The notes beneath the pieces are model-generated. The model had not been told where the DNA came from. It saw only the letters and a program-made list of their open reading frames with translations, and searched no databases. The translations under genes were made by a program, and so were the position numbers. Positions 1 through 64,000 of a stretch of DNA of 64,000 nt are shown one piece after another; positions within the stretch are counted from its first letter, which is position 1; each line of letters starts with the position of its first letter. The DNA comes from Chloranthus sessilifolius (taxonomy: Eukaryota > Streptophyta > Magnoliopsida > Chloranthales > Chloranthaceae), in contig CM037596.1 in NCBI GenBank assembly GCA_021018995.1, positions 89,969,184 through 90,033,183 of the forward strand. Direction: 5' to 3'.

Positions 1-308
1 CGTTTTGTTTGTCATTTAGGCCCATTAAGTAAATTCTATATATTGAGAAGATGAAAACATTAGCATCCTCAAGAAGCAAAACAATGCTAGGCATGATGGT
101 TTACTTGGGTAAATAAAGATATTAAGACGGCTTACCATTCAAATCATAAATAATCAATGGCCACAATAATCCAAACAAAATATATATCAAGTCAACAAAA
201 TTATAAATAAAAGAACAACCAAGAATCCCATACAATCAACAACAATTTCAGCATTTGACATGTTAAACAGGATGTAAGCACTGTAGTAATTCAAAGACCA
301 ACAAAAAC
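1..308 (-). other. VIK intron 5 (incomplete)
   Basis: AT-rich sequence downstream of the exon 5 donor. I see no further VIK exon before the window edge and no recognisable repeat. Confidence 0.6.
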
Positions 309-429
309 CTTTGGTAGATATTCAGTGACAATCATCATAGGACTAGTCTGAGTTACAGCACCCAAAAATTGGACCACATTTGGATGCCGTATTTTCTGAA
401 GCAGTGCAAGCTCATCCCTAAATGCTCTT
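309..429 (-). CDS. VIK: VIK exon 5 (helix C to kinase hinge)
   Basis: This 121-bp exon reads RAFRDELALLQKIRHPNVVQ, then FLGAVTQTSPMMIVTEYLPK. It supplies the helix-C Glu and the hinge region. The acceptor TTTTGCAG precedes 429 and the donor AAG|GTTTTTG is at 308. The remaining kinase exons must lie left of the window. Confidence 0.92.
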
Positions 430-3400
430 CTGCAAAACCAAACATTATCAAGAAGCCAACCCCCAGGGAATGACTAGATTAGGAGTGGAAAAAAAACGAA
501 AACTCGAAACCGAACCGAAAAAAACTGGTCCAAAACTGAGACCGGTTTTGGATCGGTTCGGTTTCGATTTGGGGTGCCAAAAACCGAAAACCGATTGAGA
601 AGGCAGAGAAAACCGACTAAAAAACGAAAAAAAATCTCTTTAAAAATAATACAAGATACCGAACCGAACTGAAATCAAGTTTGATCGGTTCGGTTTCAGA
701 GAATGGAGAGTTCGGTTAACCAAAACAGAAAAAATTTGGTTTGGTTCGGTTGGGTATACCAAACCTCCACCACTAGACTAGATACACAAAAGAAAACATA
801 GAGAGACAGTATAAGGCAGCAAAAATCAAAATCCACATATGTTATAAATGAACAACCCACACTTTATCTTCATCAGTAATCACATGCTCCCCGAGCTCTT
901 TTACTGCAACTTGGGTTCCTCGCCATGATGCAATGCGAAAGGTTCCCTGATATATATTTCATAATTATGAAAAGTGTGAAAAGTAACACCGCATAGTGTC
1001 ATATAGGTACATTGTCATTTATCAGATTTCTCACCGTAAATTAATATTAAAATGCACTGTCTGATACAAAACAAATGAGATCAACTCTGGTCACCATCAG
1101 GTTGAGATAAAACCCTCACCGTCCAGCCTTTAGGCCAGTGGCATCTGACTCGCATTCTTTTACCAATCCAAGACATACAAGTGGCAAAACATCATATGAA
1201 CTGAATTGAGCATAAAAAATGTCCATCAAAGAATTCATACCATCCAATCCAAGCATTTCAATATGGAACCTGCAGTAGATGTGAATAACAGTCCATATAT
1301 TAAAAGTGCCTTAGATCAAATGTTTGAGCCCTTTGATGGGCATGATGTTAAGCTGAGTTCGGTTCATATCAAGGTGTGCCACTTGGACTACTTCAATTGG
1401 TCAAATAGGTGTGTCATGTTGGCCTAATCAATGGGACAGTGAGGATTTTATCTCATCCCTAACTGAGATATTAAAGTTGCATGCAACTTAGCACTATGGG
1501 CATCATTGAAGGCATAAACTGGACCAATAACAAGTTCAACATATCAACCTTTTAAAGAATTTTCAATCAGCAACTACTGAGAATATGAATAAGTACCTTG
1601 GTTATGTCAACGCTGTTGGTAAAATCAAGTTCTCTAGGATCAATTTCATACTCTGGGACATCACGAGCAGTTTGAACATGCATGGGAGCCATCTGAGCAG
1701 TAGGAACATCAGAAACAAAGGTTTACTAAACTATGATACGTAAAGAGAAAACAAGTTCTAAGAACTCCCACCAATGAACCAATAGTCCAAATGGGATTCA
1801 TAATCTCATCTTGAACAGAAAATCCAAGTAGACGATAGATCATGCAAAACATACCGGAGGCTTTGCGCCATATTTCTCCAAAAGCTTGATCACATCTTGG
1901 TTTTTGTAATATATAGCATCTGCAAGTGGCTGTATAAGAAAATTAAATAATTGAGCAGAATTTTGGAATTCTCTGGTCATGCAATTCATATGAAAGTGAC
2001 ACAGATGTCATTGAAATGTGTGATTACTTATAAAAGGTAATAAAAACAATACAATCAATCACTGTGATCATCATCATAATCATCATTGCCTTACTCATCT
2101 ATTTAGGGTCAGCATTGTGAGTCCTTTTCTCCACTCACTTTGTTCAACGCTAAATTCTCCGTAACTCCATGATCCTTCATTTCTTTTCTAACTACTCCCC
2201 TCCAAGTAAGGTCTCAGTATCAGTACCGGTATCGGGTATTGATCCATCTTGGACCGATACAGATACGGTATCGCCAATACCTTATCGGTTGATTTTTATT
2301 TTTTTTAAGTTAAAAATAAACAAATAAAAGGCTGTATTGGTCAGTATCGGCCAACCCTAACAAGTATCGGTTCTTGACGAAACCAACATGTATCAGTATC
2401 GACAGAGTTTTGACAGCATGCCTCTTTATTGGTTTTCCCATTCTCCTGCTTCCTTGTGCTAGCATCAAATATAGTTTCAATCCTTCGTACAATGGTTGTT
2501 TCAGATGTACAATGAGCATGCCCAAAACATCTCAAACGACATTTCTTCACTTCCTTTTTTTTAAGGAACGTCGTTTGAGATGGTTTAGGCATATTCATTG
2601 GAGACCTAAAACATCCTCTGTATGAAGGATTGAAACAATATGAGCACAGGGAAGCAGGCGAAGGGGAAGACAAATAAAGACTTGGAGGGAAGTAGTTAGA
2701 AACGACATAAAGTACGAATTACAATCAATCATTGTGATAATTTAAAGTTGCATCTTTGACTAAGAGGATAAGTTTCCATCACCCGCTCCATCAGCATCAT
2801 CAGCCTTATCCCATCTATTTGGGGTCCATCACCCCTTGAAACTTCTTGAACCTCTTCAGAGTTCGAACATTTTTTTTTTTCAGAATACATTTTTAAACAT
2901 GGAGGATGCAACTTGTCAGTATAAATGTTATCCAAAGTTCCAAATTATGTATAATTTTTACTAACACTCAGTTCTAAGAATTTAAAAAGAAGTTAAATTT
3001 GTCTCTCCAAGAAGCAATTGGAGAAAACATTCTGCTCTATTTCTCATATTCCTACAACCTGATTTTACTTAAATTTGGATTGCAACGGACTTGTTACTTA
3101 ACATGGTCATGTGAGCTGGTTAAAGGTGTAAAGTAGCCTCAGTGGGATTCAGCAAAGAAAAAATATTATGAATTAGGTTGTACAGCACCAACACACACTC
3201 TCATCCCAATGCATGCAAGGGTAAAAAGAACAATACTTGTGGCCTCACCTCAATATCCTATAACAAAGAACATTTCAAAGGGCCACAACCAATCATCTTT
3301 TCCTACGAAGAACAAAAAAAAAAAGATGAATGGTACCAGCACCACATTCCAACATCCCTCAAATCCATTCTCAAACTAGAGCACAAATACTTCTCATCTC

Positions 3401-5772
3401 ATGGCTCGTAAAATCTGTTAAACTAAGGACCTTTAAGAATTTAACAAAAAAGAAGAAGAAGGAATCATGTGGCTCATCTATATATGAAAAATTGAAAATG
3501 TGGATTAAGAACACATATGCTGAAACAGCCCTTCCAAATTTAGAAAAGGTGACCTATCTGTTGTAGCCTACCACTATTCCTCAATGACCATGCAGAAGGA
3601 ACTTGCAATTATCAACCTATTCCAATCCAAGCTATCGACTATCAGTCCAATCTTTGGACCGAAACATATCAGTCGATACCAATATGATATCGCCGATACC
3701 GAAACCACGTTTGTTTGAAAAAAAAATGAAAAAATAAAAGAAAAACGACTCTATTTGTTGATATTGATACAGTATCGGCCAATACCGAAATGGTATTAGC
3801 GACACCACCTCGAAACGGCATCGGTTTCCTGATACGTATCGGTAACGGCCGAGTTTTAATACCTTGTTCCAATCTGCACATTACTGTGTCAGAGTGCTAT
3901 CTATGAAAAGATATTCCTCAAAAGAAAAATGATGAGGTAATCCATCCAGACTAGGGAAAGATTTTGAACTCTTGAAGATCATCAAATTCTGTCAAATTAC
4001 AATCTACTACACCAAGTAGTCTACCCTTGATTCTTCATGAAGAATACACTCAATCAGCCATGCCTGTGAAAGCAATTATACAGTCTGCATTGCTCACACA
4101 AAAAGTAGCACAAGGAAATAGATCCAAGAACAACACTTCCCAAGGTGGGTAGAAGGGAATAGAAAAAATCACCATAGTTGTTATCATTGAAAGGGACAAA
4201 ATTACATGGTTAACACTTGCTAGATTCTGCATGTGCAGCTACAGCCTGTAAATCAAGGATGTGATTCGTCAACCCAGGCTGTGACTGAGACAATAAATCA
4301 AAAAGGAAATCTCATCACCACTTGAAGAGCTTCTTGATAGCTTGCAATTTTTGTACCCCATAATTGGCTTCACCAACTCTTTAAGGCATATGGGGACTTG
4401 ATCTGACCAAACCCCAGCACTCTCAATGTATCGAAAATCTTTTCTCTCTTGAACTATTCTTTGGGTTACCAAAACTAAAGCAAAGAATCACAACGTAGTG
4501 TCTCTTCCGGCATTTTCTGGTAGTAAAATCTCCCTTGTTGATGGATCCATTGTACCAATTGTCAGTAGTTAAATGTTCCTCCATGGCTCCACCATCATGT
4601 ATATCTCAAATTTCACATTCCTAATTTCGATAATTAGTCTTTGTAAGTCAACTCCATCACATCAGTTAAGTGTTTTGCAATTAACAACTCGTCTCTTTTC
4701 CACTCTGCCATTAATAATGTTTTTCTCGAGGGATACCTTTGGAAGGAACGCTACATCGATCTGCCTTTAGAATATGGAAAAAATTGCAGAACATAAAAAA
4801 TCCATCTATGAGATAAAGCAAACTCCAAAGATCAAATTTTCAAATTCATGCTGGCTGGAAGTTTTAAAAAGTATACTAATTAGGGCTAACAATGAACAGG
4901 GCTGTCCCGGATTTCGGCCGGGACACGGTTCGGAAATAACAGGCTTTTTGGGTGTGTAAGCCCAGCCCATGACTAAGCATGATCCTGCCTTGGTCGAGCT
5001 TGGACTAGAGGCCCCAACACTCGGCCCTGGCCTAGCCCAGTTTCATATATGTATAAAGATATAACATAAAAATTATATATTCACAATAAATTTTAATCAA
5101 ATGGCATTACACTAAAATGCCCTGAGATTAAACCATTGAACGGCTTAATCGATCCACCAAAGCTACTAAGCCTACTATAAAAAACTCATAAGTCACATCT
5201 TTTTAAAAACTTTTACTAATATAAAAAATTAATTTAAAATTGTTGAGGAGCCTTCGATTTATACAAACACAGAAAATTTTGATTTAAAAAAATTAGAGAA
5301 AAAAAAAAAAGAAATAGCTAAAAATACTATAGCTAGATAAAAAGTCTGTAACCCAACCCATCCAGGCCCAGCCTGCTAGAACCAGGTTAGGGCCAGACTG
5401 ACAAAAAAAAAGCCTAACCCGGCCCATTAAGAGCCCTACTACTAATTTGGAGTAGTTGTGATATAGGAATCGGACTTTTCTACAATGATGACATGCTTGT
5501 GAAAAATACTGATGCTATGTAGTTGCCCAATTAAAGGCATATCCAAGGAAGAAGTTTGAGATTAAGGACCAAGGAAATCAAAATATGTTCTTGGTATTGA
5601 AGTAATCCGATCAAAGACAGGACTAGTTCTTTGTCAACAGAGCACTGGACTTAGTGGAGAGTTCTCAATATATTTTATTAGGATTGATTATCCTCTCATA
5701 CACAGATTACACTAACAACTAAAACTACCCCTAAATGTGTACACCTTAAAATACCCTTCAATAAAGAGTTAC

Positions 5773-5813
<41 letters not shown>

Positions 5814-8800
5814 CTTCAAATAGAAGTCGACTTCTTGTGGGAGGGAATGGGAGAGGAAAGGTGGTATCATCTAATCAACTGAGAGGTTTGTCATTTTGCA
5901 AGAGATGAAGGAGATGTTGGCATCCATAGATTACGCGAAATGAGCGAAGTCCTCCTTGGCAAGTGGGTATGGAGGATAGAGGTTGAGAGAGGAAATTTGT
6001 GAGTGCAGGTGCTCAATTGCAAGTATGGGCAATAATGAGTGAGGGATAAAAAGTAGGAAGCATAGAACCTCAGCTTGGTGGAGAGGTGTTTGTTCGGTTA
6101 AGACTGATTTCAACCAAGGCATCAAACTGGGGGATAGGATTTGTTTTGGCTCTTTTCTGGCTTAGGATTGTTGTTTAAACGACCACTTCAGTAATATCTA
6201 CAGAACGCCTTGATTTCTAGGTCGTTGATTGCTGACATGTTTAGCCTTCTTGGTAGTGTGGTTGTTTGAGACTTGCAAATGCATAGGAACCTTCAGGGGC
6301 TTTTTATTGCCAAATGCAAGTCCAACGCCAAGAGGACTGGCCTAAGGATGTGGAGCCCTGACGATCAGGACCTTTTCTCAGTGTGCTCGTTTTACAGCTT
6401 TCTTGTTCGGCAGCCGGTGGTTCGTCATAATTGGGTTGCGGAGTGAATGTGTTGTGGTCCTGCAAGAGTCAGGTTGTTTGGTTGGACCCTTGTGTGGGGT
6501 CTGAACGTCGTGGTTGATCAGTTAATCTAGAGAGGTAAGAGAATTCGTAACAAGTGTATGATGGGCATGGCGGAGGCGAAGTCTGTAGATCATTTGTTTC
6601 TCCATTGCTGGTTTGCTAGGGAGTTGTGAAGTTTGGTGCTTAAGGCTTTTGGAGTTGGTTGGATCTTCCCAAGAATGTGGTGGGCTACTGACTCTTGGGA
6701 CAATGGAGCTCTCAAGGGAGTCAAGAGAGCATTTTGGAGAGCCCCTTGTATGGTTGTTTGATGGGTGATTTATCTGGAAAGGAGTGAGAGAGTTCTTCGG
6801 ATGAGGAGGAAGCCTATTGCATTTGTTATATGTGCGGCTAAGGATTGGGTGCTTAAGTAGGTGGAGATGGATGGGGATGCTTTATCTCATGAGGTTGTGA
6901 CTTGGTTGGAGTGGAGGGATATGCCGAGGGAGATTTAGTTGTTTTCTCTCAGCTTTAGTGATTTACCGATTTGTCTTATGGAGTTGTTGATTTTTTTGTT
7001 GGGTGCTCTAGGCTGGTGATTTTCTGTTTTTGCTTTTAGCTGTCAGCACAGGTTTTCTTTTATATTTTGTCTTTTTAATGCAATTTGCCTTATCCATTAA
7101 AAAAACTTACATTTTCCTATTTTCACAGCCACCAGTGTCACATAATGCCATAGAATTATTACCAAGCTACCATTATGTTACATGAATATAAAACCATAGT
7201 AACCAAATTCAGATTCGACAATAATTTGGCAGGCTTCAGTTCTGTTTAATTCAAATAAATTTGGGAAAGATAAAACGATATTGAGGAATATAAAAATTAT
7301 TAAAAATCATAAAAATATATCTTAACCTATTTTAACTTTTAAAAGTTTAAAAAATAGTTTTCTAAGCAATAAAATAGGTGCAGTACATAAACCGTATGCA
7401 TCACAAATTCACAACCTAAAAAAATGCAAAACATGATTAAAGATATATCACAATTATAAAATGGGCGAATTGGCCGAATAATCAGCGAAAAGTTTAGCAG
7501 ATCACTTATTAGGAGAATTTTTCGATAATTTGATTAATTCAAATAATTTTGTGAGATAGACGGCTCCTGTCCCAACTGATCAACTATAATCCGTCATAAA
7601 CCCTTTCTTTCATTAAGTCTGCATCAAGACCAAACAAAACGTCCTCCGAAAGTTCATCAGGAACTTATCCATCCCTCTTATTTGATAAAAATGTATACTT
7701 CAGTCATCGACGCACAAGAATCATGCAGTTAATGTTATGTGTGAATCCTAGTTTCTTTATGATTCCTTGTAGAGTGGGCTTCTTGGTTAGAAAGAAAGTG
7801 TGACTGGTATCCCACTTCCTTATATATTTCGTTTATAATCATTTTGATGGATGCCTTGGTATTTCTTTTATTTTGGATTCTGGGTTTCATCAAAAAGGCT
7901 TTGTCAAAAGTCCTATCAAAAAAAGCCCCGACAAAAGGGAGAGACCTACATTCTTTTGTACTTATGATTATTTTTCTCTACTAGTGGAAGAAGAGCTCTG
8001 TTGTTGCCTCGTCTATTTAGGCAAACTTGTCGAACTTAGTAAATCTTTGTGTCTATTCTTCTTTTTTGATTAACAGTTAAGCACACAGTCCATCCTATCA
8101 TTCACAAATATCAGACCTATTAAATGTTAATTGGGCTCTAACTTTTAAGAGTCTCGCCCAAGCGAGATCAGGAGCAGAATCCGAGTTTGCTTTGTCCACC
8201 TCCGTATTTGTCAGTTTTACTTGGATTAGAAGTCTACTAAGATGAATCTAAGAGTTGAGATTGCTTTGTAAAGCCTTAGAAAACCTATCTAGGGTTTTGT
8301 GGAGAGCTTTGGAGAGGCTTTTGAGCAAGGATCAAAATATCGGCCAAAATTTCGGTTTCAGGCATGACTGAAACCAATAATTTGGACCGAAATTTTGGCC
8401 GAAAACCGATAATTTGGCCAAAATTTCGGCTGATAATTTCAATCCCATACAAAATATGACCGAAATTTCGGTCCAAGTTACCGTTTCGGTGAGGACAGAA
8501 ACCGATAATTTGGACCGAAATTTTGATCCTTGCTTTTGAGTGTTCTTGTATTTTTTTGGAATCATCTAATAATGAATCATCACTGCCCGTGGACGTAGGC
8601 AAATTGCCGAACCACGTCAATATTGTCTCTTATGTGATTGTGTTTGATTTTCTTTTGTTTTTGCATTCTAGACTGATAGCTCATCGTGATATCATTAGTT
8701 AATTTGAAAGCTTCCACGCAACAAATTGGTATTAGAGCGTTCAGGTTTTTGTTCTACGATCAGAGATAGCAACGAAGTCCGCAAAGGTTTCGAACGCGAG

Positions 8801-11800
8801 GTTCAAGGTTGAGAAACTCGACAGGAAGATTAATTTCGGATATTCACAAGTACAAGTCTAGGATATCTTGATTCAGCAAGGGCTACACAAGGCATTGAAA
8901 GAGCTTAAGGGTAAGCCGGTGGATATGCCTGACGGTAATTGGGAAGAATACAAACTTCAAGCGTATAGTACAATTTAACTATGTCTAGCGAAGGAGATTA
9001 CGTGCAACATGATGCGAGAGAACTCAGCAGCCGCGCTTTGGGGGAAATTGGAGAGTCTCTACATGACGAAATCTCTGACGAGTCGTCTGACGTCTGTATC
9101 TCTAAAAGCAACCGTACAGGTTGCACATGAAAGAAGGTACTCCTCTCAATGAACATTTCAATGAATTCAATAAAATTATATCGAAATTGTGGAATGTTGG
9201 AGAAGAGGTTAAGATTGAAGGCAAAGGATTATTGCTTTTGTCTTCCCTCCCTGATTCCTATGAGCACTTGGAGTCGATTACAGCAGCATTGCTTTGTAAT
9301 GACATGAGGAAGTAGAGTTCGGATAGTGATACACAAGTGGATGGCTTGTTGGTTAGGGGGTCAAAGGACCATAAATTTGGAAAGGGTAGATCAAAGTCCA
9401 GATCTAAATTCAAAAACAGGAAGAATTAGAATGTTATAAGGGTCACGAGAAGGGTCACATTAGGAAGCATTGTCCTCAGTTGTAGGCTAAAAGAACTTAT
9501 GCTCATGATAGAAAGTAGAAAGTTGATGAGACTAGCGTAGCCTAACAAGCTCCAGATGATGATGGGAACATATTGTCAGTAGTTTCTAAAAAATATTCGA
9601 TTCAGGGTGCTTCTACCACATGTAGCTGAATAGGGAGTTAGGGACTAGCTCACGTCTTATACAAAGGCGGATGGTGGAACAGTTTTCATGGGTAACAACA
9701 TAGCCTGCAAAACAGTTGGCTAAGGTAGCATCAAAATAAAGATACACGAAGAGGTTGTTAGAATGTTAACTGATATACGGCATATACTGGAACTGAAGAA
9801 GAACCTTATATTGCTTGACACATTAGACTCCAATGGGCTCAAATTTGTAGCTCAATGAGGAGTTTTAAAGGTGACTCGGGAATCTCCAATTGTGATGAAA
9901 GCGAAAAAAGTTAGGAAACTTTACTTTTTACCAGGGACTACAGTGACAAGTGGAGCGGCAGTATCTACTTCAGATGATAGCAGTATGTCCTCTACACAAT
10001 TATGGCACATGCGCCTTGGGCGCATGTCAAAAAAAGGGATGATAAAGTCAAGCAAACAGTGCTTGTTGGAAGGTGTAAAAGCTAGCAAGGTTGACCTCTG
10101 TGAGCATTGTGTCTTGAGGAGACAGTGCAGGGTTAAGTTCAACATATCAGTTCACACTACAAAAGGCACACTAGACTACATACATTCAAACATATGGGAG
10201 CCTTCAAAGGTTCCTTCTGAAGGTGGTGCCCGGTACTTCGTCTCTTTCATTGACGATTACTCTCGGTATGTATGGATCTACATGATGAAGAGTAAGGATG
10301 AGTTGAAAATCTTTAAGAAGTATAAACAAATGACCGTCTACAGCAATAGAGTGCAAGACTCCGATTGAGATGTGGTCAAGGAAGCCTACAAATGAAAATG
10401 CATTGAGGGTCTTTGAATGTGCATCTTACTATCATGTCAGAGATAGTAAAATTGACCCAGGAGCTATGTAGCGACCCGAGTTCTCACAATCTGATTTATG
10501 AGATCTTAGGCCGTACCATCGAATACCATCACTTAGGTTCGCAAAAGAATACAACAAGAGTACATTTAAATAGCGGAAGGGAAGATTCAATATATATAGA
10601 AAATATGAATCGCATTAAATTAAACTCAACCTAAGCATATCCTGAAAAGAAAATTTTTAATCATCCATACTAATCTTCTTATTCCAAGTTCATACATCAG
10701 ATTAAAATGTTTAAAAGAAACTAAAGCAACTCTTAATTAAAAATTGTATCATCAAAAAGTGATCAACATAATCTTGAAATGAAAATAAGTAACTAGGCTA
10801 CGAAGCCCTCATCGCCATCTGTCTCCAATCCCGGAACATCGCGTACAGTCTCATCACCATACGCCCATACGTTATCATCAGTTGTACCCGTCTCCTTTGG
10901 CCACCCACATAAAAGGGGTGTAAGATAAACTTGTATGGACCAGACATATTTTTCTTTAAAATATTAACAACATGAAGCATCGTATAAAACAGTTATGAAA
11001 CCTTACATATATGCATATGACATGCATAATTTCAATAATCTTAAAAGAAGTTGAATATAATATGTAAATCATTCTTGCATATGACCAGAAATATATCAAT
11101 GATCTGAAGGAACTGAACATAACATGAAAATCATCTTATAGAAATCATAACATTCAAACATATTTGAAGAAGGGTCCCGAAGTCGTGGCCTCGAGCTCCA
11201 TGTAACGGAGGTACGCAGCGTGGCTACCAGAGCCATCCGCAACGCCACTCATGCTCTTGGTGCTCGGTGGAGGGGTACGCTATGTTATGCCAGGAGGGCA
11301 GGTGACATGAGGGCTTCACGATGTGGTCGCAGCACGGTCGCATGGGAAGATGATGAGGGAAGTTATGGGCGTAATGGATAGGGGCTTGACACTGTGTGCC
11401 ACAGGCAGGAGGCGTGTGCTATGGGGGAATGACAAACCAATACATTTGAAGTCCTCGAGTTGTTTGCCCATAGATGGTGTTTGGACCATCTATGTGGGAG
11501 AGGTGTTGGATGAATTGTCTCCCACCCACACGGGGCCTTGCATCGCCAGAGGGTGCGCAAGTGTCTCCTGGGCCTGAAAGGGTGGGCCTAGGACGTCGCA
11601 GCTGCGATGTCGTGTGGCACCAAAAACGAGGTTACCATGTGACCTCGTGCCGGCGTCGCGGTGCACATGGGTCGGTTCAAAGGCACTCGAGGGCTACGTG
11701 GGACTCGGTAGAGTACGGCAGCAAGAGGGTTGGATGCGGATGTGTGTTAGTAAAGCGGAATGCACACGATAGTGGGCTTGGTTTGGTATGTCGACAAGAC

Positions 11801-14800
11801 ATGTTGGAATGAGACGGCAAGAGGAGCTGCATGCCATTACTGTTGCGAAGCGAGGTACTTGTGCAAGGCATGTAAGAGTGAAGCTTGAGCAGACCAAGCA
11901 AGGCACGGATGTGGAAGTGAGCGTGTTATAAGGGACATGATGTGTCGGTATGGTAGGCCTCGAAAGAAGGTAACCATGGGTGAGGAGTTCCCGTCCTCTA
12001 TGCAGGTGGTATCAGAGCTGATGGAGAGATAGGTTGACTTCGTTGCACGTGACAAGCGAGGCACCGCTCGGGTATAATGGCGCGTCGGGGAGCGCCCCCA
12101 TGACAGTTGGTATCAGAGACAGGCTGGCCTAGCTTGGGAAGTTAAGCGCCGCACACAAGGGCACATCGAAAGGAGTAACTCCATCCAGCTCGTGGCCACG
12201 AGGTCCCAGTTCGTGGCCAAGAGATTACACCTGAAAGTTTATGCAGTGCATTCATGCATTCGTTTTCTTACTTCAATTTCTACTTTTATCCGTCCCTCTC
12301 AAGACGTTGACTTTTAAACTCCGTCCCTCTCAAGACATTAGGTCTAATGCGTCCTTGTTCATTGTTCGTTAGACTCCGTCCCTCTCAAGACGTTGGGTCT
12401 AATCAAGCTTATTATTTAATGTTCTTTAGACTTCGTCCCTCTCAAGACGTTGGGTCTAATCATGCTTATTATTCAATGTTTGTTAGACTCCGTCCCTCTC
12501 AAGACGTTGGGTCTAATCAAACACGATCATTGCTTAACATTTTTACCATTTTCTTATAACTTCCATCATTCAAAATCTTATATCATCATAAGATTCAAAA
12601 AGAAAGTATAAGATATACAATATGGTGAACATTCATAGCATACACTAATTCTAACCGTAAACTTTCATCCATTATGCAATAACACATTATTTGAAATAGA
12701 AAACACATTTAATTCAGAAATTAAATTCTAAAGGACAAAATGATTTCTCCATACCTCGATTGATTGTAAAAGTGTATTCTTTGAGTCTCAATCGATTTTC
12801 CTCACCACGATGATGAATCTATATGGATGAGAATATCACTTGAGAACTCAATGTCGATGGTCTTACCATTCTTCCAAAAGGAAAAGCTCTAGAAAAGTAG
12901 ATCTAGAATTCCTTCTCTTAAGGTCTCTAGGTTTCTTACGGAAAGAATTATCTATTCTTAAAAAGACTCTAATGAGATTATGATTTAGGTTTTCTCCGTA
13001 ATGCTCTTTTTAACTCTTAACTTATTAGGGAATTATCCGGCTTTAAGATAATACACCAAAGAAGAATGCTTAAGCTTTTAAATCGCAGTCCAAAATAAAT
13101 GCTCAAAACTTACATACCAATGTTCGAACCTCTGACCTCTTGTCTCTAAATCAAGCCTCTAACCAGTAGGCTACCACATACCTTGTGTCAATTAATTGTA
13201 GGAATAAATATAAGGGTTTAAAAGCAAAACATGTATTTTTAATTAAAACATTTGGAAATTGAAAGCATGTGGGAGATGCACTATTAGGCATATACACAGT
13301 AATAAGGTGTATCAACGCAATAAAATTTAGATCATTACAAACTAAGGTGGCGATTTTCGTAGGCTATGCAGAAGGTGTAAAAGGATACATGTTATGGTGT
13401 CCTGAACAAAACAAGGTTGTGCTCAGCAGAGATGTGACGTTTGATGAGTGACGGGGACGCCGATATTATAGACACTGGATACGGACCGTTTCGCGTATAC
13501 CGACATCGGAAGAAGCAGAATGGAGCGTAAAGAAGAAGAAAAGAAGAATTTGCGCATCTCGATCAATCGAATCCCTGATTCGATCGATCGAAGCCCTATT
13601 TCGATTGATCAATCAGCAGCGGCGAGAAAAGGATTCAACTCTGGCGTATAAATATATATAATTCGATCAATCGATTTAAATTCGAGTACACATTTCGATC
13701 TAAAGATTTAATTTCGATCGATTGATTATCACCGTTGATAGATATATAAGTCGATCGATCGAAATAAGGCTTCGATCGATCGATTGAATTTCGATCGATC
13801 GAGTGTCACTTTCGATCGATCAAAATCACGCAAGAATGAATTTTTTTAGAATCCGAACTTAAGTTTTAGAGGCAAATTTGTCTTTCTATTATGCTTATTT
13901 TCGTTTTAGTTATTTTAAAACCTCCTATATAAGGTCTCTCCATAAACAATGTAATTAGTTTTTTTATTAATGAAAAAAGAGCTTTTGCTTCCTTGCTTGA
14001 GATGAGCAGTTTCGGAGAGTGAATCTTCGTGTCTCGAGAAGGGTTTGGTGTGAAGCCAATGGTGTGAAGCCCAAAATCTATCTTCTTTCTATCCCTTTCT
14101 TTAATTTTATCTTTTGCTTGCATATCAATCATCAACACCCTAGATTCTGCCAGAAAACCATAAAACCTAGTTTCCATCAGAGCCATCGATTCAAACCCAT
14201 CTCACAAGTCCTAAATCAAGCCATCCGACCAGAAACGCCCCGATATTCAAAACCCCAGAGAAAACCAACGATCCCATTATTGAACTACGAGCGCCCTAAT
14301 CTGAAAACCTAGAGTTCTACCTCTAGGACCGATCCACACCACAAATCTAACGAATCTAGCGCAAAGGCTGGACCCTTTCCTGAGCCCGAAAGTGATCTTT
14401 CGTCTGAAAAACAATGAAGCCCTAAGGTAAACGTGTTATTTTCAGGTTATTGTTCGAATTAATTTAATTTAATTTCAGCAATTAATTAATTCATCACATT
14501 CACATAGTCTCGAGTCTTGTCCTGCGTCAATGAGTCTACTATTCGAACTTCTAGCAAGCAAAGTATGAGAATTGGAGAGGTGACGGAAGATTAGTTTGAG
14601 GTGGAGTTAAAAACTCCTACTGAAGTTACACCATAAAGAGGTGTACAAATCCCAAGTGTAGAAACAGTTGAAAGAGAGTCAGAGCAATCCTTAATGGGTG
14701 GAAAACTCAAAAGGAACACTAGAGCACCGGTTCGTCATGGTTACGAGGATATGGTCGCCTACAAGTTGACGTTGGATGGTAATGAGCTGTCTTTATTCAA

Positions 14801-17800
14801 GGATGCAATCAGTGAAAGATATGCACAACGATGGAAGGGTGCAATGAGTGAAGAAATTGATTCTCTTTAGAAGAACCAAACTTGAGAGCTAATAGACTTA
14901 CCTAAGGGAAAGAGGGCGATTCAGTGCAAATGGGTTTATATGAAGAAAGAGGAGTCTCCGAAAAGTAGTGGTACAAGGTACAAGACACAGTTGGTGGCCA
15001 AGGACTGTGCGCAAAAGGAAGGAGTTGATTTACAATGAGGTGTTCTCACCGGTTGTGAAACATACTTCAATCCGAGGTTTGTTGTCAATTGTAGCACAGT
15101 TAGACTTAGAGTTGGAACAACTCGATGTGAACACGGCATTTTTACATGGTGATTTAAAGGAAGAGATTTATATGAATCAACCTGAAGGATTTAAATCCCT
15201 AGAGAAGAGAGGCTATGTGCAAACTGAAGAAGTCTTTGTACGGGTTGAACCAGTCGCCGAGACAAAGGTACAAAAGGTTTGACACATTTATGAAGGGTCA
15301 AAATTATATTATAAGAGAAATGTGCAAATTCTAGAAGTCTTTGTACAGGTTGAAGCAATCGCCAAGACAAAGGTATAAAAGGTTTGACACATTTATGAAT
15401 GGTCAAAATTATATTATGAGAGAATATGACAACTGCATTTACTTCAAAAAGTTAGTAGATGGCTCGTTTATTTATCTTCTCTTATATAGTGATGGCATGC
15501 TTATAGTTGCAAAGAGCATAGTGGAGATTAACTAGTTAAAATCTCAACTTAGAACGAAGTTTGAGATGAAGGATCTTGACACAGCAAAGAAGATTCTTGG
15601 GATGGAGATTTAGAGAGACAAAAAACGGGCAATTGTATCTGACACAGAAGAGTTATCTAGAGAAAGTACTTTTAAGGTATGGGATGGAGAACTCAAAGGC
15701 GACGAGTACTACATTAACAACTCACTTTCGTCTTTCAGCTAACATGTCTCCTACTACAAATGAGGAGTGTGAATATATGACTCGTATTCCTTATGCGAGT
15801 ACGATTGGTAACTTGATGTACGCTATGGTGTGCACTCGACCGGATATTTCATAGGTCGTCAGTGTGGTTAGCAGGTATATGGCAAACCCGGGCAAGGAGC
15901 ATTGGTAGGCAGTAAAATGGATTATGAGGCAGTGGCAGAGCCAGGATTTTTCTGATGGAGGATCCCTTATAATCGTAAGATAGTAATAATTTTGTCACAC
16001 TCGCTTTTATCAAACCACAGTCACAACATAGAAAATAATAATAATAATTAAACAACTCTAAAAAAGAAGCAATTCTCACTAAAAAAATAATAAATTAGGA
16101 CTTTTATTTTATATTAAAAATTAATAATTATAGCATACCTTTGACTTCAGCGAAAAATCGACGACAATCAGAGATCTTGGCGTTAGCGATCGGAGAGTGA
16201 ATGAGATGTCATAGATAGAGAAGGGTGGCTAAGATTTAAGATAGAGAGAGAGAGAGAGAGCGAGAGAGAGGAGAGAGAGAAGATAGAGAGACGTTGAGAC
16301 TTGGGAATGGGGGGAGAGAGACTCTTGAGAGAGAGAGAGAGAGAGATGGAGAGAAAGTGAGATGGAGATTAGAGAGTAGCGTGAGATTTGGGAACAGAAT
16401 GAGAGAGAGAGAGAGGAATTTGGGAGTCTATTTCTGTTAAACAAATTTATGGATAAAAGAGTAAGTTTTTAAAATATCTAAGAAGATTTAGGATTTGGGG
16501 GATCCTTATTAAAAGATATTGCCCCTAAAAAGATGGAATTTAAGAGAGTTTAAAGGAAAAATACTTGGGATGGGGGATCTCGGGACCCTTCGTTGAATAA
16601 CGTGGCTCCGCTACTGTTATGAGGTACATACGCGGTACCATGAATGTTGGTTTGGTTTTTTGCAGTAGTGTTGATCATCAGTAATGTGATTACTTAGATT
16701 CAAATTATGCAGGTGATTTTAATGGGAGTCGGTCTACAACAGGATATGTATTTACATTATTAGGTGGTCTGATTAGCTAAATGTCTATGTTAAAGGATAC
16801 AGTGGCTTCATCTACAACAGAGGCAGAGTATATGGTAGTAACAAAGACTGTGAAAAAAGTGTTGTGGCTTCAAGGTTTGATTGGTGATTTGGGGATCGCA
16901 CAGGATAGTGTTGATCGTTTTGTGATAGCCAGGGTGCTATTTATTTAGTAAAGAATCACGCATATCATGCTCATACCAAGCACTTTGATATACGGTATCA
17001 CTTCGTACAGGAAGTAATCAAAGATGGCGAATTTTCTTTGAAGAAGGTAAATACGAAAGACAATCCTATGGATATGATGACAAAAGTGGTACTGGTGGTC
17101 AAATCTATCTAAGCATTGTTTGGACTTAATCAATGTTTAGCAGGTTTGAGCGCCCATTGGGTTGTTGGTGGCAGTGGTGATACGGTATAAATGATGATTG
17201 ACGGATAGAGTAGATGTTAATTAGGCTATAACTTTTAAGAGTCTCACCCAAGCGAGAATCCCTCTTGCCCAAGCAATATCAGAGCAGAACTGGAGTCTCG
17301 GGCCGCCTGAGCGAAACCAATCTCGCTCGAGCAGGCAGAATAGGAGGAATTTGGTCTTCTCGGGTCGCATGAGCGACCCCTGAGCTCGCCCGAGCGAGTT
17401 CGCTCTGTCCAGCTCCGTATTTGTCAGTTTTACTTGGATTAGAAGTCTAGTTTTTTGGACTTCTTTATAAGGGGAAACTACTAGGACGAATCTAAGAGTT
17501 GAGATTGCTTTGTGAAGCCTTGGAAAACCTATCTAGGGTTTTGTGGAGAGCCTTGAAGAGGCTTTTGAGTGTTCTTGTATTCTTGTGGAATCATCTAATA
17601 GTGAATCATCACTACCCGTGGACGTACGTAGATTGCCGAACCACGTAAATATTGTCTCGTGTGATTATGGTTGATTTTCTTTTGGTTTTCCATTCTAGAT
17701 CGATAGTTCATCACAAGATTGTTGGTTAATCTGAGAGCTTCCGCGCAACATTAATAGAACCCATGTTACTTAATGCGTGCACCTAGCGAATCATGAATTG

Positions 17801-18937
17801 GGTACAACGAACCAGTTCACAGATCAATTCGGTCTAATTCAGTGTGACAAGAGAATTGGTTGGTTAATACTAACTATTTCATTTTAAAACTAAATTTTAA
17901 AAGCATAAAAATGGGATTTGAACCTAAGACTTTAAGAATTTAAGTTTTATTGCTACCCAAGTGGTCATTTGAATCTCTTTAAGTAAAGAGAGAAAATTTA
18001 TTATCAAAAATTAATAAATACTTTCAAACTCATCCTTTTTTTTTTATAGGTAAGCCAGGATCGAACCTGCAACCTTGAGGTTGCAATATTGTCAACCTTC
18101 CATTGGGCTACAGGCCCAAGCCCAACAGATTAATGGTCCAGATCAATTTGGAGGGAAAAATTAGAAATTGGGCATTGAGAGAGGAAAAAAATTCTACCAC
18201 CGTAGTTTCTCTCACAAAATTATCCCAATAGGTGGTCTGCCAAACTCTTCACCGAATATTCATTTGATTCATCAATTCTCCAAATTTTTCCAATTTTGAC
18301 GAATCTTTCATAACTATTACCCCTGTGATACATGCTTTAATTGTACTTTCTATTATTTTTTTATTAGTATAAATTGTTAATGCATGCGAGTAGATTATGT
18401 AATCCCCAAATTTTTCCTTGATCCTTTCCCGAATTTATCCAAATTAAACCAAGGGACACCCCACCATTCTGTATCCGAACTCGGTTACTATGTCTGTAGC
18501 AAATTGTGTTTGCTTGATAGTAGCAAATTGCGAACCGAATTGCAACTGAGCTAACCAGCGAACTAAGTAACTTTGTAAATAACTAAAAAGTGAGAAAAAA
18601 AAAAATCAATCAAACACACCGTGCTGCCCCATCGATCTTTGGGATCAACCTTGGCTCCTCTCCTTAACAGAAATTCAACTACATCCATGCGACCCTGACA
18701 AGCCGCAACGTGCAGAGCCGTCCGCCCGTCGACATCTTTGAAATTCACATTCGTTCCTGAATCCAGCAACTCCTCCATCCCTTTCAAATCGCCTTCGTTC
18801 GCAAGATACATAAGCCGAACCGTCGGATCAATCGCTTCTAGTTCATCAACGGTGTCTGATCCTTCGTCCCCCTCGCGTTCAGGAGCAAGTGAAGATTGCC
18901 TGCCCAAAGTAAATCGCGCCGCCGCCTTCGATTCCAT
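309..18937 (-). CDS. VIK: VIK-type ankyrin-repeat protein kinase, 5' part of gene (exons 1-5)
   Basis: Five minus-strand exons (18937-18620, 1929-1855, 1692-1597, 946-861, 429-309) join in frame at GT..AG sites to give about 232 residues. Residues about 37-131 hold ankyrin repeats (GRTALHVAACQGRMDVVEFL, then LADAIYYKNQDVIKLLEKYG). The kinase domain follows: loop KGTFRIASWRG, catalytic Lys in VAVKEL (about residue 179), helix-C Glu in FRDELALLQKIRHPNVVQFL, and hinge MMIVTEYLPK. This order matches plant integrin-linked-kinase-family Raf-like (group C MAPKKK) kinases. The closest I recall is Arabidopsis VIK (VH1-interacting kinase), a vascular protein of about 440 residues linked to receptor-kinase signalling and to sugar uptake at the tonoplast. 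HRD and DFG motifs lie beyond position 1. Every splice preserves the frame and no stop is seen, so the gene looks functional as far as it can be read. Identification rests on family knowledge; function in this plant is inferred. Confidence 0.93.
480..775. mobile_element. hAT-type MITE in VIK intron 4
   Basis: The element is 296 bp, flanked by an exact 8-bp duplication GACTAGAT (472-479 and 776-783). Its ends are short inverted repeats, TAGGAGTGG at the left and the complement of TAGTGGTGG at the right. The interior is full of CCGAACCGAAA / TTTCGGTTCGG motifs in both orientations. An 8-bp duplication and TAGnnnTGG ends are typical of hAT elements. Without it, intron 4 would be about 127 bp instead of 431. 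Confidence 0.82.
861..946 (-). CDS. VIK: VIK exon 4 (ATP-binding loop and catalytic Lys)
   Basis: This 86-bp exon begins GTFRIASWRGTQVAVKELGE. It carries the degenerate glycine loop and the subdomain II Lys (VAVK). The acceptor TATCAG precedes 946. The donor is AAAGT|GTGGGT at 860, so the exon ends after two bases of a codon, which exon 5 completes as Val. Confidence 0.91.
947..1596 (-). other. VIK intron 3, no feature recognised
   Basis: AT-rich intronic sequence with short open frames that match nothing I recognise. No inverted repeat or element end was seen. Confidence 0.55.
1597..1692 (-). CDS. VIK: VIK exon 3 (ankyrin-kinase linker)
   Basis: This 96-bp exon encodes 32 residues linking the ankyrin repeats to the kinase domain: MAPMHVQTARDVPEYEIDPR, then ELDFTNSVDITK. 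The acceptor CTCAG is at 1693-1697 and the donor AAG|GTAC at 1596. The pattern PEYEIDPxELDF is characteristic of this kinase family just before the glycine loop. Intron 2 (1693-1854) is only 162 bp. Confidence 0.92.
1855..1929 (-). CDS. VIK: VIK exon 2 (third ankyrin repeat)
   Basis: This 75-bp exon encodes 25 residues, PLADAIYYKNQDVIKLLEKY plus GAKPP. The acceptor TATACAG is at 1930-1936 and the donor CCG|GTATGT at 1854. Both ends are phase 0. It completes the third ankyrin repeat begun by exon 1, although exon 1 lies 16.7 kb away. Confidence 0.92.
2050..2211 (-). repeat. LINE 3' tail fragment
   Basis: The plus strand reads a CATCATCATAATCATC run followed by CTTACTCATCTATTTAGGGTC. Its complement resembles the trailer of plant LINE reverse-transcriptase families (gaccccaaatagatgggat...). 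A second, better preserved copy lies at 2785-2830 (CTTATCCCATCTATTTGGGG). Confidence 0.5.
2212..2415. repeat. Degenerate GTATCGG-type MITE fragment
   Basis: Dense GTATCGG / CCGATAC motifs in both orientations, as in the better bounded element at 3628-3866. I could not define ends or a target duplication. It interrupts LINE-like sequence. Confidence 0.45.
2430..2715. repeat. Foldback of two opposed LINE RT C-terminal fragments
   Basis: Minus-strand 2560-2430 reads ...KKCRLRCFGHAH... and plus-strand 2561-2710 reads ...RRLRWFRHIHWRPKT...GRQIKTWREVVRNDIK. Both are the tail of a plant LINE reverse transcriptase (canonical RLRWFGHVxRRP...W.EVVRxDM). The arms face each other about a short A/T-rich centre near 2560. 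Both copies carry stops and substitutions, so they are dead remnants. Confidence 0.6.
2831..3619. other. VIK intron 1 stretch, nothing recognised
   Basis: AT-rich DNA with A and T runs (for example 2870-2880 and 3315-3325). The short open frames show no family motif. Confidence 0.5.
3628..3866. mobile_element. hAT-like MITE, CAAGG ends
   Basis: The element is 239 bp with an exact 8-bp duplication TTCCAATC (3620-3627 and 3867-3874). Ends are CAAGCTATCG at the left and ..TAATACCTTG at the right, so the terminal CAAG is inverted. The interior is rich in GTATCGG / CCGATAC. It shares CAAGG-type ends and an 8-bp duplication with the element at 8326-8532. Confidence 0.78.
3875..4494. other. VIK intron 1 stretch, nothing recognised
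   Basis: Low-GC sequence without recognisable coding similarity or element ends. The longest open frames (4269-4472 and 4050-4232, minus) show no motif. Confidence 0.45.
4495..5650 (+). pseudogene. Degraded copia remnant (protease and RT pieces)
   Basis: Plus-strand 4510-4770 reads SGSKISLVDGSIVPIVSS, then ISNFTFLISII..., as at the protease to GAG-pre-integrase junction of copia elements. After an inserted MITE (4881-5438), 5460-5650 reads VKNTDAM..., FEIKD and VLKSSDQRQD-like fragments, as in a copia RT just after the active site (canonical KFEIKDLG...FLGIEVIRS). Frames are broken throughout, integrase is missing and no LTR was found. Confidence 0.55.
4881..5438. mobile_element. hAT-type MITE, TAGGGCT ends
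   Basis: The element is 558 bp, starts TAGGGCTAAC and ends AAGAGCCCTA (inverted TAGGGCT). It has a near-exact 8-bp duplication: ATACTAAT (4873-4880) and CTACTAAT (5439-5446), 7 of 8 matching. The interior is GC-richer near both ends (GGCCCAGCC-type motifs) and AT-rich in the middle. It is inserted in the copia remnant. Confidence 0.78.
5776..5810. repeat. (CA)n microsatellite
   Basis: About 17 uninterrupted CA units, directly before the 5'-truncated LINE. Confidence 0.95.
5811..7107 (+). pseudogene. 5'-truncated L1-type LINE (RT tail and zf-RVT)
   Basis: Plus-strand reading across frames gives FLWEGMGEERWYHLIN, MSEVLLGKWVWRIEVERG, then CMMGMAEAKSVDHLFLHCWF and RKPIAFVICAAKDWVL. These match the region after the polymerase core and the reverse-transcriptase zinc-binding domain (SVDHLFLHCxFA) of plant L1 LINEs. 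The 3' end is TTATCCATTAAAAAA (7092-7107), a short A tail. The 5' part with endonuclease and RT core is absent and stops are frequent. Confidence 0.75.
7108..8117. other. VIK intron 1 stretch, nothing recognised
   Basis: AT-rich sequence left of copia A. The open frame at 7873-8073 shows no family motif and I do not call it. Confidence 0.45.
8125..8723 (+). repeat. Copia A 5' LTR
   Basis: TG..CA-bounded direct repeat matching 17215-17750 (for example AACCTATCTAGGGTTTTGTG and TGAATCATCACT in both). It is 599 bp because a 207-bp MITE with its 8-bp duplication lies inside. It lacks about 150 bp present in the 3' LTR, including the GAGCGA-rich block at 17255-17400. Confidence 0.88.
8326..8532. 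mobile_element. hAT-like MITE inside copia A 5' LTR
   Basis: The element is 207 bp, CAAGGATCAAAAT..ATTTTGATCCTTG, with 13-bp inverted ends apart from one base. It has an exact 8-bp duplication CTTTTGAG (8318-8325 and 8533-8540). The 3' LTR has the empty site GAGGCTTTTGAGTGTTC, which proves insertion after LTR synthesis. The interior repeats CCGAAATTTTGG / CCAAAATTTCGG. Confidence 0.92.
8727..8738 (+). other. Copia A primer-binding site (tRNA-iMet)
   Basis: TGGTATTAGAGC lies three bases after the 5' LTR. It differs by one base from TGGTATCAGAGC, the usual plant initiator-Met primer site. Confidence 0.8.
8790..9640 (+). pseudogene. Copia A gag remnant
   Basis: Plus-strand fragments match the copia gag (UBN2) domain. 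A block at 9121-9315 reads EHFNEFNKIISKLWNVGEEV, then LLLSSLPDSYEHLESITAAL. Before it, ALKELKGKPVDMPDGNWEEY-like sequence and NSAAALWGKLESLYMTKSLT are visible with frame changes. After it a zinc-knuckle stretch (CYKGHEKGHIRKHCPQ type, 9425-9480) is broken. Several stops make it inactive. Confidence 0.75.
9660..10466 (+). pseudogene. Copia A GAG-pre-integrase and integrase, first part
   Basis: 9871-10368 encodes LWHMRLGRMSKKGM...CEHC (GAG-pre-integrase HH-CC zinc site), then the integrase core start DYIHSNIWEPSK..FVSFIDDYSRYVWIY. The first catalytic Asp (usually HSDxWGP) is Asn here. After KIFKKYKQM the sequence jumps to KTPIEMWSRKP...RVFECASYYHVRDSKIDPGA, so the segment carrying the catalytic Glu is deleted. 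The frame is then interrupted at 10466 by a solo LTR and resumes at 13345. Confidence 0.85.
12288..12520 (+). repeat. Minisatellite, about 57-bp unit
   Basis: Five full or partial copies of a unit with CTCCGTCCCTCTCAAGACGT followed by TGGGTCTAATCAAGC lie at about 12288, 12320, 12375, 12432 and 12489. The last three are spaced 57 bp, a multiple of three, so the array stays open and looks like a repetitive protein. Confidence 0.88.
13109..13180 (-). repeat. tRNA-like (SINE head) sequence inside the solo LTR
   Basis: On the minus strand a polymerase III A-box-like TAGCCTACTGGTTAG (13173-13159) is followed 53 bp later by B-box-like GGTTCGAACA (13130-13121), tRNA spacing. It could be a captured SINE head or a tRNA-like motif of the LTR. 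No full cloverleaf was established. Confidence 0.5.
13345..13448 (+). pseudogene. Copia A integrase C-terminal part (resumed)
   Basis: Reads KVAIFVGYAEGVKGYMLWCP, then VVLSRDVTFDE, the conserved end of copia integrase. It lies between two solo LTRs. It joins the sequence before 10467 on the left and the RT lead-in after 14534 on the right. Confidence 0.85.
13449..14529 (+). mobile_element. Solo LTR, 1,081 bp, with palindrome cluster
   Basis: TGACGGGGAC..CCTGCGTCA with TG..CA ends (inverted TGACG/CGTCA) and an exact 5-bp duplication ATGAG (13444-13448 and 14530-14534). A promoter-like TATATAAGG (13926-13934) lies near the middle, placing the LTR in plus orientation. No coding sequence or second LTR is present. 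The left half carries about eight TCGATCGATCGA-type palindromes (13545-13830). Confidence 0.85.
13545..13830. repeat. Palindrome cluster, TTCGATCGATCGAA type
   Basis: About eight sites: GATCAATCGA, TTCGATCGATCGAA, TTTCGATTGATCAATC, TTCGATCAATCGAT, TTTCGATCGATTGA, GTCGATCGATCGAA, TTCGATCGATCGATTG and TTTCGATCGATCAA, separated by 10-40 bp of unrelated sequence. Confidence 0.9.
14535..15929 (+). pseudogene. Copia A reverse transcriptase remnant
   Basis: Fragments in copia RT order: RTRAPVRHGYED-type linker (about 14710), KGKRAIQCKWVY.KKEE (about 14900), FSPVVKHTSIRGLLSIVAQL with LEQLDVNTAFLHGDLKEEIY (15045-15175), then YIYLLLYSDGMLIVAKS (about 15465-15520). The canonical active site is YVDDML; here it is YSDGML, so a catalytic Asp is lost. 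FEMKDL...LGWRFRETKNGQLYLTQ and YASTIGNLMYAMVCTRPDIS follow (15560-15855). A 105-bp in-frame tandem duplication (15215-15424) and several stops add to its inactivity. Confidence 0.87.
15215..15424 (+). repeat. 105-bp tandem duplication in copia A RT
   Basis: The block ATGTGCAAA..GAAGTCTTTGTAC..GGTTTGACACATTTATGAA occurs at 15215-15319 and again at 15320-15424 with a few differences. The period of 105 bp is 35 codons. Confidence 0.88.
15930..16616. mobile_element. hAT-type nonautonomous element in copia A RNase H
   Basis: The element is 687 bp with ends CAGTGGCAGAGCCAGG and the complement of CAGTAGCGGAGCCACG, the well-known plant hAT terminus CAGTGGCGGAGCCA. It has an exact 8-bp duplication TTATGAGG (15922-15929 and 16617-16624). 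Removing it rejoins the copia reading VKWIM-R. A GA-rich microsatellite (16240-16410) fills the middle. There is no transposase ORF. Confidence 0.92.
16625..17214 (+). pseudogene. Copia A RNase H remnant and 3' leader
   Basis: Reads GTMNVGLVF, then GDFNGSRSTTGYVF, KDTVASSTTEAEYMVVTK and the HTKHFDIRYHFVQEVIKDGE region, the copia RNase H order with frame changes. It ends before the 3' LTR at 17215. No clear polypurine tract survives. Confidence 0.8.
17215..17750 (+). repeat. Copia A 3' LTR
   Basis: 536-bp LTR, TGTTAATT..CGCAACA. It holds a GC-rich block (17235-17405) of inverted motifs such as GGGTCGC-ATGA-GCGACCC and CTCGCCCGAGCGAG that the 5' LTR has mostly lost. It has no MITE and so gives the empty site for the MITE in the 5' LTR. 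Confidence 0.88.
17884..17970 (-). repeat. tRNA-like SINE head 1
   Basis: Minus-strand CCACTTGGGTAGCA (A-box-like, 17964-17951) is followed by B box GGTTCAAATCCC (17924-17913), about 52 bp end to end as in a tRNA. It lies between copia A and VIK exon 1. Confidence 0.55.
18035..18125 (-). repeat. tRNA-derived SINE head 2 with A tail
   Basis: Minus-strand TAGCCCAATGG (A box, 18110-18100) is followed by GGTTCGATCC (B box, 18067-18058) and, after CTGGCTTACCTAT, a run of A (18035-18046). Box order, spacing and A tail fit a short tRNA-derived SINE of the plant Au type. No flanking duplication was found. Confidence 0.62.
18130..18619. other. VIK intron 1, part next to exon 1
   Basis: AT-rich intron sequence between the SINE head and the exon 1 donor. 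No element ends were seen. Confidence 0.5.
18620..18937 (-). CDS. VIK: VIK exon 1 (start codon to ankyrin repeats)
   Basis: This exon encodes 106 residues from ATG at 18937-18935. A serine/acid-rich leader with RFTLGRQSSLAPE is followed by one degenerate and one canonical ankyrin repeat ending in KDRWGST. The donor is ACG|GTGTGT, with GT at 18619-18618. Reading on without splicing gives a non-ankyrin hydrophobic tail (VCLIDFFF...), which is intron. The exon ends in phase 0 and joins CCA (Pro) of exon 2, restoring GSTPLADA, a typical ankyrin start. GC content and codon use are clearly higher here than in the surrounding intron. Confidence 0.93.
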
Positions 18938-19333
18938 ACTAATGAATTGAATGGAAAATTGGGGTTTTCTTCACCAGAATTTAGAGTTTTTTGGGATTTG
19001 AAGAACTTTAAACCCTAATTTACGGGGATTCGAGTACGGAAAAACCATAAATAAAGGAAATCTGAGAGAGAGATCACATGATGAAAGCGATGGTTAGAAG
19101 GAAAGCGAATCAAATAAACAAAAGGCGCACTTCAAAGTCAGCGTGAATTTGAATATAAAATTATGTAAGAGTAAAAGTTCTTAAAAAAAAGTGCTTATCT
19201 TTTATGATATTCACAAACAAATCCCTTCCATGTTATACCTTACGAGCAAACATGGTTTGAAATCTCGGGAATCCGATATGTATCGGATACCTCCGAAACC
19301 GAGACCTCTGGTGAGATGGTGTGATACCCCGTA
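18938..19333 (-). promoter_or_regulatory. VIK 5' leader and probable core promoter
   Basis: Sequence directly upstream of the VIK ATG. On the minus strand a TATA-like TTTTATATTC lies at 19151-19160, about 215 bp before the ATG, with a leader rich in short T runs. MITE-derived sequence begins by 19334, and a repeat-like stretch near 19240-19330 may leave a short unique promoter. Only position and the weak TATA match support this. Confidence 0.35.
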
Positions 19334-19732
19334 GGGAGCCATTACTTGCACACGCTTTTTAAGTGATTGAATCGAGGTTAAAGAAAGACTTTGTATTTTA
19401 GAGACATATGACATGTGAAAATGCAATCTAAGCCGTCTGATTTAAAGTTCATGATCTATAGATCCTTAATGGATGAAATTGGAGCAAAACACCATTTATC
19501 ACATGATCTATTGTTGTCAATTGTTGAATCAAATAATAGTCATTGACTATATTTAATCATATGATAAAGATTATATTTTTGTGTCATTCTTATACACTAA
19601 GAATCTATAAATCATGAACTTTAAATCAGATGGCCCACATTATGTTTTCAAGTGTCACAAGTCCCTAAAATACAAAGTCTTTTTTTAATTTCGGTGCAAT
19701 CACTTAAAAGGCGAGTGCAAGTAATGGCTCCC
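19334..19732. mobile_element. Long-TIR MITE, GGGAGCC ends
   Basis: Left arm GGGAGCCATTACTTGCAC matches the complement of the right arm (19715-19732), and similarity continues for over 100 bp (AAGACTTTGTATTTTAG and TGATTTAAAGTTCATGAT in both arms). The arm structure resembles the Mutator-like MITE at 22012-22417. No flanking duplication was found (TACCCCGTA against TTTTTTATT), so the insertion site has changed. Confidence 0.7.
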
Positions 19733-19795
19733 TTTTTTATTATTTAAATTAAATTTTAATAAATATAATATTTATTAATAATTATATTTAAGTTA

Positions 19796-19797
<2 letters not shown>

Positions 19798-19862
<65 letters not shown>
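19798..19862. repeat. (TA)n microsatellite
   Basis: About 32 uninterrupted TA units, ending where the next hAT-type element begins. Confidence 0.95.
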
Positions 19863-19867
<5 letters not shown>

Positions 19868-20270
19868 ATGCAAACCCTAAACCGAACACCGAAACCGAAC
19901 CGAAAACCGGCCCTCCCGAACCGGCCCGAACCGCTCTGAAAACCGACTTAAACCGAACCAAACCAAAGTGAAATCGGTTCAGTTTTCGGTTTAGGTGGCT
20001 GGAAACCGAGAACCGATTAGGTAGGTTGAGTAAACCGACCCATTAATGAGTTAAAACCACCCGAACCGGCTCCCCAAACCGAACCTGTCGGTGCCTTAAA
20101 GGCTTTTTTTCCTTTTTTTTTCTCCTCTTTCTCCTCTCTCTCTCTCTCTCCACAGCGGTCTGCCTGTCCCCAAACGCCCATCACTGCAGCAACACATCCA
20201 AATCCCATCACTCATTTTTAAAAAAAAAATCAAATTCACTACAGTTGTGAGCTGTCCCAACTCCCAACTC

Positions 20271-20334
<64 letters not shown>

Positions 20335-20478
20335 CTAGTAATATATATTATATTGTTATATATACCTTTCTCTCTGCAACTCCCTCCAGGCCTCCACTTT
20401 CTCTCTACAACTCCCTCCGGTCTCCGTCTCCCCTGCAACTCTCTCGTCTTTCTCTCCTCTCCACTTTTCGGCGTCCGT

Positions 20479-20511
<33 letters not shown>

Positions 20512-20721
20512 AAAACAGAGGTAACAATTCAAAATGAACCAAATCGAGACACCTAATCAATGATCGGGCTGAACCGAAACTAATCGAACTGAACCGAATA
20601 CAAGAAAATGGGTACACCGAACTGAACCGATTCATAATTCGGTTCAGTTTCGATTTGTGGTGTACTGAACCGAAAATCGAAAAATTTCGGTTTCGATTCG
20701 GTTCGGTACACCGAACTTGCA

Positions 20722-20725
<4 letters not shown>
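19863..20725. mobile_element. hAT-type element, TAGGGATGCAA ends
   Basis: The element is 863 bp. It starts TAGGGATGCAAACC and ends AACTTGCATCTA (inverted TAGATGCAAG). TATATATA on both sides fits an 8-bp duplication but sits in TA repeat. Both ends are full of AACCGAAACCGAACC / GGTTCGGTTT motifs, as in the element at 480-775. The middle holds CT repeats (20134-20150 and 20483-20510) and a TA microsatellite (20279-20331). No transposase is visible. Confidence 0.75.
20279..20331. repeat. (TA)n microsatellite
   Basis: About 26 TA units inside the hAT-type element. It produces a spurious poly-Tyr-Ile frame. Confidence 0.93.
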
Positions 20726-20762
<37 letters not shown>

Positions 20763-20988
20763 TTTAAATGATATTATATTATATTAAAATCTCAAAAATT
20801 GCTCTTATATATATATATTTTAAATGATATTATATTATACTAAAATCTCAAAAATTGCTCTTATATACTGCGCAAAGAAGAATATCAAAGACTAAAATCC
20901 TTATATATCATACAGGTTCCTTGTTAATTTTTTTATACTTTTAAAATAAGGGCTTGGCTCTCTTGACTATCATTTAAATACCATGACG

Positions 20989-21451
20989 GTGTTTAAGGCT
21001 GCTTATGGCATAGGTCTTTACTAGCCCTTGTCACAGTAGAGGTTAACTACTTCAGTTGATTCTCATTCTCCTGTCTAATTCCTTGCAAAGGAAGCAACCT
21101 CCCTGCTCTCTACTAGCTCCCTATCAGAGCAAATAAAATCAGCTCTTACAAGGAGTGAGTAGAGAGGATGGTAGAATTGCTGAACAGGTAAATCTTACAT
21201 AAAATCTTGCTATGCAAGGAGTTACTAAGGAGAAGGGATACCTGCTAAAGTAGGTAGCAGGATGTTAATAAAGAAGATGGGAACCTGCTAAAGCAGGTGA
21301 GCTCTGCTATAGCAAGGGCTAGCAGAGAGCTATGTCATACGCAGCCTAAATGCTCATACACCACCAACGGTACATGTGTTGGTAATCCACACCATGGTGT
21401 TTAAATGATCATACACCATCAACGGTTCATGTGTTGGTAATCCACACCGTC
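20989..21451. repeat. 55-bp tandem duplication split by a MITE
   Basis: Copy 1 is 20989-20996 plus 21350-21396 and copy 2 is 21397-21451. Both carry CATACACCA.CAACGGT.CAT and GTGTTGGTAATCCACACC. Confidence 0.88.
20997..21346. mobile_element. Tourist-like (PIF/Harbinger) MITE
   Basis: The element is 350 bp with inverted ends GGCTGCTTATGGCATAG and the complement of GGCTGCGTATGACATAG, and a 3-bp duplication TAA (20994-20996 and 21347-21349). It is inserted in the first copy of a 55-bp tandem duplication. The second copy (from 21397, GTGTTTAAATGATCATACAC) is a paralogous empty site that fixes both ends. Confidence 0.9.
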
Positions 21452-21699
21452 AAATAGATAGGTCTCAAGTAGAAAGGGAAATGGGCCTAAAAATCACATT
21501 TTTTGGGAGGTTTGAATCATCAGATCTGTAGACTCTAATATTAATGGTTATTCTTAGTTTTAATGGATGATATTAAAGTTTGCCAATCGGATGGTTTACG
21601 ATCACTTATCGACATGTTTCATTGGGCCGAGACATATTCCAATGATAGATTTGCACTTGGGAGATTTAGATTGATCATAAACGTGTCCCACAAGGGATA

Positions 21700-22002
21700 A
21701 TGATAAATCACACTTCAATGGTTGAAAAGTCTAATTTTAATGGCATAAGATCATTTAAACACAAGACTTTTGGTTCCCCTCAATCACGTCATATCTCAGC
21801 GAGATGTAACTTGTCTCACTCATCTCGGCCGATATGGACGAGATGGCCAAGATCTCGCATGTATCGGTGAAATATGGCGTGATTTTAATGTTCAAACGAT
21901 TCACACCTCAATCTTGTCTCGCCGATGGCCGAAATGCGAGCTATCTTGGGGGAGATTTCAAACCATGCTTAGGAGAGAAATGCCTTTATTTGCACCCATC
22001 GA
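21700..22002. repeat. Degenerate GATCTCG-type repeat
   Basis: Contains CTCGGCCGATATGG, AAGATCTCGCATG and GGGAGATTTCAAACCATG. The complement of the last recurs at 19246-19265 (CATGGTTTGAAATCTCGGG). It is probably an old MITE family; ends were not defined. Confidence 0.35.
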
Positions 22003-22011
22003 ATCTTGAAA

Positions 22012-22417
22012 GGGAGCTACAACTTGCCACGAGATTTGTACCGTAGCACATGGTTACAAAGAAATATTTTGTTATATTTGAGATCCGTGTTACATGGAAC
22101 ACCATCTAAGCCGCATGATTTGGAGATCATGATGTAAAGATGTTTGAGGCCAAAAATTGACGAGAAACATGATCTCTATCATCTGATTTGTCCGAGTCAA
22201 CCATTAAATCAGATGATGGCCTTTGATCGTATTCAATTAGATGATAGAGATCTCTTTTATTTCCAATCTTTGGCCTTAAAGATTTTTCATCATCGTCTTC
22301 AAATCATATGGCTTAAATGTTGTCCATGTGACACAGATCCCAAAAATATTCCAAAAATATAGAAGTCTTTCTAATCATGTGCCATGATACAAATCTTGTG
22401 TGCAAGTTGTAGCTCCT
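22012..22417. mobile_element. Mutator-like long-TIR MITE
   Basis: The element is 406 bp with arms of more than 120 bp (GGGAGCTACAACTTGC..GATTTGTA at the left, inverted at the right). A 9-bp flank is duplicated with one change: ATCTTGAAA (22003-22011) and ATCTTAAAA (22418-22426). The 9-bp duplication and long arms fit Mutator-like elements. No transposase is present. Confidence 0.85.
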
Positions 22418-22426
22418 ATCTTAAAA

Positions 22427-23600
22427 AGTACCCACTTTTTCTTCTTTTTTGAAAAGCACTCACTTTTACTTGGGAGGATGAAAATTTTCCTCTTTTTATT
22501 ACCTTTATTTGAATTTACTATTTTTTAAAGAATTTTTAAAGACACCTACTTTTTCATTTGTTATTCTTTCTCAGCTACTGCGAATCATACGCCCCATGAA
22601 ATCCATTAAAATAAATTTCATCAAAACCTGAAATTGTCTCTTGAAACACTCTTGTACAACCAAAGGCCTTGCGAGCTTGTATCGGTAATGTGATAAAAAT
22701 CAAAGTCATCACAGGGTGCTTTCGGTATTCCAAAGGTACTCGAGCACATCTCTAACCCTTCACTCTACTAAAAATTCAACCGCGTCACAACTTGGGGGTC
22801 ATTGGGTAGTGGAAGGGCAAAAGAGAAGGAAAAAAGAATAGAGATAAGCGGTTGGAGATGGAATTTGGACCATAGTGACAAATTTTGTTTTTAGCAACAT
22901 TTCGATAGGGGGTCATTTGGAATAAATTTCGAGAAATATTTAAAAAGTTTCGAAAAATTTCGGGGATTACAAAAAATATTAAATATAAATTATATTTAAA
23001 TTTCATAAAAATTTTATTTATTATTTTTTAAAAAAATAGAAAAGATTTATTAATTTCAGTGAAATTTCAGCAATTTCGAAGATATTATCAAAATTTTGTC
23101 TAAAGTTTTGCCCGACCCTTGTTTCAGTAAATTTCGAAGAAATTTCGCAGAATTTCGAAGAAATTTATTATTATGATTAGGACACGATATGCACCATTAC
23201 CTATGAACTTCATGGTTACTTCACCATGGCTTCGGCACTACGGATGATGGATAAAGAGACTACGGATATATAGAAGCTTAAGAATGGCTTAGAGGCTCTA
23301 GATAACATTGGCTATAGTTTTCTTGCTTGAGAATGGCTTCCTCAAGCGAAGGCTGAGGGATCTATTTAGAGAGGAAAAGTGATTAATGGGCTTCCAACCA
23401 ATTTTAGGGCTCTAATGGTGGGTTAAGTTAGTGTAAATGAATTTATCTAGGGCTTTACAGGTTTACGAGCATCTAGAGAAGATGAAGATGTGAGTTCATG
23501 ATGGATGATTTGGTATTCCCTTCAATGATAAAAGGGTGATTCTAAAACATTTTAGGGGCAATATGAGAAAGTTAGAAGTCTATTTTGGAGGATCATAAAA
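22427..23600. other. Intergenic; degenerate AATTTCG-type repeat
   Basis: 22860-23165 is dense in AATTTCG / CGAAATT motifs and ends CCCTTG, recalling the CAAGG-end MITEs, but no left end or duplication was found. 23170-23510 has weak resemblance to a copia gag with many stops. Nothing else recognised. Confidence 0.35.
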
Positions 23601-23711
23601 GTACAAAAGTCAAAACCCAGTATCGTAATTATAAGGAATATGCTAAGCATGGGTAAGTACAAAAGTTAAAACCCAGTATCGTAATTATAAGGAATATGTT
23701 AAGCATGGGTA
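23601..23711. repeat. 56-bp tandem duplication
   Basis: GTACAAAAGT.AAAACCCAGT followed by ATCGTAATTATAAGGAATATG occurs at 23601 and again at 23657. Confidence 0.9.
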
Positions 23712-25068
23712 TTACCCACGCATAACCTCTATCATTTCCCAAAATTTAGAAAATTGGCCCGGCCCCAAGGGTTAGGGCCCTAAAACCATGTGACAATACA
23801 CGCTTGAGTTAATGCCTTAAAGCACGTTTGAATGAGTAATCAATAGCATCTTAAGTGTTAAGTCTAATCCATATCTAAAAAACCTTATGATATTTCAAAA
23901 TCCCACCTCTCATGTGCTTTCTCTCTCCTTCAAACCATTCAATGTTATAGTTCTAACAGCCTACCCATCTCTCTATCTCTATGTATTAGATTCCTGTTTC
24001 CAAGCAAATCCAACAACGGGGAAGCTTGGAATTTGGTGTTGTGCCTAACAAGGTATACATCGATGGTGATGTGAAATGGAGGACTAGGGTTTCTTTCTTC
24101 CCCTCTTTTTTGAAGAAGAAAGGCAAAGACTAGTACTCTCAAGGACGAGCTCCTAGAGGCGATCGCGCTTCTCAATCGAGGCACCGAGGCAATGGATGAG
24201 GACCAAGAACAAGTCGACTAGGTGAGCTCGATTTGAATTTGGATTGGGGTTTTTGGGTTCTAAAAAAACTACGCAATGAGTCATCATGCACGATGAACAC
24301 TTACAATTGAGTTTTGATTAAGGGGGTGTTTTAATGGCCGCTGATAAGGTTGGTAGATGCTATACTAGCTCTTATGTAAATGTATATTGGGATTACGATA
24401 TCTATCGATTGAAACGAAAGTTATGTTTGAGAAGATGAGTTTTTGTACAAAAAATATTTTCTTGTATTAGAATCTAATTAAAAATTAAATTGATAATAGA
24501 GTACATTCAATGTTTGAGGCAAAGTAAGCTAACTTTCAAAGGCAAATCTTGAAATTAAGAAGGTTTATAGTATACTGAACAGGGTGAGGTCAATGTTGGT
24601 CAATGATTTCTAAGGAGGATCTGATATGTCATGGATGAGGTCAATGCTGGAAGGTTTATTAGTATACTAAACAGGATAAGGTCAATGCTGGTCAATGATC
24701 GATTTGGTTTGCTATCAAACAAGCATCTTACACATTAACTCCGTAATACCGTTATAAATATGCTCATTCAAACAACCTATTGAAAGTTAATAAAATGACT
24801 ATGTAGTGGTAATGTGGTTACAACACAACGCATTAGCACTCTTTAACACATTCTTCGAATACAAACATTCAAACGTGCCCTTAAATTGAGGGCCTACAGG
24901 GAGTAGGTTTCCCTACATGAGGTGTTTGCTTCCAATCGCCTAAAGGTTGGGGGTATAGTTTCCTTGGATTCTATTAGTGAGGGGGATAACATCGGAAGCC
25001 TCGAGATTTTTAATGAGAAAAGACTTACTCGATTGCAACACTGGGCCAGATCTGGGTGTCAATAGATA
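23712..25068. other. Intergenic, nothing recognised
   Basis: No gene, LTR or inverted repeat recognised. The minus-strand open frame 24184-23945 (79 codons) shows no family motif and I do not call it a gene. Confidence 0.45.
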
Positions 25069-25305
25069 CCTCTTTTTGGCACTCCGTTGCTCACAATTAG
25101 GTGAAAAAGGCGGAGACGACTCAATTTTGGCTTCACAACCAAATATCTTGGAGTTCATACTCATTGCTTTTCTTAACTACCGTCGGCCTCTTTTTGGCAC
25201 TCCGTTGCTCACAATTAGGTGAAAAAGATGGAGACGACCCAATTTTCGCTTGATAACCAAATATCTTGGAGTTTTGCCATATTCATTGTTTTTCTTAACC
25301 ACCTT
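25069..25305. repeat. 118-bp tandem duplication
   Basis: CCTCTTTTTGGCACTCCGTT..AATTAGGTGAAAAAG..GGAGACGA occurs at 25069 and 25187 with a few substitutions. Confidence 0.88.
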
Positions 25306-25373
25306 CGTTTAGGACATCATGCGAAGAGCGAGTCCCATCCACTGGGAAATCGTTTGTGTTTTGAGATTGATAG

Positions 25374-26048
25374 TGTTAGGAATTCTATCCACACTACGAA
25401 CTCCCTATCGTGATGAATGCGGATAAATAAGAAGATTCAAGCAAAAACAATCACGCATACAACACAAAGATTTACGTAGTTCACCCAATCGAGGGCTACA
25501 ACCACGGAAGTATATGCACTATTTTATGAACGTTTACAATGCACACACGCTCTTCTCTTTAGTGCACTGTCAATCAAGATCAAACACAATCTTACACAGC
25601 TAACACACTTTAAAAACAAGGACGCAGTCCTTCAAATAACAGAGAAGAGATCTGTTGGAATATATAACGATTCCGATATAAGAACGGCTTCAATCGGATC
25701 TTCAATCCCTAAACTTTTCATTAATACTTTTTCTCTCAAAGTATTCTCACCAGTTTTCTCTCATAAAAAACTTTCTCTAACAATGCATGGAACCCCTAGA
25801 GAAACCTTTTACAAATAGGCTCCAACCCTTTTGAAAACTTCACCAAAGAAATCTTCTAAACTTGTCAAGTATTCAAAACACTTCTCCTAAAAAGCCCCAA
25901 ACCACATTAGAAAAAATTTGGCTAAAGCAATCTTTCAAAATAGCCAAATATTCAAACCTACGAATCTGGATCCGCCCAGACGTCAATCGATTGATTTCTC
26001 AAACTCAATCGAATGACACCTATGGTTGGGATTAAACCTTATTCAACA
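25374..26048 (-). repeat. Copia B LTR 1 (3' LTR of unit 1)
   Basis: 675 bp, plus-strand ends TGTTAGGAATTC..TTATTCAACA, highly similar to LTR 2 and LTR 3. On the minus strand a purine-rich CCTTGGTGGAGAT precedes it, as expected for a 3' LTR. Contains palindrome TCAATCGATTGA at 25983. Confidence 0.9.
25982..26018. repeat. Palindrome pair in copia B LTR 1
   Basis: TCAATCGATTGA (perfect 12-bp palindrome), then 14 bp later ACTCAATCGAATGACA, a decayed second copy. LTR 2 (30737-30775) and LTR 3 (49887-49921) carry the same pair. Confidence 0.88.
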
Positions 26049-27739
26049 ATCTCCACCAAGGTTTCATCCCCAACCACACTACCGCCCCAACGGGCATCAA
26101 CATCTTCGATAAATGTTAATCAAGTTTAGGCAATGCCTAAACTTATTCTGCGTAACCAACTTGGTCAATATGTCTACTGTATTTTCTTTCATATTAATCT
26201 TCTCAATCGATATTTCTCCATCTTTTATCATATCCATGATAAAATAATATCGAATATCTATATACTTTATTATAGCATGAAAGACATGGTTCTTTATTAG
26301 GTGAGTGACACTCTAACTATCACAAAAGATATCGGTGCTCTCATCAACCTCACCAAATTTACTTACCAAACCTTTAAGCCATGAGGCTTCCTTAGTTGCT
26401 TCTGTAGCCATTATATACTCGGCCTCTGTAGTTGACAACGAAACTATCTCTTAGAGCGTAGACTTCTAATTAAGTACTCCACCTACCAAGACGAACACGC
26501 ACCCTATAGTAGACCTTCTTCTATCAAGATCACTAGCATAGTCGGAATTGACATACCCGTAGAGATCCAACTTGCTTGTATCTCCACCTTCAAATATCAA
26601 GCCATATTTAGTTGTACCTTTCAAATATCTCAATATCCATTTCACTATAAGCCAATGTTCCTTACTCGGATTCGACATATACTTGTAAACAACACTCAAG
26701 ACACGTGCTAAATATGGATACATACTCACCATGACATACATCAAACTCCCAATGACATTTGCATACGAAATATTTTTCATGTATTCCCTTTCTTCATGTG
26801 TGGATGGACTCACCTTCTTTGTGAGTTTAAAATGTTCTGCTAGAGGAATTGATATAGGCTTGGCATCACTCATATTGTACTTCTCAAGGAGCTTTTGGAT
26901 AAAGGTTCTTTGAGTAAGCCAAAGCCTATTTTTCTCACGATCCCTTGTGATTTCCAAATCAATGATTTTATTCGCGGAACCAAGATCTTTCATCTCAAAC
27001 TTCTGACTCAATGATTGCTTTAACTTGTTGATTTTAACATTTCTTCTTACTGCTATCAGCATATCATCTACATAGAGAATTAGGAAGATTCTTTTCCCTT
27101 TATTGTACTCTTTCCAGTAGACACAACAATCATACTTTCTCCTGTGATATCCTATGCCTAGCATATATGAATCAAACTTCCACTACCACTACCTGGGTGC
27201 CTTCTTGAGACTATACAACGAATTTGTTCATCTGTAAACGAGTGATTCTGACCCTTCTACTTCAAATCCTTATGGTTGTCTCATATAAATTTCTTCTTGA
27301 ATATTTCCATGAAAAAAAGTTTTTTTCACATCCATCTATTCTAGTTCGAGATCTTTCTGAGTAACAACAGCCAACAACGTACGAATTGAAGTGTACTTTG
27401 CAATCGGAGAGAATATTTCATTATAATCAATACCCTCTTTCTGAGAAAAACTCTTTGCAACTAGCCTTGCTTTAAATTTCGAAGTTTCATTCTTATCACC
27501 TTTTTTCTTTCGAAAGACTATTTATAATCGATGGCTCTCTTCCCTTTAGGAAGTTTCATGAGATCTCAAGTCTCATTTTTCAAAAGTGACTGTCATTTTT
27601 CTTGCATAGCTAACTGTCACTTTAGTGCATCTGTATCCACCCGAGCTTCTGGAACTGTGCTTGGTTCTCCATTCTCTGTGATAAGTGCAAATATTAAAGG
27701 AACCATATCCTTAAACTTTTCAGGGCGTTGCTTCATCCT
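26049..27739 (-). pseudogene. Copia B unit 1 reverse transcriptase and RNase H
   Basis: The longest frame (27164-26466, 232 codons) holds LILYVDDMLIAVRRN with an intact YVDD site, KFEMKDLGSANKI, LWLTQRTFIQKLLEKYNM, YANVIGSLMYVMVSMYP and VKWILRYLKGTTKYGL, ending in the RNase H start DLYGYVNSDYASDLDRRRST. RNase H continues to 26100 in other frames (STTEAEY, IFCDS and HARIKH-type pieces). Upstream RT (27700-27170) is frameshifted. Confidence 0.88.
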
Positions 27740-29159
27740 CTCTAACCTTCTTAAAGTAGTCTGAACTGGTACCTGGGACTACAAGTCTTGAGAAATTATG
27801 CCATCATACTCTATCTCAGAGTCTTCATTATTTTTTTCATCTTGCTCATGCCTTTCAATATCAACTTATACTTGAGGTTCATCAGATGATTGAGGTTTGT
27901 CTACCGCCTTTTTCATCGAAAACTCATCTTTGTTAAAAGTAACGTCTTTTTCAACTATCACTTTGTGAAATTGAGTATCCCACAAATGATAACCCTTGAC
28001 TCCTTTGCCATAGCCAATCAAGACACACTTTTTAGATTTTGGATCCAACTTGGATCGTTCACTTCCCTTAAATAATGTATAAGCCGTACATCCAAGAACC
28101 ATCCAGTGAGAGTAACTCCTGTGTCTTCCATACCAAACCTTATCTGCAGTTTTTAAGTTCAATGCCGCTGAAAGTGACAGGTTGACCAAGTAACATGTCG
28201 TGTTCACTGCCTCTGCCTAGAACTCATGACTCAAGCCAGAATGGTTCAACATACACTGTACTTTTTCTAATAGTATTTTGTTTATCCTCTTTGCTATACC
28301 ATTTTGCTGAGGATTTTCAGGAGCTGTTAAGTGTCTAACAATTCCTTAATTTTCATAGTAAGACTTGAACTCTGATGACAAGTATTCCCCACTATTATCT
28401 GATATGAGAATCTTTACCTTTCTATCGGTTTGCTTTTCAACCATACTCTGTCACTATCTAAATTTCTGAAACACATTCGATTTATTTTTAATCGGATACA
28501 CGCAAACTTTTTTGGAGTAGTCATTTATGAATGACACAAAGTAGTTGGCTCCACCTACTGAAGTGATTTTATCCAGTCCCCATACATCAGAATATATATA
28601 ATCAATCAGCCCCTTCGAAGTGTGTTTTCAAGTGGAGAAACTAACTTTTTTCTGTTTCCCGAAAATAAAATTTTCACAAAAATTAAGTTTACAAGTTTGA
28701 ATTTCAGAAATTGCCTTGCACTTTATGAGCTCTATCAACCCATGTTCACTCAAGTGACCAAGCCTCTTGTGCCACAAATTTGAAAGATCATTGAAATCTT
28801 TTGTAGCTGCAACACCACTACCGTTGATTTGTGTTGCCTACAAAAGTATACATATTTCCCATCTTTCCACCTTTCATAAAGATCATATCGCCATGTATAA
28901 CCTTTAATTTTTTGGATTCTAGGATGACTCGACATCCTATCTCATCCAATGCCTCCAACGCAATCAGATTTTTTTTCAGATCAAGCACATGCCTAACCTT
29001 AGTAAGAGTGCGGACACAGCCATCAAATATCTTGATTTTGATAGAATCGATACCCACTGCTTCGCATACAGTGTTATTCCTCATCAAAATCGTCCCACCA
29101 TTGGCTACCTTATGCTGGTCAAACCAATCTCTATACGGACACATGTGATATGAAGAATC
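27740..29159 (-). pseudogene. Copia B unit 1 protease, GAG-pre-integrase and integrase
   Basis: 29165-28818 reads ILDSSYHMCPYRDWFD...IKIKIFDGCVRTLTKVRHV, the copia protease region; the active-site DSGC is shortened (two residues missing). Fragments of the HH-CC zinc site and integrase core follow (28800-28210). 28207-27866 reads CYLVNLSLSAALNLKTADKV and KKCVLIGYGKGVKGYHLWD, the integrase C-terminal part. Confidence 0.85.
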
Positions 29160-30082
29160 TAGGATCTATCTACCATCAAACTGACTGGAGCATAACAATA
29201 CACACAATAGGTCTTCACCGGAATCTGACATAGCAATACTAGCCTCTTGCGAAGTCCCTTCATCACCCTTATTATTATTCAATCTCTACTTGCAATATTT
29301 GTGAATATGTCCAGATTTCTTACATAAGTAATATATAATATCCTTGCTGTCACCCCTAGATTTGGACTTGCTGTTTTCTCTCATTGATTTATTATCCCCT
29401 CTGGATTTGTCTCTTTTGCGATCATGATTTTGACCCCTTTAGCTCAAGAGACTAACCCCTTCGAAGTTAGAATCAGGCTATTTTCTTAATTCGTCTGAAA
29501 GAAATGCAGCAGTCACTTCTTCGACGATAATAGTATCTTTACCATAAATTACTATGGTAATAAGGTGCTCATAAGATGCAGATAATGAGATGAGTAAGAG
29601 AAGTGCGAGATCCTCTTCTTCAAGTTTCACCTCAATGCTTAATAATTCACTAACTATTTTATTAAACGAATTCAAATGGTCATAAATAAGCGTACTAGCC
29701 TTCATACGAAGGGTGTAGAGTTGCTTCTTCATGAAGAGCCTATTGGACGACGAATTTTTCATGTAGAGAGATTCCATCTTCTTCCACAGATTTACGGTCG
29801 TCTTCTCGTGAAGAACATTATACAGAACTTCACCGGACAAACACAATCGGATAGTGCTTACGACTCTTTTATCAATAGAATTTGATAAAAGAGTTGTAAG
29901 CACTATCCGATTGTGTTGGACAAGGAGATTTCTGTCTTCTTTTCCATAACCTTTCCAAGTAGAGCATCATCAATATTTTATTGGACAAGGAGATCTGTGA
30001 CCTTGACTTGCCACAGAGCAAAGTTATTCTTTCCAGAAAAATTTTCCACCTCAAATCATGCATTCGAAACCTTCATCGCCAT
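29160..30082 (-). pseudogene. Copia B unit 1 gag
   Basis: Starts at ATG 30082-30080 (MAMKVSNA...). 29903-29478 gives RLCLSGEVLYNVLHEKTTVN, LFMKKQLYTLRMKAST and LLISLSASYEHLITI, the UBN2-type copia gag. The zinc-knuckle region (about 29320-29270) is damaged. An inverted duplication at 29841-29916 replaces normal sequence. Not functional. Confidence 0.85.
29841..29916. repeat. 35-bp inverted duplication (hairpin) in unit 1 gag
   Basis: Arms 29841-29875 and 29882-29916 are complementary at 34 of 35 positions with a 6-base loop. The equivalent unit 2 site (about 34800-34870) has normal gag sequence instead of the second arm. Confidence 0.93.
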
Positions 30083-30130
30083 TATAGCGTAAAACTCGCT
30101 TTGATAACAATTGTTAGCTTTGATACCACT

Positions 30131-30803
30131 TGTTAGAAATTTTACCCACACTACAAACTCCCTATCATGATGAATGCAGATAAATCAGAAGATTCAAGCA
30201 AAAATAATCACACACATAACACAAAGATTTACATGGTTCACCTAATCGAGGGCTACGTCCCCGGGAGTATATGCACTATTTATAAACGTTTACAATACGC
30301 ACACTCTCTTCTCTATAGTGCACTCTTAATCAAGATCAAACACGATCTTACACAGCCAACACGCTGTAAAAACAAGGACACAGTCCTTCAAATAATAGAG
30401 AAGAGATCTGCCAGAATATATAACAATTCCGACACAAGAACAACTTCAATCGAATCTTCAATCCCTAAGCTTTTCTTCAATACTTTTTCTCTCAAAGTAT
30501 TCTCACCAGTTTTCTCTCATGAAAAACTTTCTCTAACAATGCATGGAACCCCTAGAGAAACCTTCTACAAATAGGCTCCAACCCTTTTGAAAACTTGACC
30601 AAAGAAATCTTCTAAACTTGTCAAGTATTCAAAATACACCTCCTAAAAAGCTCGAAACCACATTAGGAAAATATGGCTAAAGTAGTCTTTCAAAATAGCT
30701 AAATATTTAAACCTACGGATCTAGATCCGCCTAGACGTCAATCGATTGATTTCTCAAACTCAATCGGTTGACACTTGTGGTTGGGATTAAACCTTATTAA
30801 AAA
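30131..30803 (-). repeat. Copia B LTR 2 (shared by units 1 and 2)
   Basis: 673 bp, TGTTAGAAATTT..TTATTAAAAA. On its left the minus-strand primer site TGGTATCAAAGC (30129-30118) serves unit 1. On its right the purine-rich tract of unit 2 abuts it. One LTR therefore serves as 5' LTR of unit 1 and 3' LTR of unit 2. Confidence 0.9.
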
Positions 30804-32107
30804 ATCTCTACCAAAGTTTCATCCTAAACCATGTCACCGCCCCAATGGGCATCAACATGTTTGACAAATATTAACTTATTCTGTGTAACCGGTTTGGTCA
30901 ACATGTCTACTGCGTTTTCTTTTGTATCGATATTCTCAATCGATATTTTCCCATCTTCTATCATATCCCTGATAAAATAACACCGGACATCTATATGCTT
31001 TATTCTAGCATGAAAGACTTGGTTCTTTACTAGGTGAATAACACTCTGACTATCACAGAAGATATCGGTGCTCTTATCAACCTCACAAAATTTACTTACC
31101 AAACATTTAAGCCACGAGGCTTCCTTAGCCACTTCTATAGCCGTTATGTACTCGGCCTCTGTAGTTCATAACACAACTATCTCTTGGAGCATAGACTTCC
31201 AACTGAATGCTCCACCTGCCAAGATGAACAAGTACCCTGTGATAGACCTTCTTCTATCAAGATCACTAGTATAGCTGGAATCGACATACCCGTAGAGATC
31301 CAACTTGCTTGTATCTCCACCTTCAAACATCAAACCATGTTCAATTGTACCTTTCAGATATCTCAATATCCATTTCACTACAAGCCAATGTTCCTTATCC
31401 GAATTCTACATATACTTGTATATCACACTCAAGGCATGTGCTAAATCTGGATGTATACTCACCATGGCATACATCAAACTCCCAACGACATTTGCATACA
31501 AAATATTTTTCATGTATTCCCTTTCTTCATGTGTGGACGAACTCATATTCTTTTTGAGTTTAAAATGCTCTGCTAGAGGAATTGATACATGCTTGGCATC
31601 ACTCATATTGTACTTCTCAAGGAACTTTTGGATAAAGGTCCTTTGAGTAAGCCAAAGTCTCTTTTTCTCACGATCCCTTGTGATTTTTATACTAAGGATT
31701 TTATTTGCAGAACCAAGATCCTTCATCTCAAACTTCTGGCTCAATGATTGCTTCAACTTGTTGATTTCAATATTTCTTCTTACTGCTATCAGCATATCAT
31801 CTAAATAGAGAATTATAAAGATTATCTCTCTTTTATCATACTCTTTTCAGAAGACACAACAATCATACTGTCCTCTGTGATACCCTATGCCCAGCATATA
31901 TGAGTCAAACTTCCTGTACCACTGCCTGGGTACCTGCTTGAGACCATATAAGGATTTCTTTCATCTGTAAACGAGTGATTCTGACCCTTCTACTTGAAAT
32001 TCTTATGGTTGTCGCATATAAATTTCTTCCTCAAGATCTCTATGAAGAAAAGTTATTTTCATATCCATCTGTTCTAGTTCGAGATCTTTCTGAGCTATAA
32101 TAACAAA
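30804..32107 (-). pseudogene. Copia B unit 2 reverse transcriptase and RNase H
   Basis: 31795-31406 gives MLIAVRRNIEINKLKQSLSQ and KFEMKDLGSANKI. The active site just upstream reads YLDDML (Val to Leu). RNase H follows: DLYGYVDSSYTSDLDRRRSI (31378-31166), then IFCDSQSVIHLVKNQVFHAR and MLTKPVTQNKL (31132-30824). Single stops separate otherwise collinear frames. Confidence 0.88.
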
Positions 32108-32750
32108 CAACATATGAATTGAAGTGTGCTTTGCAATCGGAGAGAATATTTTATTATAATCAATACCATCTTTCTAAGAAAACCCCTTTGCAACTAGCCT
32201 TGCTTTCAACTTCAGAGTTTCACTCTTATCACATTCTTCCTTTCGAAAGACCCATTTAAAATCGATGGCTCTCTTCCCTTTAGGAAGTTCCATGAGATCC
32301 CAAGTCTCATTCTTCAAAAGTGCCATAAGATCCCAAGTCTCTGTGATAAGTGCAAGTGTTAAAGGAACCATATCCTTAAACTTTTCAGGATGTTTCTTCA
32401 TCCTCTCTGACCTTTTTAAAGTAGTCTGAACAACGTACGAATCGAAGTACACTTTGCAATCGGAGAGAATATTTCCTTATAATCAATACCCTCTTTCTGA
32501 GAAATTTTTTTTGCAACTAGCCTTGCTTTAAACTTCTGAGTTTTACTCTTATCACATTCTTTCTTTCAAAAGACCTATTTACAGCCGATGGCTCTCTTCC
32601 CTTTAGGAAGTTCCATGAGATCTCAAGTCTCATTCTTCAAAAGTGCCATAAGATCCCAAGTCTCTGTGATAAGTGCAAGTGTTAAAAGAACCATATCCTT
32701 ACTTTTCAGGATGTTTCTTCATCCTCTTTGACCTTCTTAAAGTAGTCTGA
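32108..32750 (-). repeat. 323-bp tandem duplication in unit 2
   Basis: The block containing TTTGCAATCGGAGAGAATAT and GGCTCTCTTCCCTTTAGGAA occurs at about 32108-32430 and again at about 32431-32750. It covers the integrase-RT linker (KGKRAIDFKWVFRKEE). Unit 1 has one copy. Confidence 0.85.
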
Positions 32751-33960
32751 ACCGGTACTTGGGACTATAAGTCTTGAGAAATTGTACCATCATGCTTTAT
32801 CTCAGAGTCTTCATTATTTTTCTCAACTTGCTCATGCCTTTCAATATCAACTTGTACCTGAGGTTCATCAGATGACTGAGGTTTGTCTTCCGCCTTTTTC
32901 CTCGAAAACTCATCTTCATTAAAAGTAACGTCTCTTTCAACTATCACTTTGTGAGATTGTGTAGCTCATAAATAATAACTCTTGACTCCATTGTCATAGC
33001 CAATCAAGACACACTTTTTAGATTTTGGATCTAACTTGGATCGTTCACTTTCCTAAAGTAATGCATAAGCCGCATATTCAAACAACCTCAAGTGAGAGTA
33101 ACTCTCGTGTCTTTCATACCAAACCTCATCTGCAGTTTTTAAGTTCATTGTCGTCAAAAGGTGATCTATTGACCAAGGAACATACTGCCTCTGCCCAGAA
33201 CCCATGACTCAAGCCGGAATGGTTCAATATGCACCGTACTTTTTCTCATAGTGTTCTGTTCATCCTCTCTGCTATACCATTTTACTGAGGATTTCTAGAA
33301 ACTATTAAGTGCCTAACAATCCCTTGATTTTAACAGTAAGCCTTGAACTCTGATGGCACGTATTCCCCACTATTATTTGATATGAGAATCTTCACCTTTC
33401 TATCTGTCTGCTTTTCAACCATACTCTGCAACTGCCTAAATTTTTGAAACACATCTAATTTATTGTTTATCGGATACACCCAACCTTTTTAAGAGTAGTC
33501 ATCTATGAATAACACAAAGTAGTTGGCTCCACCTACTGAAGTGACTTTAGTCGATCCCCATACATCAGAATGTATATAATCAATCAGCCCCTTCGAAGTA
33601 TATTTTTAAGTGGAGAAACTAACTTTCTTCTGCTTTTCGAAGATACAATCTTTATAAAAATTTAGTTTACAAGTTTGAATTTCCGAAATCGCCTTGTTCT
33701 TTATGAGCTCTGTCAGCCCACATTCACTCATGTGACCAAGTCTCTTGTGCCACAAATATGAAAGATCATTGAAATCTTTTATAGCTGTTATACCACTGTA
33801 GCTGATTGTATTGCCTACTAAAGTATATAAATTTCCCATCTTTTCACCTTTCATAAAGCTCATAGCACCATGTATAACCTTTAGCTTTCTGGATTCTAGA
33901 ATAACTCGATATCCTATCTCATCCAATGCCTCCAAAAAGATCAGATTTTTCTTCAGAACA
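32740..33960 (-). pseudogene. Copia B unit 2 GAG-pre-integrase and integrase
   Basis: 34121-33606 is open through VRHVPVLKKNLIFLEALDEI and SYLWHKRLGHMSECGLTELI (zinc-site His residues) to CKLNFYKDCIFEKQ. The integrase core follows in broken frames (33600-33000). 32947-32765 ends the integrase with VERDVTFNEDEFSRKK. Confidence 0.82.
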
Positions 33961-35021
33961 GGCACATGCCTGACCTCAGTAAGAGTGCGATCACAGCCAT
34001 CAAACATTTTGATTCTAATACAACCGATACCCACTGCTTCACATACACTGTCATTCGTCATCAAAATTATCTCACCATTGGCTACCTTGTACTGGTCAAA
34101 CCAGTCTCTGTACGGACACATGTGATATAATACCCCTTAATCTAGGATCTATCTACCACCAAACTGACTAGAGGTTAACAATGCACATAATAGGTCTTCA
34201 CCGAAATCTGACTTGGCAACACTAGCCTGTTGCGAAGTCCCTTCATCACCCTTATTATTATTCAATCTCTGCTTGCTATATTTGTGAATATGTCCAGATT
34301 GCTTACAGAAGTAACAGATAATATTCTTTCTTTCATCATTAGATTTGGACATGTTGTTTCTCTAGTTGATTTATTATCCCTTCTAGATTTGTCTCTTTTT
34401 CGATCATGGTTCCGACCCCTTTCGCTCAAGAGACTAACCCCTTTGGAGTTAGATTCGGGCTATTTTCTCAATTCGTCGAAAAGAAGTATAATAGTCACTT
34501 CTTCAACGACAATAGTATCTTTACCATAAATTAGTATGGTAACAAAGTGCTCATAAGATGCAGGCAATGAGGTGAGCAAGAGAAGTGCGAGATCTTCTTC
34601 TTTAAGTTCCACCTTAATGCTTAATAGTTCACTAACTATTTTATTAAACGAATTCAAATGGTATAGCCTTTATACGAAAGGTGTAGAGTTGCTTCTTCAT
34701 GAAGAGTCTGTTGGACGATGACTTTGTCATGTAGAGAGATTCCATCTTCTTCCACAGATCCACTCTCGTCTTCTCATGAAGAATGTTGTACAGAACTTCA
34801 TCGGACAAGCACAATCGGATAGTGCTTATGACCCTTTTATCAATAGAGTTCCACTTTTCATCAAACATTTCTGCCTTCTTTTTCATCACCTTTCCAAGAA
34901 GAGCATCATCAATGCCTTGTTGGACAAGGAAATTTGTGGCCTTGACTTGCCACAGAGCGAAGTTATTCTTCCCAGAATACTTCTCCACCTCGAATCGTGC
35001 ATTCGAGACCTTCATCGCCAT
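33960..35021 (-). pseudogene. Copia B unit 2 gag and protease start
   Basis: ATG 35021 opens FEVEKYSGKNNFALWQVKAT, LLGKVMKKKAEMFDEKW and IRLCLSDEVLYNILHEK, a well-preserved copia gag. 34657-34460 continues FNKIVSELLSIKVELKEEDL. 34352-34149 holds a zinc knuckle CYFCKQSGHIHKYS whose last Cys is Ser. Protease DSG reads D-stop-G near 34140, followed by YHMCPYRDWFDQYKVANGE. Confidence 0.87.
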
Positions 35022-35069
35022 TGCAGCTTAAACCTCGCTTTGATACCAATTGTTAGTTTTGATACCACT

Positions 35070-35436
35070 TGTTAGGAATTCTACCCACACTCCGAACTCC
35101 CTATCATGACGAATGTGGATAAATAAGAAGATTCAAGCAAAAAGAATCACACACAACACAGATTTACGTGATTCACCCAATTAAGGGCTACGTCCACAGG
35201 AGTATATGCACTATATTATGAACGTTTACAACGTACACACTCTCTTTACTTTAGTGCACTCTCAATCAAGGTCAAACACGATGTTACGCAGCTAACACAC
35301 TTTAAAAACAAGGACGCAGTCCTTCAAATGATAGAGAAGAGACCTGCCAAAATATATAACGATTCCGACACAAAACGGCTTCAATTGGATCTTCAATCCC
35401 CAAGCTTTTCTTTAATACTTTTTCTCTCAAAGTATT
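35070..35436 (-). repeat. Copia B LTR 3, left piece
   Basis: Starts TGTTAGGAATTC and follows LTR 1 to CTCTCAAAGTATT, where gypsy A is inserted. Primer site TGGTATCAAAAC on the minus strand (35068-35057) belongs to unit 2. It continues at 49651. Confidence 0.9.
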
Positions 35437-35865
35437 TATTGTGATTTTTAATTGTGATGTTTTACTCACAAGTGCACGAATTAGATTGTAGATAGTAGGT
35501 GCGGAGTACGAGATCATTCCCATGAGGACTATTTTAGAAGATCTAAAAAGATGAAACAGTAACTCAAGAAACCTACCAAGATTTAACAGTGCCCTACCAA
35601 TATTATGATTTAGGCAGTTTTGTGAGAAGATAATTACTGACTACAAAATAAAGTTTAATTGATGATTCAAAAATAAAGGTAAAGATGAAGATACTAAATC
35701 CACCTATCTTTGGTTTGTTCTTCCCATAATACAAATCTAAGGATTAAACTATGAGATATACCATTGAAAAGTATCTTTTATGGAAGATAAATGATCAAAA
35801 CTCAGATAGGTTCCACATTACATCCCTGTAATAAGAACTTAATTTCATAGATGAGTTCCATATAT

Positions 35866-36200
35866 AAATCTGGGATCAAGGGCATGACTCGGCACACTTG
35901 ATCTCAGATTTACAAACAAAAATATCTCTAAAGTGGGTAAAAAATTCTAATAAGAATACCACCATAGATCTGAGATCAAGGGCAAGACTCGGCACACTTG
36001 ATTTCAGATTAGGGAGTAATTAAGATAAAATTATCATTACAGATCCAAGATCCAGGGCATGACTCGACACACTCGATCCCAGATCGTAATCGTAAGTAGA
36101 TCCACACGATAAAAATAAGAAGACAATATAGCAATGATTGGGGTAAAATTATCGTCAGAGATCTGAGATCCAGGGCATGATTCGGCACACTCGATCCCAG
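35866..36200. repeat. Four hairpin cassettes in gypsy A 3' LTR
   Basis: Copies at 35866-35910, 35965-36010, 36041-36087 and 36159-36200. The consensus CTGAGATCAAG..16 bp..CTTGATCTCAG folds into an 11-bp stem. Loops read GGCATGACTCGGCACA with small changes. The first copy begins CTGGGATCAAG, leaving a wobble pair. Confidence 0.88.
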
Positions 36201-36710
36201 TTAGTGGCGGGGATTTCATCCGTTCGTGATAGCATAACAACTATAAAATAAAATTTCAAAGTTTAATCCTAGATCTATACTATTAAAAGTATATCCCTCG
36301 GATGGGAATCATTAGATTTCCATCCCTAAGAAATTAGTCACACATGTTGTAATTAAATGACATAAAAAAATAATAAATAGAAAATAACATTTATCTAATT
36401 AATTAAAAATACCTCAACCTTCAATAACAATCCCTTGATCCAAGCTTAATCCACGAGTATAATAATCTTTAGAAACGAACTTTAAAATACTCTCTATTAA
36501 TCTTTAAATTTAACTAGAAATTAATTGAGCAAAAAAATAGAATTTTTGAAGAAAGGAATGCTAAAAAGGTAAAAGGAACAAAGCTCTCAAAAAAATAAAA
36601 ATCTCTATCTCTATGTCTCTTTATCCATCTATCTCCTCCCTCCTCTTGAGTTGTTGTTTTGGCTTTAAATACTCTCCAAGTCTCGCAACTTTCTTATCCC
36701 GAACTGCCAG

Positions 36711-36835
36711 GTCGATTAATCGACCTCATAGAGTCGATGCATCGACTCCCCTACAAATATGCATTAAGAAGTCTTTTCCGTCTCAAACTCTATCCTTTAC
36801 CTCGATTAATCAAGTACAAGGTCGATGCATCAACC
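36711..36835. repeat. Palindrome cluster in gypsy A 3' LTR
   Basis: GTCGATTAATCGAC, GAGTCGATGCATCGACTC, CTCGATTAATCAAG (decayed) and GGTCGATGCATCAACC (decayed), in pairs at 36714-36750 and 36801-36835. The 5' LTR keeps the same four at 49135-49262. Confidence 0.92.
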
Positions 36836-37220
36836 TTCCCAGATTTCCGTGAACTCTAGCCCAACTTTGCATCAGACACTACCTTGATATTTTGGCCATA
36901 ACTTTCTACTCTGAACTCGGATAGACATAATTCTTACGACATTAGAAAGATGACGGAAAGATCTACAACTTTTATGTTTTAGTAATGTCACAAATATGAC
37001 TTCTTGAAGGTCCAAATTGAGCTACAAGTCGCACTAAGTTCTCGATGACCCAAGGTTGCAGTGTTTGATATTATTTTCAGAATTATTGGGCAGTTTTATG
37101 CACTTGGATTGTATTTACCTGAAACACTTCAAATCTAATAATTCTCATTAGATAGCCTTCATCGCACGACTAAATGTAAGTATTTAGGTGTAAAATATCA
37201 TCATATTTCATTACTCATCA

Positions 37221-39390
37221 CACCCCCAAACCTACACTTTGCTAGTCCTCGAGCAAAGCAAATTAAAGAAAATAAATGCGACTTTCATAGGGAGCACGAT
37301 TACACTTAGCCTGTGCAACAAGCCTTTAAACCCGTAGGTGATCCCTAGTAGAGGAGTTGTGTCTCCTGAGGGTTTACAGTGAAGTTACCCTCAAACTTTC
37401 AAAATTTTCAAACCATCGGTAAAATTGAGTTTTCAAAATATAATTTTTGTAACATACATATCATTCAAAAACAAAAGTATTAATTGTTTCAATATGTGAA
37501 TTATCAATCTTAAATATTAATATCATATCAATCTTGCTAGTGTCCATTCAAATTAATCTAATGCTCAAATTATTAGATAATTCATTCATTCATGCTTAAA
37601 CGTGAAGTGTGTGCATATCCAAACCAATATTCATCCATCTCGGAACTAGTCCAAACGGGAAGCCATCAGATCTATTGTCTCGACTCAATCCTCACTTTAG
37701 GTATACTCTCGAAATAGAAATACTCCGATGATGGGTAAGTTTTCGCACACATGTAAGAGATCAATACAAAGAAAATAAAGAAAGGTCTCACATGATAAAA
37801 GAAACACGGTGTATCAAAGAATAAACAGAGGATCTCATACGAAAAAAAAAACACTTGTATATCCTCTGCATGTCATATCAAGTGCCATAAGTAGTATATA
37901 TTGACTCTCCACAAGACAGTTACCAATGCAAGATTGGATTATGAAGGTCTTTTGTAAGGTTCTAATGAGGCTCAGGTAAGGGTAAGAAAGAGATGGAAGT
38001 TGGGATTCAAAATTTTTGAGAAATCGGAAAAGAAACTAACTTTTGATTTTTCTATTTCTTATCTTTTTCTTTTCTAATCTCTCGCTATCTTTTCTCAACA
38101 TTTTTCTATTTTTCTCAACTTTCTTTTCCTTTTTTCTTGTTTTTTTCTTCTTTTGAATTTTATTTTCTTGAAGCACCTCATATTTTTCATTATTTTTTAT
38201 AATTTTCTTTTTCTTTTTCTTTTTCTCCCCTTTTTATATATATATATTTTTGCCATACACTCTCAGTAAACACCACAACTCGGTATCTCTCCACTTACTC
38301 TCTTTTCATTCATTCTCATCCCTCGTTCCTAATTTCTTAGAAATAAGAAGGATAAAGCTAAATTTTCAGAAATGGTGAAGGGATAAAGGTTAACGTGGCT
38401 TATCAAAGAATGTATAAAGATAAATTTTTCAATAGGCTCAAAGGGGTACTAGAAGGATAAATTTATATAAGGTTGGATATTTTAAGCACAAACGAGCCAA
38501 AGATGGCCTTCAATCATATCCTTAAAAGATGATAACCTTGCCTATTTATCTTGAGTAGATATACAGTACGTTATAACACAATAATATGAATTTGGTTGCA
38601 TGCAAAGTCACAAGCCAATGTGAAGTGTATGAGATCATGCAAAATAATACGTATTCAAAGAAAACTCCAAGTTTATGTATTCACTCATCAATGACGGAAA
38701 ATTAGCTCTAAAGATCACCGGGTTTAGTCTCCGCTAAGAACCTAAGATTTAACGTTCAAAACAGTTCATCGATTTCTAAGTCTTAGCTTGGTATAAGTGC
38801 AAAAAATTAATATCTAAGCATGAATTTCATAGTCATCCACAAAATATCACATTAAGCGTCATTATCCTAGATACAAGTAATCAAAATATGACATCGATAT
38901 TCTCAAAATTAAATTCACATGTATCATCAACTAAAGTTTGAAAACAATCGCAAAGTAATTCATGTATGATGGTTCCAAATTTTTTTTTTTTTTTTCACAT
39001 ATAAAAAATCAGAGAAGAAATAAGTGACGCAAGATAGATAATCATACCCCAAACCGAAAAATGACAATGTCTTCATTGATTGAAATAGGAATTGCACCCC
39101 TAAACTTATTGAAAAGTACCTCAACACAAAGATCAAGTGCAGAGAATATGTGCATCAAATTGAACATGACAAACAAGCGAGAATAAAAATTTATTGAAGG
39201 TACTAAACTAAACTAATTTGGGAAGTAAAAACAACCTAAACTAAACTAAAAACTAATATTCTAGAACTAAACATACGAAATAAAGAAATCCTAAATCCTA
39301 AAGAAAAACTAAAACATGAATCCAACTCCTTTAACCATCGTTAGGTGGGCTCATCCACCGTGGTTCACTTAAATTGATGTTCTTAGGCAC
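37221..39390 (-). other. Gypsy A 3' non-coding region
   Basis: About 2.2 kb of AT-rich DNA between the accessory region and 3' LTR without a convincing ORF. A long pyrimidine-rich tract (38040-38255, TTTTCTTTTTC type) and a T run (38979-38995) stand out. Confidence 0.6.
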
Positions 39391-39947
39391 ATGAAACAAT
39401 TTCTCCCAGAGTTCAAGCGGAAATTGATGAGTCACCTCCGATGGTATGGATGGAGGCGTGGAGGCGGTAGGAGATGGAGATGGGGGTGGTGGTGGAATCA
39501 CATCAATCACCTCGATATCGGTAGGGATGCACGGTGTAGGAGTTTTAGAATGATTTGCCTTCTTTCTAGATGGCTTACCCTAGGAAGGAACGATCTTCGG
39601 ATCGAGGTCGATAATTTCAACAGTGCTAGGCTCAAAAGGGACCGTCAGATTAGTGCGGTGCTCCCACTTTTTGGCAATCTCCCCCATCTTTGATAATCGT
39701 GCTCTGGTGAGATAGAATCTACAGGCCATAAGAAGGTTGTGCAAGATGTGATGGAAAGTGAGCCTAAGGGTAAATATAAGGAGAAGATCGATAGAGTTGT
39801 AGTAGGAGAAGGAGTTGAAAGAGGTGCCCCGCAAAAAAGAAATAAGAAAAAGTGTGTGCAGTACGCCTGAGGGATCCCAAAGACTAAAGGAAAGTGGAAA
39901 AGTAGAGTCCCAATAGGAGTCCATTCGAAAAAAAATGAAAAGTGGGG

Positions 39948-40022
39948 GTCGATTGATCGACGCATTGACTCCCAAATTTGGTTGTCGATTAATCGAGTAT
40001 GAACCTCGATTAATCGACTGAG
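39948..40022. repeat. Palindrome cluster after gypsy A accessory ORF
   Basis: GTCGATTGATCGAC, GTCGATTAATCGAG and CTCGATTAATCGAC within 75 bp. Confidence 0.9.
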
Positions 40023-40257
40023 AGTTGTGACAAGCAGTCCAACGTTTTCTCACTAAATTTTTTTTTTATCCTTGACCGCTACTCTCTAATTGCAACATGA
40101 AATCCACAAAAAAAAAACATCAGCAATCCTAAGCAGATTAGAAACACACTTTTTCATTGAGAAACACAGTGATTACAAGGACACTTTTAATTGTACTCCT
40201 AAACAACCTAAACTGAACAAAGAAAAATAAACTAATCCTAAACCTAAACTAAACAAA

Positions 40258-41379
40258 CTAATCATCCCCCTCCTCTTCGGCCTGACGGGCCCTGGCAGGC
40301 ATTTCATCATAACTATCAGGCCACATGCGCTGCCCGATCTGATGGAGGAAGGAACGATCATAGTGGCTTCGACGCAAAGTCGCACTATGTTGTCGCTGTT
40401 GCTCCTCTATTAAGGAATTGATTTGGGCTTGGAGTATATCAATGGACACACCCTCATCGGGTCCCTGATCAAAAGTCTTGGTGGGTTGTCCCTGGCATCT
40501 GTGGACAATGGCGTGGTGGAGCGAGTTGGGCGGTGCATCGTGGGCATCAGGACATTACCAGAGGCGACATCATGCGGTTCCATTGGGTCACACCATAGTG
40601 ATAGAATGCGAGTCCCCGAGATCGTCATCCCGGTAGAACGGAAAACGAAGAAAATTGAGCAGCTTCATTACCAAATGAGGAAAGTAGATCATAGCGGCAT
40701 CACCAGTGGCAGGGCTGGCGACATCCTCATGGCATCGCCACATGCCATCATGAAGAATCCCGGGCATGTTGATCCATGTATTTCAATAGGCACCATAGAG
40801 TGCCTTAACCCGATCACCAATGCGCTCAGAAACGTGGCCATGGGGGTAGAGGTTACTACTGACCACAATATCCCAAAATAAAATTGGATGCGGCAACGCC
40901 GATCGCCTAGTGGCGATCCCCGAAGAAAATACGCCACGACACATATCGTTAATTATATCTTTCTGAGAACTATTGAGCTCTTCACCCAGAGTGTGATTGA
41001 GAGGGCGCTCGCACGAAATGTAAAAAATCTCTGCGATGGTTTGCAGATAAATGCGGCGCGACCACCCATCGATTGAAATAGTAAAATGGGTCTCGACATG
41101 ATGTTCAGCGGAGGCATCCATCCATGTCATGTTTTGATAGAATAACCGAACGATCCGTTCGGGCACTTTGATCACGGGCGGTGTGAGAAGGAAATGGACG
41201 TTAAGAGCCATTGCATAAGCAATGGAGATGGCGCAGACTGGCATGGTCTGAAATGCCGCAAGATCGAAAAGATATTTAGAAGAAAGATCTCGGAATGCGA
41301 AGCAACCATGTGGCTGCTCACGTGGATGACCTGCAGGACGTTGGGAAAGCCGTTGTGGCGCAGAAGATGACGAAGCCAA
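40258..41379 (-). pseudogene. Gypsy A accessory ORF after pol (plant retrotransposon accessory protein)
   Basis: The ATG at 41379 opens a 198-codon frame. An S/P/R-rich head is followed by KYLFDLAAFQTM, IKVPERIVRLFYQNMTWMDA, FTISIDGWSRRIYL and PILFWDIVVSSNLYPHGH, ending ERIGDRVKALYGAY-stop. The same frame continues past that stop (NMPGILHDGMW...FPHLVMKLLNFL) to about 40573. The tail (40449-40258, another frame) has IDILQAQINSLIEEQQRQ, a likely coiled coil. It lies in the sense strand where Athila elements carry their env-like ORF. I see no signal peptide or membrane segment. It resembles the ORF at 54895-53476 of gypsy B (VRLFYQN, NLYP, ALY.A). I recall similar proteins as putative plant transposon protein; function unknown. 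Confidence 0.72.
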
Positions 41380-41504
41380 GAAAGCACTGTCGGAATGTCG
41401 GGGATTGTCAGGGAAAAGACAAGATCAAGATCGAATGAAAGGGAAGAGAGAGTGCTTCTCTTAAGTCAACGCGAAGGTGTCCTTTCTGGATAGTCGCACC
41501 GTAT

Positions 41505-41980
41505 ATAGTCGATTAAGCGACCTTATAGGGTCGATTAATCGACTTCAGTATGAAAAGGCACGGTTTTAACTACATCGCATGGAAACTCGCAATGGCTTCG
41601 AATGAAAAGATGCAACGGCCGGAAATAGAAAAGTCGATTAATCGACACTCGAAGTCGATGCATCGACTCTAATCGAGGCAGTGAAAAAAAAAATGCATGC
41701 ACATAATTTAAGTCGATTCATCTACTCCCAGAGTCGATGAAACGACTCCATTAAAAACAACCTGACAGAATCTGAAAAGGCAGCACGGTCTTCAACACTG
41801 ATTAGTCGATCCATCGACTTTGTAAGTCGATTAATCGACTTGCATAAAAGTAAGCCATCAATAAATGCAGACTGCCTCGAAAAAGGGCCACTCATTATTA
41901 CTGTCGATTAATCGACTTGAAGTGGTCGATTAATCGAGGGGAAGGGTCGATTAATCGACCTCCATTGTCGATTAATCGAG
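41505..41980. repeat. Main palindrome cluster, gypsy A pol to ORF spacer
   Basis: At least twelve sites in 475 bp, mostly GTCGATTAATCGAC or GTCGATTAATCGAG, plus GTCGATGCATCGAC and decayed forms (GTCGATTAAGCGAC, GTCGATTCATCTAC, GTCGATGAAACGAC, GTCGATCCATCGAC). Four TCGATTAATCGA sites are crowded in 41903-41976. Spacer sequence between sites is unrelated. Confidence 0.93.
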
Positions 41981-42171
41981 AAAGAGTGATTTTTTTATTT
42001 TTTTTTTAAAGACGAAATATAAAGAGAAATCAAACAAAATTGGGTTGCCTCCCAATGAGCGCTAGTTTAATGTCGATAGCTTGACCATATGAATTGCTCA
42101 GTCAAGGTGAGCCATTGGATCACCCAAGGAAAGAGTGTCAGAGAATGCCATTACATCCTCGAGGAAAGGTT

Positions 42172-43533
42172 TTAATCTTTGACCATTAAGTCGAAATAAT
42201 TCTCGTGTCTTTGATTGATAACATCAACTGCCCCATTGGGGAGTATTCGAGAGATTTTGAATAGACCACTCCAACGGGTTTTTAGTTTCCATGGAAATAG
42301 GTAAAGTCGGGAATTATATAGTAGAACCTGTTGACCAATGACGAAAGATTTACGTAAAATAGATTGATCATGAACCCGTTTCATACGATCCTTGTACGAT
42401 TTAGCACAGTCATATGCATAAGCACAGATTTCTTCCAATTCATTTATTTGCAAACCCCTCTGGGTACCAGATTTCAGGAGATCGAAATTCAATGACTTAA
42501 TGGCCTAAAATGCTCGATGTTTCAGTTCAACCAGGAGGTGACAACCTTTACCAAAGACCAACTGATAAGGCGACATGCCAATCGGAGTTTTAAACACAGT
42601 TCGATACGCCCACAGAGCGTCGCTCAGTTTTAGCGACCATTCCCTACGGTGCGGATGGATTATTTTCTCTAAAATCCGCTTTAGTTCCCGATTAGATACT
42701 TCAACTTGGTCACTTGTCTGAGGATGATATGGTGTAGCAACTTTGGGTGTGACACCATATTTCTTCATTAATTGGGTGAACACTTTATTGCAAAAGTGCT
42801 TTCCACCATCGTTGATTATTACCTTTGGAATACCAAAACATGAAAACACTTAATCCTTCAGGAATTTGATTACTACTTTATGATCATTCATTTTACACGC
42901 CACAGCCTCAACCCATTTCAAGACATAATCAACCCCGACAAGGACGAACGTATTTCCAAACGAATTCGGGAAAGGACCCATAAAATCGATCCCCCAAACA
43001 TTAAACAATTCAACTTTTAAAATTGGATTGAGCGACATCATGTTGCGCTTTGAGATCCGGCCTAGCATTTGACAGTTGTGACAAGATTTGCAATGCTAAT
43101 GATAATTTTTAAAGATCGTCGGCCAGTAAAAACCACTTTGGAGGATCTTTGCTGCAGTCTTCTTGGAACTAAAGTGACCTGCAAAAGCTAACTCATGACA
43201 GAACGAGATGATCCGTTGTTGCTCAGATTCAGGAATACACCGTCGTATGATTTGATCGGGACAGTATTTGAATAAATACGGATCTTCGAAAAAGTAGTGT
43301 TTCACTCGAGCTATGAAAATAGATTTCTCATTCTTAGACCAATGGTGAAGTAATTGCTCTGTGACTAGGTAATTTACAAGATCCGCATACCAAGGTGGGC
43401 AGTCAATCTCGAACAACTGTTCATCTGGGAAGTGCTCCAAGATCTGAACAAGATCGTTAGATTTCTCAATAATTATTCGTGACAAGTGATCTGCCACCAC
43501 ATTTTCTGATCCTTTCTTGTCTTTGATTTCCAA
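42172..43533 (-). pseudogene. Gypsy A integrase
   Basis: The zinc-binding part (HELAFAGHFSSKKTAAKILQ, 43533-43096) is followed by a core with all three acidic positions. Asp is in [15 protein letters not shown] (43068-42850), Asp in [14 protein letters not shown] and Glu in [15 protein letters not shown] (42849-42505). The C-terminal part FKISRILPNGAVDVIN (42492-42172) has no chromodomain. Single frameshifts or stops separate the four frames. Confidence 0.9.
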
Positions 43534-44066
43534 ATCAAACTCTTACAACAACAAGATTCATCTGATTAAGCGTGCTTTAGCATCTTTCTTAGTGAATAGA
43601 TAATGCAGGGCAGTGTGATTTGTAAATACCATGACTTTAAACCCTAATAAATAGGATCAAAATTTATCCAACGTGAAAACTACTGCCAACAGTTTCTTTT
43701 CGATTGTCGAGTAGTTTAACTGGGCATCGTTGAGAGTACGACTCGCATAGTAGATTACATGCGGTAATTTTTCTATTCGTTGTCCCAGAACAGCTCCAAT
43801 TGTATAATCAGAGGTGTCGCACATGATTTTGAACAGGAAATCCCAATTCGGAGATTGAATTATTATGGCTTTTATCAATTCAGCCTTAATGGTTTCGAAG
43901 GCTTACAAACATTTATCGTCAAAGAGGAATGGGACATCCTTTGAAAGTAAGTTGCATAGCGGTCGCGCTATCTTGTTAAAATCTTTAATAAAATGCCGAT
44001 AAAAATCGGCGTGTCCTAGAAAAGATCTTATTTCCTTAACTGTCCTTGGTGGTGGTAGATTGGCAA
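43534..44066 (-). pseudogene. Gypsy A RNase H
   Basis: SPNWDFLFKIMCDTSDYTIG with AVLGQR, then VIYYASRTLNDAQLNYSTIE and KKLLAVVFTLDKF (43878-43657), typical Ty3/gypsy RNase H. Upstream 44145-43903 carries the RT thumb to RNase H link (IRSFLGHADFYRHFIKDFNK). Confidence 0.9.
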
Positions 44067-45002
44067 TTAAATCAACTTTAGCCTTATCGACCTCGATACG
44101 CTGGGACGATATGATGTGTCCCAAAACAATGTCATCTTTAACCATGAAGTGATATTTTCCCAGTTATGAACAAGGTTCTCCTGACATCGTGCAAGCAATA
44201 GCGACAAATGATTCAAGCAGTCGGCGAAACTATTTCCATGGATCGAGAAGTCGTCCATGAAAACTTTGAGGAATCGTTTGACCATATCCGAAAAAATACT
44301 CATCATACATCTTTGGAATGTAGCTGGTGCATTACAAAGCCCAAACGACATTCGTCAATAGGAGAAAGTACCAAAAGGGCATGTGAGCGTAGTTTTCTCT
44401 TGATCCTTAGGTGTAATGACTATTTGGTTATAACCGAAATAACCATCGAGGAAGCAATAGTAATCATGCCCGGTCAGTCTTTCTAACATCTGATCGATAA
44501 ACGGAAGTGGAAAATGATCTTTCCTTGTCATGAAATTTAACTTCCGATAATCGATACACACTCTCCAACCTGTTTGAATTTTTGTAGGAATTAGTTCGTT
44601 GTCCTCATTCTTCACCACTATGACTCCCGACTTCTTGGGGACCACTTGTGTGGAGCTAACCCATTTACTGTCAGAGATGGGGTATATGACTCCAGTATCT
44701 AAATGTTTTATTACCTCATTTCGGACCACGCCTTGCATTATAGGGTTCAGTCTCCTCTGTGATTCCCTAGAAGGCTTAGCATTGTCTTCCAAATGGATCC
44801 GGTGTATACACACTGTCGGACTAATGCCTTTGATATCTTTTATCGACCATCCGATGGCACTTTTGTAATCTTTGAGCACATTCATGAGTTTACCTTCCTG
44901 ATTCGCATCCAATTTTGATGAGATTATGACGGGTTGAGTTTCATTCTCCCCTAAGTAGGCATACTTAAGATTTTTCGGAAGAGGTTTAAGTTCTAAGGAC
45001 AC
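44067..45002 (-). pseudogene. Gypsy A reverse transcriptase
   Basis: 45002-44355 encodes IGWSIKDIKGISPTVCIHRI, WRVCIDYRKLNFMTRKDHFP, LPFIDQMLERL and the palm start FLDGYFGYNQIVI; a frame change leads to 44351 MSFGLCNAPATFQRCM and VFMDDFSIHGNSF. The YxDD-type site (FMDD) is intact. Overlaps the protease frame by 10 bp. Confidence 0.92.
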
Positions 45003-46072
45003 TTCTTCTCCTCTTTCGGCTTTTCCTTGATTAATTCAATTTGAGCTTCAAAATTTATTTTCTTTTCTTCTCCCAGAAGCGGTGTGGAGTCCAACATGTG
45101 ATTCACTTCTTGGATCAGTTGATCCACATCAAAATTTTCTTCAAAATGCGCAAGACAGGCTGCTAAAGGATCTTTAATTTCGGATGCATGAAATATTTCT
45201 TCCACGATTTCATCGATTAGACAGGCTTGTGCATGTTCGTCATCCTCCATGGGTTGCTTGGCAATATTAAAGATGCTGAGTTCCAATGTCATATTCCTGA
45301 ATGACAGATTCATGATCCCGTTTTGACAATTGATTAGCACATTGGAGGTTGCTAGGAATGGTCTTCCTAGAATCACCGGAATGCTATTTTTTAAATTTGA
45401 TACCGGTTCAGTGTCTAAAATAATAAAATCTACAGAAAAGTAGAAAGAATCCACCTTGATGAGGACATCTTCCATAATCCCTCGAGGGATCTTTACTGAC
45501 CGATCAGCTAACTGAAGGGACATCGCAGTGGTCTTAAGCTCTCCCAATTCGAGCTCCTTGTAAACAGAGTAAGGCAACAAGTTGACACTTGCTCCTAAAT
45601 CCAAAAGGGCCTGATCAATACGATTATCGCCGATGATGATTGAGATTGTAGGACAACCTGGGTCCTTGTATTTAATTGGGAGTTTCGATTGCAACACTGA
45701 ACTAACCTGCTCGGCTAAGAAAGCCTTTTTTAGAATATTGGTCTTTCTTTTGATTGTGACCAATTCCTTCAAAATTTTTGCATAAGCAGGCACTTGTCGG
45801 ATGGCATCCAGGAAGGGAATATTAATTTTTAATTGCTTAAAAATCTCATTTATTCCTTTCACATCGCGATTTTTTCGTGGTGTCATCAATCTTTGCGGGT
45901 ATGGTGCTTTAGGAACAAAACTTTTCTTATATTCACTCTTTTCTTCTGTTATTTCTTTTGCTTGTACTTTTTCTTTAATTTCCTCTTTCTCTTTAAATTT
46001 TTTCTCTCCATCAGACTTCCCCTCCTCCTCTGGTAACACTACTTTGTTATTGACCTGCTTTCCAGATCTCAA
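44993..46072 (-). CDS. Gypsy A protease-containing ORF (359 codons)
   Basis: A Lys/Glu-rich linker (KEKEEIKEKVQAKEITEEKS) precedes a region with IPFLDAIRQVPAYAKILKEL, then aspartic protease IDQALLDLGASVNLLPYSVY (active site DLGAS), SVKIPRGIMEDVLIKVD and FIILDTEPV...IPVILGRPFLATSN. This arrangement is typical of Athila-type polyproteins. It is the longest intact frame of the window and ends four codons past the start of the RT frame. Confidence 0.9.
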   Translation of the reverse strand: MRSGKQVNNKVVLPEEEGKSDGEKKFKEKEEIKEKVQAKEITEEKSEYKKSFVPKAPYPQRLMTPRKNRDVKGINEIFKQLKINIPFLDAIRQVPAYAKILKELVTIKRKTNILKKAFLAEQVSSVLQSKLPIKYKDPGCPTISIIIGDNRIDQALLDLGASVNLLPYSVYKELELGELKTTAMSLQLADRSVKIPRGIMEDVLIKVDSFYFSVDFIILDTEPVSNLKNSIPVILGRPFLATSNVLINCQNGIMNLSFRNMTLELSIFNIAKQPMEDDEHAQACLIDEIVEEIFHASEIKDPLAACLAHFEENFDVDQLIQEVNHMLDSTPLLGEEKKINFEAQIELIKEKPKEEKKCP

Positions 46073-46599
46073 TATTATGATCGCCCGAATTTATTATTGA
46101 TTGTCATCTTGTGATGAAGTTGGTGTTTGTTCAATAACTATCTGACCCCTTGGGTTAGGGACTGATTGGCTAGGAAACGATCATTTTTCTCTTTCAAAGA
46201 GAAAAGTTGTCAATTGCCCAATTTGGGACTCTATTTTAGAGATTGAGGATGTGTGAGAATGAATAAGTTTCAACAGGTCCTCAGTAGGAGTTTGTGTAAG
46301 AGGACGTTAGGCAATATTTCCCAGTGGATTGTTAAATCTGGGTGGTGGAAGTGTTGGCACAAAATTTTGTTGTGGTTGGTTTTGATAACCTCCCATTAGT
46401 TGTGCAAACTAAAAATTCTGATTTAATTGTCGTGGTTGTCAAACCTGATTTTAATTGTATTGAAATTGATTTGGATTATTGAACCCTTGTTCTTGAAATA
46501 GTCCTTGACCATAGTTTTGCTGCGGTCCTTGGTTGAAATTTTGTTGGGGATAGAAGTTCATCCCCTATTTCCTAGGCTGTATTATTTGATTATCTTATT

Positions 46600-47735
46600 T
46601 TCACAAGAAATTTGGGTGGGTTCTCCAACTATTTGGGTTATTCTCATTGAAAACGTTTCCTTGATTCCGCCTATAGTTATTGACAACATTTAGCTGTTCA
46701 GATGTATCTTCATGGTAGTTCTGCATTAAAGGACAATCATCTGCTATATGCATTGGACTTGTACAAATTAAACATGGCTCGGGTTGTGTATCTATCATAT
46801 GCATATTCTTCTTTAATTTTAATTCCTCCACTTGTTGAGTGAGGAAATCAATTTTAGCCATCAGATCCGGAGAATCCTTTACTATGTATAGTCCTCTCTT
46901 CTTGGTTGAACTTCTGGCTTGATCACGAGCTTTGACTGGTTGTTCCCGAATCTTTGTGAAATCTCAGTACTGGGAATCCTCGGCCAGCTTTTCTAGGAAA
47001 GAATAAGATTCATTTTCCTTGAGACTCAGAAATCCTCCACCATTCATTGACTCCACCAGATGTCTATTTGGTAGACTTAGTCCATTGTAGAAACACTGGA
47101 CCAATCTCCACTTTGAGTATCCATTGTGTGGACATTTGAGTAGGAGATCCATGAATCTATCCCAAGCTTCATATAATCTCTCATCTTCCTCTTGCGTGAA
47201 ATCTGTGATTTCACGTCTGAGGGCATTCGTCTTCGCCATGGGGAAGAATTTTGACAGAAACTTTTTGACCATCTGATCCCAGGTGGTTATGGATCACGAT
47301 AGTAGAGAATTTAACCAGGCTTTTGCTTTATCCTTTATAGAGAAAGGAAACAAGCATAGCCTAAGAGATTTTTCACTGAAGTTTTAGTATACAGATGAGC
47401 AGACTTTGACGAAGTCTTTAACGTGCTGGTATGGATCTTCTCTCTCCATGCCATGAAAGATTGGAAGGATTTGGATGACATTTGTACGGATTTCAAATCG
47501 GCTGCCAGGTGTGGTGGGATATACAATGCATGATGGGGTATTTGTAGTGATTGGAGAAAAGAGTTCTTTCAATGTTGGTTCTTTCTCTTGTCCTTGTTTG
47601 ATTTGCCCATTCATGTTGTCAGTCATATTGACTTCAGTGGATGATTCACTTGAAAATTGTCGCCTTGATCTAGCGTCCTTACGATTTGACCGGCAAACAC
47701 GTTCGATCTCAGAATTTAAAGGCTCTAAAATTCTT
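46600..47735 (-). pseudogene. Gypsy A gag
   Basis: An open stretch from about 47735 reads ILEPLNSEIERVCRSNRK before the first ATG at 47626 (MTDNMNGQ), suggesting a lost start codon. Then SRFEIRTNVIQILPIFHGME (47560-47440), and retrotransposon gag proper KKFLSKFFPMAKTNALRREI and EAWDRFMDLLLKCPHNG (47272-46964). 46861-46601 has a zinc knuckle CLICTSPMHIADDC (CX2CX4HX4C). Three frame changes. Confidence 0.88.
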
Positions 47736-47850
47736 TATTTAGATGACCTAGTGTGCATGCAAATGACACACATAGTCGATGTTTCAGGGAAGAAAATCTC
47801 AAGATATATATATATATATATATATATATTATTTTTAGAAAAATTTTGAA

Positions 47851-47925
47851 TCTCGATTGATTAAGGAGCTCGATTAATCGAGACAGAAGTCGATTAATCG
47901 AGTGATAGGCTCGATTAATCGACAC
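47851..47925. repeat. Palindrome cluster in gypsy A 5' leader
   Basis: CTCGATTGATTAAG (decayed), CTCGATTAATCGAG, GTCGATTAATCGAG and CTCGATTAATCGAC lie between primer site and gag, next to a TA microsatellite (47805-47829). Confidence 0.92.
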
Positions 47926-48483
47926 AGGACAGAGAATTTTTATTTTTTTTTTAAATTTTTTATAGCAGAAATACTGTTTTAATCCCCAAAAATTCCTAAA
48001 ATTTACTGTCTATTTCCTAAAAATTCAGATTTTCTTGATCGTTGCTGCCAAAAACTTATTGTGATTTTTAATTGTGATATTTTATTCGCAAGCGCACGAA
48101 TCAGATTGTAGATAGTAGGCGCGGAGTACGAGATCGTTCCTACGAGGACTATTTTAGAAGATCTAAAAAGATGAAACAGTAACTCAAGAAATCTATCAAG
48201 ATTTAACAGTACCCTACCAATATTATGATTTAGGCAGTTTTATGATATGATAATTACTGACTACAAAATAAATTTAATTGATGATTCAAAAATAAAGGTA
48301 AAGATGAAGATACTAAATCCTCCCATCTTTGGTTTGTTCTTTTCATAATATAAATCTAAGGATTAAACTATGAGATATACCATTGAAAAACATCTTTTAT
48401 GGAAGATGAATGATCAAAACTCGAATAGGTTCCACATTGCATCCTTGCAATCAGAACATAATTTCAGAGATGAGTTCTATATA

Positions 48484-48625
48484 TAGATATGAGATCAAGG
48501 GCATGACTTGGCACACTTGATCTCAGATTACAAACAAAAATATCTCCAAAGTGGGTAAAAAATTCTAACAAGAATACCACCATAGATCTGAGATCAAGGG
48601 CATGACTTGGCACACTCGATCCCAG
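48484..48625. repeat. Two hairpin cassettes in gypsy A 5' LTR
   Basis: Copies at 48484-48529 and 48584-48625. The second joins the left flank and stem of cassette 2 of the other LTR to the right stem and flank of its cassette 4, as a recombination deletion would. Confidence 0.85.
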
Positions 48626-49134
48626 TTAGTGGCGGGGATTTCATCCGTTCATGATAGCATAACAACTATAAAACAAAATCTCAAAGTTTAATCTTAGATC
48701 TATACTATTAGAAGTACATCCCTCGGATGGGAATCATTAGATCCCCATCCTTAAGAAATTAGCCACACATGTTATAATTAAATGACATAAAAAAGTAATA
48801 AATAAAAAATAATATTTATCTAATTAATTAAAAGTACTTCAACCTTCAATAGCAATTCCTTGATCCAAGCTTAATCCACGAGTATAATAATCTTTAGAAA
48901 CGAACTTAAAAATACTCTCTATTAATCTCTAAATTTAACTAGGAATTAATTGAGCAAAAAAATAGAATTTTTGAAGAAAGGAATGCTAAAAAGGGAAAAG
49001 GAATAAAGCTCTCTAAAAATAAAAATCTCTATCTCTACATCTGTCTATCCGTCTATCTCCTCCCTCCTCTTGAGTTGTTGTTTTGGCTTTAAATACTCTC
49101 CAAGTCTCGCAGCTTTCCTATCTCGAACTGCCAG

Positions 49135-49262
49135 GGTCGATTAATCGACCTCATAGAGTCGATGCATCGACTCCCCTAAAAATATGCATTAAGAAGTCTT
49201 TTCCGTCTCAAACTCTATCCTTTACCTCGATTAATTGAGTGCAAGGTCGATGCATCGACCTT
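49135..49262. repeat. Palindrome cluster in gypsy A 5' LTR
   Basis: GGTCGATTAATCGACC, GAGTCGATGCATCGACTC, CTCGATTAATTGAG (still a perfect palindrome) and GGTCGATGCATCGACC. They correspond one to one with 36711-36835. Confidence 0.92.
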
Positions 49263-49650
49263 CCCAGATTTTCGTGAACTCCAGCCCAACTTTGTATCAG
49301 ACACTGCCTTGGTATTGTGGCCATAACGTTCTACTCCAAACTTGGATTGACATGATTCTTATGGCATTAGAAAGATGACAGAAAGCTCTACAACTTTTAT
49401 GTTTTAGTAATTCTACGAATCTGACTTTTTGAAGGTCCAAATTGAGCTGCAAGTTGTACTAAGTTCTCGACGACCCAAGATTGCAGTGTTTGATATTATT
49501 TTCAGAATTCTTGGGCTGTTTTATGCACTTGGATGGTATTTACCTGAAACACTTCAAATCTAATAATTCTCATTAGATAGCCTTTATCGGACGGCTAAAT
49601 GTAAGTATTTAGGGGTGAAGTATTACCATATTTCACTACTCGTCAGTATT

Positions 49651-49953
49651 CTCACCAATTTTCTCTCATGAAAAACTTTCTCTAACAATGCATGGAACCC
49701 CTAGAGAATCCTTCTGCAAATAGGCTCCAACCCTTTTGAAAACTTGACCAAAGAAATCTTCTAAACTCGTCAAGTATTCAAAACACTTCTCCTAAAAATC
49801 CCCAAACCACATTAGGAATATTTTGGCTAAAGCAATCTTTTAAAATAGCAAAATATTCAAACCTGCATATCTGAATCTACCCAGATGTCAATCGATTGAT
49901 TTCTTAAACTCAATCGATTCACACTTGTGATTGGGATTAAACCTTATTCAATA
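49651..49953 (-). repeat. Copia B LTR 3, right piece
   Basis: After the duplicated GTATT (49646-49650) the LTR resumes CTCACCAATTTTCTCTCATG and runs to TTATTCAATA. With the left piece it gives about 670 bp, the length of LTRs 1 and 2. Confidence 0.9.
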
Positions 49954-50606
49954 ATCTCCACCAAGGTCTCATTCCCAACCACGTCATTGCTCCAACGAGC
50001 ATCAACATCTTCGACAAATGTTAATCAAGTTTAGGCAATGCCTAAACTTATTTTGCGTAACTGGCTTGGTCAATATGTCTGCTGCGTTTTCTTTTGTATC
50101 TATCTTCTCAATCGATATTTCCCCATTTTCTATCATATCCCTGATAAAATGATACCGGACATCTATACGCTTTGTTCTAGCATGAAAGACTTGGTTCTTT
50201 GCTAGGTGAATGGCACTCTAACTGTCAAAGAAAATATTGGTGCTCTCATCAACCTCACCAAATTTACTGACCAAACTTTTAAGCCACGAGGCTTCCTTAG
50301 ACGCTTCTATAGCCATTATATACTCCGCCTCTGTAGTTGACAGCGCAACTATCTCTTAAAGCATAGACTTCCAACTTATTGCTCCACCTGTCAAGATGAA
50401 CATGTATCCCGTGGTAGACCTTCTTCTATCAAGATCACCAGTATAGTCAGAATCGACGTACCTGTAGAGATCCAACTTACTTGTATCTTCACCTTCAAAC
50501 ATCAAACCATGTTCAGTTGTACCTTTAAGATATCTCAATATCCATTTCACTGTAAGCCAATGTTTCTTACCCGAATTTGACATATACTTGCAAACCACAC
50601 TCAAGG
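49954..50606 (-). pseudogene. Copia B unit 3 RNase H and RT tail (truncated)
   Basis: 50604-50356 reads WLTVKWILRYLKGTTEHGLM and YVDSDYTGDLDRRRSTTGYM. The region left of it continues RNase H to the purine tract at LTR 3. It is cut at 50606, after the minus-strand equivalent of SVVCKYMS, by insertion of gypsy B. Confidence 0.88.
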
Positions 50607-53003
50607 TGTGACAGCCCAGATTTCGGCTCTCCGAAACTCATGCCATCAGCACGACCCTCGAGGTCATGCCCCATATGCCTGCATGAAATATTAGTATAAC
50701 CATGCAACAACAAAGTAAAATGAAGCATAAGAATTGAATCAAACTAAATCTCTAGTTTTATATATATAACCATCAAAATGAATAACCCAAAAGATAGTTC
50801 TAGTCTCATACCAACTCATGAGCAAAAGAACCCACCCGAACCATCAGTGACGAAATAACAGTCACCCTGGATGGTTCACCAAAAGAATATATTATTTGGT
50901 TAATTGCATTTTCTCAAAAATAGCTTGACATACCAAGCCATACAATGCTCTCTCAAAACTAAATCAAAGTACGTAGGGGTCCTTTAGAAGAAGTTCTCAG
51001 GAGGGGACTCCAAATCCTCCCCAGACAAATTCGAATCCTCCCGATCTATGCCTCCTGAAGTGGCAGTAGCCGCAAACACAGGACCTGTGACATATAGTCT
51101 AAAAGGGTGAGCTACATCATAGCTCAATAGGGAAATAACTAAATAAACATATAAGTTAATCTCTCACATATATTCCATGATATTTAGCAGCATAATGTAT
51201 CAATGAATTAACTGGAAAAGCAATTTAAATGACTGAAAAAGATGCACTTGGTGTTACTGTTACTTCACATATTTTATTTTTTCTCAACTTTCTTATGTCA
51301 GACAATGATTTAGCCTAAAGACTTAAATTATAACTTAAATATTCCCCGACTTACTATAGCGTTGGACACCTAATGGAATACCCTCCATTGTTGTCTAATT
51401 AGACAATTTTCATTTCCTTTTTCATTCTTTTGATACTACCCAGGTCCCTTTGTCATAGGCGGTAGGGTTTACTTCTCATACATACATACGTACATACGTT
51501 CCTGGGATGTGCAACTGGTGTACGGATTGGCCGCCGTACCGGTTACGGATATCCTACCGAGTTAGTCGTGGGTATCCCACCACGTCGGGGGGGTATTCTC
51601 CAAACCTTAAATATCAAAAGTGCACTATATATAGTTATTCACCGTGTGATTGTACTAAATATAGTAGATTAGGCGTTATCAATCTCATTCACTTTGCTTT
51701 ACATTTTCACATACATTCATGGGATGTTAAACTCAATGCATCACACAGATGCTCCTATACAGTCACATCCCCTAGGGACGTCACATACTTATTTACTTTA
51801 TTTTGTGTTCACACACACACACACACACACTTAAGATGTTACATTTTTGATGCATATATACTCATTTCTATATCACTACATACATGCTCTTGCTATTAAA
51901 ATACATGTTCAAGGCGTTCCTTACCTCACGTGTATAATTCCTCAAGTGTCAAGATCCAAGGCGTTTCCCATGCTTGCACTCACTCGTACAACCTATGGTA
52001 TACCATAGCATAAGCAAAGCATCAAGAAAGATGCACTGAAGAAGGTACAAGACCCTCCTAGAATCCCAAAGTCCAAAATAAAAGCCAACTGAAACTGTTC
52101 AAATTGATTGATCAATCTCCAAAATCGATCAATCAAATTTCCAAAATCAATTAATCGAAATTTCAAAATTGATTGATCGATTTCTCAAATCGATCAATTG
52201 GTTTTCCCCAGCTTTGATTTTCCAGCCACTAGGAGTGCTTAGACGATTAATCGATTTAAAATCAATTAATCAAAATCCATAAATTGATTGATCGATTTAA
52301 AATCGATTAATCAGTTTCAGGCATCTTTGCCCAGCTAACTTCCAGGCCAAAATCGATTGATCGATTTTCCAAATTGATCAATCTATTTGGTCAGAAACTC
52401 AGCCCTTTGCGGGCATTTCTTCTAGCTTTCTTCCTAACTATTTTCTTTTCTTTTCTACATTTTTAATTCGACATTTAACCAATCTATCCTAGAGCTAATG
52501 CACAACCACACATTCATTAAAAATCCAACAAAACTCACCTCAAACCAATCTCTTGATTGAATGAATGGTTGGGTTAAAGGCTAGGGCTCTTAGCTCCGAC
52601 TCTAATGAACTCTGATGCGTCGTCTCCGGAGTTAATGCTTGACCACGCCTTCCAATTCGAATCCACACTAACTCTCCTTAGCATTTACTCTCTCCTTTCC
52701 TCTAGACTCTCTCTCTCTCTCTCTCTTCATAAATCCCTAACCACCCAATAAAGAGAAATAACTTCTCTTTTATTCCTAAGGCTACTTAGTTCATTTCAGG
52801 TTTTTGGTGCCAAACACATACACTTATAACAGGTATGTGTGACTTAAAAGAAAGAATCCAACCCACACACACACACAAGTACATTCATATCAAACTTACT
52901 TAAATCTAAGTCATTAAGTTGACGTCTACTTGGTCAAGCTTGTGACCAGTCGGGCATGCTTCCCAAGGTCATCGTTCAAAGCCTAAATTTCGGGGATGTT
53001 ATA
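50607..53003 (-). repeat. Gypsy B 3' LTR (left)
   Basis: About 2.4 kb. On the minus strand it starts TATAACATCCCCGAAATTTA after purine-rich AAGGTGGGGAGAA and ends GGGCTGTCACA. Contains a CA microsatellite (51803-51829), a CT microsatellite (52705-52724) and a palindrome cluster (52100-52390). No ORF of note. Confidence 0.88.
52100..52390. repeat. Palindrome cluster in gypsy B LTR
   Basis: At least ten sites of the TTGATTGATCAA / AATCGATTGATCGATT type, for example AAATTGATTGATCAAT, AAATCGATCAATCAAA, AAATCGATTAATCAG and AAATCGATTGATCGATTT, some decayed. Confidence 0.88.
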
Positions 53004-53475
53004 TTCTCCCCACCTTGGGAATTTTCGTCCTCGAAAATGTACCCAAGGGCTTCCATGTGGAATACCCGCACACGTTGATAAAGGTGGTGTCATTTAAAAG
53101 CGAATACCACACATCCTGCATGAAAAACTAATTACATTGAATAACATTCAGCGTACATTCTGGATGAAAAGTAATTTCATTTGCAACTATTAGAGTAATT
53201 AAGGATAAGTCAAAATAATTTACGAATTGCAAGTGGAGTTGCATTTGATACCAAACAAGTAAATTTTCAAAAAACAATGGCATCCATGCCAGATAGTTCG
53301 ATACATAGTATTTTTTCAAAATAATTACAATCCCCAAAAAGAAATTACAATGTCAAAAAGGAATGCCCCATGCTAACGATCAAGCAGTCCCATCCCTGGG
53401 TTGGTCTGCCCTGTCCTGCTCATGAGTACCGAAACCCGATGCTCCAGGAGTCCATATCTACACTACTGCGATGCG
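53004..53475 (-). other. Gypsy B region between accessory ORF and 3' LTR
   Basis: AT-rich. No recognisable coding sequence on either strand. Confidence 0.5.
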
Positions 53476-54895
53476 CTACTGGGAATCAATGGGATACATG
53501 AACTGCATCGTCTGGTAGAGCAATGCCTCATGGAGGTCCAGTTGGTGGTCCATGTGCGTGTTGGTCACCTCCATACGATACTGATGCTCCAACATCTGAC
53601 GATTGTTCTCTGCCATGAGGGTGAGAACATCATCAATGGTACTCATCACAGGGGCAAGATGCCCGCCTCTGGTGAGCTCGTGCATAAGCAGTAGGAGTAG
53701 ACTATGCAGGAGCAGTAGGTGGTATTGAAGGATGCTCCTCAGGTGGTACTAGGTTATGAGGCTGCTCCCCCTTTGCGAGGTCCTGTGGCTGTACAACAGG
53801 CTGCTCCCCCTCTGCTGGCAGGTCCTGCTGTGGTGGTGCATCGCCAGCCTGAGTAGGTGCTGGCCCCTCAACTGACAGAGTCTTCACCAGCATCTTATAA
53901 CTGCGGCCCCATGAAACGATGGAATAATGCTTCACATGATTGTTGGCCTTGCGCTCGGCAGGAGAAATCTCATACTCTGGGGCATTAGAGTAGCACTCCA
54001 ACATGCTTGAAATCAGTCGAGCGTAGGGCATACGCTCCTTGGGTTTCAATGGGCCCTTCATAATTTTCCCTTTGATGTATACCATCCCCTCAAAGATAAT
54101 CTTGGTAGCGTCGAACCAACGGCCGTGGAATGCCGCGTATAGGGCCGATTGGACCAACTCTACCCTCTCTGTATTGTGGCACATAGGGTAAAGGTTACAC
54201 TTGATTATTGAATCAAGCATCCACATGTAAGGAAGTAAATCGACCCTTCGTATAGATTTTCCGGATCCCTTGTTTCCCCTCGTTAATTTCGTTCTAATTT
54301 CCTCATAATCGATGAGTTGTGGGAAGAGAGGAAAAAGATTGGTCTCGGGCACGTGGTCTAGGTAGCACTCCAAAGGCTCGTGGATATGGCGTCAGGTGAA
54401 TATGTACTTACGACCATCGATCTCAGTCGTATCAGTGTCGGCTATGCGACCCTTTTGTAGGTTTTGGTAAAATAATCGCACGAGTCTAGGGTAGTAGTAC
54501 TCATGCAACAATTTCAAAAGGTTACCAAGACTCACTTTTATAAGGTATTATCGAGCCCATTGGGTTTCACCCTCTATGTCGAAATAGGTAAATAAGGCCT
54601 CGTCAATAATGTACTTGTATTCAAACTATTTTGCTGCCCACCATTCATTTGGTTGGGGTAAATTTCTGGGTGGTGGGGTTGGGGGTGACGATTCGCGCGA
54701 TGACGCGTCTGTCAAGTGCAATGAACCCGATGAAGATGATGATGATGATGGTGAAGGTGAAGGTGGTGGTGGCGCGGCGTTCTTACACTGAACCGGTAGC
54801 TTGGAGGTAGCTTGCTTAGAAGCTAACCTAGTTTTAGGAGGCATTGTGGTTCTAAAATCAAGAAAACTCAAAAATCTAGGGTTGCAACAACTCAA
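53476..54895 (-). pseudogene. Gypsy B accessory ORF after pol
   Basis: An upstream frame also runs into ATG MPPKTRLASKQATS, then a P/S-rich stretch and NEWWAAK-stop (54844-54626). It continues through single stops: LLKLLHEYYYPRLVRLFYQN, TEIDGRKYIF, then the long frame 54373-53702 with RRVDLLPYMWMLDSIIKCNL, YPMCHNTERVELVQSALYAA and FHGRWFDATKIIFEGMVYIK. The tail is Pro/Gln/Glu-rich, ending near 53476 with EVTNTHMDHQLDLHEALL. Order and motifs (VRLFYQN, NLYP....ER, ALY.AF..W) match the gypsy A ORF at 41379-40258. The long frame suggests recent constraint or youth. Function unknown. Confidence 0.72.
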
Positions 54896-55094
54896 ATTGA
54901 AAGGAAAAATAAAAAACTAGGGTCTATTGTGAGCATTTGATCTGAATGGCTAGGGTTTTGATCCGAAATTGATCCGTAAAAGTCTCAAATCCTAGCTGAT
55001 ATGGTAGCTAAAAGAGGGAGAAAAACTGGCGCCCAAAAGAAAAGAACAAACTGAAATTCGAATGGGAAGAACAATCCCAAATCTGGCCTAGATA

Positions 55095-55320
55095 GGCAAA
55101 AATTGATTGATCAATTTTTACAACTTAACATCAGTTTCGCGAAATCGATTGATCGATTTTCAAAATCAATTAATCGATTCGAACTCGATTAATCAAAATT
55201 TTCTACTTTTTATTTCCAAGTTTTTCATCACACTGGCATGTGCCAGTCTTTCGATCGAACGAAATCGATTGATCGATTTCCAAAATCGATTAATCAATTT
55301 AGAAATCGATTAATTGGTTC
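55095..55320. repeat. Palindrome cluster, gypsy B pol to ORF spacer
   Basis: AAATTGATTGATCAATTTT, GAAATCGATTGATCGATTTT, AAAATCAATTAATCGATT, GAACTCGATTAATCAA, then GAAATCGATTGATCGATTTC, AAAATCGATTAATCAATTT and GAAATCGATTAATTGGTT. Confidence 0.9.
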
Positions 55321-55579
55321 TGACAGAAAGTTCAAAAAAATTTCTGCTTTTTATTTCCCTTTACTTCCTTCTGTTTGCTTTTGGCTTTGTGGAGCATGTA
55401 TTGATCATCCATTTCATAACGTGATTACCATTAAGCCATGGGTTTGAATCGCACAACGGTATGCTTACAACTCACACTCGTTCCATTCATTCCTTGAATA
55501 AGTTGGCCTAAACACTCAACTTTTGATTACATAAACGGTTCAAACTTACAAGCATACATGCGAAGATATAATTCGACTC

Positions 55580-56128
55580 TCAACTCTCGATAAACAAATC
55601 CGGGTATTGCTCTCTCACATCCGCCTCTCGTTCCAACGTAACTTCTTTGGCCGAATGATTCTTCCATCGAGCAAGCACTAAAGGAATCAATTTCGTGCAT
55701 AATACTTGCTCCTTTCGATCCAATATCTCCACCAATTCCTCTATCATGCTCATATCTTGGTGCATTTCCAAAGGTTGACCTCCTAAGATATGGGAAGGGT
55801 CATTCACATACTTCATGAGCATAGAGACATGGAAGACATTGTGCACCCGATCAAATTGTGGAGGTAATCCAATGTGATATGCAACCTCACCTACATGACC
55901 CAAAACCTCAAAGGGTCCAAGGTAACGGGGACTCAATTTGCCTCTCTTTCGAAATCTCATAACGCCTTTCATAGGCGATACCTTCACAAACACATGCCTG
56001 TCAACGGTGTAGTCTACACTCGTTCTCTTGATATCGGAGTAACTTTTCTGCCTGCTCTGAGCTGACCTAAGTCTCTCTTTGATCATATGGACAACGATCG
56101 CATTATCTTCAAGCAACTCCGGTCCCAA
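55580..56128 (-). pseudogene. Gypsy B integrase C-terminus with chromodomain
   Basis: 182 codons: RQKSYSDIKRTSVDYTVDRH, KLSPRYLGPFEVLGHVGEVA, LPPQFDRVHNVFHVSMLMKY, then a chromodomain-like end EELVEILDRKEQVLCTKLIP and WKNHSAKEVTLEREADVREQ before YPDLF. The chromodomain marks chromoviruses and is thought to guide integration to chromatin. It lacks two aromatic cage residues (CTK and NHSAKEVTLE), as in other group II chromodomains. Confidence 0.9.
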
Positions 56129-57065
56129 AATAAACTTTTCACCGATTTCTTCCCAATTGATAGGCGATCTATATCACCATCCATAAAGAGCCTCGTATGG
56201 TGTCATTCCAATGCTCTCTTGGAAGCTATTGTTGTATGTAAATTCGATCAATGGTAGGTGTTGATCCCATGATCCCTATATTTCAGACATACACGCTCTG
56301 AGCATGTCTTCTATCACCTGGTTTATCCGCTCCGTTTGCCCATCGGTCTGCGGATGGAAAGCCAAACTAAAATCCAATCGCATACCCATGCCTTCCTGAA
56401 ACTTCTTCCAAAACTTTGAAGTGTATAGTGGGTCACGATCGGAGACATTGCTACTCGAAATCTCATGCAGGCGTACGATATCCTTCATATACAACTCCGC
56501 CAGTCTTCCTGCTGCGTACATTGTGTTATAAGGCAAGAAGTGTGCTGACTTGGTTAGTCGGTTCACGAGTACCCAAATGGCGTTGTATCTCTTCGCTGTA
56601 TGCGGTAGTCAAACAATGAAATCCATAGAGATGGACTCCCATTTCCACTCTGATATGGGTAGAGACTATAATAATCCAGCATGATGTTTATAATCGATTT
56701 TCACCTGCTGACACGTCAAACACCGTGACACGTACTTGGCCACGTCTTGCTTTAAACATCTCCACCAGTAATTCTTCCTTAAATCTTGATACGTTTTGGT
56801 GCTATCGGGGTGGATAGCATACTTTGACTTGTGAGCTTCATCAAGGATAGTCTGCGAATCATCTGGCATACAAAGACGGCCCTTGAACACTAAGGAACCA
56901 TCTTCTTTTATTGAGAACTCTGGTCTGATGCCTTTATTCAGATCTTGGCGAATCTTGGTTAACTCTGGGTCTCTCATCTGTAGCTCGTGGAAATGCTCAA
57001 AGATCATAGGCCTCACCGATATATTAGCCAAGAAGGCTCCTGTAGCTTGCACCTTAATATTTGCA
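56129..57065 (-). pseudogene. Gypsy B integrase zinc site and core
   Basis: 57052-56666 holds the H..H..C..C site: HPDSTKTYQDLRKNYWWRCL with CLTCQQVK. 56566-56276 has the core with YNTMYAAGRLAELYMKDIVR, SSNVSDRDPLYTSKFWKKFQ (Asp) and LAFHPQTDGQTERINQVIED (Glu). A short frameshifted part at 56660-56570 carries the first Asp region (DFI...VNRLTKSAHF). Confidence 0.88.
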
Positions 57066-57224
57066 TCATATAATGACAGATCTTCAAATAATTTTCATCT
57101 GTGCATTCCCATGATCATATTAGCCAACTGCGTTGAACCCTTCCAACTCAAGGCATCGGCTACCACATTAGCCTAGCCTGGATGGTACTGTATGGAGAAA
57201 TCATAGTCATTGAGAAACTCCATC
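57066..57224 (-). pseudogene. Gypsy B RNase H, resumed part
   Basis: Reads MEFLNDYDFSIQYHPG-stop-ANVVADALSWKGSTQL, the canonical RNase H to integrase link of chromoviruses, completing the sequence before 59788. Confidence 0.88.
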
Positions 57225-59787
57225 TGTGATAGCCCAGATTTTTGCACCCAAAAATCTATGCCATCAGGATCATTCTCTAGATGATCCTCAGGACAAATCA
57301 CAGGGGGTCTGTTCGTCTAGCAGAAATCAAAGCAGACACGGTCCAGTAGTGACAGTTCGAGTCATCATATGTGGCGTTAAGAGAAAGAAGAAATAAACAT
57401 GCATGTATATATATATATATAGAAAGAATATACATTCTCAAAAAGGAATAAAGAAGAACCACTGGTAATGGACATCTATCACCCAAAATAATGGTTCCTA
57501 ATAGTGGTTCTTATAGAATATATAACAATATAAGAAACAACATCTATAGTATAAAATATAGAAAGTGGCCACCAGACCAAATAATCCAATATATGAATAC
57601 AGACCCAAAGAAAAATACAACTACGCACCCAAGCTGCTAATAAAACTCGTCAGCAAGGGTATCAGTGTTCTCCTCCTCTGCCTCAGCCTTTGCCTCAGGC
57701 TGGTAATCAGGGTCGCTCTCCGTGCCGGGAGCCCTAGCCTCAGTACCTATTAATATTATAGAAAACAGGGTGAGCTACATCTAAGCTCAGTAGAAGAAAC
57801 CTAATTAAACATGCATTGAAAATGTAAGACATGATTTACAGATTGTGTCTTAGAACAGATGATCAAATCAGAATATGCAGACAGGATAAATCAGATGGCA
57901 GGTACTGAGTTTCAAAGAAAAGAATAGATGCAAAATATTAATTTCAAAGTTTACTAGATGCCATGCATATCATAATTGGTGACTTAAATCATGCATATTT
58001 CTCTAACTTAAGTAACTCCCGTGAATATATAGCACATGGTAGCCAGATTTGGGCAGATGGGAACCCCTTCCATCGTCGTTCAATGAACAATTTCAGAATG
58101 TGCAACAATGCCTCATAGTAAGGAGCACAATTGTGCCAGGAGAATTTTCAAGCAGATGCACGGATATTCCGCCGTGCCGGACGTGGATATCCTGCCACGT
58201 CAGGGGAGTTCAATTGGTGAACTTAAATTAGAACAGATAACAGAGTACAGAAATCAGAGCAGATAGTAGAGTACAGAAATCAGAGCAGATGCTTATGTTT
58301 TATGCATACATGCTTTTCAAAATAGAAGTTAGGGTACAGATATGAAGGAATCATGAAATCATATTCAGATATATTTTCAAGTTGAATTTCCCTTACCTCA
58401 GATCAGACTTTTCTAAGCAAATCTAAACCTTTTTAAAGCATCAAGGTCTGATCCTCAACCATATACATAGCATACTTAGTGTCAGATATGTCCGGATATT
58501 AACTGGCACAGTGTCTAGTAGTGTTTTGTCCACGAAACTAAAATAATAGAAAACAGGAGTGATTGATAGATCAATGTCCTTGCTTGATCGATCAATCATT
58601 AATTTGAGCAATCAATTACCTTCCTTGATCGATCAATGTCTCCCTTTAACTCACAAGGAACTGAGGGAAATTGATCGATCAACACCCTTGCTTGATCGAT
58701 CAATCCACCTCATTGATTGATCAATCTTTCCATTGATCGATCAATCCTATCAAACTCAAATTTCCCTCCTCTTGTTTGCACACTTAACTTATAAAATTTT
58801 ATTGATCAATCTTCCTCATTGATCGATCATTCTTGCTTTTGATCGATCACTTCACTGTGATCGATCAACTTCTCATATTGATCGATCAATGCTAAATTTG
58901 ATCGATCAATGCCCATCGGCATTGAACTTCCAGAAAAGCACTCTACTGTTCTCATTAACTCTTTATACGAATTGATCGATCAACTCTCTACCTTGATCGA
59001 TCAATCCCAATCTTGATCAATCAATTAACTACCTTGATCGATCAATAATGACATTTTTCTGTCATTAATGGCGGTCACTTGTTCTTGACCTATTTTGACC
59101 TTAAACCATTAATGATCCCAACCCACACTCATACATATCCATTTACATATTTATGAGGTCTTAACCTCCATATTTTTAATCTAAAAACTCACCTATTTAA
59201 AGTCCCTTTTAGGATCTCGGTAATGCGATCCGAGGAGGGTTTCAGATTCCAAATCAGAGGTTTTGTCGCCATCACGACCTTGAATAACAGACTTGTGGCT
59301 TCGCTTTAACACGCAGTGACAGCACACGTTCCCAGACTAGACACGTACCGTCAAGATTGACCCCTTCACACTCTATTTTCGAGAATTTACCATTTAGGTA
59401 CTCTCGAGCCTTGGTTTCACAACCGCAATACTTCAGACCTAAATCCCTGCTACAGACCAATATGAAATCAAGAAGGAGAAGAGTGGAGAGGGATTCTACT
59501 TCTCTTCCTTCCCTTATAAGCTAACCAAAGAAATATCCTTGATATTTCTAATTTTCTAATATTACGTTTCGATGTTAAACGTACACTTAACTTCCCGACA
59601 TACCACACCTCATCACACATCTGATGCAACTTGGATTTTCGTAAGAAGTCACACATGACTTCGACTAATTGTGGATTAATATTATTGGCAATAATATTAT
59701 TATGAAATTTTAATTTATCTCGATTTCTATGTTCGACACACATATCAAAGCAGTCGGGTTCTTATTCAAAATTTTAGGGCTATTACA
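57225..59787 (-). mobile_element. Solo LTR, 2,563 bp, inside gypsy B RNase H
   Basis: TGTGATAGCCCAGATTTTTG..TTTTAGGGCTATTACA with 11-bp near-inverted ends and an exact 5-bp duplication CCATC (57220-57224 and 59788-59792). Its removal rejoins RNase H (RQYRQM | EFLNDYD). There is no internal coding sequence. It begins like the gypsy B LTR (TGTGAcAGCCCAGATTT) and is similar in size, so it comes from a related Tekay-like family. Confidence 0.9.
58560..59045. repeat. Palindrome cluster in solo LTR, TTGATCGATCAA type
   Basis: About twenty sites in 485 bp, most containing the perfect 12-bp palindrome TTGATCGATCAA, for example at 58676, 58734, 58863, 58898, 58975, 58996 and 59034. This is the densest cluster of the window. 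Spacers are 10-50 bp of CT-rich unrelated sequence. Confidence 0.94.
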
Positions 59788-60346
59788 CCATCTGTCTATA
59801 CTGCCTCATATTTATCTCTTTCTGTGTAAACAGATACCTGAGGCTCTTATGGTCGGTGAAGATTTTAAAGGTTTCATCGTACAGATAGTGTCTCCAAATC
59901 TTCAATGCAAATATGATTGCCGCTAGTTCCAGGTCATGTGTCGGATAGTTCTTCTCATGATCTTTCAACTGTCTCGACCAGTAAGCTATCACTTTCTTGT
60001 GTTGGTTGAGCATGCAGCCCAAACCATTATGCGAACCAGCACTGTATACCGCGAACCCTCCACTGCCTGAAGGAATTGCTAACACTGGAGCTGAAGTGAG
60101 TCTCTTCTTGAGTTCTTGAAAACTCTTTTCACACGCTTCACTCCACTTAAACCTTACATCATTCCTTATAAGTCTCGTAAGAGGTCCCGATATTTTAGAA
60201 AATCTCTTTACAAAATGTCGATAGTAGCCAGCTAGACGAAGGAAACTACAGATGTCAGTTACCGTCTTTGGTTGTTCCCAGTTTACTACTGCTTCAATCT
60301 TAGCTAGATCTACTATGACACCTTCCTTTGGGACCACATGTCTCAA
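59788..60346 (-). pseudogene. Gypsy B RT thumb and RNase H, first part
   Basis: 60346-59793 encodes [100 protein letters not shown] and [20 protein letters not shown]. RNase H Asp residues appear partly changed ([10 protein letters not shown] for YSDASxxGLG). Interrupted by the solo LTR. Confidence 0.9.
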
Positions 60347-61286
60347 AAAGCTAACTTCTTCTAACCAAAAATTACACTTATTGAGTTTGGCATATAGTTG
60401 GTGTTCACGTAAAGTTTGCAGAGCAACTCATAAGTGTTCTTCATGCTCCTTCTTCGACTTGAAATATATCAGGATGTCGCCAACAAATACTATGACGCAG
60501 GAGTCTAGGTATAGTTTAAACACCCTATTCATCAAATCCATAAATGACGCCGGTGCATTTGTCAAACCAAACGGCATCACTAAGAACTCATAGTGTCCAT
60601 ACTATGTCCTGGATGCTGTCTTCCGGATATCCTCTGCCTTAACTCTCAGCTGATGGTATCCAGATCTCAGATCAATCTTGGAAAAGTATTTTACTCCTTA
60701 CAGCTAATCAAATAAATCGTCAATCCTAGGCAAAGGATATCGATTCTTAATGGTCAATTTGTTTAACTGGCGATAGTCAATGCACATCGCATTGACCCAT
60801 CTTTCTTCTTCACGAACAAGACCGGTGCTCCCTATGGAGACACGCTCGATCTTACAAACCCCTTATTATGATCTCTTGCAATTGCGCTTTCAACTCCTTC
60901 AACTTAACAGGAGCCATTCTATATGGTGCTTTGGAAACAGGCTCCGTTCCAGACGCTAAGTCGATAGCGAACTCTACTTCTCTATCTGGAGGTAATCCTG
61001 GTAATTCCTCCGAAAACATATCTTTAAATTCTCACACAACTGCTATCTCTGAGATAACATTCTTCCCTTCCTTATCATCTTTCAAGAATGCCAAGTAACC
61101 ACTGCACTCCTTTATGATCAAACACTTGGCCCTGACTGCAAAAATAAGTGGCATAAACGTCGATCTCTCTCCTCGAAATCAGAATGATCTCCTTGTATTA
61201 GGTCGAAAGATGACAACCTTGTTCTTGCAATCTATCATCGCACAATGCTGTGACAACCAGTCCATGCCAAGGATCACGTCGAATCT
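60347..61286 (-). pseudogene. Gypsy B reverse transcriptase
   Basis: Broken frames show the [23 protein letters not shown] region (60770-60840), [10 protein letters not shown] (about 60720), [17 protein letters not shown] (60590-60540) and [12 protein letters not shown] (60500-60466). The active site normally reads F(V/I)DDIL; Gly replaces the first Asp, so it cannot be active. Confidence 0.85.
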
Positions 61287-61598
61287 TTACATGTCTAACA
61301 AAATCAAATTCGTCGGTAGTTCAAAGTCATCGCCGTCCCTGATGGTCACTATCACCGATTTACAAATCCTTTCTATATCGATCGATTGTTCAGTCAGAAT
61401 CGATATAGCTAAGACGAAATCTAATGTCTCCGGGTTGACCTTCATCTTCTTTGAGAAATGGGGAGTAGTAAATGAGTGGGTAGACCCCGGGTCTATCAAC
61501 ACCCTCGCCTCATAAGTTAAGTCACTCCCCTTGCCATACACTTCTAAGGTACCTATAAAGCATACATATTTATATACATAGCATACTATATACATCAA
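61287..61598 (-). pseudogene. Gypsy B protease
   Basis: TYEARVLIDPGSTHSFTTPH (active site DPGST; other chromoviruses read D(T/S/P)G(A/S)TH), then FELPTNLILLDM before a stop at the place of FDVILGMDWL. The pol frame continues in pieces to 61200. Confidence 0.87.
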
Positions 61599-61753
61599 AA
61601 TTTATGAAAGAGAATTAGTCTATTCTACTTCTTATATGAATGCACCTTCTCTATCTAAAAACTTTTAAGAAATGAATTTCTTTATTTAAAAGAAATCTCA
61701 CCTTGGATCACATCGGTGGTATTGTGTGCTTCCTGAGCCGTAAATGCGTAGGC

Positions 61754-63096
61754 TCATCCTTGTACAACCTGTTTCCTCACTTGTTTAGGTCGTGGCATTG
61801 AAACGGAAGCCGTCTTCTCCTTAGCTATCTCAGTGAAATCTTGGATGATGTGGCCCACCTTTCCACATTTATAGCAACCTCGAGTACCACTTTTGCACTC
61901 AACTGTCTTATGAGACTTGCCACACTTGGCACAAGCCTCCACTATAGTCGACGCTGCTCGTGAGAAACCCTATGTAACTGCTGCCCCTGTGGTGGTAGCA
62001 GGGCTCTCATATCTTATCGGCCTCCCCGATGCAAGCACTGGAAATATCTGATAGTTTGTCTGTTGCGCCAGTCTCACATACCCTGTTTGGAATGGTTGCC
62101 TCTGAATAGGTGCTACGAATCTCAACTTTTTGTTCAGCGGCTCGTAGTTCCTAACTTTATTATGATTTGCTCTTCCTCTGCCTGACTGATCCCTTCTTCT
62201 ATATCTGTCTTCATTATCCTCTTCAGTGACCAAGACCTTGCTCATGACCTCTCCATAGGTCTTCAACTCAAATACCGGTACTTGCCCCCTGATGTCCGGC
62301 CTCAACCCGTGTTGTAGTCGCTTTGCTTTCATCAGGTTTGTGACTACAAAATCAGGAGCAAAGCGAGCAAGCTGCATAAACTCAACCCCATACTCTCTAA
62401 CTGACTTTCTTCCCTGCTCAAGCTGTAAAAATTTTACTTCCATCTGATTTCGTACAACTTCAAGGAAGTACTATTTGTTAAATTCTTCGACAAACTCATC
62501 CCACGTCTAGGGTAATCCTGGTGTCTCCTGAGCCCTAGTCCTAAAAAAGGACGTCCACCAAGGGCCTGCCTCCCCATCAAGCATGTAAACTGCACATCTG
62601 ACACTCTCGTCCTCCGTGTGTGTGAGAACGCTAAATACTTTTCCCATCTCGCTCAGCCAATTCTCCGCATCCATTGGCTCCGCTTGCCCTGAAAAGCTAG
62701 GAGGATGCATCCTCCTAAACTCTATAAATGCTAAGGGCACTGGCTGCGTAGGACCTACTAGAGGTGTAGGTGGTTGATGCTGCTTAGTGGTATTGTCAGC
62801 TGCTAAGGACGCTACTTGTTGAGCCATGGCAGCTGTCATGGTTTCCATAGTGTGTATCATCCTCTAACGCTCTTCTCTCTCTTTGTTTCTTTCTCTTACT
62901 CTTTCATGTTTCCTCTAATCTCTATCCTGATTGTCTCTTTCTCGGCTCTCTTCATGGTCTTAGCTATCTTGGCCACTACTTCCTAAAGCCCCCCTGTTTT
63001 CCATTGGTACTCTATTCGTAGCCGAGATGAATCATCTCTACTACATAAATTTCTATCATGACCGCCCCGGGGTTGGCCTCTTCCCTTAGAAGACAT
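61754..63096 (-). pseudogene. Gypsy B gag with zinc knuckles
   Basis: ATG at 63096 opens MSSKGRGQPRGGHDR. 62860-62507 gives FIEFRRMHPPSFSGQAEPMD, AENWLSEMGKVF and YMLDGEAGPWWTSFFR. 62443-61970 gives FLQLEQGRKSVREYGVEFMQ, LARFAPDFV and LRPDIRGQVP. 61942-61754 has zinc knuckles CAKCGKSHKTVEC and CYKCGKVGHIIQDF, the second with its last Cys lost. Frame changes occur at about 62870, 62500 and 61960. Confidence 0.88.
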
Positions 63097-63199
63097 TACG
63101 GTTTGCACATGAAACCAAAGTTTCATTAGCAGAAGTCCCTATGCTTTGATAAAAATAAGAATTGTTAAAAATTCTAAAAGAAATAACTTTGATACCAAC

Positions 63200-64000
63200 T
63201 GTGATAGTTTAGATATTGGCTCCCCGAAACTCGTGCCATTAGCACGACCCTCGAGGTTGTGCCCCATATGCTTGCATAGAACATTGGTATAGCCAAGCAA
63301 CAATAAAGTAAAATAAAGCATAAGAATTAAATCGAACTAAATTTCTAGTTCTATATATATAACCATCAAAATGAATAACCCAAAAGATGGTTCTAGTCTC
63401 ATGCCAACATGAGCAAAAGAACCCACCCGAACCATCAGTGACGAAACAACAGTCACCTTGGATGGTTCGCCAAAAGAATATATTATTTGTTTAATTACAT
63501 TTTCTCAAAAATAGCTTGACATACCAAGTCGTACAATGCTCTCTTAAAGCTAAATCAAAGTACGTAGGGGTCCTCTAGAAGAAGTCCTCAGGAGGGGGCT
63601 CCAAATCCTCCCCAGGCACGTAATCCGAATCCTTCGGATCTATGCCTCCTGAAGTAGCAGCAGCCGCAAGCACAGGACCTGTGACATATAGTCTAAAAGG
63701 GTGAGCTACATCATAGCTCAATTGGGAAACAACTAAATAAACATATAAGTTAATCTCTCATATATTTTCCATGAAATTTAGCAGCATGATGTATCAATGA
63801 ATTAACTAGAAAAGTAATTTAAAAGACTGAAAAAGATGCACTTGGTGTTACTGTTACTTTACATATTTCATTTGTTCTCAACTTTCTTATGTCAGACAAT
63901 GATTTGGCTTAAAAACTTAAATCATAACTTAAATATTCCTTAACTTACTATAGCGTCGGGCGCCCGATGGAATACCCTCCATCGTCGTCTAATCAGATCA
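63200..64000 (-). repeat. Gypsy B 5' LTR (right, cut by window edge)
   Basis: The first 800 bp match 50607 onward, for example CACGACCCTCGAGG and CCACCCGAACCATCAGTGAC. On its left the minus-strand primer site TTGGTATCAAAG (63198-63187) abuts it, so this is the 5' LTR. Confidence 0.9.

Follow-up and report, generated by a model that had tools for sequence, protein, structure and literature searches.

Several LTR-retrotransposon lineages carry clusters of a 12-bp, two-fold symmetric site at a fixed close spacing, outside the coding pieces tested and in element-specific variants, and we consider it probable that these clusters are cis-regulatory operator arrays of the elements, bound by a dimeric protein. 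Positions are those of the window, the whole 64,000-nt stretch of Chloranthus sessilifolius CM037596.1 that was analysed, and all counts come from this one window.

Enrichment and location of the palindromic sites

The site pattern TYRATNNATYRA (TYRAT-NN-ATYRA) occurred 57 times without mismatch vs. 1.4 times in shuffles (maximum 3, 40 shuffles), and all five 12-mers quoted in the original prediction were present (TCGATTAATCGA 14 times, TTGATCGATCAA 10 times, TCGATGCATCGA and TCGATCGATCGA 4 times each, and TCAATCGATTGA 3 times), so the palindromes and their clustering are real. The shuffled control proposed there agrees, with 68 perfect 12-bp palindromes composed of at least three different letters vs. 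17.0 ± 3.2 (maximum 24, 30 dinucleotide shuffles). The palindrome family also supplies the top four non-simple 6-mers by enrichment (AATCGA, GATCGA, ATCGAT and ATCGAC) and the top nine 8-mers, and a motif-free count of 12-mers in six regions was topped by a perfect palindrome in the solo LTRs C1 (4 times) and S2 (10 times) and in the internal region of Athila taken together with one LTR (13 times); the most repeated 12-mer of gypsy B in this count was not a perfect palindrome.

LTRs, a pol-3′ LTR linker and a single 5′ leader hold arrays, and in the Athila-like and Tekay-like elements arrays also flank an accessory ORF; there are 9 sites in C1, 13 in S2, 14 of imperfect symmetry in gypsy B, 23 in Athila (one LTR counted) and 2 per copy in copia B. 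The 15 Pfam-matched gag/pol pieces (8,070 bp, 40 bp counted twice), which cover only part of gag-pol, held no site even with one mismatch allowed. The earlier remark that no clusters were noticed in gag-pol thus stands for these pieces, but two isolated one-mismatch sites (44235 and 61378), about the number expected from shuffles, lie between them, probably in pol.

C1 and copia B

The features of these elements are as follows (here and below, strand is given where one applies).

13449..14529, plus strand: C1 solo LTR with TG...CA ends and the 5-bp flanking duplication ATGAG, within a copia pol
13559..13823: C1 array with 9 sites (TCGATCGATCGA and its variants), the short gaps being 19-21 bp
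13926..13932, plus strand: TATATAA word of C1, starting 103 bp past the last site
25983..26016: copia B pair 1, TCAATCGATTGA and a one-mismatch site 22 bp on; LTR at 25374-25745
30738..30771: copia B pair 2, placed relative to the LTR at 30131-30501 as in pair 1
49888..49921: copia B pair 3, within the copia fragment 49645-50605, which lies beyond the Athila-like insertion

The copia pol pieces flanking C1 lie at 9859-10365 and 14944-15279. TATATAA also occurs inside the C1 array, at 13655 and 13743, which makes three on the plus strand of C1. The copia B pairs, originally placed in LTRs, actually lie in the linker from the end of pol to the 3′ LTR, and the repeat unit of ~4.8 kb from LTR to LTR (self-comparison) is that of a classic-sized copia. 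Inspection by eye of the translated copia B linker found no Transposase_32-like accessory ORF; C1, as a solo LTR, cannot show one.

Athila-like gypsy A

35438..49646, minus strand: Athila-like gypsy A, bounds approximate (window self-comparison)
36665..36671, minus strand: TATTTAA word of the 3′ LTR, starting 41 bp downstream of the array edge (relative to transcription)
36712..36833: 3′ LTR array, TCGATTAATCGA and TCGATGCATCGA pairs, spacing 22 and 20 bp
39949..40017: 3-site array downstream of the accessory ORF
41509..41979: 12-site array upstream of the accessory ORF, with most sites paired 21-22 bp apart
47853..47922: 5′ leader array, 4 sites, lying between PBS-like sequence and the gag side
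49137..49258: 5′ LTR array, a copy of the 3′ LTR array

The LTRs (~35438-37222 and 48056-49646) are 92% identical in two aligned pieces, PPT- and PBS-like sequences are present, and Pfam matches are above cutoff for Asp_protease_2 and Integrase_H2C2 and below it for RVT_1 and rve. The counterpart TATA-like word of the 5′ LTR, at 49095, stands 42 bp past the array. A TATATA word (41502-41507) touches the ORF-side edge of the array at 41509-41979, and the array at 39949-40017 overlaps a predicted 157-aa ORF (39580-40053, minus strand).

The Tekay-like elements gypsy B and S2

50607..53003, minus strand: gypsy B 3′ LTR, upper edge inferred from the junction of PPT-like sequence and LTR
52125..52364: array in the gypsy B LTR with 8 AAATCGATTRATCGATTT-type sites, overlapping site at 52177 excluded
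55145..55317: gypsy B array preceding the accessory ORF, with 6 sites in the count and an additional irregular one at 55251
57225..59787, minus strand: S2 solo Tekay-type LTR within the pol of gypsy B, TGTGATAGCCC...GGGCTATTACA, with the 5-bp duplication CCATC
58584..59045: S2 array with 13 TTGATCGATCAA sites, of which 10 are exact

Part of the gypsy B LTR (50607-51403) matches 63200-63997 at 90%, and the orientation of S2 follows from its homology with the LTR of gypsy B. Since these two LTRs are related and their arrays lie at corresponding positions, the several lineages, four or more of which had been called unrelated, reduce to at most four independent ones. Perfect or near-perfect palindromes, as originally described, are found in C1, S2 and Athila, but symmetry in gypsy B is imperfect: the majority of its sites are not perfect palindromes, the centre is TG or TA, and the conserved stretch reaches outward to ~18 bp. 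On the minus strand, the nearest TATA-like word past the array lies at 265 bp in the gypsy B LTR (51860) and at 553 bp in S2 (58031); none of six TATA-like words searched for was found in gypsy B 54700-55320, ahead of the accessory ORF.

Accessory ORFs

40786..41424, minus strand: piece of the Athila accessory ORF with a weak match to Transposase_32 (PF20167), E 0.011, 16.1 bits
53705..54841, minus strand: gypsy B accessory ORF, Transposase_32 match, E 1.4e-7, 32.0 bits (X at stops)

With the Pfam gathering score for Transposase_32 at 45 bits, what both ORFs have is a likeness to this family, below its cutoff. The gypsy B ORF has three in-frame stops overall, and its open piece (53705-54391) alone scores 14.6 bits. 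The two ORFs are 27% identical (BLASTP E 3e-10 for a single comparison); a structure model of the accessory ORF piece was poor (pLDDT 45). Only Athila and gypsy B have an array upstream of a minus-strand accessory ORF (41509-41979 before the ORF at 41424, and 55145-55317 before that at 54841), and because a related ORF stands between arrays in both gypsy elements, this module may have been exchanged or inherited from a common ancestor.

Spacing, spacers and CpG content

Adjacent sites lay 17-23 bp apart in 36 gaps vs. 0.03 in shuffles. Over 12 arrays, 37 of 57 consecutive gaps measured 17-22 bp (mean 20.7, sd 1.2), and mean close spacing was 20.2-22.0 bp across all five element families, the copia B spacing counting as a single observation because it comes from one pair in three homologous copies. 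A search for conserved spacing or core, suggested in the original prediction, thus yielded both: close gaps of ~21 bp and the core YRAT-NN-ATYR. The sites had been described as not being tandem-repeat units, which is right insofar as the spacers are largely unrelated, but the unit spacing makes them tandem-like. Longer gaps showed no helical phasing (19 gaps, p=0.38 at 10.5 bp and p=0.53 at 20.75 bp), so the fixed spacing is limited to nearest neighbours.

Right-flank 8-mers were 0.25-0.36 identical within seven arrays vs. 0.26 for random 8-mers; gypsy B, whose spacers keep 0.46-0.51 identity, is the exception. Mean information in C1, S2 and Athila dropped from 1.55-1.73 bits per base inside the sites, a value partly built in because sites were picked by pattern, to 0.21 outside, and the outside value was higher, not near zero, in gypsy B (0.70) and copia B (0.72). 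The CpG observed/expected ratio was 1.05-2.86 in six arrays vs. 0.59-1.06 in their surroundings, and in several arrays the excess resides in the sites themselves. CpG-poor spacers (S2 0.27, gypsy B LTR 0.0, Athila LTRs 0.54 and 0.60) are expected if the site itself is constrained; spacers in C1 (1.41) and in the upper gypsy B array (1.74) were not CpG-poor.

A regulatory model and its alternatives

We propose that each site in these homotypic clusters (half-site ~YRAT/ATYR, 12 bp, to ~18 bp in gypsy B) would be bound by a protein acting as a dimer, which could be of host or element origin, and that two dimers may co-operate on adjacent sites two helical turns (~21 bp) apart. Binding would drive or license transcription, with the arrays acting simply as enhancers or protecting the promoter from DNA methylation, a role that we infer from the location of arrays before the putative LTR promoter and the accessory ORF. 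The motif varies as a unit between elements, which would be expected of a matched site-protein pair. TATA-like words stand 41-42 bp past the arrays in both Athila LTRs and 103 bp past that in C1, weak evidence of promoter placement in DNA this AT-rich, where words of this kind are frequent.

The shared role or mechanism originally suggested finds support as a control-region role in the lack of sites in the coding pieces, the near-unrelated spacers of most arrays, the same spacing in five families, and the placement near putative promoters and the accessory ORF. The idea of one host factor or mark, however, is less favoured, because the two multi-array elements (Athila-like and gypsy B) each keep their own palindrome variant across arrays; leave-one-array-out assignment between these two returned 6 of 6 arrays to their own element with 1-2 flanking bases per side, and 4 of 6 when only the 12 bases were used.

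Adjacent palindromes might instead pair with each other in RNA or single-stranded DNA, giving a 12-bp stem and a ~9-nt loop, through selection on a folded transcript (a packaging or dimerisation signal) or with folds feeding small-RNA silencing, an explanation that we regard as unlikely. It accounts for the folding excess in all four arrays tested (RNA folding far above shuffles, z −5.4, −13.9, −8.8 and −9.7) and for sites lying mostly in close pairs with unphased long gaps, 11 of 35 close neighbours being identical, and self-symmetry was kept no better than neighbour-to-neighbour complementarity (24 pairs, p=0.94), so that this comparison fails to separate the RNA from the DNA model. Yet hairpins need no loop fixed to 1-2 nt, and the close gaps have an sd of 1.2 bp; regular gaps would also be left by tandem duplication. 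Furthermore, three Athila pairs with a TTAA beside a TGCA centre stay self-symmetric (one pair nearly), whereas cross-pairing in them loses 2-4 of 12 pairs, and transcripts started at the TATA-like words, should these mark the promoters, would carry the C1 and Athila LTR arrays in their 3′ U3 part but not in their 5′ part.

We judge it improbable that the arrays are a mutational by-product, a functionless ~21-bp palindrome minisatellite that slippage or template switching enlarged in several elements, much like the repeats of hypervariable 3′ regions. Regular spacing through tandem duplication, the residual 0.46-0.51 identity of gypsy B spacers and the family-specific tandem arrays that Retand gypsy elements often have in their 3′ regions (PMC11963269) speak for it, but neutral decay should affect sites and spacers alike, whereas C1, S2 and Athila spacers are nearly random beside 12 bp almost unchanged. 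It also leaves unexplained why the same symmetric style and spacing appear in up to four lineages, and why arrays occupy LTR, leader and pre-ORF positions in one element. Horizontal exchange of one array-plus-ORF module, with likeness by descent rather than convergence, is very improbable in spite of the related Athila-like and Tekay-like ORFs with arrays on both sides (that E 3e-10 being from a single comparison) and the array position common to S2 and gypsy B, for palindrome cores and most spacers differ between lineages, which argues against one recently exchanged segment for the arrays as a whole, window self-comparison joined no arrays of different lineages, and the copia B linker has by eye no accessory ORF.

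Comparison with known systems

The operator arrays that we favour have their closest known analogue, by comparison of features, in the repeated motif (RM) boxes described for Sirevirus Ty1/copia elements, which are palindromic and present in at least 8 copies per element (Bousios 2010, PMC2829016), so that the original remark that no description was known is too strong: palindromic, CpG-bearing Sirevirus motifs were published in 2010. As described there, RM boxes have element-specific variants, CpG and divergent flanks, and cluster in LTRs before a TATA that follows the LTR CpG island by 37 bp on average, with a second cluster 5′ of an env-position ORF (PMC2829016). The arrays here are likewise palindromic boxes with CpG, element variants and divergent flanks, are high in copy number except in copia B (2 per copy), and lie 5′ of an env-position ORF in Athila and gypsy B only; TATA-like words follow the array at 41-42 bp in the Athila LTRs, 103 bp in C1, 265 bp in the gypsy B LTR and 553 bp in S2. 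Unlike the CGG-CCG core given for 12 of 13 Sireviruses, Tnd-1 excepted (PMC2829016), the core here is YRAT-NN-ATYR; the carriers are two elements with gypsy pol, the ~4.8-kb copia B and the unassigned C1 LTR rather than ~10.5-kb Ty1/copia elements; and fixed 21-bp pair spacing and a 5′ leader array are added. In that account, RM boxes are reported absent from 30 classic copia elements, and gypsy is not among the element sets described (PMC2829016). Gypsy and classic-sized copia carriers, 21-bp pair spacing, the YRAT core and the accessory ORF are therefore new relative to Sirevirus boxes, and should arrays recur in gypsy elements, palindromic boxes would be a general plant LTR-retrotransposon promoter design beyond a Sirevirus oddity. 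Tnd-1, described as lacking the Sirevirus TATA motif and CpG island (PMC2829016), has a motif, ACAATCGATTGT, with ten bases, CAATCGATTG, in common with copia B.

A tentative extension, which we think has a minor though real chance of being correct, is self-licensing in at least two plant gypsy lineages: a nuclear protein of Transposase_32 kind would bind, as a dimer, its own arrays at the LTR promoter and its own gene and fend off silencing, with site and protein co-evolving to give a private palindrome per family, an independent retrotransposon counterpart of VANC/VANDAL. In VANDAL Mutator-like transposons, VANC binding and demethylation have been demonstrated, the target motifs described (YAGTATTAY and AGTTGT[CA]C) are not palindromic, and VANC6 motifs are present also in the unrelated element AT9TSD1 (PMC5735166, PMC10398659). 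Both systems have short non-coding tandem motifs that differ between related elements, and carriers encoding an accessory protein; VANDALs, however, are DNA transposons with binding and demethylation shown, whereas the present carriers have LTRs and retrotransposon pol/gag domains.

The role of gypsy accessory ORFs is treated as an open question in the available accounts (PMC7264820, PMC11963269, PMC12844716), and a private motif beside such an ORF offers a direct handle on it. Sunflower Athila is described with an ORF of partial Transposase_32 likeness between pol and 3′ LTR and sunflower Tekay with a 5′ ORF without known domain (PMC11728184), and the Retand TRP28 ORF as antisense to pol, with predicted DNA binding and tandem arrays in the same region (PMC11963269); palindromic arrays around the ORF are not known from these accounts of sunflower Athila and Retand. 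The ORFs here resemble them in position between pol and 3′ LTR, in Transposase_32 likeness (sunflower Athila) and in tandem arrays (Retand), but are sense to pol, unlike those of Retand, and in contrast to sunflower Tekay, the Tekay-like gypsy B carries a 3′ Transposase_32-like ORF.

One family of palindromic sites is enriched outside the coding pieces

The window holds 68 perfect 12-bp palindromes with more than two letter types, vs. 17.0 ± 3.2 in 30 dinucleotide shuffles, and the top four enriched 6-mers and the top nine 8-mers (window vs. shuffles) make up a single family based on TCGAT/ATCGA. We scored sites, that is, 12-bp two-fold symmetric words with a YRAT-NN-ATYR core, by the pattern TYRATNNATYRA with CGAT or ATCG required inside; there were 57 exact sites vs. 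1.4 expected, and 79 with at most one mismatch vs. 14.1 expected (40 shuffles in each case). The core may resemble paired homeodomain sites, and palindromes with an ATCGAT centre probably also occur in legume retroelements. None of the 79 sites lies inside the 15 Pfam-matched pol/gag pieces (~8,070 bp); two isolated sites, each with one mismatch, are located between these pieces. The clustering reported in the original prediction, which saw ~12-bp palindromes common to at least four unrelated LTR-retrotransposon lineages and none in gag-pol, is thus real and can be stated more sharply; the interpretation placed on it is, overall, supported in part.

The arrays (clusters of sites, 12 in all) sit in plant DNA, as indicated by nested LTR elements, pol pieces of copia and gypsy type and a match to the plant snoRNA snoR71. 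The lineage names Athila and Tekay are our presumed assignments, made from layout, PPT/PBS-like sequence and C-terminal sequence.

Elements that carry arrays, and the place of each array
13449..14529 (+), C1: solo LTR of ~1.1 kb with a 5-bp duplication, inserted in copia pol; a TATATAA word begins 103 bp past the last site of the array
~35438-49646 (-), gypsy A: Athila-like gypsy element
Athila LTR arrays: one in each LTR, followed after 41-42 bp by a TATTTAA word
Athila leader array: four sites after a PBS-like sequence
Athila pre-ORF array: 12 sites upstream of an ORF that lies between integrase and the 3' LTR; TATATA word at the ORF-side edge
Athila post-ORF array: 3 sites downstream of the ORF, overlapping another, predicted ORF
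Gypsy B (-): Tekay-like gypsy element; one array in the 3' LTR, whose edge at ~53003 is placed from a PPT-like sequence
Gypsy B second array: between the end of pol and the ORF at 53705-54841
57225..59787 (-), S2: solo LTR of the gypsy B type, inside gypsy B; array at the corresponding place, with a different palindrome
Copia B: one pair per copy in three copies, in the linker between the end of pol and the 3' LTR

TATATAA also occurs twice within the C1 array. Copia B (25374-35437 and 49645-50605) resembles a tandem array with common LTRs (LTR-internal-LTR-internal-LTR), with the Athila-like element apparently sitting where the third copia B LTR meets its internal part. The plant C/D-box snoRNA snoR71 is matched over its full length (58 bits, E = 2.3e-9) at 47118-47224 (+), within the bounds of the Athila-like element and antisense to it; this was the single Rfam match in the whole window at gathering scores, and no array was matched. 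Of the 20 ORF pieces compared with Pfam, just one clearly matched a family unrelated to retroelements: an ankyrin-repeat ORF at 18566-18970 (-), near which AT microsatellites are abundant (19798-20867).

Neighbouring sites are spaced about two helical turns apart

Spacing was measured on the 69 of 79 sites that fall regularly in the 12 arrays; outside this set were eight isolated sites (4423, 5145, 7522, 12756, 24401, 42073, 44235 and 61378) and two irregular in-array sites (52177 and 55251). Consecutive sites were 17-22 bp apart in 37 of 57 gaps (20.7 ± 1.2 bp, mean ± sd), and over all 79 sites there were 36 gaps of 17-23 bp vs. 0.03 in shuffles. The close spacing was similar across five element families, with means of 20.6 in C1, 20.8 in Athila, 20.6 in gypsy B, 20.2 in S2 and 22.0 in copia B, the last being one pair in three homologous copies (the second Athila LTR was dropped as a duplicate from the family-spacing and phasing analysis, as from the 12-mer and leave-one-out analysis below). 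Among longer gaps (n=19), no helical phase was seen for a period of 10.5 bp (p=0.38) or of 20.75 bp (p=0.53), and the unit is therefore the close pair or short run rather than a long phased lattice.

The two-fold symmetry of the sites, the two-turn distance between neighbours, their placement on the promoter and ORF sides and a motif that varies as a unit between elements suggest that the arrays are operators to which a protein would bind as a dimer; candidates for it are the accessory protein and a transcription factor of the host. A live alternative is that the palindromes act as RNA hairpins rather than as DNA sites: four arrays show a folding excess (z from -5.4 to -13.9), and a test of hairpin against dimer symmetry in 24 pairs did not separate the two models (p=0.94). 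We nevertheless prefer the DNA reading since the spacing is narrow, sites with differing symmetric centres (TTAA and TGCA) stand side by side, and arrays are located ahead of TATA-like words.

Sites are conserved within elements and differ between them

Twelve-mers were also counted without an assumed motif in six regions, copia B being in neither this count nor the spacer counts. Three of the six had a perfect palindrome as their commonest 12-mer: the C1 LTR (TCGATCGATCGA, 4 copies), the S2 LTR (TTGATCGATCAA, 10 copies) and the Athila internal region plus one LTR (TCGATTAATCGA, 13 copies). That of gypsy B lacked perfect palindromic symmetry, no 12-mer reached three copies in the Athila 3' LTR on its own, and the top 12-mer was non-palindromic in a copia A stretch without arrays. 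The bases directly right of the sites were near random in identity in seven arrays (0.25-0.36 vs. 0.26 for random sequence); this was not so in the two gypsy B arrays (0.46 and 0.51), where the conserved site is longer. Observed/expected CpG was 1.05-2.86 in the six arrays tested vs. 0.59-1.06 around them. Taken alone, spacers were poor in CpG in the LTR arrays of gypsy B (0.0), S2 (0.27) and Athila (0.54 and 0.60), and rich in it in C1 (1.41) and in the upper array of gypsy B (1.74); those of the large Athila array fell in between, at 0.86.

When single arrays were left out, all six (four Athila, two gypsy B) were assigned to their own element with 1-2 flanking bases on each side, and 4/6 on the 12 bases only. 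From this comparison of two elements, we read the motifs as element-specific.

In both elements, arrays of the element's own palindrome flank an accessory ORF. In comparison with Transposase_32 (PF20167, 'Putative plant transposon protein'), the gypsy B ORF, read with X at three stops, gave E = 1.4e-7, and the Athila piece (40786..41424, -) gave E = 0.011; both matches fall below the Pfam cutoff. The ORF and the piece were 27% identical to each other (E = 3e-10, single comparison). None of 6,029 candidate protein relatives reached E ≤ 0.001, and the structure predicted for the ORF piece from a two-row alignment had a mean pLDDT of 44.9, too low to support a fold search. The Transposase_32-like ORF lies on the 3' side of the Tekay-like element (53705-54841, -), whereas the available text on the sunflower Tekay group describes a 5' ORF instead (PMC11728184); the same text describes a sunflower Athila ORF partially resembling Transposase_32.

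Relation to known systems

Palindromic repeated motifs have been published for 13 Sireviruses, placed in the LTR before TATA and also upstream of env where present, with a CGG-CCG core in 12 of the 13 and ACAATCGATTGT in Tnd-1; classic copia elements are reported to lack them (Bousios et al., 2010, PMC2829016, in its available text). A similar layout, with candidate TATA words near the LTR arrays of C1 and Athila, is found here in other lineages. The original prediction knew of no description; one exists for Sireviruses, and for gypsy elements we found no palindrome arrays described among the literature matches listed, most judged by title and the start of the abstract and with few subscription journals covered. 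Exact matches to one or more of six palindromes occurred in 33 papers, TCGATCGATCGA accounting for 24, and no title among them named retrotransposons. VANC proteins bind short repeated motifs of VANDAL non-coding regions and remove methylation (excerpts of PMC5735166 and PMC10398659), and the effect of ORFs of the present kind on methylation is a question left open in the available part of a 2026 paper (PMC12844716). We also considered the plant-mobile-domain proteins MAIN/MAIL1 and the 'DOWN' motif (PMC7156037, in excerpt) and found no tie to these palindromes.

Viral contigs yielded no paired TTGATCGATCAA sites and six stretches with paired TCGATNNATCGA sites, two of them mostly TCGA runs and four with 2-3 sites each. 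An AT-rich IMG/VR contig carries three TCGATGCATCGA sites, a word that also occurs in Athila arrays, 22-23 bp apart (L002:2686-2742); these three sites probably reflect chance or a phage operator.
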